Source: a virus
Virus record (IMG/VR): IMGVR_UViG_3300023184_002652
Location: 1-44,324 of that record
Strand: one strand, 5' to 3'
DNA: 44,324 bases
Positions 1-44,324 of the stretch are shown here, piece by piece. The notes under the pieces were generated by a model, which had not been told where the DNA came from, made no database searches, and saw nothing but the letters and a program-made list of their open reading frames with translations. Within the stretch, counting starts at the first letter, position 1, and every line of letters starts with the position of its first letter. Both the position numbers and the translations under genes were made by a program.

Positions 1-3000
1 CTAAATATGCTGACGACAGTGCTTACGTTGAAGAAATCTTTGTAGATCCAGTAACCAGCATCATAGTCACACGTTACTACTATTGGGTTAAAGATAAAAC
101 CAGTGTTGATCCTAACGACCCCACTAGAAAATTACCAATCAGTGCTATTGCAGATTATATTTTAAATCCTAAAAATCAAAATATCGCTTTTGCCGCAGTG
201 ATACGTAATGATGCTTTGGCATTCTATAATGTCAGCACGTATCTATCAGCTGATAATACTATTATGCATCTTGATCATCAATTAGTAATTAATAATGATA
301 TCATACACAGCGAATATGAACTGGTGCAAAAAGGTAACCCAAACAATCTCATCCCCGCTAAGATAGTTGATAAATTGATTGACAGTTTAAGCGGCATAGA
401 TCAATCAGGAGCAACAGTTCCAGATCCAAGATTAAGCCAGGCTGATAGATATGGTATCAGTATCAGACCAAGACAAAACATGTTTGTTGACAGACTACAG
501 GCTGTTAATGAGATGGTAAGTTTTGTCAATGATATATTTGCTGTTAATCCTATAACAGAACAATTTGATCTAACAGGATTAAATGCACAAGAACCTACTC
601 CTAACTATAAGAAAGGCGAATACGATCAAGGTGTAACCACTGAAATAGAATTATCTTACATCAATACAGATGAACTTGCACCTGGTTATCGAGTATTAGT
701 AAACAATGACACAGCACAGAATGGCCTTTGGGTATTGTATCAACTGACAGAATCTAAGACCTGGGAAATAGTCAAAGTTCAAAGTTACAAGACCAGCTTG
801 TATTGGAACTACGTTGATTGGTATGCTAGTGGATATAGCTCAGCGACTAAACCAGATTTCAGTGTTACTACTACCAATGACGCATTAAAATTGCGTGCTG
901 TTGGTGGTGAGATCATCTACATCAGCAACGCTACCGGCGCAGGCACTTGGCAATTGGTCGTGGTCCAAGACGACGGAACATTACAGGTAGTGGGTATACA
1001 AAATGGCACGATCAAACTCAATACGTCATTGGGTGATTATGCAGGTAATGGACTTGGTTTTAGTAATCAAGACTTTGACAGCAATAGATTTGATCAAAAT
1101 CCCAACAATGAAATCCGTGCTATCGTAGAGTCATTGAACAATGATCTGTTTATAAACACTTTAGAAGGTCAATTCAATAACATGTTCTTTGTTCTGGTTA
1201 ATTATCTATTAACAGAACAAAATTATGTTGATTGGTTGTTTAAATCTAGCTTTATCAGTGTCACACACAAATTAAGATCACTAGCACAGTTTCCAAGCTA
1301 TGTAGTTGATAATCAAACCTACTATCAAGACTACATTGATGAAGTTAAACCCTATAGAACTAAGATACGTGAATATTTGATTGACTACACCGGTGACGAC
1401 ATCTATGAAGGCAGTATTACAGACTTTGATTTGCCAGCTTACTATGACACATCAACTGGTTACGGTATATTCCGTAGTCCAAGCGGTGAAGTTCCTTATG
1501 TTGAAGTAGATGAAGCAACGTGGCAGACATTCCCATACAACCAATGGTATACGAATAGGAATCTCGTAGTATCAAGCATACTGATAGAATCAGCAGGCGC
1601 TAACTATCAGACTCCACCTACAGTGACTATCTCTAGTGTAGATGGTAATGGTGGCGGCGCTACTGCCGCAGCAATCATTGATGGTAACACTGGTGCTATA
1701 CTTTCAATCACACTAACCAATGCAGGTAGTGGATACACCACAACACCAAAAGTAACCATCAATGGCAGTGCTACTACACAGGCCAATGCCTATGCAGTGA
1801 TGAAGAGTCCATATGCTCGTAGCTTTGATACTAAATTAAAATTTGACCGTATCAGTTACAACAGCACAGTCCAACGTTGGGCTGCTAATACGACCTATAC
1901 AGCAGGGCAGATTGTCAGCTATGCTTTCCCTGATGGTAACGTGATGATCCGCAAGGCCTATACTGTTAATAGTAATATTACCACAGGCACGAGTTTCATT
2001 CCAAGTAACTATACTGAATACACAGCTAATCTATTCACCAACGCTAACGATCGTATCATTGGTTATTACGAACCAACAGATATGATGCCAGCTATTGATG
2101 TTATATCAGTACCGTTGACGATGGCAAACGTATCAACAGTTCCAAATACAATTTATGTATTCAATGCCCCAACACTACTGCCAGGTATGTATATTACCAG
2201 CAATGGTGTTGAATCAGGTTATATAACCAACATAGTATCCAATGTGGTATTGATGGTTAACAGCCGCGGCACTATCACAGCCAATCTTGCCAATAACAGC
2301 ACAGCTATTTCAGGTATCAGCGGCAATATCCATCCATCATTTGACACTTCGCCAAAAGTCGGAGAATATGTCAGTGGTGTTGGTATACCATTTGAGACCA
2401 CCATTGTCAACAACAGTTGGTTCGCTAACAGCTTGAATCTAAGCACACCTGTTACGATCACAGCCAATGCTGCGTCAATCAGCTATGGCGGTATACCAAT
2501 CAAAGTCACACAGGTAACACTGACTGTAAATGTCGCTCTTAACACAGATGATACTATAACAGCGATCTACGATAATCTCAGTCCATTGATCACAGGTATT
2601 GATTATCCACAACTGCCTGTGCAAGGCGCTGACTTTAGTCTAAGCCCACTGTATGGACGTAGGTATGATGTAGCATCATACGATGCTGTCCAATACAGCA
2701 GTGACGGACTAGCACTGTTATCTACTAGAAATATTGATGTGGCTATGTATAGTCTATACAGCCAAATCAGCCTAGGAACAGCACCAGAAGATATCATCAC
2801 TGATGGTGGTGCTTATGTCGATCAATATCACAGCCATGCCCCAGAAGAACTAGTTCCAGGCATTACCTATGATACCTTAGACATGCGTATCTATACCAAG
2901 ATCAATGCCAATGCTAACATCATAGCTTATCGTGTGTTTGATAACATGATGGATGAAACCAACTATCTACGTATATCAAGTGCGGCTACTACTATCTTAG

Positions 3001-3626
3001 AGCTACCGTTACAGCTAACAGACAGTGAAATTTTCGTAGTCGATGCCAGCGTGTTGCCAACACCTAGTCCGACATTTGCACGCCCTGGGGTGGTATTCAT
3101 CAACGGTGAACGTATAACTTACTATACTAAAACTGTATACAGCCCAGTAGCTTGGACTGCTAATACCAGCTATCCAATTGGCACAGCAATCAGTAACAGT
3201 GGTATAAATTATAGAACCACAGGCAATGTCAATGCTCCGGACGATTTTGGTAATGCCAGTGTCCAAGCTAATATTTCTGTATTGCCAGGATTGAATGTCC
3301 TAGGACAGCTGCGTAGAGGCACACAAGGAACAGGCGCTTATCTAGAACATGGTGCAGGTGCACAGGTCGTTGATGCTAGTTCAGCACAGGCTATACCTGG
3401 AACCAGTGCGGGTAATTTAATAGTATTTGCTAATGTATTCTATAACAGTGGGTCTGGAACTGCTACAGATGGCACTGGATTGACAGGGTCAACTACACCA
3501 GGTGCATTGTTCTTAAAAGCCAACGTAGCACCAATAGTTGAAACATCTCAAGGGTTGACCACAGAAGATGCGATAAATACATTAACCACTGAAAGTAATG
3601 TAGAAATTTATACTGAGGATATATAA
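1..3626 (+). CDS. Large phage structural (tail/baseplate-type) protein, 5' partial
   Basis: The reading frame is open from base 3, so the GTG at 198 is internal and the true start lies left of the window. More than 1,200 residues are visible. The protein is rich in Asn, Thr, Tyr and Ser with short beta-strand repeats, as in virion proteins of marine T4-like phages. A segment near 1335-1390 reads DYIDEVKPYRTKIREYL, a stretch I associate with such proteins. Two copies of a W-x-A-N-T-x-Y-x-x-G module (about 1876-1920 and 3148-3190) resemble small carbohydrate-binding (CBM5/12-like) repeats. A Gly/Ala-rich beta region lies near 1600-1790. The stop overlaps the next ATG by one base (TAATG). The exact virion position (baseplate, tail or fibre base) is not resolved. 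Confidence 0.85.
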   Translation, partial: KYADDSAYVEEIFVDPVTSIIVTRYYYWVKDKTSVDPNDPTRKLPISAIADYILNPKNQNIAFAAVIRNDALAFYNVSTYLSADNTIMHLDHQLVINNDIIHSEYELVQKGNPNNLIPAKIVDKLIDSLSGIDQSGATVPDPRLSQADRYGISIRPRQNMFVDRLQAVNEMVSFVNDIFAVNPITEQFDLTGLNAQEPTPNYKKGEYDQGVTTEIELSYINTDELAPGYRVLVNNDTAQNGLWVLYQLTESKTWEIVKVQSYKTSLYWNYVDWYASGYSSATKPDFSVTTTNDALKLRAVGGEIIYISNATGAGTWQLVVVQDDGTLQVVGIQNGTIKLNTSLGDYAGNGLGFSNQDFDSNRFDQNPNNEIRAIVESLNNDLFINTLEGQFNNMFFVLVNYLLTEQNYVDWLFKSSFISVTHKLRSLAQFPSYVVDNQTYYQDYIDEVKPYRTKIREYLIDYTGDDIYEGSITDFDLPAYYDTSTGYGIFRSPSGEVPYVEVDEATWQTFPYNQWYTNRNLVVSSILIESAGANYQTPPTVTISSVDGNGGGATAAAIIDGNTGAILSITLTNAGSGYTTTPKVTINGSATTQANAYAVMKSPYARSFDTKLKFDRISYNSTVQRWAANTTYTAGQIVSYAFPDGNVMIRKAYTVNSNITTGTSFIPSNYTEYTANLFTNANDRIIGYYEPTDMMPAIDVISVPLTMANVSTVPNTIYVFNAPTLLPGMYITSNGVESGYITNIVSNVVLMVNSRGTITANLANNSTAISGISGNIHPSFDTSPKVGEYVSGVGIPFETTIVNNSWFANSLNLSTPVTITANAASISYGGIPIKVTQVTLTVNVALNTDDTITAIYDNLSPLITGIDYPQLPVQGADFSLSPLYGRRYDVASYDAVQYSSDGLALLSTRNIDVAMYSLYSQISLGTAPEDIITDGGAYVDQYHSHAPEELVPGITYDTLDMRIYTKINANANIIAYRVFDNMMDETNYLRISSAATTILELPLQLTDSEIFVVDASVLPTPSPTFARPGVVFINGERITYYTKTVYSPVAWTANTSYPIGTAISNSGINYRTTGNVNAPDDFGNASVQANISVLPGLNVLGQLRRGTQGTGAYLEHGAGAQVVDASSAQAIPGTSAGNLIVFANVFYNSGSGTATDGTGLTGSTTPGALFLKANVAPIVETSQGLTTEDAINTLTTESNVEIYTEDI
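3572..3579 (+). promoter_or_regulatory. T4-type late promoter motif (GATAAATA)
   Basis: GATAAATA lies inside the 3' end of the upstream structural gene, 46 bases before the next ATG. With T4 late spacing, transcription would start near 3585, leaving a leader of about 40 bases with a GAGGA ribosome site at 3615-3619. The ATAAATA core occurs only five times on the plus strand and I found none on the minus strand. All five lie just before gene starts. Confidence 0.55.
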
Positions 3627-5776
3627 TGACAATTAAGATTAGCCAACTTGGAAATGTAGCTGCCATACAGGGTAATGTCCTGTTGCCAATAGTCAGCAAC
3701 ATTACGGGCACTCAAACAACCGTAAAAACCAATGTTGATCAACTACAAAGTTACATGTTAAGTAATGCTGGTAACGTAATTCCTTTGGCCAGTAATACTT
3801 ATAGCCTTGGTAATTCTACAACATGGTGGAAAGATCTATGGCTAAGTGCTAATACTCTTTATATTGGTGGTGTGCCAATTGGCACGGCAGGCGGACAATT
3901 AACATTTGGCGGCAATGCTGTTGGCACTAGCGGATTAGATACCTATACCGGTAATGTTTCAGCAAGCAACATTTCAGCAGGCTCAACAGCTATTGGTAAT
4001 ATTACAACAGCGCCAACATTTAGTGTTGAAGGCTCTAGCGGTAATATCACAGCTGGTAATATAGCATCAGTAGGTAATCTATCTACAGCCAGCGTTTCTA
4101 CTCCAACAGTAACAACTGACGTAGTCAGTGTAGGTAGTAGTGTTGACTTCATAACAGGCGCTGTGCCTTATGATGGCGCAACCATGATAAGTGCCGGCAC
4201 GGGCTATGGCTGGGGGCAATTATACTATCCTAGTGGCGGTACTGGAACTGGACTAGCCATTATGGTTCAGGGTGTTTCATACCCAAGCGGAGCAATTACA
4301 GGATATACTGTTTATCTAGGCGGTGAAGGGTATACAGTAGGTGATACACTAACTATTGCCGACGCAGGTAGTGGGACCGCACAATTTACTATTGACACAG
4401 TAACTTCTACAGGAACAATGACATCTGGTGCTAGCACTTGGACATTTGATCCTGCAGGTGATACCACCGTTCCAGGCAATATCAGTTTACCTGACAATAC
4501 AGCAATCTACAATGTAGACGCAAACACAGCAGTGTTTACCAGCAACGTTATCAACGATACTACAAGCATATACTTAACAGACACAGGCAATGCCGCAGTT
4601 TATGCCAGCGACTACATAGTATTAGAAACCAACAGCGACGGTAATGTTTCTCAACAATGGGCATTTAATCAAAACGGTAATATCAGATTCCCAGACGCAA
4701 CTACACAATCTACGGCATTCAGCAACACAGCACCTATCATCACTACTTTAGGTAACAATATCACCCAAGCCAATGTGGCTATGAAGGGATATGTTGATAA
4801 CGCTAACGTAGCTATGAAGGGATATGTTGATACCTACGCATACAGCAACGCCAAAGTTTCTACATATCTACCAACCTATAGTGGTAACGTTGGTCCACTT
4901 TTAAATGTGGGAGATTTTACTGTATATGGAAATATTACCGCGGGATTCGCACTTCCAGCAATCAACTTTGCTAACGTAATTTTCCTCGGCACAGGGCTAG
5001 CAAATGGATTTGCACAGTTAAACATACAAAATATCGACAGCGTTGGAACTAACAACAGCGCAGACTTTATTGCCACTGCTCCAAACGGAACAGACAGTAG
5101 CAAATACATTGACATGGGCATCAACGGTAACAACTACAGTTCAAGCTCTTGGACTGTCAGCGGTGCAAATGATGGCTATGTTTATATTAACAGCGGCAAC
5201 TTAACCTTAGGAACAGACACACAAGGAACCACAGTTAAAGTCCACGTAGGTGGCACATTGGCTGGTAATGTGGTTGCTACATTTGCTAATACTGGAGCGA
5301 CTGTCGCAGGGAATATTATCCCAAGTGCTAATGTAACTTATAGTTTAGGTGATGCTACCCATCAATGGAAAGATCTATGGGTTAGCGGTAATACAATTCA
5401 CATTGGTGGAGTGGCATTAAGCATTAGCGGTAATACTTTAGTTGTTAATGGCCAGGCTCAGTCAGCATTATATGATTTAATAACATCTAATGTATTCTTA
5501 GAAGATTTACCTGGAGGATACGGTAATGTAACACTAAACAGTAATACCAAACAGGTAGTCTTTGAAAGAACATCATTTGGGTCCAGTGACTTTACTCAAT
5601 TTAAATATACCTTAGATGGAACCAACCCTGCCACATCTGGAACTGCTATAAGTTTATTTTTACCTGAGCTTGCTACACAACGTATAAATGTTACAGGTAA
5701 TCTAACTTTAAAAACTACGTTTGTTGGGGGCACATCCGGATCAAACGCAGAATGGTATATCTACCAATACCGTTAA
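3626..5776 (+). CDS. Tail-fibre-like structural protein with repeated beta modules
   Basis: A 716-residue virion protein. Near both ends it carries the same module: YSLGNSTTWWKDLWLSANTLYIGG around residues 54-78 and YSLGDATHQWKDLWVSGNTIHIGG around 571-595. This module marks fibre proteins of many marine phages. The middle holds Gly-rich beta repeats (GGEGYTVGDTLTI) and a segment reading ADFIATAPNGTD followed by GINGNNYSSSSW. A duplicated NVAMKGYVD peptide lies near residues 383-402. There is no signal peptide or enzyme motif. The start has a GAGGA ribosome site 6 bases upstream and a late-type promoter 46 bases upstream. Its place beside other fibre genes supports a host-recognition or fibre-shaft role, but the exact part is unknown. 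Confidence 0.82.
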   Translation: MTIKISQLGNVAAIQGNVLLPIVSNITGTQTTVKTNVDQLQSYMLSNAGNVIPLASNTYSLGNSTTWWKDLWLSANTLYIGGVPIGTAGGQLTFGGNAVGTSGLDTYTGNVSASNISAGSTAIGNITTAPTFSVEGSSGNITAGNIASVGNLSTASVSTPTVTTDVVSVGSSVDFITGAVPYDGATMISAGTGYGWGQLYYPSGGTGTGLAIMVQGVSYPSGAITGYTVYLGGEGYTVGDTLTIADAGSGTAQFTIDTVTSTGTMTSGASTWTFDPAGDTTVPGNISLPDNTAIYNVDANTAVFTSNVINDTTSIYLTDTGNAAVYASDYIVLETNSDGNVSQQWAFNQNGNIRFPDATTQSTAFSNTAPIITTLGNNITQANVAMKGYVDNANVAMKGYVDTYAYSNAKVSTYLPTYSGNVGPLLNVGDFTVYGNITAGFALPAINFANVIFLGTGLANGFAQLNIQNIDSVGTNNSADFIATAPNGTDSSKYIDMGINGNNYSSSSWTVSGANDGYVYINSGNLTLGTDTQGTTVKVHVGGTLAGNVVATFANTGATVAGNIIPSANVTYSLGDATHQWKDLWVSGNTIHIGGVALSISGNTLVVNGQAQSALYDLITSNVFLEDLPGGYGNVTLNSNTKQVVFERTSFGSSDFTQFKYTLDGTNPATSGTAISLFLPELATQRINVTGNLTLKTTFVGGTSGSNAEWYIYQYR
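4778..4832 (+). repeat. 33-base tandem duplication inside the fibre gene
   Basis: The same 22 bases (gct then atgaagggatatgttgata) occur at 4778-4799 and 4811-4832, a period of 33 bases or 11 codons. The encoded unit is NVAMKGYVDNA followed by NVAMKGYVDTY. It looks like a recent in-frame duplication in a fibre shaft. Confidence 0.85.
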
Positions 5777-5794
5777 TCTCATGGATAATAAAGC

Positions 5795-5802
5795 GATAAA
5801 TA
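5795..5802 (+). promoter_or_regulatory. T4-type late promoter motif directly before the 5808 gene
   Basis: GATAAATA is followed by five bases and then ATG at 5808. If it is used with T4 late spacing (element at -13 to -6), transcription starts on the A of that ATG, giving a leaderless message. No Shine-Dalgarno sequence is present, which fits. Confidence 0.5.
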
Positions 5803-5807
5803 AGAAT

Positions 5808-6461
5808 ATGACTACTAATACACAAGATAATCAACCAAAAAAACAGCCAGATGAGCGTGGTGGTATACACCTACAGGGCCATATCAAGATATTTGATCCT
5901 GTGACCAAAGAAGTTTTCGTGGACAAGCGTAATGCTATCCACTATGAAAATTTCTCTGTATGTCTAGCACAGAATGCCGCTAACAAAGGCACAAAATTTA
6001 TCACAGAAATGCACTTTGGTAATGGTGGTACTACAGTTGACCCTACTGGGGTTATTACATATCTGCCAACAAATACTAACGTAGCGAACGCTGATTTGTA
6101 TAACCCTACATATTTCAAAATTGTAGATGATACTAATGCAGCCAACACTGATCCTGTTAATAACAAGATGGTTGTAAATCATACACCAGGATTAAAATAT
6201 ACCGATATCGTAGTAAGCTGTTTGCTGGACTACGGTGAACCAAGTGGACAAGCAGTGTTTGATAATAGTCAAACTCTAAACGGTGATTATGTATTCGATG
6301 AATTAGGATTATTTGGTTATTTAGAGGGTGAGTCAGGATTAGGCGCAGGACTGCCGCTATTGACACACGTGATTTTCAGCCCAGTGCAGAAGGCACTGAA
6401 TAGGCTCATTCAAATAGAATATACAGTGAGAGTTCAAACGCTAACAAACTTGACAGCATAA
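5808..6461 (+). CDS. Small phage structural protein, tail-tip or baseplate type
   Basis: About 217 residues from the ATG at 5808. An in-frame ATG at 5781 would add nine residues, but the late-promoter motif lies between the two, so 5808 is preferred. The charged N-terminus (TQDNQPKKQPDERGG) is followed by beta-rich sequence. The C-terminal part reads LLTHVIFSPVQKALNRLIQI and then EYTVRVQ, a pattern I associate with conserved tail-associated proteins of marine T4-like phages. There is no catalytic motif or membrane segment. It lies between two fibre genes, so a structural or assembly role in the tail is inferred. It could instead be a fibre-attachment protein. Confidence 0.78.
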   Translation: MTTNTQDNQPKKQPDERGGIHLQGHIKIFDPVTKEVFVDKRNAIHYENFSVCLAQNAANKGTKFITEMHFGNGGTTVDPTGVITYLPTNTNVANADLYNPTYFKIVDDTNAANTDPVNNKMVVNHTPGLKYTDIVVSCLLDYGEPSGQAVFDNSQTLNGDYVFDELGLFGYLEGESGLGAGLPLLTHVIFSPVQKALNRLIQIEYTVRVQTLTNLTA

Positions 6462-6476
6462 TTAGGATAATAGAAC

Positions 6477-7859
6477 ATGTCGTATACAATTAATTTACCA
6501 GATGGATCAGTGCTATGCACCATACTCGATGGCACAGTAAACAATACTGCATCCAGCTTAACATTAGTGGGTCGCAACTACAGCGGCTATGGTGAAATCA
6601 TAGCAGAAGATCTCGTAGATTTGCTTGTAAACTTTGCCTACAATGTGGCTCCAAGCAATCCTAACACAGGTCAGCTTTGGTATGATACAAGTGCTAAGAC
6701 ATTAAAAATCTACACTGCAAGTTCTACATGGAAAATCGTAGGTAGCTGCACCAGCCAAGCTACAGCCCCAACAACAACAGTTGCAGGTGACCTATGGTGG
6801 GACAGCGTTAACAAACAACTTTATTGCTATGATGGCACCAGTCCATATGCGGCCGCAGGTTGGATCTTAGTAGGTCCAGGATACAGCGTGGTATATGGCA
6901 AGAGTGGTGCTCTATGGGAACAAATCAGCGATGGTGTAACCACTCAAGATGTTGTGAGCGTGTATCTTGATGGCACACGCACAGCGATCATCAGTTCAAC
7001 AGCATTTACTCCAGCAACTCCTATAGCAGGTTTCAGTTCAATACAAGTTGGTTGGAACATGAGCTCCAGCTATACTATTTACGGTACGGCTAACAATGCC
7101 AGCTACTTGGGCACGCAACCAGCAGCAAATTATTTCCGTAATAATATCAACAACAGTGGCACAGGCACCCTGACAATTCTAAACAATGGTGGTGTTACAC
7201 TTGGTAATTATCAAGTTGCTACTCTATCAACAGCGGGTAATGCCCTAACTATTACCAACAATATCAACGGTGGAAATATCAGCTTTAAGGCCACTACGGC
7301 CAGTGTTGCTACGCAGTATCTCAGCATCAATGCAGTCAGTGGTGCAGTTGAAGTTGCTGCAGATCCAACTACAGTGTTAGGTGTAGCTACTAAACAATAT
7401 GTCGATAATAGATTCATCAATGCTAACCTATGGGGTATTTCAACAGCCGTAACAGCACCAGCAGGTACCAGCAATACCATGATAGCTACTACAGAATTTG
7501 TAGCATCAGGATTATCAGGATTATTCCCATATAAGATCTATCAAGGCAATAGCCACATGTGGATCAATGACAGCGGATCTGGTTCAGCTAATTTGGTAAT
7601 CGATGGATCAACAGTAATGACAGCTACCAGCACTGGGGTCTATTTAGAAAATGGTGCAACCGCTAACGTAGTCACTGCTACCCGTGGTGCAAGTGGCGAT
7701 GCAAGCGTAGCATCAACAGGATATGTAAGAACAGCAGGACAATGGTGGGGCAATTCGGCACATCGCAGTGCTAAGATCGTCAGCACAGCTGAACCACAAG
7801 CTGGTGTAAATGACGCTGGAACATTTGACGGTGATATCTGGTTCCAAATTGAAACATAA
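6477..7859 (+). CDS. Tail-fibre protein, paralogue 1 of 3 (GQLWYDT family)
   Basis: A 460-residue protein whose first 240 or so residues match those of the products at 7873 and 10045. Shared landmarks are GRNYSGYGE (about 32-40), NTGQLWYDT (about 62-70), GDLWWDSVNKQLY (about 104-116), and an AFTPATPIAGF segment near 178-188. The middle is a beta-repeat shaft. The C-terminus ends in GDIWFQIET, matching the GDIWYQV end of the 7873 product. A TAGGA ribosome site lies 9 bases upstream of the ATG. Proteins with this N-terminal half are common among virion genes of marine T4-like phages. A role in fibres is inferred from that and from position. Confidence 0.82.
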   Translation: MSYTINLPDGSVLCTILDGTVNNTASSLTLVGRNYSGYGEIIAEDLVDLLVNFAYNVAPSNPNTGQLWYDTSAKTLKIYTASSTWKIVGSCTSQATAPTTTVAGDLWWDSVNKQLYCYDGTSPYAAAGWILVGPGYSVVYGKSGALWEQISDGVTTQDVVSVYLDGTRTAIISSTAFTPATPIAGFSSIQVGWNMSSSYTIYGTANNASYLGTQPAANYFRNNINNSGTGTLTILNNGGVTLGNYQVATLSTAGNALTITNNINGGNISFKATTASVATQYLSINAVSGAVEVAADPTTVLGVATKQYVDNRFINANLWGISTAVTAPAGTSNTMIATTEFVASGLSGLFPYKIYQGNSHMWINDSGSGSANLVIDGSTVMTATSTGVYLENGATANVVTATRGASGDASVASTGYVRTAGQWWGNSAHRSAKIVSTAEPQAGVNDAGTFDGDIWFQIET

Positions 7860-7872
7860 TTAAGGTAAAAGA

Positions 7873-9153
7873 ATGGCATATTCAATAACTAAAACCAATG
7901 GTAATCTGATTGCCACGGTCCAAGACGCAACGATAAACACCACAGCTACCGCACTGACCTTGATTGGTCGAGATTACGCAGGCTATGGTGCGTTCCTTAA
8001 TGAGAACTTTATTCACCTGATGGAACACTTTGCTGATAATAATGAACCAGCAAAAAAACTCACCGGGCAAATTTGGTATGATACCAGCGTAAGCACCTTA
8101 AAAGTTTGGAATGAAGGTGCTAATATTTGGAAACCGGTTGGTAGTAGCATAAGCCAAGCAGGTGCCCCTGTATCAGGAACTCCTGGCGACTTATGGTTTG
8201 ATACTGCCAATAATCAATTATACGCATGGAGTGAAGTAGATCTTGATTGGATCCTAATAGGACCACCCAGCACATTAGCCGGATCAGGTGCTGTGGTTAC
8301 TTCGATAACTGATTCAAGTTCTAATAGCCATGTAGTTATACAGTTTAAGGTTAATAACAATATCGTTGGTATTATCAGCTATGATGCCACATTTACTCCC
8401 CAAACAGCTATTGCTGGATTTACTACGATTAAACCTGGATTTAATTTAGTCAGTTCAAGCACACTAAGTGGCGCACAATTTACAGGTGATGCCAGCAACG
8501 CACTATACCTAAATGGAGTTACTTCAAGTCAGTTCCTTCGCAGTGATCAAAATACATCTACAGCTTATCAAATCACCGCAGGTGGTGGAGTAGTTGTAGG
8601 TAACGATCTTAATATTTCTGCATCTACTGCCAATAACGAAGTAAGGATCAGCGGAACAACTAACAACAGAGACATTAATTTCTACGCTAATGTGGGCGGA
8701 AATGTCAACATTAGACCAATTTCAATCACTGGCAGCACAGGTAGCGTAAGTTTTGAAAAATCAGTTAGCGTCGGTGAAAATATATCTGCTACAGGAACCC
8801 TAACAGTATCAGGAACTTCTACACTGATAGGTGCAGTAACAGTCCAAGGTAACGTATATCCAACCAGCAGTGGCACTATAGATATTGGTAGCGCGGCTAA
8901 TAAATTTGCAAACGTATATGCAACAGCCTATAGCGGTAATTTAACCGCATCAAACATTTATGTAACCACAGGAACAGTTCTAAGTAACTTAACAGTTAAC
9001 GGTTCTATATTGATTGCAAGTAATGTCGTGGCTACGCAAAGCTATGTTACTACCACGATAGCAACAGCCGGCAAAAATAGTCAAGGTAATAAGACCATAT
9101 CTGCATCACCCCCAAGTGGTGGCAGTAATGGGGATATCTGGTATCAAGTATAA
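7873..9153 (+). CDS. Tail-fibre protein, paralogue 2 of 3
   Basis: A 426-residue product with the shared N-terminal half: GRDYAGYGAFLNENF near 32-46, LTGQIWYDT near 63-71, GDLWFDTANNQLYAW near 104-118, and DATFTPQTAIAGF near 174-186. The C-terminal half differs from its paralogues. It has repeats of the type IDIGSAANKFANVYATAYSG (about 336-355), the fibre-shaft module also seen in the 3626 and 10045 products. It ends PSGGSNGDIWYQV, close to the end of paralogue 1. The start has an AAGG ribosome site at about 9 bases. The stop overlaps the next ATG (TAATG), so it is probably translated together with the glycine-rich gene that follows. Confidence 0.82.
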   Translation: MAYSITKTNGNLIATVQDATINTTATALTLIGRDYAGYGAFLNENFIHLMEHFADNNEPAKKLTGQIWYDTSVSTLKVWNEGANIWKPVGSSISQAGAPVSGTPGDLWFDTANNQLYAWSEVDLDWILIGPPSTLAGSGAVVTSITDSSSNSHVVIQFKVNNNIVGIISYDATFTPQTAIAGFTTIKPGFNLVSSSTLSGAQFTGDASNALYLNGVTSSQFLRSDQNTSTAYQITAGGGVVVGNDLNISASTANNEVRISGTTNNRDINFYANVGGNVNIRPISITGSTGSVSFEKSVSVGENISATGTLTVSGTSTLIGAVTVQGNVYPTSSGTIDIGSAANKFANVYATAYSGNLTASNIYVTTGTVLSNLTVNGSILIASNVVATQSYVTTTIATAGKNSQGNKTISASPPSGGSNGDIWYQV

Positions 9154-10007
9154 TGCCAAAGCTATATGTATGGGACAGTAACGTTGCACCAGGTAACTTA
9201 CAAGTTCAACAACTCTATGTGCATACTGGTGGCGCTTGGGCTAATGTCCGTTACGGATACGTCAATGACAATGGTGTATGGAAACAGTTTTATCCAGACA
9301 GCATAACCACAACAACTTATAACACTCCAGGAACATATACCTATACTATTCCTGCAGGCGTGCATTCTGCTAATTTAACCGTAGCTGGCGCTGGTGGCGG
9401 ATCTGGTGGTGGAGATGGCCCTTACCCAGCTACAGTTGGATATGCTGGTAATGTAGTTACAGCCACTATACAAGTAACTCCGGGAGACGTATTTACATTT
9501 ACTGTTGGCGGTGGTGGGCGTGCTGGTTTAAGCGGCGTCCGCGGCACGGGTAGTGGAGCAGGTGGAGTTGATCCGGGTGGATTATATAATGGCGGCCGTG
9601 GCGGTAATGCAGGCGGATCAGGCACATCAGGTGCTGGTGGAGGCGGTGGCGCTGCAACCACAGTAAAATTAGGACTTACTCAGATTATAGTAGCCGCAGG
9701 CGGCGGCGGCGCTGGCGGATCTGGGTTAAATAGTGCAGGACAAGGGCAAGGTGCTACAGCATACAACTCTACATCAAATGGTGCTCAAGGCACTGATAAA
9801 TCTGGCGACGGCGCTGGCGGTGGTGGTGGTGGTGGTGGCTACGCTTTAGGCGGTGGTGGTGGAGCAACACCAGGCGGAGATGTTGGTGCTTATTCAGGTA
9901 TAAACGGACAAGTTTTAGCACCAATTGGAGCCAATATAAGCATTGGAACTAACGGCGGACCAGCTTCAAATCCAGGTGGTGATGGATATGTAATCCTGGC
10001 ACCATAA
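9153..10007 (+). CDS. Glycine-rich adhesin-like fibre-tip protein
   Basis: A 284-residue protein. Residues 1-50 form a short beta domain (VWDSNVAPGNLQVQQLYVHT). Residues 50-115 read as a beta module (YTYTIPAGVHSANLTVAGAG, later VTPGDVFTFTVGGGG). From about 75 onward the chain is dominated by glycine runs separated by short hydrophobic strands, ending in GGDGYVILAP. Glycine-rich domains of this kind are found at fibre tips. In the gp38 adhesins of some T4-like phages, polyglycine-II helices sandwich the receptor-binding loops. The fold here is inferred from composition only. It starts on the stop of paralogue 2, suggesting balanced expression. A receptor-binding role is likely, but the receptor is unknown. 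Confidence 0.8.
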   Translation: MPKLYVWDSNVAPGNLQVQQLYVHTGGAWANVRYGYVNDNGVWKQFYPDSITTTTYNTPGTYTYTIPAGVHSANLTVAGAGGGSGGGDGPYPATVGYAGNVVTATIQVTPGDVFTFTVGGGGRAGLSGVRGTGSGAGGVDPGGLYNGGRGGNAGGSGTSGAGGGGGAATTVKLGLTQIIVAAGGGGAGGSGLNSAGQGQGATAYNSTSNGAQGTDKSGDGAGGGGGGGGYALGGGGGATPGGDVGAYSGINGQVLAPIGANISIGTNGGPASNPGGDGYVILAP

Positions 10008-10011
10008 CTGT

Positions 10012-10019
10012 GATAAATA
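10012..10019 (+). promoter_or_regulatory. T4-type late promoter motif (GATAAATA)
   Basis: GATAAATA lies in the 37-base gap between the glycine-rich gene and the next fibre gene. It leaves a predicted leader of about 20 bases, which includes a weak purine-rich site (AGGTTAG). Confidence 0.5.
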
Positions 10020-10044
10020 ATATAATATTAAATAGGTTAGAAAA

Positions 10045-11481
10045 ATGGCATATACAGTAACTACAACAGCGGGAGCAACGATAGCTACAATAGCTGACGG
10101 CACCGTAAATACCACAGCAACAAGTATTACTTTAATTGGTAAAAACTATGCTGGTTATGGTATTTTCCTTAACGAAAACTATGTGCAACATTTAGAGAAC
10201 TTCTCTAACAGCACACCACCAAACGCACCGCTAACAGGACAACTTTGGTATGACAACGTTAATGATATCTTAAAAGTATATAACTCACAAACTAACCAAT
10301 GGAAACCGATTTCAAGTAGTATTAGCCAATCAACAGCACCAAGTTCCGCAGTGAGCGTAACAGGTGATATTTGGTGGGATACTACTAACGCACAATTAAA
10401 AGTATGGTCCGGCTCAGCATGGATTACCATTGGACCATCATATACATCAACAGCAGGAACCTCAGGTGCAGTAGTAGAAACTATTTTAGATTCGAGTTCT
10501 GCCAGCCATGTGGTCGTTAAATTCTATATCAGTAATTCAGCCATTGCTATCCTTAGCAAAGATGCTACATTTACTCCACAGACAGCGATTCCTGGTTTCA
10601 GCACAATTATTCCGGGCCTTAACCTAATCAGCCAAAGCACACTAACTGGTGCACAATTTACTGGTGCTACCACTGGAGCAAGCACATTAGGTGGTTATAC
10701 AGCCGCACAATTCTTGCTAAAAGATACGCCACAAACAACCACAGGTGCTCTTACCTTAGGTGGTGGTGCAACTATCGGTAGCGATTTAGTTTTAGATGCA
10801 AGTTCTGGATCAGTTGCATTAATCAATGAAACAACAAATAATAAAAACATACGTTTTGATGTTAACTCAAACGGTGTTCAGACAGCTATACTTACATTAG
10901 CGGCTTCAAGTAAAACAGCAACATTAGTAGGTAATGTGACCGTGGGCAGTTACCTAACTGTAGCTAACTCAACTATCGTTTCTGGCGCAATTTTACCAGC
11001 AAGTGCAAATGCTGTTAGCATCGGATCAAGCGTATTAAGTTTTGCTAATGTCTGGGCTACAACATTCCGTGGTCAGGCGATCACAGCACAATACGCTGAC
11101 TTGGCAGAACGATTTGAAGCAGACTCTGCATATCCAGCAGGCACAGTGGTAGCACTTGGAGGCACAAAAGAAATTACTGCAGCCACAGAAGAACTAACAG
11201 AAGATGTATTTGGTGTTGTTAGCACTCGTGCTGCATTCTTGATGAATGGAGATGCAGGAAGTGATACTACTCACCCAGCTGTGGCTGTGCAAGGACGTGT
11301 TCCTGTTAGAGTGATAGGAACAGTCCGTAAAGGTGATCGTTTGGTTAGTGCAGGAGCAGGTATGGCTCGAGCAGCCATAAGAACAGAAATCACAGCGTTT
11401 AACGTCATTGGACGTAGTTTACAAGATAAGACAACAGCAGGCGAAGGCACAGTAGAGGCCATAGTCAAGCTAAATAGTTAA
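10045..11481 (+). CDS. Tail-fibre protein, paralogue 3 of 3, with self-cleavage/chaperone-like C-terminal domain
   Basis: A 478-residue product. Residues 1-245 repeat the family N-terminus: GKNYAGYGIFLNENY near 32-46, LTGQLWYDN near 63-71, GDIWWDTTNAQLKVW near 110-124, DATFTPQTAIPGFS near 172-185. A shaft module, VSIGSSVLSFANVWATTF, lies near 324-342. The last 130 residues begin YADLAERFEADSAYPAGTVV (from about 350), then VFGVVSTRAAFLMN and VQGRVPVRVIG. This resembles the C-terminal domain of many phage fibres, related to the Peptidase_G2/intramolecular-chaperone type. I cannot confirm a cleavage residue. The three paralogues appear to combine one attachment half with different distal ends. 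Confidence 0.82.
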   Translation: MAYTVTTTAGATIATIADGTVNTTATSITLIGKNYAGYGIFLNENYVQHLENFSNSTPPNAPLTGQLWYDNVNDILKVYNSQTNQWKPISSSISQSTAPSSAVSVTGDIWWDTTNAQLKVWSGSAWITIGPSYTSTAGTSGAVVETILDSSSASHVVVKFYISNSAIAILSKDATFTPQTAIPGFSTIIPGLNLISQSTLTGAQFTGATTGASTLGGYTAAQFLLKDTPQTTTGALTLGGGATIGSDLVLDASSGSVALINETTNNKNIRFDVNSNGVQTAILTLAASSKTATLVGNVTVGSYLTVANSTIVSGAILPASANAVSIGSSVLSFANVWATTFRGQAITAQYADLAERFEADSAYPAGTVVALGGTKEITAATEELTEDVFGVVSTRAAFLMNGDAGSDTTHPAVAVQGRVPVRVIGTVRKGDRLVSAGAGMARAAIRTEITAFNVIGRSLQDKTTAGEGTVEAIVKLNS

Positions 11482-11496
11482 AAGGGTTTAAGGAAA

Positions 11497-12465
11497 ATGG
11501 CGTATTCATCAGGTGGACTAATTCAAGCGATTGACTATAACTATCTCGCATGGGGTGGTAATACTCAAACTTACAACAGCACTATCACAAATACTGCTCA
11601 AGTAATGGGAGTCGGGTTCGGATTTAGAGGATACGGTCAAACAATTTCTGCTATTGCACCAGTAACTAATACGACTACTGTTAGTGCGGCACAATGGGCC
11701 GGATTGGTTTACTTAGTGAACCGCGGATTAGGACATCAAAGCGGTGCAGCAGCACAGCTAGCATCAGGATCAAACATTGGTATTACCGCAGGTGCTACTA
11801 TTTCTGCATTCGCTAACGTAAGCACCGCAGTAGGAACTATTAATACAAATGCTAATATCTGGACCACACAAGGTGCTACAACTACAGGACTAACATTTTG
11901 GTCAAATATCTCTGGGACAAATACTACATTTGAAAACATTTTCACCCGAACATTAACTTGGTCTAGCGGTGATGCTTGTCGCTATTTCTTTAATTGCGGC
12001 GGCAAAGTTAGTTGGGTAATAAACAACGTTATTAACAATAACTCTACACTACGCAGTGCTGATTTAGTAACTCAATGGGCTACATATCAAGCAGGCGGCA
12101 CGATATTTAATACATCATCAACACCACGCACAGGCGCAGGTGGTACAGTAAACACTGGATCTACAACATTGGGCTACTGGGCATTAACTACAGCAACTCA
12201 GACAGTATCACAAATTACATCAGCGAACTATCGCTATGAATATAATCAAGATTATACTAATGTGCGTGTGCGCACCAGCACACAAAATGCATCAGGTAAT
12301 GGTGACAAAGGTGCTGTAATTTACTTAGACTTTGGTAGTTATATGTTCTCAACCTATTCAGGATTAAATGATGCTGTTGATGTAAGAATTAACCATCGCA
12401 TCGATTATACAGAACCAGAAAGCACTTATCTAAATGTTAGTTGGGGCGTTCCGACTATATCATAG
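11497..12465 (+). CDS. Phage tail structural protein
   Basis: A 322-residue protein rich in Asn, Thr, Ser and Ala, with no signal peptide or enzyme motif. The middle reads TWSSGDACRYFFNCGGKVSW (about 156-175), a segment I associate with conserved tail proteins of large myoviruses. The C-terminus (VDVRINHRIDYTEPESTYLN) is beta-rich. An AAGGA ribosome site lies a few bases before the ATG. It is the last gene before the strong terminator at 12478, so it closes the virion-gene transcript. Its precise place in the tail is not clear. Confidence 0.8.
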   Translation: MAYSSGGLIQAIDYNYLAWGGNTQTYNSTITNTAQVMGVGFGFRGYGQTISAIAPVTNTTTVSAAQWAGLVYLVNRGLGHQSGAAAQLASGSNIGITAGATISAFANVSTAVGTINTNANIWTTQGATTTGLTFWSNISGTNTTFENIFTRTLTWSSGDACRYFFNCGGKVSWVINNVINNNSTLRSADLVTQWATYQAGGTIFNTSSTPRTGAGGTVNTGSTTLGYWALTTATQTVSQITSANYRYEYNQDYTNVRVRTSTQNASGNGDKGAVIYLDFGSYMFSTYSGLNDAVDVRINHRIDYTEPESTYLNVSWGVPTIS

Positions 12466-12477
12466 TTTTTTAAATTT

Positions 12478-12507
12478 AAAAAAGCACTCGCAAGAGTGCT
12501 TTTTTTT
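12478..12507 (+). terminator. Rho-independent terminator closing the virion-gene block
   Basis: A perfect hairpin: GCACTC (12484-12489), GCAA tetraloop (12490-12493), GAGTGC (12494-12499), extended by six A-T pairs and followed by a run of eight T. It lies 13 bases after the last structural gene and just before the late-type promoter of the modification cluster, so the two blocks are separate transcripts, apart from read-through. Confidence 0.92.
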
Positions 12508-12524
12508 GGGCTAAAATTTAGGCC

Positions 12525-12532
12525 GATAAATA
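12525..12532 (+). promoter_or_regulatory. T4-type late promoter motif opening the modification cluster
   Basis: GATAAATA lies between the terminator and the ATG at 12538, with five intervening bases (gctgc). T4 late spacing puts the start site on the A of ATG, and there is no Shine-Dalgarno sequence. It is the only promoter-like element I see for the next 19 kb of plus-strand genes. Confidence 0.55.
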
Positions 12533-12537
12533 GCTGC

Positions 12538-12852
12538 ATGAGCGACTTAGAAAAAATAACCGAACAAATACGTTTGGCCACTGATTATCAAGTAAACAAA
12601 CGCATACTGAGAGAAAAAATCCAAACCGATCTTCATGTTCCTTATAATGGCGGATTATTTAAAGTTTCGCCCGAACTTATAGCATTTTTAAATGCCTGGG
12701 ACAGCGACGAATTATTCTTAGAAGATACTTACGAAAATCCAATTAAAATCAATAGAACAGAGTTCCTAACCTTATGTCGGCAACAATATCAGATGGTTAT
12801 GAATACTTGGCATTGTCAACATGAAGAAATCCGTCGTGCAAGAAAAGTCTAG
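12538..12852 (+). CDS. Small conserved phage protein leading the modification cluster
   Basis: A 104-residue, charged, probably alpha-helical soluble protein (MSDLEKITEQIRLATDYQVN). The start at 12538 is chosen over an upstream in-frame codon at 12496 because that codon lies within the terminator hairpin. The middle reads DLHVPYNGGLFKVSPEL and the end FLTLCRQQYQMVMNTWH. Similar short proteins occur in marine T4-like phages, but I know no function for them. It overlaps the following glycosyltransferase-like gene by 32 bases, suggesting coupled translation. Confidence 0.72.
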   Translation: MSDLEKITEQIRLATDYQVNKRILREKIQTDLHVPYNGGLFKVSPELIAFLNAWDSDELFLEDTYENPIKINRTEFLTLCRQQYQMVMNTWHCQHEEIRRARKV

Positions 12853-13630
12853 AGGTGTTTTACTATTTGCCTTTAATACAGAACGAACTGACTATGTAAA
12901 AATAGCAGAACGATCAGCACGACTAATACACCACACACTTGATCTCCCAGTTACATTAATTACTGATTCTGAGACCGTATCTGAAAATTTTGATACGATC
13001 GTTTATGTAGATAACACCTTACAAAATTACAAAGTTGGTGAAAGAGGTAGTTGGCGCAATGGTGACCGATTCCGTGCGTATGAACTGAGCCCATATGATG
13101 AAACACTGTTGATTGATAGCGATTATCTCATGTTGGACTCTAATCTACTTAAATTATTTGAACAGGATTTTGATTATCGCATTATGACGCATAATGATAA
13201 ACCTGCAGGCAATTGGTCCTTAAACATGGGTATGTTTGGGTTACCTTACCAGTGGGCTACTACGGTTTTATTTCGAAAAACAGATCGTGCTGGTATGTTG
13301 TTTAATCTGGTAGGGCGTGTGCAGAGAAACTATTCCTACTATATGAAACTTTATCATATGCGTGAAGGTAATTTCCGCAATGACTATGCGTTTACTATCG
13401 CTAATAATATATTGAATGGATATAATTTAGGTATGGAGCAAGGAGTGCCTTGGCCAATGCTGACATTTGCTGACGTGGTTACAAGTATCACAGTAAAAAA
13501 TAATCTACTAACGGTTAAAGAACAAGAACGAGCCTATGTGATTCCACAGCAGAATATACATGTAATGGACAAGGGTTACTTGCTAAGTGATAACTTTGCA
13601 GAATTTGTGGATACTGTATGCGCAGACTAA
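12821..13630 (+). CDS. Glycosyltransferase-like protein (GT-A type, DSD motif)
   Basis: A 269-residue protein. The N-terminal strand GVLLFAFNTERTDYVKIAE (about 12-30) is followed by DLPVTLITDS. The key segment is YDETLLIDSDYLML (about 92-105), in which D99-S-D101 matches the DxD metal/nucleotide-sugar motif of GT-A (GT8-like) glycosyltransferases. A later NWSLNMGMFGLP segment resembles the acceptor-side loop of such enzymes. No membrane segment is seen, so it should be cytosolic. The donor and acceptor sugars are unknown. The next gene is a divergent relative with the same layout, so the pair may act in sequence or as partners. Position under the cluster's late-type promoter suggests late expression. 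Confidence 0.75.
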   Translation: MKKSVVQEKSRGVLLFAFNTERTDYVKIAERSARLIHHTLDLPVTLITDSETVSENFDTIVYVDNTLQNYKVGERGSWRNGDRFRAYELSPYDETLLIDSDYLMLDSNLLKLFEQDFDYRIMTHNDKPAGNWSLNMGMFGLPYQWATTVLFRKTDRAGMLFNLVGRVQRNYSYYMKLYHMREGNFRNDYAFTIANNILNGYNLGMEQGVPWPMLTFADVVTSITVKNNLLTVKEQERAYVIPQQNIHVMDKGYLLSDNFAEFVDTVCAD

Positions 13631-14487
13631 ATCAATATCAAGCACAGCAAGGTTTCGTGACGATCGCCCAAAATATCGATGGGGTTGACTATTTACAGTT
13701 AGCCTATGTGCAGGCTATGAGCGTTAAACTTACTATGCCAGGAAGCCTGTATGCAGTAATCGTAGATAAAAAAACATCAGAATCTCTGACAGATCAGCAG
13801 AGAAAAATATTTGATTACGTTATTACTATCGAGGATGATCAAGCTGAAAATGATAGTTGGAAGATGCGCAACGAATGGCAGGTATTTTATCTTACACCGT
13901 TTAAAGAAACTATTAAACTTGAAAGTGATCTGATCATCACCAGGAGTATATCACATTGGTGGAATGCTTTTAGATTACGTGACATTGTATTAAGCACTGG
14001 ATGCCGAGATTATCTGCAGAACATCAGCACAGTCAGAGAATATAGAAAATTATTTGATGACAATAATTTGCCTGATGTTTATAACGGATTGATGTATTTC
14101 CGTTACACTCCTGATGCAGCTGAATTCTTTTGGTGGGCTCGCGAGCTATTTGAAAATTGGCCCCATGTCCGAGATAATCTACTAAAAAATTGTCGAGATG
14201 ATGAGCCTACTACAGATGTGATCTATGCGATAGCAGCCAGCATATTAGGAGAAGATAGATGCACACTGCCAGATATGGATTATATTAATTTCGTGCATAT
14301 GAAGCCTGCGATTAATAAATTCAGTGCAACAACTCCGTGGCATGAATTAGTAGTTACAGAAACAGAGTTGCCAATGGTTAGGATCAATAATATTAACCAA
14401 TATCATCCATTACACTATCAAGAAAAATCTTGGATGACTGAGGAATTAGTTAAGGAATATGAAGATGAGTTGGCAAGAAGAGTTTGA
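13618..14487 (+). CDS. Second glycosyltransferase-like protein (ESD motif)
   Basis: A 289-residue relative of the upstream protein. It keeps the same order: N-terminal strand GFVTIAQNIDGVDYLQLAY (about 12-30), then PFKETIKLESDLIITRSI (about 94-111), where E102-S-D104 stands at the DxD position. VYNGLMYFRYTPDAAEFFWW follows near 155-175, and a His/Met-rich segment (NFVHMKPAINKF) near 224-235. This is a GT8-like pattern, but with Glu for the first Asp, so metal binding may be altered. It overlaps the previous gene by 13 bases. It could be a catalytic glycosyltransferase or a non-catalytic partner. Confidence 0.68.
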   Translation: MRRLNQYQAQQGFVTIAQNIDGVDYLQLAYVQAMSVKLTMPGSLYAVIVDKKTSESLTDQQRKIFDYVITIEDDQAENDSWKMRNEWQVFYLTPFKETIKLESDLIITRSISHWWNAFRLRDIVLSTGCRDYLQNISTVREYRKLFDDNNLPDVYNGLMYFRYTPDAAEFFWWARELFENWPHVRDNLLKNCRDDEPTTDVIYAIAASILGEDRCTLPDMDYINFVHMKPAINKFSATTPWHELVVTETELPMVRINNINQYHPLHYQEKSWMTEELVKEYEDELARRV

Positions 14488-14821
14488 ACAAGCACTAAAA
14501 AGTTTTGGTGAAATCATACCAGAACCAATCGAATATCGTATACATTATGATGATACTGGTAATATTACCTTATGCACCATGCAACAGCACCCTGCTGATA
14601 GTCGCTATTTGGTCGTAGACAAGGAAACCTATGATAATTATGCAAAATACCGCGTAAACGTAATAAAGAAACAGCTCGAAAAGGTTGCGATTGATCCGGG
14701 GGTGAGTGTAAAATTAAAACGTAGTGATCAAGGTTACGCAGTAGTTCGACATCATGCGAGTTTGATTTTAGAACCCCATGAATCATATAAAAACGTAGAA
14801 TATTATGACACAGTTAATTGA
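14465..14821 (+). CDS. Small conserved phage protein of unknown function
   Basis: A 118-residue protein. The ATG at 14465 is preferred over the one at 14459 because the AAGGA site (14452-14456) is 8 bases from the former and only 2 from the latter. The sequence has two parts: an N-terminal strand region (EYRIHYDDTGNITLCTMQQH, about 23-42) with YLVVDKETYDNY, and a basic C-terminal region (VSVKLKRSDQGYAVVRHHAS). I associate the CTMQ..P...YLVVDKE pattern with short phage proteins of unknown role. It has no catalytic motif or membrane segment. It overlaps both neighbours and so is part of the cluster's continuous message. Confidence 0.7.
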   Translation: MSWQEEFEQALKSFGEIIPEPIEYRIHYDDTGNITLCTMQQHPADSRYLVVDKETYDNYAKYRVNVIKKQLEKVAIDPGVSVKLKRSDQGYAVVRHHASLILEPHESYKNVEYYDTVN

Positions 14822-15698
14822 CATAGCAGATTTAGATGTAATTTATCTTACATACGATGAACCAAACAAAGAAACCAATTGGATCAAAATACAGAACATG
14901 GTGCCCTGGGCCCGACGTGTGGATGGCATTAAAGGATCAGATGCGGCGCATAAGGCAGCGGCCCGAGCCAGTGCGACAGATCGCTTTGTGCTTGTTGATG
15001 GTGATAATATTCCCGATCCAGAATTTTTTAACCTTCAGCTTACACTTGATTCTACTAATGTGGATTGTGTTTTCCGTTGGAAGGCTCGTAACAATATTAA
15101 CGGACTGATGTATGGTAACGGTGGCCTAAGTTGTTGGACTAAAGAGTTCGTAGAAAATATGCGAACACATGAGAATACAGATGGCACAGAAGCCAATGAT
15201 GTAGAGTTTTGTTTTTATCCCAACTATTGGGCTATGCATGATTGCTACTCAACTACATATCCTAATGCTACACCTTATCAAGCGTGGCGTGCAGGATTCC
15301 GTGAAGGTGTAAAGATGTGCCTCAATAGAGGTAAACGACCTACACTACAAGAATTTGAAAATAAGATAACCAGTCGCAACTACGATCATCTTTGTATTTG
15401 GCAAACCGTAGGTGCAGATGTTGAAAATGGGTTCTGGAGTATATATGGCGCTCGGTTAGGCACTTGGATGACTATGCTGAATAACTGGGACTATAGAGAA
15501 GTCCAAGATTTTGATAAGTTAGCTGATCTATGGGAAGAATTTAAAAATGACGGACCCGATAACTGCACAGGTATAGGAAATATCTTAAGACAAAAATTAA
15601 GTCTACCTATAGTGGATATGGACCCGGAAGAAAGTCAATTTTTTAAACATCACTACAAGAGTGTGTTTAGAAATAAAGGAGTAATGGAACGTGAGTAA
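14805..15698 (+). CDS. Glycosyltransferase-like protein with DGD motif
   Basis: A 297-residue protein. It starts LDVIYLTYDEPNKETNW (about 10-26), then PWARRVDGIKG and AAHKAAARASATDRFVLVDG, with D65-G-D67 as a DxD motif. This is a GT2-like layout seen in large phages. The middle (NNINGLMYGNGGLSCWTKEF) and FREGVKMCLNRGKRP segment are strongly conserved in look. Its N-terminal domain is a clear relative of the C-terminal half of the 30015 product, which has lost the DGD residues. No membrane anchor is visible. The substrate is unknown. Its stop overlaps the radical SAM gene that follows. Confidence 0.7.
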   Translation: MTQLIDIADLDVIYLTYDEPNKETNWIKIQNMVPWARRVDGIKGSDAAHKAAARASATDRFVLVDGDNIPDPEFFNLQLTLDSTNVDCVFRWKARNNINGLMYGNGGLSCWTKEFVENMRTHENTDGTEANDVEFCFYPNYWAMHDCYSTTYPNATPYQAWRAGFREGVKMCLNRGKRPTLQEFENKITSRNYDHLCIWQTVGADVENGFWSIYGARLGTWMTMLNNWDYREVQDFDKLADLWEEFKNDGPDNCTGIGNILRQKLSLPIVDMDPEESQFFKHHYKSVFRNKGVMERE

Positions 15699-17103
15699 AA
15701 GTAAATTTATGACAGCCGCAGAAGAAATGAAGGACAAGTTAGGTCCTGCATTGTGTTTGGCTAAATGGCAACAGGTAAGCCTACACTTGCCAACCGGACT
15801 TAACAATAGTTGTTATCATCCGCCATTACATGAAATGGAAGCACAAGTGGTAGAATTTAAACCAAGTGCTATCCACAACACACAATACAAAAAAGAACAA
15901 CGTAAGAAGATGCTGGCCGGCGAACGTCCTAAAGAGTGTAACTACTGCTGGACTATGGAAGATGCCGGACATCTAAGTGATCGTCACTATCGTAGTGGTG
16001 AACCCTGGGCAGCTGAACACTATGATGAGATTAAAGCACTACCATGGGATGCAGACATCACTCCCAGCTATGTAGAAGTAAACTTCAGCCACGGTTGTAA
16101 TTTAGCTTGCTCATACTGTAGCCCACAGTTCTCAACAGAATGGCAAAAAGACATTGACCGTTGGGGTGCTTATCCTACTAAACAGCCACACAACGACCCT
16201 ATGCACTTTAAAGGTCGTCGCCAGCCTATTCCTGTCAGAGAAAACAATCCTTACGTTGATGCATTTTGGCGTTGGTGGCCTGAACTATATCCTAAGCTAA
16301 AACACTTCCGTATGACTGGTGGTGAACCCCTTATGGATAAGAATACACATCGTGTATTTGATTATGTATTAGCAAGTCCTAAACCTGATCTGCACGTTGA
16401 CGTCACCAGCAACTTCAGCGTAGAACCACAACTGTTTGACAAATACTTAGATAAGGTAAAACAACTATGTGAAGGTGAACGTATTGAACACTTCATGCAG
16501 TATGTGAGTTTAGATACAGGTATTCCTGCACATGCTGAATACATTCGTCGCGGGTTAGAGTTTGATCGTGTTAATGATTATGTTAATCGTTATCTAACAG
16601 AAATACCCGGTCGCAATAGCTTGACATATATCATCACCATGAATAATCTAAGCATCTTAGGTTTACAACGTTTATTAGAACACATTTTAATATTACGTAA
16701 GGTGCACAGCAAGACATATCAACGTGTTTGGTTTGATACACCTGTGCTACGCACACCACACTGGCAAAGTCTACAGATACTTCCTGAAAGTTATGTTGGC
16801 ATATTAGAAAACGTAGCTAAATGGATGGAACTACATAAATTAGAAGAAGGTAGTGGACGCTTTGACGGATTTAAAGATTATGAAATCCAACGCCTACGTC
16901 GTGACATCGATTGGATGAAACGAGGTAAGAAGCTCAGTGAAAAATATCTACACGACACTCGTGCTGATTTTTATCGTTTCTTTAATGAGTATGATAAACG
17001 TATCACAGCAGGATGGCCCGATGATGACCAAACATTTGTAGATGTATTCCCACAGATGAAAGAATTCTGGCAAGAGTGTAAATGGCATGCCGAAAATAGC
17101 TAA
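15691..17103 (+). CDS. Radical SAM enzyme with N-terminal twitch-like domain (C-x-H subtype), no. 1
   Basis: A 470-residue protein starting at GTG 15691, with AAGGAG 9 bases upstream. The radical SAM cluster motif is CNLACSYC (C136, C140, C143), followed by TGGEPLM near 208. Upstream sits the auxiliary-cluster set C22, C41, C83 and C86, with the spacing of N-terminal twitch domains. Here the usual CC is C41-Y-H43. Twitch/SPASM radical SAM enzymes typically act on peptides or on sugars and nucleosides by forming a 5'-deoxyadenosyl radical. The C-terminus ends in a DFYRFFNEYDKRITAGW region shared with the next gene. No substrate can be assigned. It needs S-adenosylmethionine and two Fe-S clusters if both motifs are loaded. 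Confidence 0.88.
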   Translation: MSKSKFMTAAEEMKDKLGPALCLAKWQQVSLHLPTGLNNSCYHPPLHEMEAQVVEFKPSAIHNTQYKKEQRKKMLAGERPKECNYCWTMEDAGHLSDRHYRSGEPWAAEHYDEIKALPWDADITPSYVEVNFSHGCNLACSYCSPQFSTEWQKDIDRWGAYPTKQPHNDPMHFKGRRQPIPVRENNPYVDAFWRWWPELYPKLKHFRMTGGEPLMDKNTHRVFDYVLASPKPDLHVDVTSNFSVEPQLFDKYLDKVKQLCEGERIEHFMQYVSLDTGIPAHAEYIRRGLEFDRVNDYVNRYLTEIPGRNSLTYIITMNNLSILGLQRLLEHILILRKVHSKTYQRVWFDTPVLRTPHWQSLQILPESYVGILENVAKWMELHKLEEGSGRFDGFKDYEIQRLRRDIDWMKRGKKLSEKYLHDTRADFYRFFNEYDKRITAGWPDDDQTFVDVFPQMKEFWQECKWHAENS

Positions 17104-18463
17104 CGAATCAGATGTAAGATATAAACGCAGAGTTATTGATGTTAAGTCAGCAACTTTCTGTGCAGCCAAATGGTACAATGCTACTATATGGTTAGGATCA
17201 GGGCAGACTACCAGTTGTCATCATCCATTGCCACATCAGGTAAGCGTAGAGCAAGTGATAGCTAACCCCAAAGCCTTACATAATACACCTGAAAAGAAAG
17301 AGCAACGTCGCCAGATGCAACAAGGTGAAAGACCAGCTGGATGTGAATACTGCTGGAAGATAGAAGATATGTATAAAGATCCTAAGTATGCAGGTATGGA
17401 TGTTCCTGAACCTATTAGTGATCGTGTTTATAAAACCGTAATTTATGAGGACAAAGACTTAGATGAAGCTTTCAATACTCCGCCAGAACAAGACATTAAC
17501 CTACAGACCCTGGAGATTGCTTTCGATCGCACTTGCCAGTTCGCTTGCAGCTATTGCAATCCTGCTTTCAGCAGTGCTTGGGTTCGTGACATTCATCGTA
17601 ATGGAGGATATACCAACTTGGTTTCCGATGGTCGCAACCATTTTACTCACGAGCATGGTAGTAGCCAACTTTATACTATCAATGACGTTAATCCTTACGT
17701 TGAAGCCTTCTTCAAGTGGTGGGAATCGGACCTCCACAAGACGCTGAAAGAATTACGCATCACAGGTGGCGAACCATTGATGTCAGGCTACACCTGGCGC
17801 CTAATAGATTGGTTCCAAACAAACAAAGGCAAGAGCAAGACACGTCTTGCTATTAATAGTAATTTAGGATTTGAACAAGATAAGTTAGAGAGATTATTAG
17901 ATGCTACAGAGGGTATTGAACTGGATATATATACCAGTAATGAAAGTATTGGCAGACATGCCGTTTACATACGTGATGGTTTGGATTGGGATCAGTGGTG
18001 TGGCAATGTTACTTACCTACTGGATAGTGGTCGCCTGCGTGGGCTCCACGTTATGTGCACCATTAATGCCTTATGCCTACTATCATTAGATGAATTTTTA
18101 TGGATGATAGTTAAACTCAAACAAAAATATGGCAAAGATGCTATTAACTTTAGTTTAAATATCCTACGTTTCCCAAGTTTCCAAAGTCCATTGGTATTAC
18201 CAATAGAAATAAGAGAAAACATAGTTGAAAAATTACAGATGTTTGGAAACGCTTCTCGTGAAATCATGCACGAATATGAAATTAATCAACTGGGTAGATT
18301 AATGGGATATCTGATAGAAGTAGATAGTCCACATAGCGGTGCATTAAGTAAAGAAATCTTACAGCGTGATTTTAAAAACTTTTATGATCAATATGATCAA
18401 CGCAGAGGCAAAGATTTTAGATATACGTTCCCACAACTAACAGAATGGTATGACTCACTATGA
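17087..18463 (+). CDS. Radical SAM enzyme with N-terminal twitch-like domain (C-x-H subtype), no. 2
   Basis: A 458-residue paralogue of the upstream enzyme. The cluster motif is CQFACSYC (C150, C154, C157), with TGGEPLM near 226-232. The auxiliary set is C25, C44, C86 and C89, again with C44-H-H46 in place of CC. Shared stretches with no. 1 include NPKALHNTPEKKEQRRQMQQ against the NTQYKKEQRKKM region, and the NPYVEAFFKWW against NPYVDAFWRWW. The C-terminus has the same DF-x-x-F-x-x-YD-x-R ending. The two overlap by 17 bases and probably arose by duplication with divergence. Overlapping frame shadows in this gene give hydrophobic peptides with no merit of their own. Confidence 0.88.
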   Translation: MPKIANESDVRYKRRVIDVKSATFCAAKWYNATIWLGSGQTTSCHHPLPHQVSVEQVIANPKALHNTPEKKEQRRQMQQGERPAGCEYCWKIEDMYKDPKYAGMDVPEPISDRVYKTVIYEDKDLDEAFNTPPEQDINLQTLEIAFDRTCQFACSYCNPAFSSAWVRDIHRNGGYTNLVSDGRNHFTHEHGSSQLYTINDVNPYVEAFFKWWESDLHKTLKELRITGGEPLMSGYTWRLIDWFQTNKGKSKTRLAINSNLGFEQDKLERLLDATEGIELDIYTSNESIGRHAVYIRDGLDWDQWCGNVTYLLDSGRLRGLHVMCTINALCLLSLDEFLWMIVKLKQKYGKDAINFSLNILRFPSFQSPLVLPIEIRENIVEKLQMFGNASREIMHEYEINQLGRLMGYLIEVDSPHSGALSKEILQRDFKNFYDQYDQRRGKDFRYTFPQLTEWYDSL

Positions 18464-19122
18464 TATTAGCATTTGGATGCTCAGTAACTCATGGTGCTGA
18501 TTTAGCTTACCCTAATCAGCATGAAGAAAATGTCAAATACAGTTATCCTAACATTGTGGCCAAAACTTTGGGAGTTGACTGTAAAAATTATGCAGTTTGT
18601 GGAATCAGTAATGAGGGCATATTTCATAAAGTAGTAGATACCTTAGTAAGATACAAATCCAGTGAAATCACCGCAGTGATAGTTGGATGGACCAGCACCA
18701 TGCGAGAATATTGGTCAGCTGATGAGAGAGAATGGTTTATTATCCCCAGCTGGTGTGCGACCTCAGCTAAAGATTCTCAGCTAAAACACTTTAAAGATTA
18801 TACAGATGAAGATGTGAATAGTCACCCACGGCTTTGCGCAGATAGAGAAGATTACATAGATCCGCTGTCTGATGTCTACGAAGTAATAACCAGATATAAA
18901 TTTGACATAGAAGAATACGAACGTAAAAAAAGTAATTATATTGATATGACACGACTCGTATGTAAAGAAAAGAATGTGCGCCTAATTGAAACCTGTTGTT
19001 TAGGATCAGTTGGTAGTATTAATATCAATATAGATAATTTTGGCAATTGGCGCCAAGGTAAAAATCATCCCAGTAAAGAAGATCATCAACAGGTAGCACA
19101 ACACATTTTACTTATACTATGA
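18460..19122 (+). CDS. SGNH/GDSL hydrolase-like protein, no. 1
   Basis: A 220-residue protein. The N-terminal block I is FGCSVTHG with S8 as the likely nucleophile (GCS instead of GDS). A block with NYAVCGISNEG (about 43-53) supplies the Gly and Asn oxyanion positions. VIVGWTSTMREYW follows, and block V is NHPSKEDH with H203. The canonical Asp three residues before this His is replaced (G-K-N-H), so activity is uncertain. SGNH family members remove or transfer acyl groups on sugars and other substrates. There is no signal peptide, so it should act in the cytoplasm. It joins both neighbouring radical SAM genes by 4-base ATGA overlaps. Confidence 0.75.
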   Translation: MILAFGCSVTHGADLAYPNQHEENVKYSYPNIVAKTLGVDCKNYAVCGISNEGIFHKVVDTLVRYKSSEITAVIVGWTSTMREYWSADEREWFIIPSWCATSAKDSQLKHFKDYTDEDVNSHPRLCADREDYIDPLSDVYEVITRYKFDIEEYERKKSNYIDMTRLVCKEKNVRLIETCCLGSVGSININIDNFGNWRQGKNHPSKEDHQQVAQHILLIL

Positions 19123-20594
19123 GCGATAAACAACAAGACGATTATTACAGTAACTATAACTACTATGAACGTAGACCTATCTATATCAAAGAAGAAGAGT
19201 TACGGAAAGATCAAAAAGATCGATTGATCAAAAGTGATGTATTCTGCATGATCCCATGGATACACATGCATGCATTTCCAAATGGGCAGGCGTATCCTTG
19301 TTGCCTAAGTGACAGCAATCATCCAATTGGTAACTTACATAAAAATACTATTAAAGAAGTATGGAATGACGTGCCTTATAAAACCATGCGCAAGAACATG
19401 CTTGAAGAAACACCATGTAAGGAATGCAGCAAATGTTACGAACAAGAGCGGCATGGATTCATGAGTATGCGCAATAGCAGTAATAAGAGTTTTGGTCACA
19501 ACATCGGTATAGTAGACCAGACCAAAGCAGATGGCACGTTTGATGATTTTAAATTACGTTATTACGATATAAGATTTACTAATCTATGTAATTTTAGTTG
19601 TCGCACCTGCGGAGGATGGTTTAGTAGCAGTTGGTATCAAGAAGAAGTTGATCTTTTTGGCAAACGAAATTATCCACAATTCATGTATGCTGGTCGAGAC
19701 AAAGATGACATGTGGAATCAGATGCAGGAACATATTCCTTATCTTGAACAGATTTATTTTGCCGGTGGCGAGCCACTAATAATGGAAGAACATTATAATT
19801 TACTAAAGGAATTAGTAAATCAAAAAAGATTTAATGTTAGACTACAGTATAATACTAATTTCAGTAGATTAAATTTAAAAAATGAAAATGTATTAGACTA
19901 CTGGAAATTATTTGATAATGTCAGTGTTGGTGCAAGTTTAGACGCCATGGGCGCACGAGCAGAATATATACGCAAAGGTACCAAGTGGGAAGACATTATA
20001 CGTAATAGAGAACAGATGATAGAAATATGTCCCGATGTTGACTTTTACGTTAGTAGCACTGTTAGCATATATAATGCTATGCACGTTGTGGATTTTCACC
20101 GTGATTGGGTAGAACGAGGGCTTATCAAAGCGCAAGATTGGAATATCAATATACTACAAGGACCTGATCGTGACCGCATTGATGTGTTGCCTATTGCATA
20201 TAAAGAACAGATTAAACAAAAAATAGAAGAACACATAGAGTGGTTGAAACCACAAGATACATTAAAGAGGGCTATAGTAGGATATGAAGCTATATTAAAA
20301 TTTATGTTTGATGATGACAAAGAGTGGTTATTAAAAGAATTTTTTTTAGTAAACGACAAGCATGATACTTATCGAAAAGAAAAACTTGAAAACGTATTCC
20401 CTGAATATAGTGCATTAAGAGATCATGTAGAAAATAAAGCAAAACTTGAAGATATAAAAAAAGCTAAATCTCTATATAAGTTAAATCCAGATCTTTCAGG
20501 CCCATACGGTGATTGTTTATCTGAATTTAAAAATTCTAAAGGTTCAAAGTATAGCACAGAGATCCATAATATTGTAAAAAAGCAGAGTAGTTGA
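19119..20594 (+). CDS. Radical SAM enzyme with N-terminal twitch-like domain (CC subtype), no. 3
   Basis: A 491-residue protein. Residues 1-40 are charged and Tyr-rich. The auxiliary set follows: C43 in CMIPWIHM, C61-C62 in YPCCLSD, then C100, C103 and C106 in CKECSKC. The radical SAM motif is CNFSCRTC (C157, C161, C164), with AGGEPLI near 215. The intervening RNSSNKSFGHN segment is typical of the twitch-to-barrel linker. The C-terminal 100 residues are Lys-rich and helical and look like a separate tail. This is the more usual form of the twitch radical SAM family found in phages. It overlaps the upstream SGNH gene by ATGA. Confidence 0.88.
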   Translation: MSDKQQDDYYSNYNYYERRPIYIKEEELRKDQKDRLIKSDVFCMIPWIHMHAFPNGQAYPCCLSDSNHPIGNLHKNTIKEVWNDVPYKTMRKNMLEETPCKECSKCYEQERHGFMSMRNSSNKSFGHNIGIVDQTKADGTFDDFKLRYYDIRFTNLCNFSCRTCGGWFSSSWYQEEVDLFGKRNYPQFMYAGRDKDDMWNQMQEHIPYLEQIYFAGGEPLIMEEHYNLLKELVNQKRFNVRLQYNTNFSRLNLKNENVLDYWKLFDNVSVGASLDAMGARAEYIRKGTKWEDIIRNREQMIEICPDVDFYVSSTVSIYNAMHVVDFHRDWVERGLIKAQDWNINILQGPDRDRIDVLPIAYKEQIKQKIEEHIEWLKPQDTLKRAIVGYEAILKFMFDDDKEWLLKEFFLVNDKHDTYRKEKLENVFPEYSALRDHVENKAKLEDIKKAKSLYKLNPDLSGPYGDCLSEFKNSKGSKYSTEIHNIVKKQSS

Positions 20595-20596
20595 TT

Positions 20597-21826
20597 ATGG
20601 CATTACCTGAGAAAATTTGTATATTACCATGGATCAGTATAGAAACTAGTCCTATAGGAACCGCGCGACCTTGTTGTCTTGCCAAGGACGAAATTACCTA
20701 CTATGACGAAAAAGGTGAAGAGCAAAAATATAATCTTAAAACTCATACATTAGAAGAAATATATAATAGTCACTATATGCAGATGTTACGCAGAGATTTC
20801 TTATATGGACAAAAACCCTCAACTTGTCAACGCTGTTGGGATGAAGAAGCCGCAGGACGAGTGAGTAAACGCATGAATAGTCGAATCAGACTAAAAGAGT
20901 ATTATGATCAAATCAATTTCCATAATCTACAACCTAATCAGTTATGGTTTATTGATCTTAAACTGGGTAATATTTGTAATCTTAAATGCCGTATCTGCGG
21001 ATCGTGGTCCAGTAGTAAGTGGGCGCAAGAAGAAGTCAGTTACGAAGTTGAGAAGTGGAAAGATGTACCAATATATGACAAGCGAAAACATATCGCTTAT
21101 AAATTCCTTAAGGACGGTGCCTGGCCTAGAGAAAGTGAAGTATTTTGGGATAATTTAAAAGCACTGTTACCTAATATAAAATATTTAGAATTTACTGGTG
21201 GTGAACCTTTCTTAATAGAACAACAATTTGATCTATTGCGTTACGCTGTGGAGAATGATTATGCGAAAAATATTGAGATACACTATAACACCAATGGAAC
21301 TGTATTTCCTGACAATCACGACCTATGGACGCATTTTAAACATGTTGAGGTAGCATTTAGCATTGATAATGTTGGTCAGTTATTTGAATACGAACGGTAC
21401 GGTGCTAAATGGGAAGAAGTGCAAACAAACTTATCTCGCTTCTTTGAATTACGCAGTAAAAAATTTAGCACTCAACTATGCCTAACAGTTAATATACAGA
21501 ATGTTTATTATTTGCCAGAACTTTGTGAGTGGATGATAGACCAAACATTTGATCATGTTTATTTTAACATGTTACATGATCCTTGGCACATGTGTATTAG
21601 TAAGATGACTCCAGCAGCACAAAAGTTGGTAATTGATAGATTAACCACGCATGTATTCAATACAAAATATCGTGCAGAAATTTTGCGCATAGCGCAATTT
21701 ATCCGCAATGGGGAAGGGTCAGATGGCCAAGAATTTTTGCGTAAAATGCAAACTACAGACAATTATCGTAAACAAAGTTTTTTAGATACACATTATGAAA
21801 TAGCTAAGGCCATGGGCTATGAATAA
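20597..21826 (+). CDS. Radical SAM enzyme with N-terminal twitch-like domain (CC subtype), no. 4
   Basis: A 409-residue protein from the ATG at 20597, two bases after the previous stop. A TTG at 20591 would add only two residues. The auxiliary set is C8 (CILPWIS), C26-C27 (RPCCLAK), C77 and C80 (CQRC). The radical SAM motif is CNLKCRIC (C127, C131, C134), with TGGEPFL near 200. A GSWSSSKWAQEE run after the motif matches GGWFSSSWYQEE in no. 3, so these two belong to one subfamily. The end (TTDNYRKQSFLDTHYEIAKA) resembles other family C-termini. The substrate is unknown. It overlaps the following glycosyltransferase-like gene by 8 bases. Confidence 0.88.
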   Translation: MALPEKICILPWISIETSPIGTARPCCLAKDEITYYDEKGEEQKYNLKTHTLEEIYNSHYMQMLRRDFLYGQKPSTCQRCWDEEAAGRVSKRMNSRIRLKEYYDQINFHNLQPNQLWFIDLKLGNICNLKCRICGSWSSSKWAQEEVSYEVEKWKDVPIYDKRKHIAYKFLKDGAWPRESEVFWDNLKALLPNIKYLEFTGGEPFLIEQQFDLLRYAVENDYAKNIEIHYNTNGTVFPDNHDLWTHFKHVEVAFSIDNVGQLFEYERYGAKWEEVQTNLSRFFELRSKKFSTQLCLTVNIQNVYYLPELCEWMIDQTFDHVYFNMLHDPWHMCISKMTPAAQKLVIDRLTTHVFNTKYRAEILRIAQFIRNGEGSDGQEFLRKMQTTDNYRKQSFLDTHYEIAKAMGYE

Positions 21827-22877
21827 GAAAAATTTAATCAGAATAGGATGGACAGACATCAACAAGGATTATTTTGAATGGACCTTGCAAAATCATTTTA
21901 ATCTTAAAGTTTTTATACAAGATCATAATTACAGTGCCCATAGCGATGTGTTGGTAATAAGTCGCCCAGAATTTTATAACAAACAAACATTATTAAAATT
22001 TTTAGATCAAGGGTTTAAATTAATTATAATCAATCTGTGGGAAGCACGTCCTTATGTTTTAGCCAAAGACTTTGAACCTTATCTGGATAATATTTTATTG
22101 ATTCTGGGTTGCAAAACACCTCTAGATTATGGATGGAAAAATATACTACCAGTTCCGAAATTTTTTTGGTATAATGAGAGTCTGATGTATACTTGTGACA
22201 ACCGCTTCCAATATCAAAATTATATTCCAAATAGAACAAATAATAAATTATTTTTTATGCCTATCAAAAGAAGTAAGGAATTTAGAGACAGAATAGTGAA
22301 TAAGCTAGGCGAATTTTTAGATCGATCAATTTGGAGTTATGTCGAGCAGTGGAATAATGGAAAACACTTAATTACCAGAGCAGATAATCCAATAGCTAAG
22401 ATTGGATGGGATAGACAATTTGAGGAAGAATGGTACGACGATACATTTTTTACAGTAGTAGTTGAAACTTTTGCTTTTATTCAACATGATTTAGAAATAG
22501 AAAAAACAGGGTTGGTATTTGATTATTGCGGACCATGCGAATTATTCGTAACAGAAAAAACATACAAGCCTATAGCTCACCAACACCCGTTTGTAGTTTG
22601 TGGAATGAAAGGAGTATTATCATTTTTAAAAGAAATTGGCTTCGAAACATACGATCATATATTTGACGAATCATATGATAATCTTGATTTTTTTGATGAT
22701 AGATTAGATATTATATACACAAATATCAAAAATTTTAGTAAAGAAAAATATTTTGATCCGATGACCGAACATAAAATACGCCATAACTACAATCTTTTTT
22801 ATGATAGATCAAAAGTATTGGCAGGCATAAATTCTGAATTAATAGAACCAATGTTAGAGTGGATAGATGCAAGATAG
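21819..22877 (+). CDS. Glycosyltransferase-like protein (GT10/exostosin-like C-terminus), AT-rich
   Basis: A 352-residue protein. The N-terminal half (LIRIGWTDINKDYFEWTLQ, later DVLVISRPEFY) has no clear motif. The C-terminal half carries VTEKTYKPIAHQHPF (about 244-258), followed by GMKGVLSFLKEIGFETYDHI. This nucleotide-sugar-binding pattern is seen in alpha-1,3-fucosyltransferase-like and exostosin-like enzymes of GT-B fold. The gene is visibly more AT-rich than its neighbours: bases 22681-22740 hold only 10 G or C out of 60. That may mark later acquisition. It lies between two radical SAM genes and overlaps both, so it is part of the same message. The donor sugar is unknown. Confidence 0.65.
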   Translation: MNKKNLIRIGWTDINKDYFEWTLQNHFNLKVFIQDHNYSAHSDVLVISRPEFYNKQTLLKFLDQGFKLIIINLWEARPYVLAKDFEPYLDNILLILGCKTPLDYGWKNILPVPKFFWYNESLMYTCDNRFQYQNYIPNRTNNKLFFMPIKRSKEFRDRIVNKLGEFLDRSIWSYVEQWNNGKHLITRADNPIAKIGWDRQFEEEWYDDTFFTVVVETFAFIQHDLEIEKTGLVFDYCGPCELFVTEKTYKPIAHQHPFVVCGMKGVLSFLKEIGFETYDHIFDESYDNLDFFDDRLDIIYTNIKNFSKEKYFDPMTEHKIRHNYNLFYDRSKVLAGINSELIEPMLEWIDAR

Positions 22878-24165
22878 ACCAAAAACTCTTTGCCTTGCAC
22901 CATGGACACATACCTACCTAAGTCCTCAGACTGAGCGCCGTATGTGCTGTGCGTCACGTGAGCCTGCACAGAACTTTGAACAGTATATTGACACCAAATC
23001 CGGCACAGGTCGCTATATTCCTATTACACTTGAAGAACATTGGAACGGCGAACATATGAAAAGTGTGCGCCGTCGTATGATGGCAGGTGAAGAATTACCT
23101 GAATGTGAAGTCTGCAACAACAAATTATTGAATACTGATGTTTACAGGAGTTATTTTAACTCAATGTTCAGCCATAAGTATATGAGTATATGGGACACTA
23201 CAGACGCAGAGGGATATACAACTATGCGGCCTGTAAGTTGGGATTACCGTTTTAGTAATCTCTGCAACTTTAAGTGTCGCATGTGTGGTGATATGTTGTC
23301 TAGTGCGTGGGAGACTGAACAAAGACAACATAACATGATCGATTGGGATAATCCAAAGAATAACTGGATGCGCCCAGCCATTAAAAGCGAAATTGAAAAG
23401 TTCCAGAGCTCTGTTATAGAGCAAGAATTCGCTACCGCAGTAGAGGAACATCGAGTCGAGGAAGTATATTGGGTTGGCGGCGAGCCCCTGATGTATGAAC
23501 AACATTGGCGATACATGCACCGCATTGTTGAACTGGGAGATGGAAAAAATGTTTACGCAAGGTATAATACTAATCTTAGTCGCATCAATTATCGCGGCAT
23601 CAATCTCTGCACTGATATTCTGGCTGGGCTACGTGACTGGCAGATCTGTGCAAGCCTCGATGGTACGGGCCCAATTGGAGAGTATATCCGCACAGGTCTT
23701 GACTATGAGTCATGGCTTGCGAACTTTCAGGAAGTTGTTCGAATCTCTACGCACCGCAGACAAGCACGAATAGACTTTACATTAACATTACCGGGCATGT
23801 TTGAGCTATCAAACATTCAGCGCCTGGCTGACGATTTGGGCGTTGACATACTTGCCAAAGTGGTCTTTAGTTTTAGCCCTGATATTATCATGTCGCCATT
23901 AGCACTGCCTAAGGAGATATTACATCCTTGGATAGATGAATTACTTTTGGTTAGCGTCCGCAACAGCTCTCTAAGGGACATACTAATACAACTAAAACAA
24001 CGCCCAACCTTTCAAGAGCAATGGCCCAATGAGTGGCAATCTGCTCTTGCAAAAGGTAAGCAACGTGTGTTACAATTAGAAAGTATCCGCCAAGATACAT
24101 TAACTCTGGCTGATATTCTATTAGAAAGGAAACCTGCCTTTGAGTGGTATCAATCAATTAGTTAA
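22867..24165 (+). CDS. Radical SAM enzyme with N-terminal twitch-like domain (CC subtype), no. 5
   Basis: A 432-residue protein. The auxiliary set is C9 (CLAPWTH), C27-C28 (RRMCCAS), C80 and C83 (CEVC). The radical SAM motif is CNFKCRMC (C133, C137, C140), with VGGEPLM near 203. The segment ARYNTNLSRINYRG (about 231-244) matches LQYNTNFSRLNLKN in no. 3, and SLDGTGPIGEYIRTGLDYE matches SLDAMGARAEYIRKGTKWE, so these two are close relatives. Base composition is more balanced than in the preceding gene. It overlaps the following unknown gene by 26 bases. Function and substrate are not known. Confidence 0.88.
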   Translation: MQDRPKTLCLAPWTHTYLSPQTERRMCCASREPAQNFEQYIDTKSGTGRYIPITLEEHWNGEHMKSVRRRMMAGEELPECEVCNNKLLNTDVYRSYFNSMFSHKYMSIWDTTDAEGYTTMRPVSWDYRFSNLCNFKCRMCGDMLSSAWETEQRQHNMIDWDNPKNNWMRPAIKSEIEKFQSSVIEQEFATAVEEHRVEEVYWVGGEPLMYEQHWRYMHRIVELGDGKNVYARYNTNLSRINYRGINLCTDILAGLRDWQICASLDGTGPIGEYIRTGLDYESWLANFQEVVRISTHRRQARIDFTLTLPGMFELSNIQRLADDLGVDILAKVVFSFSPDIIMSPLALPKEILHPWIDELLLVSVRNSSLRDILIQLKQRPTFQEQWPNEWQSALAKGKQRVLQLESIRQDTLTLADILLERKPAFEWYQSIS

Positions 24166-25300
24166 AGTAACCTTGCGTAATCCGTTAAACAAAACTGATT
24201 ATTTGGACTATTATATAGTCCCTGATGATACCCAATTGGCCCGTGATTGGATATCGGCACTTGAAACTATCCTTCAGAATAAGAATCTATTAGAAAAGAA
24301 TTTCTGTTTCATGGGATTTCCTAAAACAGCAAGAACGTTAGAATATCTCTGCCAGGAACTTAATTCTGCTGTTTTCCAAATTAACATGTTTAACACTACA
24401 AGAGTGTGGGAATCTAACGGATTAAAATCTTATGTAATTGAAGATTATTTTACACCCGACAATGTGAGATTTGGCAGTGAATATCCAATAGCTATAGGCG
24501 GAAGTGATGTTAATCAGTTAGGCCTTGATATCAAGCACGGTGTAATGAATAGATTACATAACTACTTTGAACATCTACAAGGCACCGTGGAAAATCTGAG
24601 CCCTTACTACAAATTAGCTGATTATGATACGAAATATGCTATTAGACAATTAAATATTATCTGCCATGAAATAGAAAATTTAGTGCTAAGTCAGCGTAAA
24701 CTTGTAACAGCACCACGTTGGCAAAGACCCAGCCAGATCACAACATTCCTGCATGCAGATAGGTATCCTCTGACAGACGAACATAGACAAGGATTTGTTT
24801 CTAATGGGTATGATCGCCAATTTGGTCATGTATACATGCACTGGGCACAAATTGGAAAAACTTTATTTGAAGTTTTCAGAGATGAGCATGCTCCTAAATT
24901 AGATAAAGCCACCTGTGATGCTATCACTCAGTTACAGTATTATAGTGGAGAGTTCGATATAGAGTGGGCCATGGACGTGACCTATGGAGGTACATACCCC
25001 TGGCATGATCAAGAACAAGATCAATTTAGATCTTGGTTAACTGAAAACGGATTAGATTATCTTGATCCTAAATTAAGTTTAGGATATCTACCAATCGGAA
25101 AAGTTGACATCATTCGTAGTTTTGGAACAGATGATTCGCAAACAGTATGGGATATACTAAGCAATTATTTAGACATATACGCTATCGAAGTCAACGGTAT
25201 TAAAGCAGTTTTTGATTATTGTTGGAGTGACGCCAAATATAAAGAACAGCAAATAGATATGATGAGGCCCGGATATGATTATTCTAGTAGCAGGGGGTGA
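24140..25300 (+). CDS. Conserved phage protein of unknown function
   Basis: A 386-residue protein starting at TTG 24140, with AAGGA about 9 bases upstream. I do not recognise a domain. Striking stretches are HNYFEHLQGTVENLSPYYKL (about 140-159), YAIRQLNIICHEIE, the RPSQITTFLHADRYPL region, and YMHWAQIGKTLFEVFRDEHA (about 233-252). The mix of conserved-looking His, Trp, Glu and Asp is enzyme-like. The pattern recalls a family of unknown function in marine T4-like phages. No signal peptide, membrane segment or nucleotide-binding loop is visible. It lies between radical SAM no. 5 and the SGNH genes and overlaps both neighbours, so a role in the same pathway is the best guess. Confidence 0.75.
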   Translation: MSGINQLVKVTLRNPLNKTDYLDYYIVPDDTQLARDWISALETILQNKNLLEKNFCFMGFPKTARTLEYLCQELNSAVFQINMFNTTRVWESNGLKSYVIEDYFTPDNVRFGSEYPIAIGGSDVNQLGLDIKHGVMNRLHNYFEHLQGTVENLSPYYKLADYDTKYAIRQLNIICHEIENLVLSQRKLVTAPRWQRPSQITTFLHADRYPLTDEHRQGFVSNGYDRQFGHVYMHWAQIGKTLFEVFRDEHAPKLDKATCDAITQLQYYSGEFDIEWAMDVTYGGTYPWHDQEQDQFRSWLTENGLDYLDPKLSLGYLPIGKVDIIRSFGTDDSQTVWDILSNYLDIYAIEVNGIKAVFDYCWSDAKYKEQQIDMMRPGYDYSSSRG

Positions 25301-25838
25301 TAGTCATATCTGGGGTAGTGAATTAGTTGATAGCCCCCATGGTGGTGTTAATGGATATAGCAGAAAAACTTTCCCGGCACTACTGTATGAAGATTACAGT
25401 TGTGTAGCCTATCCAGGCATAGGCAATAAAGAAATCGCACAGAGAGTTATTAATGCCTGCGATCACAATATTCGCTGTAATAGTAAAAATCTTGTGTTAG
25501 TTTGTTGGAGCTGGCCGAGTCGTGATAATCAAATTAACAGCGACGAACATATAATACGATTGCAAAATTATTTGGTAGTTAATAAAATTCCTTATATCTT
25601 TACCTGTGTGGATAATTGTATAATTTCTGATAATATTGAAATTTTTTGGGATCGGTGGTATTTGTTCCCTCCGGGTGTAGAAGCACATGAAACAACTACA
25701 CCAAGAGGCTTTTATCAATGGGCTATTGAAAATAAGTATAGTGTAGGTCCAGATGGACATCCACTGGAACAAGCCCATTGGGACGCTGCAGAATTACTTA
25801 AGGAGAAATTCAATGAGTTGGTTAAAGAATCTATATAA
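25275..25838 (+). CDS. SGNH/GDSL hydrolase-like protein, no. 2
   Basis: A 187-residue protein. Block I is GGDSHIWG with S10. The glycine block is YPGIGNKEIAQR with N51. CWSWPSRDNQ follows near 77-86. Block V is PDGHPLEQAH, with H162 and an Asp two residues before it. The next two SGNH proteins share the same architecture, giving a tandem set of three. Known SGNH enzymes are esterases or acyl-group transferases, and the acetylated-sugar members are the most relevant here. There is no signal peptide. The end of the gene contains the start of a 33-codon gene. Confidence 0.78.
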   Translation: MIILVAGGDSHIWGSELVDSPHGGVNGYSRKTFPALLYEDYSCVAYPGIGNKEIAQRVINACDHNIRCNSKNLVLVCWSWPSRDNQINSDEHIIRLQNYLVVNKIPYIFTCVDNCIISDNIEIFWDRWYLFPPGVEAHETTTPRGFYQWAIENKYSVGPDGHPLEQAHWDAAELLKEKFNELVKESI

Positions 25839-25914
25839 TCGAATCAAATTAGAAATAGCATATCGTAAGAAATTAAAAGAACTACGTAAAAGAGATCCTT
25901 TTATTTACAAATAA
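25813..25914 (+). CDS. 33-residue basic protein between SGNH genes
   Basis: A short frame of 33 residues, starting MSWLKNLYNRIKLEIAYRKK and ending RDPFIYK. It has an AAGGAG ribosome site 7 bases before its ATG and a stop that overlaps the next gene's ATG (TAATG), so it fits exactly between two genes. The peptide is strongly basic with an amphipathic helical N-terminus. Small proteins ending in DPFIYK look familiar from marine phages, but I know no function. It could bind membrane or nucleic acid, or act as a coupling leader for the next gene. Confidence 0.65.
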   Translation: MSWLKNLYNRIKLEIAYRKKLKELRKRDPFIYK

Positions 25915-26558
25915 TGCGACTACTGACAGTTGGTGATAGCTTTACCTATGGTGAAGAATTAATGGAGTTAACCTCGGCTTGGCCATATATTTTGGGTAAT
26001 AAGTTAGATTATGAAGTAACTAATCTTGCTAAACCAGGTAGTGGTAACACTCGCATGGTCAGACATTGTGTAGAACAAATTAGTAACTATGATATAGCTA
26101 TTATCGGATGGAGCCATTTTGCACGTATTGAGATGGCTGACGAAAATGGATTTTATGATCTATGGCCGGGTGGTGGAACATTACCTCACAAACAATTTAG
26201 TCCGTGGCGTTGGGAAATTATAGAATATTTTAGTCGTCATCATAACGATGATTACTTATATCGACAGTATCTATTAAACATCGTTCTTATACAGAACTTT
26301 TTTAAAGCAAATAATAAGCGTTACTTAATGTTAGATAGTTTTGGGAATCACCAAGCAAATCAACGGATCGCGGAAAAAAATAAAGATCTATTAGAACAGA
26401 TTGATCCTACATACTATGTAGGTTGGCCAGATACTACAATGATGGAATGGACATACAACTGTCCTATGGGACCAAAAGGTCATTTCTTAGAAGAAGGACA
26501 TTGGAAAGTTGCTGAGAAGGTATACAGCCACATGGAGAAATTATCTTGGGTAAACTAA
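25914..26558 (+). CDS. SGNH/GDSL hydrolase-like protein, no. 3
   Basis: A 214-residue protein. Block I is VGDSFTYGEEL with S9. The oxyanion block is KPGSGNTRMV with N45. The third block has IIGWSHFARIEM. Block V is PKGHFLEEGH with H190 and H196. There is no Asp two or three residues before H190, so the catalytic dyad is degenerate, or E193 or E194 replaces it. It is closely related in layout to the proteins encoded on either side. It probably acts in the cytoplasm on an activated or polymer-bound substrate. It is coupled to the 33-codon gene upstream by TAATG and overlaps the next SGNH gene by 13 bases. Confidence 0.78.
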   Translation: MRLLTVGDSFTYGEELMELTSAWPYILGNKLDYEVTNLAKPGSGNTRMVRHCVEQISNYDIAIIGWSHFARIEMADENGFYDLWPGGGTLPHKQFSPWRWEIIEYFSRHHNDDYLYRQYLLNIVLIQNFFKANNKRYLMLDSFGNHQANQRIAEKNKDLLEQIDPTYYVGWPDTTMMEWTYNCPMGPKGHFLEEGHWKVAEKVYSHMEKLSWVN

Positions 26559-27334
26559 TTGCAGGCGGCGACAGTTTTACCTACGGAAGCGAACTTAAAA
26601 ATTGTTACAAAATACAAGAAGATGGATCGCCTATAGAGGTTTACAGTCCCTACGCTTACCCAGCACTCTTGGCTAACGAACTAAAACTGGAATATGTCTG
26701 TGCCGCAGTTCCCGGGTATAGCAATAGTGCTATCCGTAGAAGCACCATGGACATCTGTGAACAACATAATGATATAGATTTAGTTATTGTTATGTGGACT
26801 TTCCCTAATAGATATGAGTTTAAATTTGATTGCCAATGGGAACAAATAACCTTATGGAGTATCGAAGATAACGTAGAAGGTAAAATAAAGAAAGAATTTC
26901 GGAACGAAAATCCTATCGTATTCGATAAACATTTAAAAAAACTACAAAAAGAACGCGAATCTGGTATTTCTGATTTCGCTAAATCTTTTTATCGTCATGT
27001 AGGATATACAGATTATTGGCAATATTATTCCAGCTTAGTGGAAATAGTTATGTTATCAAATTATCTAAAATTAAGAAATATCAAACATCTATTTACAGTT
27101 GCAGATAACTTTATAACAAACGCCCAAACTCATGCTGAAGATCCTAGTTATAAAACTTTATTAGATCAGTCGAATAAAATTAATTGGTTTTTATTCCCCT
27201 ATAATAAGGGATTTTATACGTGGGCACAAGATGAAAAATTTCCTTTTGCCACAACACATCCTAGAGAAGAAGCACATATTGAAGCAGCAAATTTAATTTA
27301 TGAACATATTAGGTATCTCGGCTGGATTTCATGA
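26546..27334 (+). CDS. SGNH/GDSL hydrolase-like protein, no. 4
   Basis: A 262-residue protein starting at TTG 26546, preceded by GGAGA. No in-frame ATG occurs before the catalytic block, which begins at residue 7. Block I is GGDSFTYGSEL with S10. The oxyanion block is VPGYSNSAIRR with N60. VIVMWTFPNRYEF follows. Block V is THPREEAH with H238 and H244, again without the canonical Asp. It is longer than its tandem relatives because of a charged insertion around 105-150. The role is inferred as acyl ester hydrolysis or transfer in the modification pathway. It overlaps the carbamoyltransferase gene by 35 bases. Confidence 0.76.
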   Translation: MGKLIAGGDSFTYGSELKNCYKIQEDGSPIEVYSPYAYPALLANELKLEYVCAAVPGYSNSAIRRSTMDICEQHNDIDLVIVMWTFPNRYEFKFDCQWEQITLWSIEDNVEGKIKKEFRNENPIVFDKHLKKLQKERESGISDFAKSFYRHVGYTDYWQYYSSLVEIVMLSNYLKLRNIKHLFTVADNFITNAQTHAEDPSYKTLLDQSNKINWFLFPYNKGFYTWAQDEKFPFATTHPREEAHIEAANLIYEHIRYLGWIS

Positions 27335-28784
27335 TGCAGGCATAGCTCTCATCGACGATGGTGAGATCAAGTTTGCCGCACATGCAGAACGTTACAGCAA
27401 ACGCAAACACGACAGCGAACTCAACGTTGAGATGCTCAACGACTGCTTTGACCGTTACGGCACACCCACACGTATTGCCTACTATGAACGTCCTTGGCTA
27501 AAGAAAACACGACAGTTATATGCTGGTCAATACAAAGACCTATTAGAGCCTGGTATCAAACACAAATTAGAACAAGTGTGGCCTAGAGAAACTATGCCTC
27601 GCATAGAGTATTATGGACACCATCAGAGCCATGCGGCTGCAGGCTTCCAAACAAGCCCATTTGATGATGCCACAGTGGTAGTGATCGATGCTATAGGTGA
27701 GTGGGACACTATTACTATATGGCATGCCTACTATGATGATCAAGGTCGTGCGCAATATAAAAAGCTATGGAGCCGTAAATATCCACACAGTATCGGTCTA
27801 ATGTATAGTGCGTTTACTAAGCAAGCAGATCTTCGCCCATTGGACGAAGAGTATATTTTAATGGGAATGGCTGGATGGGGGAAAACTGATATAGTGTCAG
27901 CACTTCGCCTACGTAAGTCACTAATAAGTGATGATCAAGATATTATTTTTAAACACAATCTGCATTTAGGATTAACCGAAGATCTAGTCTACCCAGAAGA
28001 TCATATGGACATGGCCGCATCAGTGCAGGAACTTACAGAGGATCTGATCGGCAGTGTAATGATCAGAGCCAGCGATATTGGCTATAGCAGTAATTTAGTT
28101 TATATGGGCGGCGTCGCCCTTAATTGTAGTGCTAATCGTATATTAGGAGAATATTTTGATCGCATTTGGATTATGCCTAATCCCGGTGATGCTGGTAGTA
28201 GCCTTGGCGCGGCAGCTTTGGCTTGGGGCAGAAGATTGGATTGGCATAACGCTTTCCTTGGTTATGATATCGCTGGCCCTTACCCTACTAAAGATATCAT
28301 TTCCGAGTTAGTTACAAATAAAATCTGCGGTGTGGCCAGTGGCCGTGCAGAGTTTGGTCCAAGGGCATTAGGTAATCGAAGTTTATTAGCGGATCCCAGA
28401 GGTCCAGATATTAAGGATCAAGTAAATGAAATCAAACGACGTCAGAAATTCAGACCTTTCGCTCCAGTTATACTTGAAGAACTTGTCCATGATTATTTTG
28501 ACATGCCTGTCAATTGGAATTCAAGTGCTTATATGCAGACCGTGGCACACTGCAAGCATCCTGATCGTTATCCTGCTATTGTTCACGTTGATGGTACTAG
28601 TCGTGTCCAGACTGTTGCCGCTGATGGGTCGGGAATAAGACAGCTCTTAGAGGCATGGTTTGAATGGACAGGTTGCCCTATGTTACTTAACACAAGCCTA
28701 AACATTAGAGGTGAACCAATGGTAAATGATCGTGCAGATGCAGATCGTTTTGAACAGTTATACGGAGTTCGAGTTTGCTCATGA
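27300..28784 (+). CDS. Carbamoyltransferase (NodU/CmcH/TobZ family)
   Basis: A 494-residue protein with both family domains. The N-terminal domain (1 to about 310) opens MNILGISAGFHDAGIALI and carries YGHHQSHAAAGF (105-116), the metal-binding His motif. Later come GGVALNCSAN (270-279) and NPGDAGSSLGAA. The C-terminal domain carries GRAEFGPRALGNRSLLADPR (348-367), KFRPFAP and a LLNTSLNIRGEPMV region near the end. Family members use carbamoyl phosphate and ATP to O-carbamoylate sugars, for example in Nod factors and aminoglycosides. It is somewhat shorter than typical bacterial members. It implies a hydroxyl-bearing sugar as acceptor and so is the best clue to the cluster's chemistry. Bases 27421-27480 have 31 G or C of 60, richer than its neighbours. 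Confidence 0.92.
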   Translation: MNILGISAGFHDAGIALIDDGEIKFAAHAERYSKRKHDSELNVEMLNDCFDRYGTPTRIAYYERPWLKKTRQLYAGQYKDLLEPGIKHKLEQVWPRETMPRIEYYGHHQSHAAAGFQTSPFDDATVVVIDAIGEWDTITIWHAYYDDQGRAQYKKLWSRKYPHSIGLMYSAFTKQADLRPLDEEYILMGMAGWGKTDIVSALRLRKSLISDDQDIIFKHNLHLGLTEDLVYPEDHMDMAASVQELTEDLIGSVMIRASDIGYSSNLVYMGGVALNCSANRILGEYFDRIWIMPNPGDAGSSLGAAALAWGRRLDWHNAFLGYDIAGPYPTKDIISELVTNKICGVASGRAEFGPRALGNRSLLADPRGPDIKDQVNEIKRRQKFRPFAPVILEELVHDYFDMPVNWNSSAYMQTVAHCKHPDRYPAIVHVDGTSRVQTVAADGSGIRQLLEAWFEWTGCPMLLNTSLNIRGEPMVNDRADADRFEQLYGVRVCS

Positions 28785-29584
28785 AGAACTATTGGAACTT
28801 AGGTGGATCTCTGGATTTAGGCACGTATCCACGCGGCCAAGAAACGCAGTTTAGTCTTAGTGATCTTGACAGTGAAGAACGTTTTAATAATATACAAGGT
28901 ACACGTCATCAAGGTGATCCGCAGTGGCATGCTGACAGCTTTAGTTACAAGTATAATAGCAATGGTTTCCGTAGCAGAGAATTTGATCTCGATGAAATGA
29001 ACCCAGTCATGCTCACTCTTGGGTGTAGCCATACGGTTGGAGTAGGGGTCCCCCAACAACATAATTGGCCCGAATATCTTTGTGCTAAGTATTTTCCTGG
29101 ACATGTAGTATGGAATGCTGGGCTTGGTGGTGCATCTGCTGATACCGTGGCCAGATTAGCTGTTAATATGATACCAATCATAAAACCTGCGATTGTTGCT
29201 GTGTTATGGCCAAGCCTGTATAGATTTGAAACCTATGAAAATGGTGCTGTGATGAATGGTGTATGGACGATGGAACAGGATAATCTACAGTATGAAGATA
29301 ATACAGCCTATAACAATCAAACCAAAAACAAAACAATTTTAGATTTATTACAAGAGGTTTATAAGTTTAAATTACTGACTATCGACTGGGATCATACAGT
29401 GCAAAAAGTCTACGATACCGTAGCATGGTCCAAGGCCAGAGATGGTGCTCATTTTGGAATAGAATGGCATCAACAGATAGCCTATGACTTTTATCTACAG
29501 TATAGTAATCCTGAAGATTTTGTGTTAAAATATACAAATCCTAAAATCTATTGGGAATTATACAAGGATCGAAACATTAAATGA
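28781..29584 (+). CDS. SGNH/GDSL hydrolase-like protein, no. 5, with canonical DxxH
   Basis: A 267-residue protein from the ATG at 28781, which overlaps the previous stop as ATGA. A TTG at 28775 is also in frame. Residues 1-75 form an extra N-terminal region ending in NSNGFRSREFDLDE, a feature of several phage SGNH proteins. Block I is LGCSHTVGVGV with S83. The oxyanion block is WNAGLGGASAD. Block V is RDGAHFGIEWH, where D221-x-x-H224 is the intact catalytic pair. It is the only SGNH member here with a textbook DxxH. It is probably an esterase or acyltransferase acting on the cluster's product. It overlaps the kinase gene by ATGA. Confidence 0.82.
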   Translation: MKNYWNLGGSLDLGTYPRGQETQFSLSDLDSEERFNNIQGTRHQGDPQWHADSFSYKYNSNGFRSREFDLDEMNPVMLTLGCSHTVGVGVPQQHNWPEYLCAKYFPGHVVWNAGLGGASADTVARLAVNMIPIIKPAIVAVLWPSLYRFETYENGAVMNGVWTMEQDNLQYEDNTAYNNQTKNKTILDLLQEVYKFKLLTIDWDHTVQKVYDTVAWSKARDGAHFGIEWHQQIAYDFYLQYSNPEDFVLKYTNPKIYWELYKDRNIK

Positions 29585-30015
29585 AGATACTAATAATGGG
29601 GTTGCCTGGTAGCGGTAAGACAACCTTAGCAGAAAAACTATTCAATGAACTGTTAAAAAATCATCATACTGAGTGGGTGAATGCCGACGATCTACGCAAA
29701 GAAACCGACGATTGGGATTTTAGTCCTGATGGACGACGTCGCCAGGCACTTCGCATGCGTGCTATCGCTGACAAGGGTATTGCACAAAATTTTATTATGA
29801 TCTGTGATTTTGTTTGCCCTACACGTGAATTACGTGCGATATTTGATGCTGATATGGTCATATGGTTGGATACTATCCCTAAGAGCAAATATAGTGACAC
29901 TAATAGTATTTTTGAACGGCCTACTGAAGAAGAATATGACATAAGGATAGATGAATTTGCCAGCGATAAATGGTCTGAAACATTAGCTGATCTAATCCAC
30001 ATGTTGGTGCCATAA
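29581..30015 (+). CDS. APS-kinase-like P-loop kinase
   Basis: A 144-residue protein. Walker A is GLPGSGKTT (7-15). The next key segment is WVNADDLRKETDDWDFSPDG (about 36-55), the acceptor-binding pattern of adenylylsulfate kinases, followed by GRRRQALRMRAIAD. DFVCPTRELRAIFDADMVIW (about 79-98) completes the fold. The likely reaction is ATP-dependent phosphorylation of a small hydroxyl compound. APS itself would give PAPS for sulfation, but I see no sulfotransferase in this window, so another substrate is possible. It is shorter than bacterial CysC (about 200 residues). It overlaps both neighbours (ATGA before, TAATG after). Confidence 0.82.
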   Translation: MKILIMGLPGSGKTTLAEKLFNELLKNHHTEWVNADDLRKETDDWDFSPDGRRRQALRMRAIADKGIAQNFIMICDFVCPTRELRAIFDADMVIWLDTIPKSKYSDTNSIFERPTEEEYDIRIDEFASDKWSETLADLIHMLVP

Positions 30016-31316
30016 TGTATGATATCTTTATAATGGATATGGGCGGCCATGATGAAAATGTCCGCAACCTTCAAACACTTTATCCACACAGTCGGGTGGT
30101 TCGCTACTACGATAATCATTTAGACACTGTAAAACGCTGTGTAGCACGCAGTAGAACCCCTTATTGCTGGGTAATCGCCAGTTGCTGTAACTACTGGGAT
30201 TTTGATTTTGACTACAAACCGGTGCCATGGGAAGCCTATCAATTACACTGCTGGCACAGCGGATATGAAAAGTTTGGTGATACATTCCTTATAAATGTCG
30301 CTGAATTTGAACTACAAAAGGACATACCTCTATTAGAATGGTATAAGGAAGTAAATTGGCATTACCCTGGTGTGCCCAGATTGCCGTGGCCCTTGTTAGA
30401 AACTACCACAGAAGACATTACCTCAGAACTCAAACGCTATAAATTTGATGCACCCTATGTGTGGATCAATCAGCGGGTAGATTTCCATCCTACATTATGG
30501 AATAAACGTGCCTTTTATAGTTTTAATAACGCAGGTAGTATCAGTATAGCCCCACGTGATATTCAAGCACATTTAGGGTCACAAATCTACGATTATCCAT
30601 ACATTATCAAGGAAAAACGTGAATATTTGACACCTAATCCACTGGATATTATCTATATCAGTAACGGCGAACCCGAGGCAGAACGCTGGTATGAACACCT
30701 CGTAAACACCACACAAAGACCTGTTAAGCGTGTCCAAAATGTTGTTGGTCGCAGTAGGGCATATAAAGCCGCGGCCAAACTAAGTTCCACTCAGTGGTTT
30801 TTTACTGTATTTGCTAAGTTAGAAGTTTTGCCAACATTTGATTGGGAGTGGCAACCAGACTGGTTACAAGAACCCAAACACTATATATTCCATAGCCGTA
30901 ATCCTGTAAATGGGTTAGAGTATGGCCATATGGGAGTAATTGCTTATAACAAACAACTGGTATTAGATACAGATACTCCTGGATTGGACTTTACTCTAAG
31001 TAAAGCGCATGCTGTGGTTCCACGTGTAAGTGCAGTCGCACACTATAATACCACACCCGAACTAACTTGGCGAACTGCGTTCCGAGAAGTGATCAAACTC
31101 AAAGATGACGTGGTTAAAACTGGTAGTATCGAAAGTGACTACAGACTTAATACTTGGCTGACTATAGGTGATGGTGATTATGCAGAATTTAGTATATTAG
31201 GAGCACAAGATGCTGTTGAATATTATGATGCTGTTGAAGGCGATTACGATAAGTTGTTGCTAAGTTTTGAGTGGGCTTGGTTGCGAGAATACTACGCTAA
31301 CCGATACTCTGTTTGA
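30015..31316 (+). CDS. Tandem glycosyltransferase-like protein with degenerate metal-binding motifs
   Basis: A 433-residue protein of two similar halves. The N-terminal half begins MYDIFIMDMGGHDEN and has RSRTPYCWVIASCCNYWDFD (about 48-67). The C-terminal half begins DIIYISNGEPEAERWYEHL (about 212-230) and has GRSRAYKAAAKLSSTQWFFT followed by VFAKLEV (about 249-275), then NPVNGLEYGHMG. The second half is related to the N-terminal domain of the 14805 protein. Where that protein has V-D-G-D, these halves read I-A-S-C and V-F-A-K. Catalytic metal binding therefore looks lost, and a scaffold or sugar-binding role is possible. Its last 20 bases overlap the convergent aminotransferase gene. Confidence 0.68.
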   Translation: MYDIFIMDMGGHDENVRNLQTLYPHSRVVRYYDNHLDTVKRCVARSRTPYCWVIASCCNYWDFDFDYKPVPWEAYQLHCWHSGYEKFGDTFLINVAEFELQKDIPLLEWYKEVNWHYPGVPRLPWPLLETTTEDITSELKRYKFDAPYVWINQRVDFHPTLWNKRAFYSFNNAGSISIAPRDIQAHLGSQIYDYPYIIKEKREYLTPNPLDIIYISNGEPEAERWYEHLVNTTQRPVKRVQNVVGRSRAYKAAAKLSSTQWFFTVFAKLEVLPTFDWEWQPDWLQEPKHYIFHSRNPVNGLEYGHMGVIAYNKQLVLDTDTPGLDFTLSKAHAVVPRVSAVAHYNTTPELTWRTAFREVIKLKDDVVKTGSIESDYRLNTWLTIGDGDYAEFSILGAQDAVEYYDAVEGDYDKLLLSFEWAWLREYYANRYSV

Positions 31317-32415
31317 TAGAATCAACTACATATTCTATTTCGTAGTCTTCCAATTCTGGATAGATAGGTAAACTTAGACAAGTTCTCGAAAAATCTTCAG
31401 CCCCAGGTAATATGCCGCTGTCACCAAAATTCCAACTTAAAGGGTGCAGATGTAATGGTGTTGAATAATTGATGCGAGTTTCAACCCCCAGCTGTTCTAA
31501 ATCAATTTTTAAAGTCGAACGATTGTGATAGTGTATAACATATTTGCTCCAGGCATGCTCTACATTTGCATCAACCGGTGGAATACCAACGTAACCATCT
31601 AATTCTTCTGTATAGTAATCAGCAATTTCAGTCCTACGTTTTTGCCACTGGTCAAAGTATTTTAGTTTGACCAACATCTGCGCACAGTCTGACTCTGACA
31701 TCTTACTGTTAGTGCCTGACTGTATGTGTTCGTTGCCCTTACCATTGTCACGATAATCAGCGACCAGTTCCCATATAGCAGGGTCATCAGTAACGATCAT
31801 ACCACCTGATCCGTAGTTGTTTAAATTCTTAGTAGGATCAAAACTTAAGCAACTAACGTCACCTAACTTACCACTGGGCACTCCGCGATAATATGCACCA
31901 AACGATTGCGCTGCATCTTCAATAACAGGAATTTTTTCATCAGCAAACATTTCTTGATAGGTGATTAACTGTTCTTGATTAAGTATGTTTCCAAATAGAT
32001 TAACATACATAATTGCCGCGATCTCTTCAGACGGCACTGGGATTTTATTTAAATCAATTAATCCTGTTTGCGCATCAACATCGCAGTATACGGGATCAAA
32101 GCCTGATTCTATTACTGAATTGAGCGTAGCAATAAAACTCTGCGTAGGTATTAGGATCTTGTTACGCTTGCCGCGGAAGTATTCATTATCAACAGCACGT
32201 AGGCTAAAGATTAACGCCTGTGTGCAGCTACCGACTGCGCAGGCATATCTGCGTTCAGTCATCTTAGCGATAGTTTTTTCAAATGCGTTAGTATGTACTC
32301 CATCTAATACTCGCCCAGATGCATAGACCTTGTCGGTTGCATCTAAGATTTCTTCACGTAGTGTTTGGTATTGTCTATCTAAGCCAAAGAACGGGATTTT
32401 TGCTGTACCAATCAT
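31297..32415 (-). CDS. DegT/DnrJ/EryC1/StrS-type sugar aminotransferase
   Basis: A 372-residue PLP enzyme. The usual order is present: FFGLDRQYQTLREEI (9-23), SGRVLDG (33-39), GSCTQAL (62-68), VIEDAAQSFGAYYRG (164-178) with D167, and SFDPTKNLNNYGSGG (191-205) with K196 as the PLP-binding Lys. The C-terminus YSTPLHLHPL carries the conserved substrate-side His/Pro. Members transfer an amino group from Glu or Gln to a keto sugar nucleotide. The full length and intact residues suggest activity. It overlaps the upstream epimerase gene by 41 bases, and the pair probably makes an amino or deoxy sugar. It is convergent with the plus-strand cluster, overlapping its last gene by 20 bases. Confidence 0.93.
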   Translation of the reverse strand: MIGTAKIPFFGLDRQYQTLREEILDATDKVYASGRVLDGVHTNAFEKTIAKMTERRYACAVGSCTQALIFSLRAVDNEYFRGKRNKILIPTQSFIATLNSVIESGFDPVYCDVDAQTGLIDLNKIPVPSEEIAAIMYVNLFGNILNQEQLITYQEMFADEKIPVIEDAAQSFGAYYRGVPSGKLGDVSCLSFDPTKNLNNYGSGGMIVTDDPAIWELVADYRDNGKGNEHIQSGTNSKMSESDCAQMLVKLKYFDQWQKRRTEIADYYTEELDGYVGIPPVDANVEHAWSKYVIHYHNRSTLKIDLEQLGVETRINYSTPLHLHPLSWNFGDSGILPGAEDFSRTCLSLPIYPELEDYEIEYVVDSIKQSIG

Positions 32416-33340
32416 AATACCTTTGGAAACCTTCTTCTACATTAACTTTTGGTGTGTATCCTAAGTCACGTTGTGCTTTCATAATACTTAGGCGACCACG
32501 TTTGGGGAAACTAAGATCACGATCTGCAACGATCAAATCACCTCGACCGGCAATACTAATAGCCAGTTCAGCTGCATCTTTAAGTGTGTATTGCTTATCA
32601 TCCGAACGTGTGATGTTATATACTTGCCCACTGGCACGATCGTTAGTTGCGGCTAGCACTATACCCATAGCAGTATCTTCTACGTAGGTAAAGTCTAAGA
32701 CTTCATCTGCGCCTTTAACCTTGAGTGTTTCTCCACGCATGGCCATGGTCATGAACTTGCTGACTACACGATCTTCTACGTCCCATTCGCCATATACAGC
32801 ACTTGGACGGATAATGGTATAATCAAACGCACCCAAGCGATGATAATCTTCTACAAGTTTTTCACCCATGAGTTTCATGATGCCATACTGGCCTTGTGGA
32901 CGGCAGGTGTGTGCTTCTAATACATCTGCGGTAAAATCACCGTAGACCATGCTGGAACTGATATAAACAAACTTCTTGACATTATTTTTACGGCTTGCTT
33001 CTAATAAGCTGATCAATCCGTTTGACATCACATCGCTGGCCAACAGTGGATTCTGTTCTACGACTTTCTGTCGAGGAAAGCTGGCAAGGTGTATAACCGT
33101 ATCTATCTCGTATGTGCGAATTATCGTATTTAAAAATTCAGTATCGCGGATATCGATCTTCCTTACCTTAGCGTTAAATCTTTTGTGTCGATTGGCAATA
33201 AGATAATCTAATTCTGCCTTAGGTATAAAACCGTAATCAGTTTCTGTGTCAATTACATAACACTCATGCCCTTGCGATTCTAATATGCGAACAACATTGT
33301 GCCCTATAAACCCGCTACCACCTGTTACTAAGTATTTCAT
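32375..33340 (-). CDS. NAD-dependent sugar epimerase/dehydratase (extended SDR)
   Basis: A 321-residue extended short-chain dehydrogenase/reductase. The Rossmann motif is TGGSGFIG (6-13). D31 after the second strand suggests NAD preference. IHLASFPR (83-90) and YISSSMVYG (126-134) follow, with the catalytic pair Y152-x-x-x-K156 in QYGIMK. RPSAVYGEWDVEDR and DFTYVEDTAMGI close the substrate domain. It acts on nucleotide-linked sugars, as an epimerase or as a 4,6-dehydratase-like enzyme. The exact reaction cannot be read from sequence. It starts on an ATGA overlap with the MazG-like gene, with an AAAGG ribosome site. The aminotransferase downstream points to supply of an amino sugar. Confidence 0.92.
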   Translation of the reverse strand: MKYLVTGGSGFIGHNVVRILESQGHECYVIDTETDYGFIPKAELDYLIANRHKRFNAKVRKIDIRDTEFLNTIIRTYEIDTVIHLASFPRQKVVEQNPLLASDVMSNGLISLLEASRKNNVKKFVYISSSMVYGDFTADVLEAHTCRPQGQYGIMKLMGEKLVEDYHRLGAFDYTIIRPSAVYGEWDVEDRVVSKFMTMAMRGETLKVKGADEVLDFTYVEDTAMGIVLAATNDRASGQVYNITRSDDKQYTLKDAAELAISIAGRGDLIVADRDLSFPKRGRLSIMKAQRDLGYTPKVNVEEGFQRYYDWYSKNPVLWLR

Positions 33341-33714
33341 TGGTTACCTTTCTTTAAGAACTGAGCCAGCTCAGGAGCCTTCCAACCCATTGGTTTTAAG
33401 ACTTTGCCATCTTCACGCTTACGCACTTTACCAGTTTCTTTATCAATCTTGTTGAAGTTGGTCTGCATGACTTCTTTCCAAGCACCTTCAGCATCAGCAC
33501 CCATCGAGTGTATACACCCCGTAGCTACAACAATAATATCAATCAGTGCATCTAACATTTCTTTGTGATCATACTTCTTATATGCTTCGTTAAATTCTCG
33601 AACTTCTTCGTCGATTAGATTAGCATACAAGGCTACTTGCCCATGATTATAATCTTCTGTGGTTTGATCACAGGCCTTCATGAATTTTTCTTGATCTCTA
33701 AATGGATTCATCAT
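33337..33714 (-). CDS. MazG-like nucleotide pyrophosphohydrolase
   Basis: A 125-residue all-alpha protein. The metal-binding pattern of the MazG/PRA-PH superfamily is present: LIDEEVREFNEAY (about 33-45), then MLDALIDIIVVATG (about 53-66), giving E-x-x-E followed by D-x-x-D. The C-terminal KETGKVRKREDGKVLKPMGW motif is common in phage members. Such enzymes hydrolyse NTPs or dNTPs to monophosphates, or lower alarmone levels. It starts on an ATGA overlap with the 51-residue gene upstream. It belongs to the thyA-led operon, in keeping with a nucleotide-metabolism role. Confidence 0.88.
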   Translation of the reverse strand: MMNPFRDQEKFMKACDQTTEDYNHGQVALYANLIDEEVREFNEAYKKYDHKEMLDALIDIIVVATGCIHSMGADAEGAWKEVMQTNFNKIDKETGKVRKREDGKVLKPMGWKAPELAQFLKKGNQ

Positions 33715-33866
33715 CGACCTCTTCCTGCAGACTTCTTAGCAGGCTTATGACTGGTGACTTGGTCTTTAGCAGAACCTTTGGTTTTGTCTGCTTTTGACTG
33801 TTTAATACCAACGCCTTGTTGCTGTTTCTTTTTTTCTAATGCGGCTTTTAATATATCGTATGCCAT
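33711..33866 (-). CDS. 51-residue basic, disordered-type protein
   Basis: A short frame of 51 residues starting MAYDILKAALEKKKQQQ and ending KPAKKSAGRGR. It has a strong GGAGGA ribosome site 5 bases before the ATG, and its stop overlaps the next ATG (TGA within ATGATG). It fills the whole gap between the flanking genes. The sequence has a short N-terminal helix and a Lys/Gln/Ser-rich tail with no fold. It could be a nucleic-acid-binding or scaffold peptide. No function is known to me. Confidence 0.7.
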   Translation of the reverse strand: MAYDILKAALEKKKQQQGVGIKQSKADKTKGSAKDQVTSHKPAKKSAGRGR

Positions 33867-33867
33867 A

Positions 33868-34113
33868 CTATCCTCCCCACTTTAATTTAAAATATGTTAG
33901 GTCTTGTTCTTCTAACCATGCAAATATGATTACCATCCATCCATAGGTTTCTTGATTAGGCCGGACTATGTATTCCATTTGCTGTTTACTGTTCTTGTGT
34001 AACCACTGTCCTTTTTCACTCTTTTCCCACTCTAATATAGGAGCCGCGGCATATAGCTCAGGATCCTCTACGTCACCCATTGGTATCTTATGGACTATTA
34101 GTTTTAGTCCCAT
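33868..34113 (-). CDS. Small conserved phage protein
   Basis: An 81-residue protein. The recognisable segment is MGDVEDPELYAAAPILEWEK (about 12-31), followed by GQWLHKNSKQ and a C-terminal beta region (WMVIIFAWLEEQDLTYFKL). The GDVEDPxLYAA pattern is familiar to me from short proteins of T4-like marine phages, with no assigned role. It overlaps the upstream gene by 10 bases and ends one base before the 51-residue gene. It is soluble and acidic. Confidence 0.75.
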   Translation of the reverse strand: MGLKLIVHKIPMGDVEDPELYAAAPILEWEKSEKGQWLHKNSKQQMEYIVRPNQETYGWMVIIFAWLEEQDLTYFKLKWGG

Positions 34114-34745
34114 AGGCTACGATAGTATTTGCCAAACAATCTTAGACCGTTGTCGATGCGTTTATGATATGCTTCTAAGCCTTTGCGATCTACTTTGATC
34201 TTGCGGACCTGTGTGTTAAGGTCATCGTTTGGATCGTTGGCCTTGCTATGATCATAGAACTGCCCATCACCATCATCACTAATAAGTTGTTCATGTGCCC
34301 AGATCATTTCATCTAATACCCAATCAAAGCGTTTGAAAAAGTTCTTGTCAGTAGACCCGTTTTCACGATGTTTCTTTTGCTCTGCTTTGGTAGGATGTAG
34401 ATGTTTAGGAACATCAGCTAGGTCTACATTAGGAGCACCGTGCTTGACTTCTTTTAATCGTTTGAGCATAGGCACAACGATAAGACTAAGTGTGCTATCC
34501 ATACTCCAAACATCATATGAGTCAATCTTAATATACTCAGTACGTTTACGTTTCTCATAAATCCAGTTGCAGAGATTAACGACCCAATCTACACTGGCTA
34601 ACCATTTGCCTAACTTGTCGCTTAGGCGATAGTCCCAACGTGCGGCTTGTTTTTTGTTAGGATACTTTTCTTGCCAAAAGAATACTGCGTCCACGATCTG
34701 ATATGGACCCCAGAAGTTTAAATATTTTCCAATATATACTTTCAT
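34104..34745 (-). CDS. Conserved phage protein of unknown function
   Basis: A 213-residue protein. The start is the ATG at 34745: it overlaps the previous stop as ATGA and has GAGGA at the right distance, while the ATG six bases upstream directly abuts the GAGGA. The sequence opens MKVYIGKYLNFWGPYQIVDA. A WVVNLCNWIYEKRKRTEYIK region follows, then DSYDVWSMDSTLSLIVVPML (about 75-94) and KHGAPNVDLADVP. I associate this order with a family widespread in T4-like marine phages and lacking any known activity. It has no catalytic signature I can name. Confidence 0.78.
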   Translation of the reverse strand: MKVYIGKYLNFWGPYQIVDAVFFWQEKYPNKKQAARWDYRLSDKLGKWLASVDWVVNLCNWIYEKRKRTEYIKIDSYDVWSMDSTLSLIVVPMLKRLKEVKHGAPNVDLADVPKHLHPTKAEQKKHRENGSTDKNFFKRFDWVLDEMIWAHEQLISDDGDGQFYDHSKANDPNDDLNTQVRKIKVDRKGLEAYHKRIDNGLRLFGKYYRSLWD

Positions 34746-35047
34746 TTCCATTCCTCTAAATGCCTAAAGAATCTAAGCGTGTAATCGACATATTCTGCTT
34801 CACTTAAATCAGCATAAAATATCACCATCTTATGCCAGTCAAATGAATTATCATCCATCATGTATTCTATCTTGATATCGTTTTCTTCTACCCAACGATA
34901 CTGTTCGGTCTTGCTAAAATGTTCTGCACAATGCATGTATATCTGTCGTGCATTTAACTTATAAGCATTATGGAAGTGCATGGCTTCTGTAAACAAGCGC
35001 ACACGATGCGGCCGCTCAAATCTATGCAAATTAATTTTAGATGCCAT
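34742..35047 (-). CDS. Small conserved phage protein
   Basis: A 101-residue protein starting at the ATG at 35047, which has an AAGGAA ribosome site just upstream. An ATG at 35062 lies before that site and is unlikely. The sequence opens MASKINLHRFERPHRVRLFT. The middle is His-rich (MHFHNAYKLNARQIYMHCAE), and the end reads YADLSEAEYVDYTLRFFRHL. No domain is recognised. It overlaps the end of the radical SAM gene upstream by 11 bases and the next gene by ATGA. Confidence 0.72.
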   Translation of the reverse strand: MASKINLHRFERPHRVRLFTEAMHFHNAYKLNARQIYMHCAEHFSKTEQYRWVEENDIKIEYMMDDNSFDWHKMVIFYADLSEAEYVDYTLRFFRHLEEWK

Positions 35048-36560
35048 ACATTTTCCTTGCATTTGCTAGGTCCGGTATATAATCTTGTAATTTAACTTTT
35101 CTGGATTCATCTAATGTATCATTGAATTCATAAAATTTCTTAAGTAATTCTAAATTAACTTTATAATCTGGGTTTGAATAATAACGTAATACCGCATCAA
35201 CCATTGACTTAATCGATCTACCATTTTCATAATAAATTTTAGTGTCCTGACAGCGTTTCATTGATTCGACTACTAATTCAGGATATGGATGATTATAGGG
35301 CCCAAATAATGAATCTAATTCTCCAGACGGTTGAACTAACAAAGTTGATCCCGGGTATTCTTTATCATAAAATTCAAATATTTTATGTATGGTAGTTACA
35401 TTCCAAATAGAAAATACAGTCTGTAGACTTATCCTATGCCCTCTATCTCGTAACTTACGACTATTTTCAATCATCGTATCAAAATCAGTTAACCATCTGA
35501 TATAATTGTTAATCTCTTTATATCCATCATAGCTAAATGCCAAACAAACATTATCAAAATTATCTAATAGATCTAACAAGGTATTACTAAATTTCATACC
35601 ATTAGTGCCGATCAACAGCTCAAAATTAGTATTCTGATTGTCTATACATCTACGCAAGAAATCATAAAACTCAGGCATTATAGTGGGTTCACCGCCACCA
35701 AAGTAAATACGTTTTGCTGATGTAAAATTAATATTATCGTAGTTGGTATTTGTAAAAGTCCATTTCTTTGATTTATCTACTAAATTAATTTTTTTATATT
35801 CTTTGTCTATCAGATGACTCCAATTTGGCGCACACATCCTGCACATCACATTACACTTATTGCTGGGCCTGATTTCAAAAAATACAGGATTTTCAACAGC
35901 CAGAAAATCATCTACAGTATCTAAAGACATCAGCCCAACCCATTCGAGAGTTTCAAATTGTCTTGCGCTTTCAAATCCCATGCCTTCAGATGCATAGCAG
36001 TTACTACAGCGATCTGGCATAGTTTCTCCTTTGATCATTTTCTGTCTTATTGCTGAGTAATCTGGATCGGTGATCCAATTTATGATCTCACTGCTGTTTT
36101 TTATAGGCGCTGAGCTTTTAGGACAGATAGTTGTATAACTGCCAACGTTATCAATCAGTGCAAGGAATGGATAGAAACAAAAACTTTTATTTTCTTTCAG
36201 GAAATTTTTCCACCCAATCAAATGCTGTGAAAGTTGATTGTTGCGATATTCTACAGTATATCCCTCATCTTCTAAATACATCATCAATCTAATAGTAGTC
36301 ACTATGCTTTTAAAATGCGGATAGTCCTCCTTTGGTTGATCTAACATTATCACTCGATCAAAAGACTTTGCAATCTTAGCTATATTGCCTGGGGACAAAT
36401 CAACTACACTGGTATGATAAAATCCATAATCCTTAGGGATAAAATCTTCTCTGCTCACTAATCCGTGATTGATTGAGTCACTGTCTTTGGCCAATCCAGT
36501 GACCAATTGATCTGTTTTTTCTGTTTCGCTACCTATGCAGAAGATTTTTTGAGTAAACAT
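35037..36560 (-). CDS. Radical SAM enzyme with extra N-terminal domain and twitch-like cluster, no. 6
   Basis: A 507-residue protein. Residues 1-120 form an added domain (IFCIGSETEKTDQLVTGL, later SFDRVIMLDQPKEDYPHF) of uncertain type. The auxiliary set is C128, C146, C185 and C188 (CSNC). The radical SAM motif is CNVMCRMC (C236, C240, C243), with FGGGEPTIM near 285-295 and LIGTNGMKF after it. It lies directly after thyA (TAATG overlap), on the opposite strand from the main cluster and probably under the sigma70-type thyA promoter, so it would be made earlier than the cluster enzymes. The gene is AT-rich. The substrate is unknown. Confidence 0.87.
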   Translation of the reverse strand: MFTQKIFCIGSETEKTDQLVTGLAKDSDSINHGLVSREDFIPKDYGFYHTSVVDLSPGNIAKIAKSFDRVIMLDQPKEDYPHFKSIVTTIRLMMYLEDEGYTVEYRNNQLSQHLIGWKNFLKENKSFCFYPFLALIDNVGSYTTICPKSSAPIKNSSEIINWITDPDYSAIRQKMIKGETMPDRCSNCYASEGMGFESARQFETLEWVGLMSLDTVDDFLAVENPVFFEIRPSNKCNVMCRMCAPNWSHLIDKEYKKINLVDKSKKWTFTNTNYDNINFTSAKRIYFGGGEPTIMPEFYDFLRRCIDNQNTNFELLIGTNGMKFSNTLLDLLDNFDNVCLAFSYDGYKEINNYIRWLTDFDTMIENSRKLRDRGHRISLQTVFSIWNVTTIHKIFEFYDKEYPGSTLLVQPSGELDSLFGPYNHPYPELVVESMKRCQDTKIYYENGRSIKSMVDAVLRYYSNPDYKVNLELLKKFYEFNDTLDESRKVKLQDYIPDLANARKMYGI

Positions 36561-37390
36561 TATACAGCCATATCCGCTCGAATAGCACCGTGTGATTGAT
36601 AATTTTCTAATCTAAAGTCGGCCATCTTAAAATCAAGAATGTTTGTAACTTCAGGGTTAATCCACAATGTGGGGAGCGGTAAGGGTTCACGTCCCAGTTG
36701 CTCTTTTACCTGCTCCACGTGGTTCAGATATATGTGTGCGTCGCCAAGCACGTGAACGAACTCTCCTGCCTCAAGCCCACATACCTGCGAGATCATATGT
36801 GTGAGCAAGGAATAGGATGCTATGTTAAAGGGCACGCCCAAGAACATATCGCAGGAACGCTGGTACATCTGACAACTTAACTTACCGTCTGCTGAGACAT
36901 AGAACTGCGCAAAACAGTGACAGGGTGGAAGTGCCATCTGATCTAACTGACCAGGATTCCACGCTGTTAAAATATGTCTACGGCCAAACGGGTCATTACG
37001 TATACCATCAATTAAACCTAATAATTGGTCTACACCTCCAAAGTCTCGCCATTGGACCCCATATACTCGACCAAGATCGCCTTCAAACTTTGCTTTAGGT
37101 TTCCAGTAAGGAGCAAGGGCATTTGGTGTCCAAATAGTAACGACACCCTCGCGAGTGCCGTGTGTGATTTCTGCTAGTCTGCGCTCATCACTTGACCCTT
37201 CAATAAACCAAAGTAGTTCACCTAAACAGGCTTTGAATGCTAACTTTTTAGTAGTTACTGCTGGAAAGCCTTTAGATAAGTCATAGCGTTGTTGCATACC
37301 AAAAACGCCAATAGTGCCTACACCCGTGCGATCTTCTCGCACTGTGCCGTGATTTAGAACGTGATGTAATGCGTCAAGATAGATTCTCAT
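36560..37390 (-). CDS. thyA: Thymidylate synthase ThyA
   Basis: A 276-residue enzyme converting dUMP and methylene-tetrahydrofolate to dTMP and dihydrofolate. Recognisable parts are REDRTGVGTIGVFG (18-31), the LGELLWFIEGSSD region (about 56-68), the catalytic ALPPCHCFAQFYV with C157, and QRSCDMFLGVPFNIASYSLL (177-196). All key residues are in place, so this is an ordinary thymidylate synthase and not a hydroxymethylating relative. The start coincides with the predicted transcription start of its own perfect sigma70 promoter, and no ribosome site is present. DHFR lies upstream and regenerates tetrahydrofolate for it. Confidence 0.97.
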   Translation of the reverse strand: MRIYLDALHHVLNHGTVREDRTGVGTIGVFGMQQRYDLSKGFPAVTTKKLAFKACLGELLWFIEGSSDERRLAEITHGTREGVVTIWTPNALAPYWKPKAKFEGDLGRVYGVQWRDFGGVDQLLGLIDGIRNDPFGRRHILTAWNPGQLDQMALPPCHCFAQFYVSADGKLSCQMYQRSCDMFLGVPFNIASYSLLTHMISQVCGLEAGEFVHVLGDAHIYLNHVEQVKEQLGREPLPLPTLWINPEVTNILDFKMADFRLENYQSHGAIRADMAV

Positions 37391-37396
37391 TGTAAT

Positions 37397-37425
37397 ATTA
37401 TAGCAGATCTGCTATGTGATGTCAA
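37397..37425 (-). promoter_or_regulatory. Perfect sigma70 promoter before thyA
   Basis: On the minus strand, TTGACA (37425-37420) and TATAAT (37402-37397) are separated by exactly 17 bases. Transcription is expected at about 37390, the A of the thyA ATG, which suggests a leaderless message. The -35 begins one base after the DHFR stop. A 16-base palindrome overlaps the -10 and the spacer. Confidence 0.85.
37400..37415. promoter_or_regulatory. 16-base perfect palindrome over the thyA -10 region (operator candidate)
   Basis: ATAGCAGATCTGCTAT reads the same on both strands and covers the 5' end of the -10 hexamer plus part of the spacer. A dimeric repressor bound here would block RNA polymerase. 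The other two sigma70 promoters of the window lack it. No candidate regulator is encoded nearby. Confidence 0.5.
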
Positions 37426-37923
37426 CTAAAAATACTGGCGATTCCAAATTTCGTAGGTGCAATTATTACCTGGGCGCACACCGTAAATACGGAAACAAGC
37501 CAAATACCGTTCTAACTCAATTCGAGTATCGGTGAACCATGCTCCTTTCATACGAGTTAAGTAGACACGTTCTACTATTGATTCAGTAGCCTCATATAAC
37601 TGCTTACCACCGATTATGAACACATCATTTTTTGGATTTTCTCGTTGTATCTGTTTGATATTAGACACAACGTCACCTGGAGCCCATCGCACTAAATGTT
37701 GGTATTCACGATCTACGTGTGAGGAACTTACTACATAGTTGATGCGATTTGGTAGAGGTTTGGGCATCTTGGGGTCTTCCCAGGTACGGCGACCCATGAC
37801 GACGATTTGATTTTCTGTATGCTCTTTGAACCAAGCAAGGTCTTGTGAGTGTTTAGGCCAAGGTAGTGTGCCTCTATTGCCTATGCCGCCTATGCTGGTT
37901 GCGGCTAATATACTACAGATCAT
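37426..37923 (-). CDS. folA: Dihydrofolate reductase
   Basis: A 165-residue enzyme reducing dihydrofolate to tetrahydrofolate with NADPH. Visible motifs are ATSIGGIGNRGTLPW (8-22), VVMGRRTWEDPKMPKPLPNR (41-60), and FIIGGKQLYE (about 100-109), matching the family's active-site loop, NADPH loop and final nucleotide motif. The length is normal. T4 calls its version frd. It partners thyA, which lies directly downstream behind its own promoter. It starts on an ATGA overlap with the 114-residue protein upstream. Confidence 0.95.
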   Translation of the reverse strand: MICSILAATSIGGIGNRGTLPWPKHSQDLAWFKEHTENQIVVMGRRTWEDPKMPKPLPNRINYVVSSSHVDREYQHLVRWAPGDVVSNIKQIQRENPKNDVFIIGGKQLYEATESIVERVYLTRMKGAWFTDTRIELERYLACFRIYGVRPGNNCTYEIWNRQYF

Positions 37924-38264
37924 AGGCCTTTGAGCACCTTGTCAGTCTCAGGTTGAACAGCGTTGACCACTTTATCGATATCAATCAAGAAATCTACATT
38001 TTGTATATACGCATCAAGTTCTACAAATTTCTCGTCGAGCATGGTTTCTATTTCTCCAGGAACCATGCCGTCTAACAAAAGTTTTCTGACATCGATGTCT
38101 ATCTTAGTGCCATCAATTAATTTAACGATGATCTGTTGTAAGATAGTGATAGGAACTTCTTTCTTATCCACACCTTCGACTATGTCTTTCCAACGTTTAG
38201 CAGTATTAAGAGTAATCTTCTTACTACGCTGTGGCTTTTTTGGCAGCTTTGGATTTTCCGACAT
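37920..38264 (-). CDS. Conserved phage protein of unknown function
   Basis: A 114-residue, charged, mainly helical protein. It begins MSENPKLPKKPQRSKKITLN and continues with KRWKDIVEGVDKKEVPITIL, then VRKLLLDGMVPGEIETMLDE. The AAGG site lies 6 bases before the ATG. No motif is recognised. I associate similar short proteins with T4-like marine phages. It overlaps the end of the upstream gene by 41 bases and DHFR by four (ATGA). Confidence 0.75.
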   Translation of the reverse strand: MSENPKLPKKPQRSKKITLNTAKRWKDIVEGVDKKEVPITILQQIIVKLIDGTKIDIDVRKLLLDGMVPGEIETMLDEKFVELDAYIQNVDFLIDIDKVVNAVQPETDKVLKGL

Positions 38265-38886
38265 TAGTAACCTTAGGTTGTGAAAGTTGAGTAGCTTCTT
38301 GTTTTAAGCGTTTAGCTTCTGCTAATAATGCTTTAGCTTCTGCTTCCATCTTGTTAGCTTGTTGTGTGCGTTGTTCTGCTAAATCTGCATCAGTTAACAC
38401 GTTATTAACATCAGCTGACGTAGTTGATGGCACTCCAGTAAACGGTTTAGCTGGTTGTCCAACTTCGCGCCCTTCTTGCACTACACCTTTGATTCCGCGA
38501 TTGGCATCCATATCAGCTAACGCCTGTGCTGCATCACCGCCTTCTTCAATTTTCTTAAGTAAATTATTCAATTCATCCAAGCGACATGTGCTGTTTACTG
38601 TAGGAGTCACTATAACTTGATTACACGGAACTTTCTTTAGATAACCACCTTTATGGATAGTAGTTAAACAGTTTGTGCCATCTGCCATAGTAGCACGGAA
38701 TAGTGCATCTGCAAGTTCTTTAGCGTTTTGACCTATGTCACTTTCTAATACTTTCATAGCTTCGTCATGTATCATCATCGGCAATGAATCTGTATACATA
38801 ACCAGTGCCATATGTTCCTCGTCTGGAACTGTTCTATACACAATAGCAACTCTACGTTGATTGTGCTTGCCTACGTGTTTAATCAT
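38224..38886 (-). CDS. Conserved phage protein with coiled-coil-like tail
   Basis: A 220-residue protein from the ATG at 38886, which has a GAGGA site and overlaps the previous stop. Upstream in-frame codons lie inside the previous gene. Residues 1-120 look folded: MIKHVGKHNQRRVAIVYRTV, the PDEEHMALVMYTDSLPMMIH segment, and CNQVIVTPTVNSTCRLDEL. From about 120 the chain is rich in Ala, Glu, Lys and Gln (AEQRTQQANKMEAEAKALLA) and probably a coiled coil, ending in a basic SKAAKKATA tail. Similar proteins occur in T4-like marine phages, but I know no function. It might be structural or regulatory. Confidence 0.75.
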   Translation of the reverse strand: MIKHVGKHNQRRVAIVYRTVPDEEHMALVMYTDSLPMMIHDEAMKVLESDIGQNAKELADALFRATMADGTNCLTTIHKGGYLKKVPCNQVIVTPTVNSTCRLDELNNLLKKIEEGGDAAQALADMDANRGIKGVVQEGREVGQPAKPFTGVPSTTSADVNNVLTDADLAEQRTQQANKMEAEAKALLAEAKRLKQEATQLSQPKVTNVGKSKAAKKATA

Positions 38887-39121
38887 TTTTATTTTCCTCT
38901 GTTTGCGCTGGTGCAGATGTAAGTGCGCCAGTGCTTTGCAAAAATGCAATTAATTTATTATATAATCCGCCAACTGACTCAAGCTCTTCAGCTTTAAACG
39001 CACCGCGTTGAGACGTTAATTGGATAATTTGCACAACCATTACTAAATCCTGAAGTGACAGACCTGGTGCTGATTGTTGTTGTTCAGCTGCAGTTGCAGC
39101 CGCTTGTTCTTTCTTAGCCAT
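38879..39121 (-). CDS. Small conserved phage protein
   Basis: An 80-residue protein with an Ala/Gln-rich N-terminus (MAKKEQAAATAAEQQQSAPG) and a helical core (LSLQDLVMVVQIIQLTSQRG, then AFKAEELESVGGLYNKLIAF). A strong AAGGAG site lies upstream. It follows a 62-base gap without a gene, which holds only an AT-rich leader and no promoter I can recognise. It overlaps the downstream gene by 8 bases. A small oligomeric or scaffold role is possible but not supported by any motif. Confidence 0.75.
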   Translation of the reverse strand: MAKKEQAAATAAEQQQSAPGLSLQDLVMVVQIIQLTSQRGAFKAEELESVGGLYNKLIAFLQSTGALTSAPAQTEENKND

Positions 39122-39183
39122 TAATAAAACTCTCCTTAGGGGACAATTTTATTTAACAGCTATAAGACCGATGGAAAAATTTC

Positions 39184-39468
39184 TTAAAAGGTGTTTAGAG
39201 TTGGCAGTATAAGGCTGAAGTAGCTGGCTTCACTGGGAAGTTCAAAAGCCACTAACAAATGACGATCTATAGGTTTGCCGCCCGGTGTGCGAGCCACATC
39301 TATGTCACCCACATAGAATCGGCCTTCGAGATTTTCGTACAACCAATCAGTGACTTGTTTTTGGGTGATATAAGGTTCAAATGTGACCTGTTCAAAATGA
39401 GGAGGACAGTGATACATCCTCCTCATCTGGTGCACATTCAGGGGATTTGGTTCACCGTGTTTAAGCAT
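39184..39468 (-). CDS. Small conserved phage protein
   Basis: A 94-residue protein from the ATG at 39468, with an AAGGA site 5 bases upstream and an 8-base overlap with the stop of the metallopeptidase/VWA gene. Longer in-frame starts lie inside that gene and lack such a site. It reads MLKHGEPNPLNVHQMRRMYH, then a HFEQVTFEPYITQKQVTDWL region, and GRFYVGDIDVARTPGGKPID. No domain is recognised. Coupling to the VWA gene suggests related expression. Confidence 0.72.
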   Translation of the reverse strand: MLKHGEPNPLNVHQMRRMYHCPPHFEQVTFEPYITQKQVTDWLYENLEGRFYVGDIDVARTPGGKPIDRHLLVAFELPSEASYFSLILPTLNTF

Positions 39469-40747
39469 ATTCCTTGCTAAGTTCATAATAGGTAGTGATA
39501 CCAAAAGGTGCTTCTTCTTTGTTACCACCATGTACCACAAACAGTGTATCACAGTAGTCTGGATCACCCCATGAATCACCATAGTAACCGTCTGTAAACA
39601 TCACAAACTTCTTAGGAACGATGTCGTGTTCACGCATGAATTCCCAGTTACACATAAACATAGTGCCACCACCACCGTCTGGTTCCCATTCCATGATATC
39701 ATCTAAGTTCTCAGGAGTGAATACAGTTGCATTGTAGACTTCTGTATCGAAGCTCCATAAGTGTAGTCGAAAACCTTGATAACTTTCCATGATGCCCTTG
39801 ATTTCACTAAGAATGTCTCGCAACATTTCATCTGTCATAGAACCTGATGCGTCAATACTTACACAGATATCAATTTCTTTGTCAAAGTCTGAACCAGGCA
39901 TAACAGCATCCATATCCCAACCTTTACGACTTGCACGCATCCAAGTATAGTCAGTGCGCATAGTGCTTTGGATCTGTTGTTGTAGTAGGCTACGCCAATC
40001 AAGTTGTGGTGCTGTTAGATCTTTAATCATACGACGCACACCCATAGGCAAGCTACCTGCGTTCACTGTCTGTGCCGCAGTCATAACAGCTTCTTTGATT
40101 TCATCACGGATCTGTTTCTTTTCTTCTTCAGACAGTTTAGGACGACCTTTACCTGAGCCCTCACCTGGTTTGTTACCATTGCCATTTTCACCTTCGTCGT
40201 CACCATCGCCGTCTAAGTGTTCGTCTAATAGTTGTTCTAATAGGCTACCAACGTCAATCTTGTCAGCATTTTGATATAGGTCATCGTAGACTTCTTCAGC
40301 ACTCCAACCACGATATTTCTGATCGTATAAGCCAACTGGAATCCGCTCACCAATCTTTTGATCTAACAAATCTTGGTTAACACAATAGTCGTCAGCAATA
40401 TTCCAAAGTTGAGGGTCACGTTCGCCACGACGTCCCATATGGTCATATACACAGTGTAATACCTCATGTCCCATTAGAAATTCCAACTGTTTAGCTGGCA
40501 TTTTTTTAAGGAATTCGCTGTTGTAGTAAAACTTACGTCCGTCTGTTGCCGCAGTAGGACACCAGTCATCTGCGTTTACTAACTGTAAACGTGTAGCCAA
40601 ATTACCAAAAAATGGTGCTTTAAGTAATAGGGCGATACGAGCAGTTACGAGTTTCTCACGAACAGCTTTGTCTGTATCTGGATTAGTTTTAACAGCCGCA
40701 TAACCTTTAGCTTTGTTTGATGTTGTGCTTTTTGAATTAGTTGCCAT
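39461..40747 (-). CDS. DUF2201-type putative metallopeptidase with C-terminal VWA domain
   Basis: A 428-residue protein from the ATG at 40747. An ATG at 40765 lies only about 5 bases after the predicted transcription start and has no ribosome site. The N-terminal domain has HEVLH (94-98) plus H103, the HExxH zinc-peptidase signature, and fits the DUF2201 peptidase-like family. A flexible acidic Gly/Asn/Lys linker (about 180-205) follows. The C-terminal VWA domain has the MIDAS motif DASGS (299-303) with T362 and D386. Such proteins are paired with MoxR-type AAA+ ATPases, one of which is encoded at 43248. The pair may act as a chaperone or remodelling machine on metal-binding or virion targets. 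Confidence 0.88.
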   Translation of the reverse strand: MATNSKSTTSNKAKGYAAVKTNPDTDKAVREKLVTARIALLLKAPFFGNLATRLQLVNADDWCPTAATDGRKFYYNSEFLKKMPAKQLEFLMGHEVLHCVYDHMGRRGERDPQLWNIADDYCVNQDLLDQKIGERIPVGLYDQKYRGWSAEEVYDDLYQNADKIDVGSLLEQLLDEHLDGDGDDEGENGNGNKPGEGSGKGRPKLSEEEKKQIRDEIKEAVMTAAQTVNAGSLPMGVRRMIKDLTAPQLDWRSLLQQQIQSTMRTDYTWMRASRKGWDMDAVMPGSDFDKEIDICVSIDASGSMTDEMLRDILSEIKGIMESYQGFRLHLWSFDTEVYNATVFTPENLDDIMEWEPDGGGGTMFMCNWEFMREHDIVPKKFVMFTDGYYGDSWGDPDYCDTLFVVHGGNKEEAPFGITTYYELSKEYA

Positions 40748-40776
40748 TGTATTCACTTTCTTCATTGTATAGTAAC

Positions 40777-40805
40777 ATTATACACTCAAATTAGGTATTT
40801 GTCAA
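40777..40805 (-). promoter_or_regulatory. Perfect sigma70 promoter before the metallopeptidase/VWA gene
   Basis: On the minus strand, TTGACA (40805-40800), 17 bases, TATAAT (40782-40777). The predicted start is near 40770. It stands back to back with the late-type promoter of the plus-strand radical SAM gene. Confidence 0.88.
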
Positions 40806-40820
40806 GCTCAAAAATCGCAT

Positions 40821-40828
40821 AATAAATA
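40821..40828 (+). promoter_or_regulatory. T4-type late promoter motif before the lone radical SAM gene
   Basis: AATAAATA, then four bases, then ATG at 40833. The predicted start falls within a base of the ATG, and no ribosome site is visible, so a leaderless message is likely. It matches the motif used by the virion and modification genes on the same strand. Confidence 0.5.
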
Positions 40829-40832
40829 CCAT

Positions 40833-41837
40833 ATGCCAAAATTTTGTTCTGCTCCCTTTGACACTATCAGTATCCATAAAAATGGTGATGTATCTTCTTG
40901 TATATGTGCAGGATGGCATACATTTAGAGAAAATATGGGTAACATTATCCAAACTCCACTCACTGACATATTTGAAAATCATAGCTTTGAAAAATTTAGA
41001 TCATCTATAGTAGATCAATCGTTCAGATACTGCCTTAAAGACGAGTGTGCCAAACTTTGGAATTTAGACATAGTCGATGATATTAATTCAGCTATCAAAC
41101 GTCCAAAATTACCTACCACAATGAATGTCCAAATTGATCCAAACTGTAATCTAAAATGTGGCAGTTGCAGGAATGAAATCCAGTGGTCCAAACCGGCCAA
41201 TCCTATAGCCGAAAAAATACTTAACAGACTAATAGAAGACTATCAAGATTTTGATCAGCCAGTCTGGTTCCAATGTGATGGAACTGGAGATATTTTTGCC
41301 AGCACTGCTTATCTGAATTTTTTTAAGAGTGATAATTTACCAAAATGCTTCCAATTTAATCTGACCACAAATGGCAATTTAGTTACCAAAAATTTAGACG
41401 TCTTAGAAAAAATTAAAGATCAAATATTTAGTATCTGTGTCAGTTTTGATGCGGCAACTCCAGAAACATATAAAGAGATACGAGGTGGTAAGTTTGAACT
41501 AATTATAGCTGGAGTAAAGGCTATGAAAGATATGGGGATATATAGAGTAAACACATCATTTGTTACACAGAAAAAAAATTATCTTGAGTTATTAGACCAT
41601 TATAACATGTGCAAGGAATTGGGAATTAATTATTCGGGATTATCAAAAATAGATAGATGGCCCCATATGAGTGATCTTTGGTGGGAAGAAAATCGACTTG
41701 ATAATAATCCAGCTGTTGATTATGATTTTTTAATATCTGCATTAAAAACAATCAAACAAGACCCAAAGTTTGGCCTGTGTGGAGGATTAGAAAATCTAAT
41801 AGCTCAAAAAACTATTAGGATTCAAATTGTTCCTTGA
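40833..41837 (+). CDS. Radical SAM enzyme, compact SPASM/twitch-like form, no. 7
   Basis: A 334-residue protein, the smallest of the set. The N-terminal cysteines are C5 (CSAPF), C23 and C25 (SSCICAGW), C67 and C72 (CLKDEC). The radical SAM motif is CNLKCGSC (C105, C109, C112). Instead of GGEP it has QCDGTGDIF near 148-156, and TTNGNLV follows. SFDAATPETYKEIRGGKFEL is a typical late barrel segment. It is the only plus-strand gene between minus-strand blocks, carries its own late-type promoter, and converges on the next gene with a 23-base overlap. The isolated position suggests it was inserted on its own. The substrate is unknown. Confidence 0.87.
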   Translation: MPKFCSAPFDTISIHKNGDVSSCICAGWHTFRENMGNIIQTPLTDIFENHSFEKFRSSIVDQSFRYCLKDECAKLWNLDIVDDINSAIKRPKLPTTMNVQIDPNCNLKCGSCRNEIQWSKPANPIAEKILNRLIEDYQDFDQPVWFQCDGTGDIFASTAYLNFFKSDNLPKCFQFNLTTNGNLVTKNLDVLEKIKDQIFSICVSFDAATPETYKEIRGGKFELIIAGVKAMKDMGIYRVNTSFVTQKKNYLELLDHYNMCKELGINYSGLSKIDRWPHMSDLWWEENRLDNNPAVDYDFLISALKTIKQDPKFGLCGGLENLIAQKTIRIQIVP

Positions 41838-42123
41838 TCAACAGAAACTGTGTAAGTGCCTGTCCAGTCAGGTATATCCTAAAGTAGCTATAGTTAGTTT
41901 CCCAGGCCCATACAGGTCTGGCAGTTGGATCCATAAACCCAATTGAACCAACTTCTCTACTTGGACCAAATGTAGTCCATAACCATTCTCTTGATTTGGA
42001 TAGGCTATTAATGCGTCCTTGTAGATGACCTTCAAAAGACACACGATGAGTGAACCATTGATTGCCTGTGTGTCTGCTGTCTAACTTAGAGATTTTCATT
42101 GAAACCTTTGTGGTCATACCCAT
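41815..42123 (-). CDS. Small conserved phage protein
   Basis: A 102-residue protein (or 100 from the second ATG, two codons later). It reads KISKLDSRHTGNQWFTHRVS, then SREWLWTTFGPSREVG and a C-terminal WAWETNYSYFRIYLTGQALT. The W-x-W-x-x-x-GPSRE pattern reminds me of a family of short phage proteins without assigned role. It starts just after the terminator of the MoxR gene, so it depends on read-through or on a promoter I cannot see. Confidence 0.65.
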   Translation of the reverse strand: MGMTTKVSMKISKLDSRHTGNQWFTHRVSFEGHLQGRINSLSKSREWLWTTFGPSREVGSIGFMDPTARPVWAWETNYSYFRIYLTGQALTQFLLIKEQFES

Positions 42124-42131
42124 ATGAATGT

Positions 42132-42155
42132 AAAAAGCCCCTTGCGGGGCTTTTT
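42132..42155 (-). terminator. Rho-independent terminator after the MoxR-type gene
   Basis: GCCCC, a 4-base loop and GGGGC (42137-42150) form a perfect stem flanked by A5 and T5, so it can end transcription in both directions. On the minus strand the loop is GCAA, the same stable tetraloop as in the 12478 terminator. Confidence 0.9.
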
Positions 42156-42159
42156 CCTA

Positions 42160-43248
42160 TTAGGCCACAGCCTGGACGATATACTTACCAAAACGTTTAT
42201 GGAATTCGTCAAACGTTTTAAGTTTGTTTGGAACGAACGGTAAGTTGTAAACTGTCAACGCTACACGAGCACCCATAACAGTAAGCTCAGTAGTAAAGTT
42301 CTCCATCATAAACTTGAAGAAGTTATCTACTTTCTCATGCCATACGTCTTTGTTTGTTTCTTTTGCGTTAATGTCTTTAAGCTCATAACACATTGAAACG
42401 GTCAATGAATACATAGCTGAGATTTCTTTGACCTTAAGCTCTTTAACCTTACCATCTAAGATATCACGTGGGTTAGGCATCTGACCAGCAACCTTACGAT
42501 GTGCCATAAACTTAACTGCTGTGCCTTCACCTACTGTGCCTGCTACCAAGTCAGTTTCAACATTAGCAGGCAAGTTATCTTCTAATAGCTGGCTAACGAA
42601 TGTCCAACTACGTGGTGTTGCGAATGCACGACTTGAGCTCTTAGGATCAAAGTCAAACAAGTCTTGTTTGGCAAATGAGATATAACCTACAACGTCTTTA
42701 TGGATGTTGTTTAACACAGCCCATTTTTGCCATGCATCAAAGTCTGGACGCATTTCTAAATGCACAAAACGATTTGATAACGGACTTGGCATTTTAAATG
42801 TAATACCTTTGTCACCTTCACGATTACCAGCCGCTACCATAACAACATTGTCTGGCAACTTGTATTTGCCTACACGACGGTTAAGGATAAGTTGGTAAGC
42901 CGCCGCCTGCACGCTAGGTGCCGCTGAGTTCATCTCATCAAAGAATAGAACCACTACTGGATACTTGCTGGCAAGTTCTTCACTTGGCAAGTCGATTGGA
43001 GGTGCCCAATCCATTAAACCTAATTCTTTGTTGTAGAATGGGATACCACGGATGTCAGTTGGATCCATCTGTCCAAGTCGAAGGTCGATCATATGACCAT
43101 TTAATTCGTTAGTGATACCTTCTACTAACTCTGACTTACCAATACCTGGAGGACCCCAAAGGAATACTGGACGTTTCTTGTTAAAGCACTGTAATAGTGC
43201 TACACGAGCCTCTTCTGAGGTAACGGTACGATTTTCTGTAACTGCCAT
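42160..43248 (-). CDS. MoxR-type AAA+ ATPase
   Basis: A 362-residue ATPase. Walker A is GPPGIGKS (32-39), Walker B is VVVLFFDEMN (98-107), and sensor 1 is AAGNREG with N142. LSNRF (157-161) supplies the likely arginine finger R160. The LGQMDPTDIRGIPF segment (58-71) is typical of MoxR proteins. MoxR ATPases form rings and work with VWA-domain partners in assembly or metal insertion of other complexes. The DUF2201/VWA gene at 40747 is the obvious partner. It has its own sigma70 promoter and terminator, giving a one-gene transcript. Confidence 0.92.
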   Translation of the reverse strand: MAVTENRTVTSEEARVALLQCFNKKRPVFLWGPPGIGKSELVEGITNELNGHMIDLRLGQMDPTDIRGIPFYNKELGLMDWAPPIDLPSEELASKYPVVVLFFDEMNSAAPSVQAAAYQLILNRRVGKYKLPDNVVMVAAGNREGDKGITFKMPSPLSNRFVHLEMRPDFDAWQKWAVLNNIHKDVVGYISFAKQDLFDFDPKSSSRAFATPRSWTFVSQLLEDNLPANVETDLVAGTVGEGTAVKFMAHRKVAGQMPNPRDILDGKVKELKVKEISAMYSLTVSMCYELKDINAKETNKDVWHEKVDNFFKFMMENFTTELTVMGARVALTVYNLPFVPNKLKTFDEFHKRFGKYIVQAVA

Positions 43249-43303
43249 ATGTCTAGCCTTTCTATAAATTAACTACGAAAAATTTTTTACTTTCTAAGCA
43301 CAC

Positions 43304-43332
43304 ATTATACTATCAAACTTGGCGTTTGTCAA
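43304..43332 (-). promoter_or_regulatory. Perfect sigma70 promoter before the MoxR-type gene
   Basis: On the minus strand, TTGACA (43332-43327), 17 bases, TATAAT (43309-43304). The predicted start near 43297 leaves a leader of about 48 bases with an AAGG site. The flanking bases resemble the 40777 promoter (both run TTGACAAA and end in GTATAATG). Confidence 0.88.
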
Positions 43333-43336
43333 GTGC

Positions 43337-43501
43337 TTAATGTAAGGTATCCTTTTCTGGGATAACAACGAATTTACCTTCAGCGGCCTTGCTTGCAGCC
43401 AAATCAGCCATAGCAAAAATACCGTCCAAAGTAGCCTTATCTATTTCGTGGGCATCTTCACCCCAAATAGCATCTACGATCGCTTGATCTTCTGGGGTCA
43501 T
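43337..43501 (-). CDS. Small phage protein
   Basis: A 54-residue, acidic, helical protein (MTPEDQAIVDAIWGEDAHEI). The ATG at 43501 overlaps the previous stop as ATGA. A start at 43540 would add 13 residues but would overlap the upstream gene by 43 bases. No domain or function is recognised. Confidence 0.6.
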   Translation of the reverse strand: MTPEDQAIVDAIWGEDAHEIDKATLDGIFAMADLAASKAAEGKFVVIPEKDTLH

Positions 43502-43746
43502 AGTGGATACACCGTAAATGCCACAGCGTCCTGTTTCCATGTCATGGCCTGATCATAGTATCGACCTCTTGGTCCGCGGTAAACTGCACGGAACTGTCCA
43601 ACTGATTTAAGTGCTTCGCGCACTTCTTCCAAGTGGCGGATTGGAATCCATTTCCAAATGCTGGCTTCGCCTTCTGGACTACGATACTGAGCTAATAGCT
43701 CTTGGGTAGCTTTTGGAACTGTTGCGAAGTAGATAAACTTATCCAT
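43498..43746 (-). CDS. Small phage protein of unknown function
   Basis: An 82-residue protein (MDKFIYFATVPKATQELLAQ, later EASIWKWIPIRHLEEVREAL). A strong AAGGAG site lies 7 bases upstream. The C-terminal half, with AVYRGPRGRYYDQAMTWKQD, is basic and beta-rich. No motif is recognised. It is coupled to the next gene by an ATGA overlap. Confidence 0.7.
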   Translation of the reverse strand: MDKFIYFATVPKATQELLAQYRSPEGEASIWKWIPIRHLEEVREALKSVGQFRAVYRGPRGRYYDQAMTWKQDAVAFTVYPL

Positions 43747-43755
43747 GTGTTCTCC

Positions 43756-44094
43756 TTATCTCAAATACATTGGGCCAGTCCATTGGATGGAATAGCCACC
43801 GTCAATAATGTTACCACGTGCAGAATTAGTTGCTGGTGCATTCCAGCCTGCGGCCTTAAGGATATCACCTTTACGGAATTTACCACTGTCTTCTTTAACA
43901 ATGAATCCCCAAACGCTGGTGCCTTGGATAACTTTATAATACTTCTTACCTTCTGTAACACGAACACGAGCACAGAACTCGTCAATCATCTCTTGACGAA
44001 CAGTATTGGTAGTGCCGTCCATAAAGCGTGGTGGACTCCAACGCTTATAATCCGCCTTGATATCTTCTAACAGTTGATTAATGAATAATTGCAT
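43756..44094 (-). CDS. Conserved phage protein of unknown function
   Basis: A 112-residue protein with a strong GGAGG site before its ATG, which overlaps the previous stop (TAATG). It opens MQLFINQLLEDIKADYKRWS. The middle reads MIDEFCARVRVTEGKKYYKV, and the end GKFRKGDILKAAGWNAPATN followed by SARGNI. I associate the FRKGDILKAAxWxAPAxNSARGNI ending with a phage family of unknown function. It looks like a small beta-barrel-type protein. Confidence 0.75.
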   Translation of the reverse strand: MQLFINQLLEDIKADYKRWSPPRFMDGTTNTVRQEMIDEFCARVRVTEGKKYYKVIQGTSVWGFIVKEDSGKFRKGDILKAAGWNAPATNSARGNIIDGGYSIQWTGPMYLR

Positions 44095-44279
44095 TATACG
44101 ACCTCCGTTTCGATTTCTTCAATATGGATAGTATCACCTATTTCAAAAACGCCATTCTGCACAAACTTCAATAGGGCCTTTTGTATAGCTATGGTGCTGG
44201 TGCTGTCGGCGTGAACACAGTCCAAGTCACCACCGATGTTGCTGAGTGTGATCATCGCTATTCGTTTAAATTTAGCCAT
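44094..44279 (-). CDS. Small phage protein
   Basis: A 61-residue protein (MAKFKRIAMITLSNIGGDLD, ending EIGDTIHIEEIETEVV) with AAGGAG 8 bases before its ATG. It overlaps both neighbours by one base (TAATG on both sides). No function is recognised. Confidence 0.7.
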   Translation of the reverse strand: MAKFKRIAMITLSNIGGDLDCVHADSTSTIAIQKALLKFVQNGVFEIGDTIHIEEIETEVV

Positions 44280-44324
44280 TATGCAGTCTCCTTATCCATT
44301 AGGTCAAATATAATAGCCAAATTT
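44279..44324 (-). CDS. C-terminal end of a further minus-strand gene (cut by window edge)
   Basis: An open frame running in from the right edge ends NLAIIFDLMDKETA and stops at TAA (44281-44279), which overlaps the next ATG. Only 14 residues are visible, so no identity can be given. Confidence 0.55.
   Translation of the reverse strand, partial: NLAIIFDLMDKETA

Follow-up and report, generated by a model that had tools for sequence, protein, structure and literature searches.

The viral window analyzed here (44,324 nucleotides; IMG/VR record IMGVR_UViG_3300023184_002652) carries, directly behind its tail-fiber genes, a sugar-directed gene module that we did not find described as a system in the literature searched. 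We put the probability at roughly 0.55 that this module encodes soluble enzymes that assemble and modify a glycan carried by the co-encoded tail fiber, and the conserved order and place of its core suggest dedicated, previously undescribed machinery with which the phage decorates its own fibers. The module is real and old, and its conservation lies far beyond chance.

The block spans bases 12538 to 31316 and comprises 20 plus-strand genes, named here by their first coordinate, of which 18 of 19 junctions overlap; the gene count, order, and near-total overlap are as an earlier note on this DNA had claimed. It encodes five intact radical SAM enzymes (rSAMs), a NodU/TobZ-type carbamoyltransferase, five SGNH-like proteins, a P-loop kinase, and four GT-A-like proteins. 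Because the block is 99.6% coding and leaves only 75 noncoding bases, no separate small precursor open reading frame fits within its 18.8 kb, and the short precursor gene of a RiPP cluster is absent. Hydropathy (maximum 1.72, with few segments above 1.6) reveals no multi-transmembrane protein, flippase, or polymerase that stands out, Pfam searches returned no family for the membrane flippase or acceptor enzymes of an O-antigen/LPS cassette, and neither approach identified a ligase or priming transferase in the module. We count both the missing precursor and the missing membrane machinery in favor of fiber decoration.

Conservation was scored over 115 nonredundant viral loci, wherever the sequence allowed. 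The core genes (12538, 12821, 13618, 14805, the five rSAMs, and 24140) are 90 to 100% present and stand in the same order in 111 of 114 loci, the fiber genes lie directly upstream in 74 of 74 loci (glycosyltransferase genes beside a structural gene, as in virion glycosylation), and the core enzymes stay while SGNH genes and additional rSAMs come and go. All three observations argue for fiber decoration, although phages also have other grounds, recombination hot spots among them, for keeping accessory islands next to fiber genes. The proposal that this is one module tied to tail-fiber genes is borne out. The earlier note had named homologues lying apart from tail genes, or within host islands, as evidence against it, and our search for these did not bear that out. 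A scan of bacterial assemblies with 14805 returned seven MAG contigs; all seven hold these module genes, and six also carry the same fiber genes and are therefore phage contigs. The bacterial genome scan with 24140 found nothing, and of 398 Pseudomonadota genomes only three have a score for the family, a phage-bearing MAG being one of the three. A bacterial origin of the module was rejected on these grounds. The module-bearing phages are very diverged and apparently common and aquatic; the term "marine" had been an overstatement, the window itself showing no habitat. We found no cultured phage of this lineage.

The tail-fiber gene adjoining the module (10045..11481, plus strand) has PHROG tail-fiber matches and an ATAAATA box upstream, and it is present in all 61 covered relatives. 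It is followed by a second fiber-like gene (11497..12465, plus strand), recognized by alignment A5 and synteny in 63 of 76 loci, whose product is a candidate substrate. The sequence between fibers and module (12467..12537, plus strand) holds a terminator-like hairpin with a T run and then the box GATAAATA (12525-12532), 5 nt ahead of the module ATG, as the predicted module promoter. ATAAATA boxes are common to the fiber genes and the module in the window, which counts for fiber decoration, and the box at 12526 is probably functional in this phage. The late-type promoter proposed earlier is present in this phage as a motif, and late expression is partly supported: the box is kept at the module head in 8 of 108 relatives, versus 83 of 113 at the fiber gene, and in most relatives the module instead starts from a sigma70-like, leaderless promoter (32/56), versus a late promoter at the fiber gene (95/103). 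Late expression was dropped as a general feature of the module, which may therefore be made earlier than the fibers, and this difference in promoters counts against fiber decoration.

The earlier estimate of at least three glycosyltransferase-like proteins rises to four, recognized by fold (12821), homology (13618 and 30015), and a weak GT2 match (14805). The AF2 model of 12821 (12821..13630; 96/96 loci; pLDDT 89.2) has a glycogenin-like GT-A fold with a DxD-type motif (DSD at 99), and Foldseek matched it to glycogenin in the PDB (E 1.7e-6), a likeness at fold level only because the TM score is 0.40 to 0.49. Its PDB matches are protein-directed GT-A enzymes (glycogenin, pneumococcal GlyE, and UGGT), again favoring fiber decoration. 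The second GT8-like protein, 13618 (13618..14487; 102/102 loci), is homologous to 12821 (hhalign probability 97.5) and has a weak profile match to glycogenin of its own. Since neither protein has a Pfam match, the GT8 family PF01501 at its cut-off included, we regard both as working like a GT8 rather than as filed members. The best conserved module gene, 14805 (14805..15698; mean column identity 73% in alignment A4; at least 587 viral homologues), encodes a DGDN motif and matches PF13641 under its cut-off (E 1.4e-4), and the C-terminal half of the two-domain protein 30015 (30015..31316) is homologous to it (hhalign probability 99.7, E 7e-27); both are weakly indicated to be GT2-like. Neither 14805 nor 13618 has a homologue in cultured phages. 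The variable insert 21819 (21819..22877) looks GT-like by eye alone (TEKTxKP...HPF motif), and its candidacy as a GT10-like transferase was dropped as unsupported by Pfam or PDB.

All five twitch-type rSAMs of the earlier claim score above the curated 170-bit cut-off of the N_Twi_rSAM family NF033640: 15691..17103 (291 bits; own clade 35/35), 17087..18463 (285 bits; 33/34), 19119..20594 (394 bits; 28/28), 20591..21826 (334 bits; 30/30), and 22867..24165 (292 bits; 24/24). They form five separate clades in our tree, each with a support of 1.0, and therefore have five different jobs rather than being recent copies. That inventory, correct for the block, had overlooked two further rSAMs in the window: a sixth N-twitch enzyme (35037..36560, minus strand; 216 bits) and a seventh rSAM with its own ATAAATA box (40833..41837, plus strand), which at 40.7 bits falls below the cut-off and is not N_Twi. 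The CxxxCxxC motif and N-terminal twitch cysteines are present in all six N_Twi members. Their N-terminal half has profile matches to the twitch of BtrN, which oxidizes an aminocyclitol, and in the cultured Vibrio phage K566, from another lineage and with no match to the 11497 fiber, N_Twi rSAMs adjoin two Pfam-certified GT8 enzymes; both observations count for fiber decoration.

The carbamoyltransferase claim is solid: 27300 (27300..28784) carries both O-carbamoyltransferase domains above the Pfam cut-offs (PF16861, 1.7e-48, 165 bits; PF02543, 129 bits), matches PHROG 1601 and, in the PDB, GdmN and TobZ, and scores 144 bits against the NodU equivalog, under its 1000-bit cut-off. The five proposed SGNH proteins all have block I (GDS in three, GCS in two) and the C-terminal His, but 25914 alone passes a Pfam cut-off. 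They are a variable insert of few loci, either hydrolase or acyltransferase (18460..19122; PF00657, E 4.9e-4); two candidates by motif with no Pfam match (25275..25838, GDSH and C-terminal H; 28775..29584, GCSHT and DGAH); an SGNH/DUF6071 protein (25914..26558; PF19547; 20/22 loci); and a protein with a GDS motif and a weak PF13472 match (26546..27334). "APS-kinase-like" was too specific for 29581 (29581..30015), which is a P-loop kinase (PF01583, E 7.9e-10, above cut-off; PHROG 10255) scoring 30.8 bits against the 138.7-bit cut-off of the APS kinase equivalog TIGR00455. Two noncore minus-strand genes beyond the module encode a DegT-type sugar aminotransferase (31297..32415; PF01041, 1e-79) and an NAD-dependent sugar epimerase/dehydratase (32375..33340; PF01370, 3.3e-45), and may supply precursors.

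The core protein 24140 (24140..25300; 37/38 loci) has a new fold: its AF2 model (pLDDT 84.8) has no PDB fold match (best E 0.38), and neither Pfam nor PDB sequences match it to a known enzyme. BFVD yielded 10 phage matches; the match there to a 300-aa protein of phage Atu_ph07 is weak (TM 0.35 to 0.42). A disordered tail of GYDYSS type (GYDYSSRG) is found in 34 of 60 homologues and is missing from the 26 others, which retain the module, ruling it out as a universal substrate. Two small proteins complete the block: 12538 (12538..12852), the first module gene, present in 95 of 95 loci, and 14459 (14459..14821), found in 68 of 111 loci and diverged elsewhere.

We infer that the fiber is the substrate and envision the following scenario. 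Soluble glycosyltransferases (GT8-like 12821 and 13618, GT2-like 14805, and often 30015) would build a glycan in the cytoplasm of the infected cell on one or both of the fiber proteins encoded directly upstream (10045 and 11497). The five nonredundant N-twitch rSAMs would then act on the sugars, or on the fiber residues bearing them, by difficult C-H chemistry, for example oxidation, epimerization, or the formation of C-C bonds. The carbamoyltransferase and SGNH proteins may add or remove carbamoyl or acyl groups, varying from phage to phage, and the aminotransferase and epimerase (31297 and 32375) may supply an amino-deoxy sugar.

It is unlikely that the module instead synthesizes or changes a sugar unit of the O-antigen or capsule, remodeling the host surface to block superinfection or progeny readsorption. 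The authors of the pelagimyophage study took similar glycosyltransferases to modify the O chain of the host, in glycosyltransferase-rich host-recognition islands that sometimes hold rSAM cassettes (PMC7029224), which counts against fiber decoration. The sugar aminotransferase and epimerase genes adjoining the module also favor remodeling, and the sigma70-like promoter of most relatives permits expression ahead of the late phase. This reading sits poorly, however, with the lack of any identified membrane protein, flippase, polymerase, ligase, or priming transferase in the module, with the fixed link to one fiber type (74/74 loci), and with a core ordered and conserved unlike the pelagimyophage islands.

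More doubtful is a RiPP-like maturation in which virion polypeptides are themselves the targets of the rSAMs (for cross-links, epimerization, or cyclophanes), sugars sit on the modified residues or are secondary, and 24140 serves as substrate or scaffold. In the cultured jumbo phages Atu_ph07 and Phosso, a homologue of the 10045 fiber precedes another multi-rSAM cluster, a placement that also counts for fiber decoration. The genes there encode SPASM rSAMs with a likeness to peptide maturases (scoring below the cut-offs of the DynA, PapB, and HxsB models), together with a cupin and a protein whose end reads CHxSCHASCHxSRSRR. This tag, also written CHxSCHxSCHxSRGRR for the jumbo-phage protein beside the second rSAM cluster, occurs in more than 100 phage proteins, those in IMG/VR found by DNA pattern (a protein scan of IMG/VR with the CHxS protein p3 found none), and an rSAM lies within 300 nt for 54 of the 67 long ones. 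Among the papers listed in the literature search, none named a CHSSCH or SRGRR tag. The conserved disordered tail of 24140 also favors direct maturation, but the module persists in the 26 homologues without it, the core holds three glycosyltransferase-like proteins, and the N-twitch rSAMs belong to another family than the SPASM enzymes. The CHxS tag is absent from the window and 17 relatives and was rejected as a feature of this lineage, and hhalign detected no homology between Atu_ph07/Phosso proteins and module families other than rSAM.

A diffusible sugar-based product or signal made during infection, such as an aminoglycoside-like compound, is very improbable: the TobZ/GdmN-type carbamoyltransferase, BtrN-like twitch, and GT-A enzymes do resemble aminoglycoside tailoring, but no export, resistance, or scaffold-forming gene (e.g., inositol synthase) was identified, and the fixed fiber linkage would go unexplained. 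We rejected DNA hypermodification, for which the thymidylate synthase at 36560 would supply the base. Phage base-modification clusters do contain rSAMs, kinases, and carbamoyl- and glycosyltransferases, and thymidylate synthase and DHFR lie 5 kb away. However, these two belong to the neighboring backbone and sit with DUF2201 in the other transcription unit, thymidylate synthase and DUF2201 also adjoin structural genes in Pectobacterium phage CBB with no rSAM module annotated there, the module follows fiber genes rather than replication genes, and the GT8-like fold is of the protein-directed type.

Decoration of the fibers would matter because a phage's choice of host depends on its host-binding fibers. 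Few phages are known to have glycosylated virions, and we found no radical SAM tailoring of virion proteins in the literature searched. We tentatively raise the possibility that radical chemistry is the finishing step for the host-binding fibers of a widespread class of phages. Here, the five fixed N-twitch rSAMs and three glycosyltransferases would work on the fiber as an assembly line, and in other jumbo phages SPASM rSAMs, encoded at the same position behind the fiber gene, would act on the C-terminal CHxSCHxSCHxSRGRR tag. If true, virion proteins modified in this way would represent a category of viral protein maturation that is new. Such a set of five distinct rSAMs, fixed in order beside fiber genes, would partly explain the 7 to 19 rSAM enzymes that phages of this kind carry, and the link to fiber and tag in phages that are in culture opens the question to mass spectrometry of virions.

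Several known systems resemble parts of the module. Glycosylation of mycobacteriophage virions by phage enzymes is established (Freeman 2023, cited in PMC12619734) and counts for fiber decoration. There, phage glycosyltransferases likewise modify the phage's own structural proteins, the targets being capsid and tail-tube C termini. To our knowledge, no rSAM, carbamoyl, or SGNH tailoring accompanies them. Nor do we know of any reaction for the N_Twi_rSAM family NF033640, to which the five module rSAMs and 35037 belong by score and cysteine ligands. Multi-rSAM phage clusters, termed "highly unusual" since 2010, were reported without function in earlier papers (PMC2853527, PMC12390700, and PMC7029224). 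The accessible text on the T4-like Campylobacter phages CP220 and CPt10, which also share the C-terminal domain of the 10045 fiber, describes 11 to 12 rSAM proteins, five in one swappable cluster, names a putative glycine amidinotransferase and no glycosyltransferase there, and proposes metabolic fitness as the only role (PMC2853527); the window rSAMs have no tblastn match in these phages. Aeromonas phage 332-Vera has an eight-rSAM cluster among structural genes (PMC12390700), and it and its relative, Pseudomonas phage pPa_SNUABM_DT01, carry many rSAM genes within a jumbo-phage tail-gene cluster; the latter differs in that the rSAMs are accompanied by a CHxS-tagged protein, a cupin, and 2OG-Fe oxygenases, and its cluster has no annotated glycosyltransferase. 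The pelagimyophage host-recognition cluster likewise lies beside tail fibers with glycosyltransferases and, in some members, rSAM cassettes, but, compared by description, it is highly variable and nonsyntenic (PMC7029224), whereas the module here has a fixed, ordered core in which, unlike in the N_Twi_rSAM family generally, five orthologous groups form one fixed line.

A module of 20 plus-strand genes, extending from the ATG at 12538 to 31316, stands behind the tail and fibre genes (198-12465, by PHROG matches) of this linear IMG/VR virus fragment of 44,324 bases, with a terminator-like hairpin between the two. Only 75 bases of the module are non-coding, and genes overlap at 18 of 19 junctions. 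The fibre genes include one for a glycine-rich, adhesin-like protein with long poly-Gly stretches (9153-10007). Scans of IMG/VR returned 58 loci with the radical SAM (rSAM) gene 19119 as query and at least 587 relatives with 14805, of which 80 were read (genes are named by their starts). The gene maps share a single order: fibre genes 10045 and 11497, then 12538, 12821, 13618, 14459, 14805, rSAM 1 to 5 and 24140, followed 3' by genes for an SGNH protein, DUF6071, the carbamoyltransferase, the kinase and 30015. We dropped near-identical loci, leaving 115, and scored each gene only where a locus was long enough. Genes 12538, 12821 and 13618 were present in 95/95, 96/96 and 102/102 loci, rSAM 1 to 5 in 99/102, 92/96, 89/93, 78/87 and 41/42, and 24140 in 37/38, the query genes (19119, 14805) being present largely by construction and the remaining genes not. 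Collinearity held in 111 of 114 loci, and fibre genes lay at most 3.5 kb upstream in 74 of 74, bearing out the link to tail-fibre genes drawn in the earlier note. The module is real. SGNH gene 18460, gene 21819 and extra rSAM genes were gained or lost among loci, unlike the five core rSAMs. All seven matches in bacterial assemblies carried the same module genes and six also the same fibre genes, and we therefore regard them as phage contigs.

The five twitch rSAMs read in the module by the earlier note all score above the curated cut-off of NF033640, with every cysteine ligand kept. When 153 rSAMs were placed in a tree, every position formed its own clade with support of 1.0 (membership 35/35, 33/34, 28/28, 30/30 and 24/24 for rSAM 1 to 5), and so the five have different jobs, older than the divergence of these phages. 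Outside the module lie a sixth NF033640 member (35037-36560, minus strand) and a seventh rSAM of a different type (40833-41837, plus strand), the latter a lone plus-strand gene amid minus-strand genes with its own ATAAATA box. Near-complete relatives of 166-354 kb (genomes G001-G017, behind loci L006-L137) hold 7-19 NF033640 matches each, many of them located outside the tail module. None of 14 control genomes had a match over the cut-off, and 3 of 398 Pseudomonadota genomes scored, one of the three being a phage-bearing MAG.

The other enzyme families fared unevenly. Carbamoyltransferase 27300 is solid, with GdmN and TobZ among its PDB matches. All five SGNH proteins possess the GDS/GCS block and the C-terminal histidine, although only 25914 passes the Pfam cut-off; the proposed APS-kinase-like protein 29581 is a P-loop kinase that falls below the NCBIfam cut-off for APS kinases. 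Because sequence searches with 12821 returned almost nothing, we predicted its structure (pLDDT 89.2), which drew 138 PDB matches with E < 1e-3. Glycogenin came first, then pneumococcal GlyE and UGGT, all enzymes that add sugar to proteins, at TM scores of 0.40-0.49 that indicate likeness at the fold level only. By hhalign, protein 13618 is a homologue of 12821 (probability 97.5). Protein 14805, with the highest conservation among these proteins (73% mean column identity), weakly matches a GT2 model and shares homology with the C-terminal half of 30015 (E 7e-27). A glycosyltransferase-like nature for 21819 was unsupported.

The window holds 5 ATAAATA boxes against 20 expected, all on the plus strand and each shortly 5' of a start (3626, 5808, 10045, 12538, 40833). 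In relatives the box precedes fibre gene 10045 in 83 of 113 loci and the module head in 8 of 108, so the late expression proposed earlier would apply to the window and a few close relatives only. Most loci instead have a -10-like hexamer at the module head, its end usually 6-7 nt 5' of the ATG, and a Shine-Dalgarno sequence precedes the head in 3/56 loci versus 100/103 for the fibre gene. Together with the rarity of ATAAATA, these features indicate that the module has its own promoter, which is probably leaderless. Several loci among L002-L139 contain an operator-like inverted repeat, GGTGTAG...CTACACC, spanning the -10 5' of the 12496-type (module-head) gene.

These families suggest that soluble GT8-like enzymes with the fold of protein-glycosylating transferases, the carbamoyltransferase, SGNH proteins and twitch rSAMs would assemble and tailor a glycan; the module rSAMs are BtrN-like in the twitch. 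Given the fixed adjacency to one fibre type, we infer that the fibre itself is the acceptor and is modified. In the cultured Vibrio phage K566, an independent lineage, NF033640 enzymes adjoin two GT8 proteins above the Pfam cut-off, which supports the rSAM-glycosyltransferase link. The main rival is that the module modifies host glycans, as the pelagimyophage authors proposed for their own islands (PMC7029224). No membrane component was found in the module, which speaks against this rival, but O-antigen synthesis has cytoplasmic steps that require none.

Protein 24140 has no relative in Pfam, PDB sequences or PDB folds (best Foldseek E 0.38) and matches ten phage proteins in BFVD; within the reach of these libraries, its fold is new. 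The C-terminal end of 24140, GYDYSS-R/G, is predicted to be disordered yet is conserved. It occurs in just 34 of 60 homologues, making a role for this tail as a universal substrate unlikely.

The jumbo phages Atu_ph07 and Phosso encode homologues of fibre protein 10045 and of the neighbouring proteins 198 and 5721. In the slot behind the fibre gene they carry SPASM-type rSAMs, a cupin (assigned by Pfam in Phosso) and a protein with CHxSCHASCHxSRSRR as its C-terminus. By CDS count the Atu_ph07 protein is gp170, a candidate virion protein whose gene comes first in CDS 170-215, a cluster that mass spectrometry assigned to the virion (PMC6102473). The tag also adjoins rSAMs in Pseudomonas phage pPa_SNUABM_DT01 and Burkholderia phage FLC6; its cultured carriers include phages of P. 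aeruginosa, Burkholderia, Agrobacterium and Sinorhizobium. More than 100 IMG/VR proteins bear it, the last CH nearly always followed by exactly xSRGRR. As CHxSCHxSCHxSR[GS]RR it is a near-invariant C-terminal tag on otherwise differing proteins (L148:23616-24536, L147:24386-25276, L162:10294-10830, L163:5572-6132, L164-L316), 137 of 147 having exactly 6 residues past the last CH. Tagged proteins of at least 150 aa have an rSAM gene within 300 nt in 54 of 67 cases; those of ~127 aa are often in tandem, without an rSAM gene. It appears to be a virion tag, not described before, that radical SAM enzymes modify. The tag is absent from the window's lineage and so belongs to a different system occupying the same slot. 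Such a module can also be missing from the slot: Pectobacterium phage CBB has a further structural gene after its 5721 homologue, with no rSAM annotated. The window's DUF2201/VWA protein and MoxR-like AAA ATPase genes (39461-40765 and 42160-43248, both minus strand) and thymidylate synthase are arranged as in CBB, which hints that the phage is distantly related to Rak2-like jumbo phages.

Modules with several rSAMs have precedents. They were reported without an assigned function in Campylobacter phages in 2010 (PMC2853527), in pelagimyophages (PMC7029224) and in Aeromonas phage 332-Vera, whose cluster was termed 'highly unusual' (PMC12390700). In the literature we found no description of a fibre gene followed by a fixed core that combines five orthologous N-twitch rSAMs, three glycosyltransferase-like proteins and one protein of new fold. 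Virion glycosylation is established for mycobacteriophages (work cited in PMC12619734). We place the module with phage-encoded decoration of virions or surfaces, and we consider it doubtful that it is categorically new.
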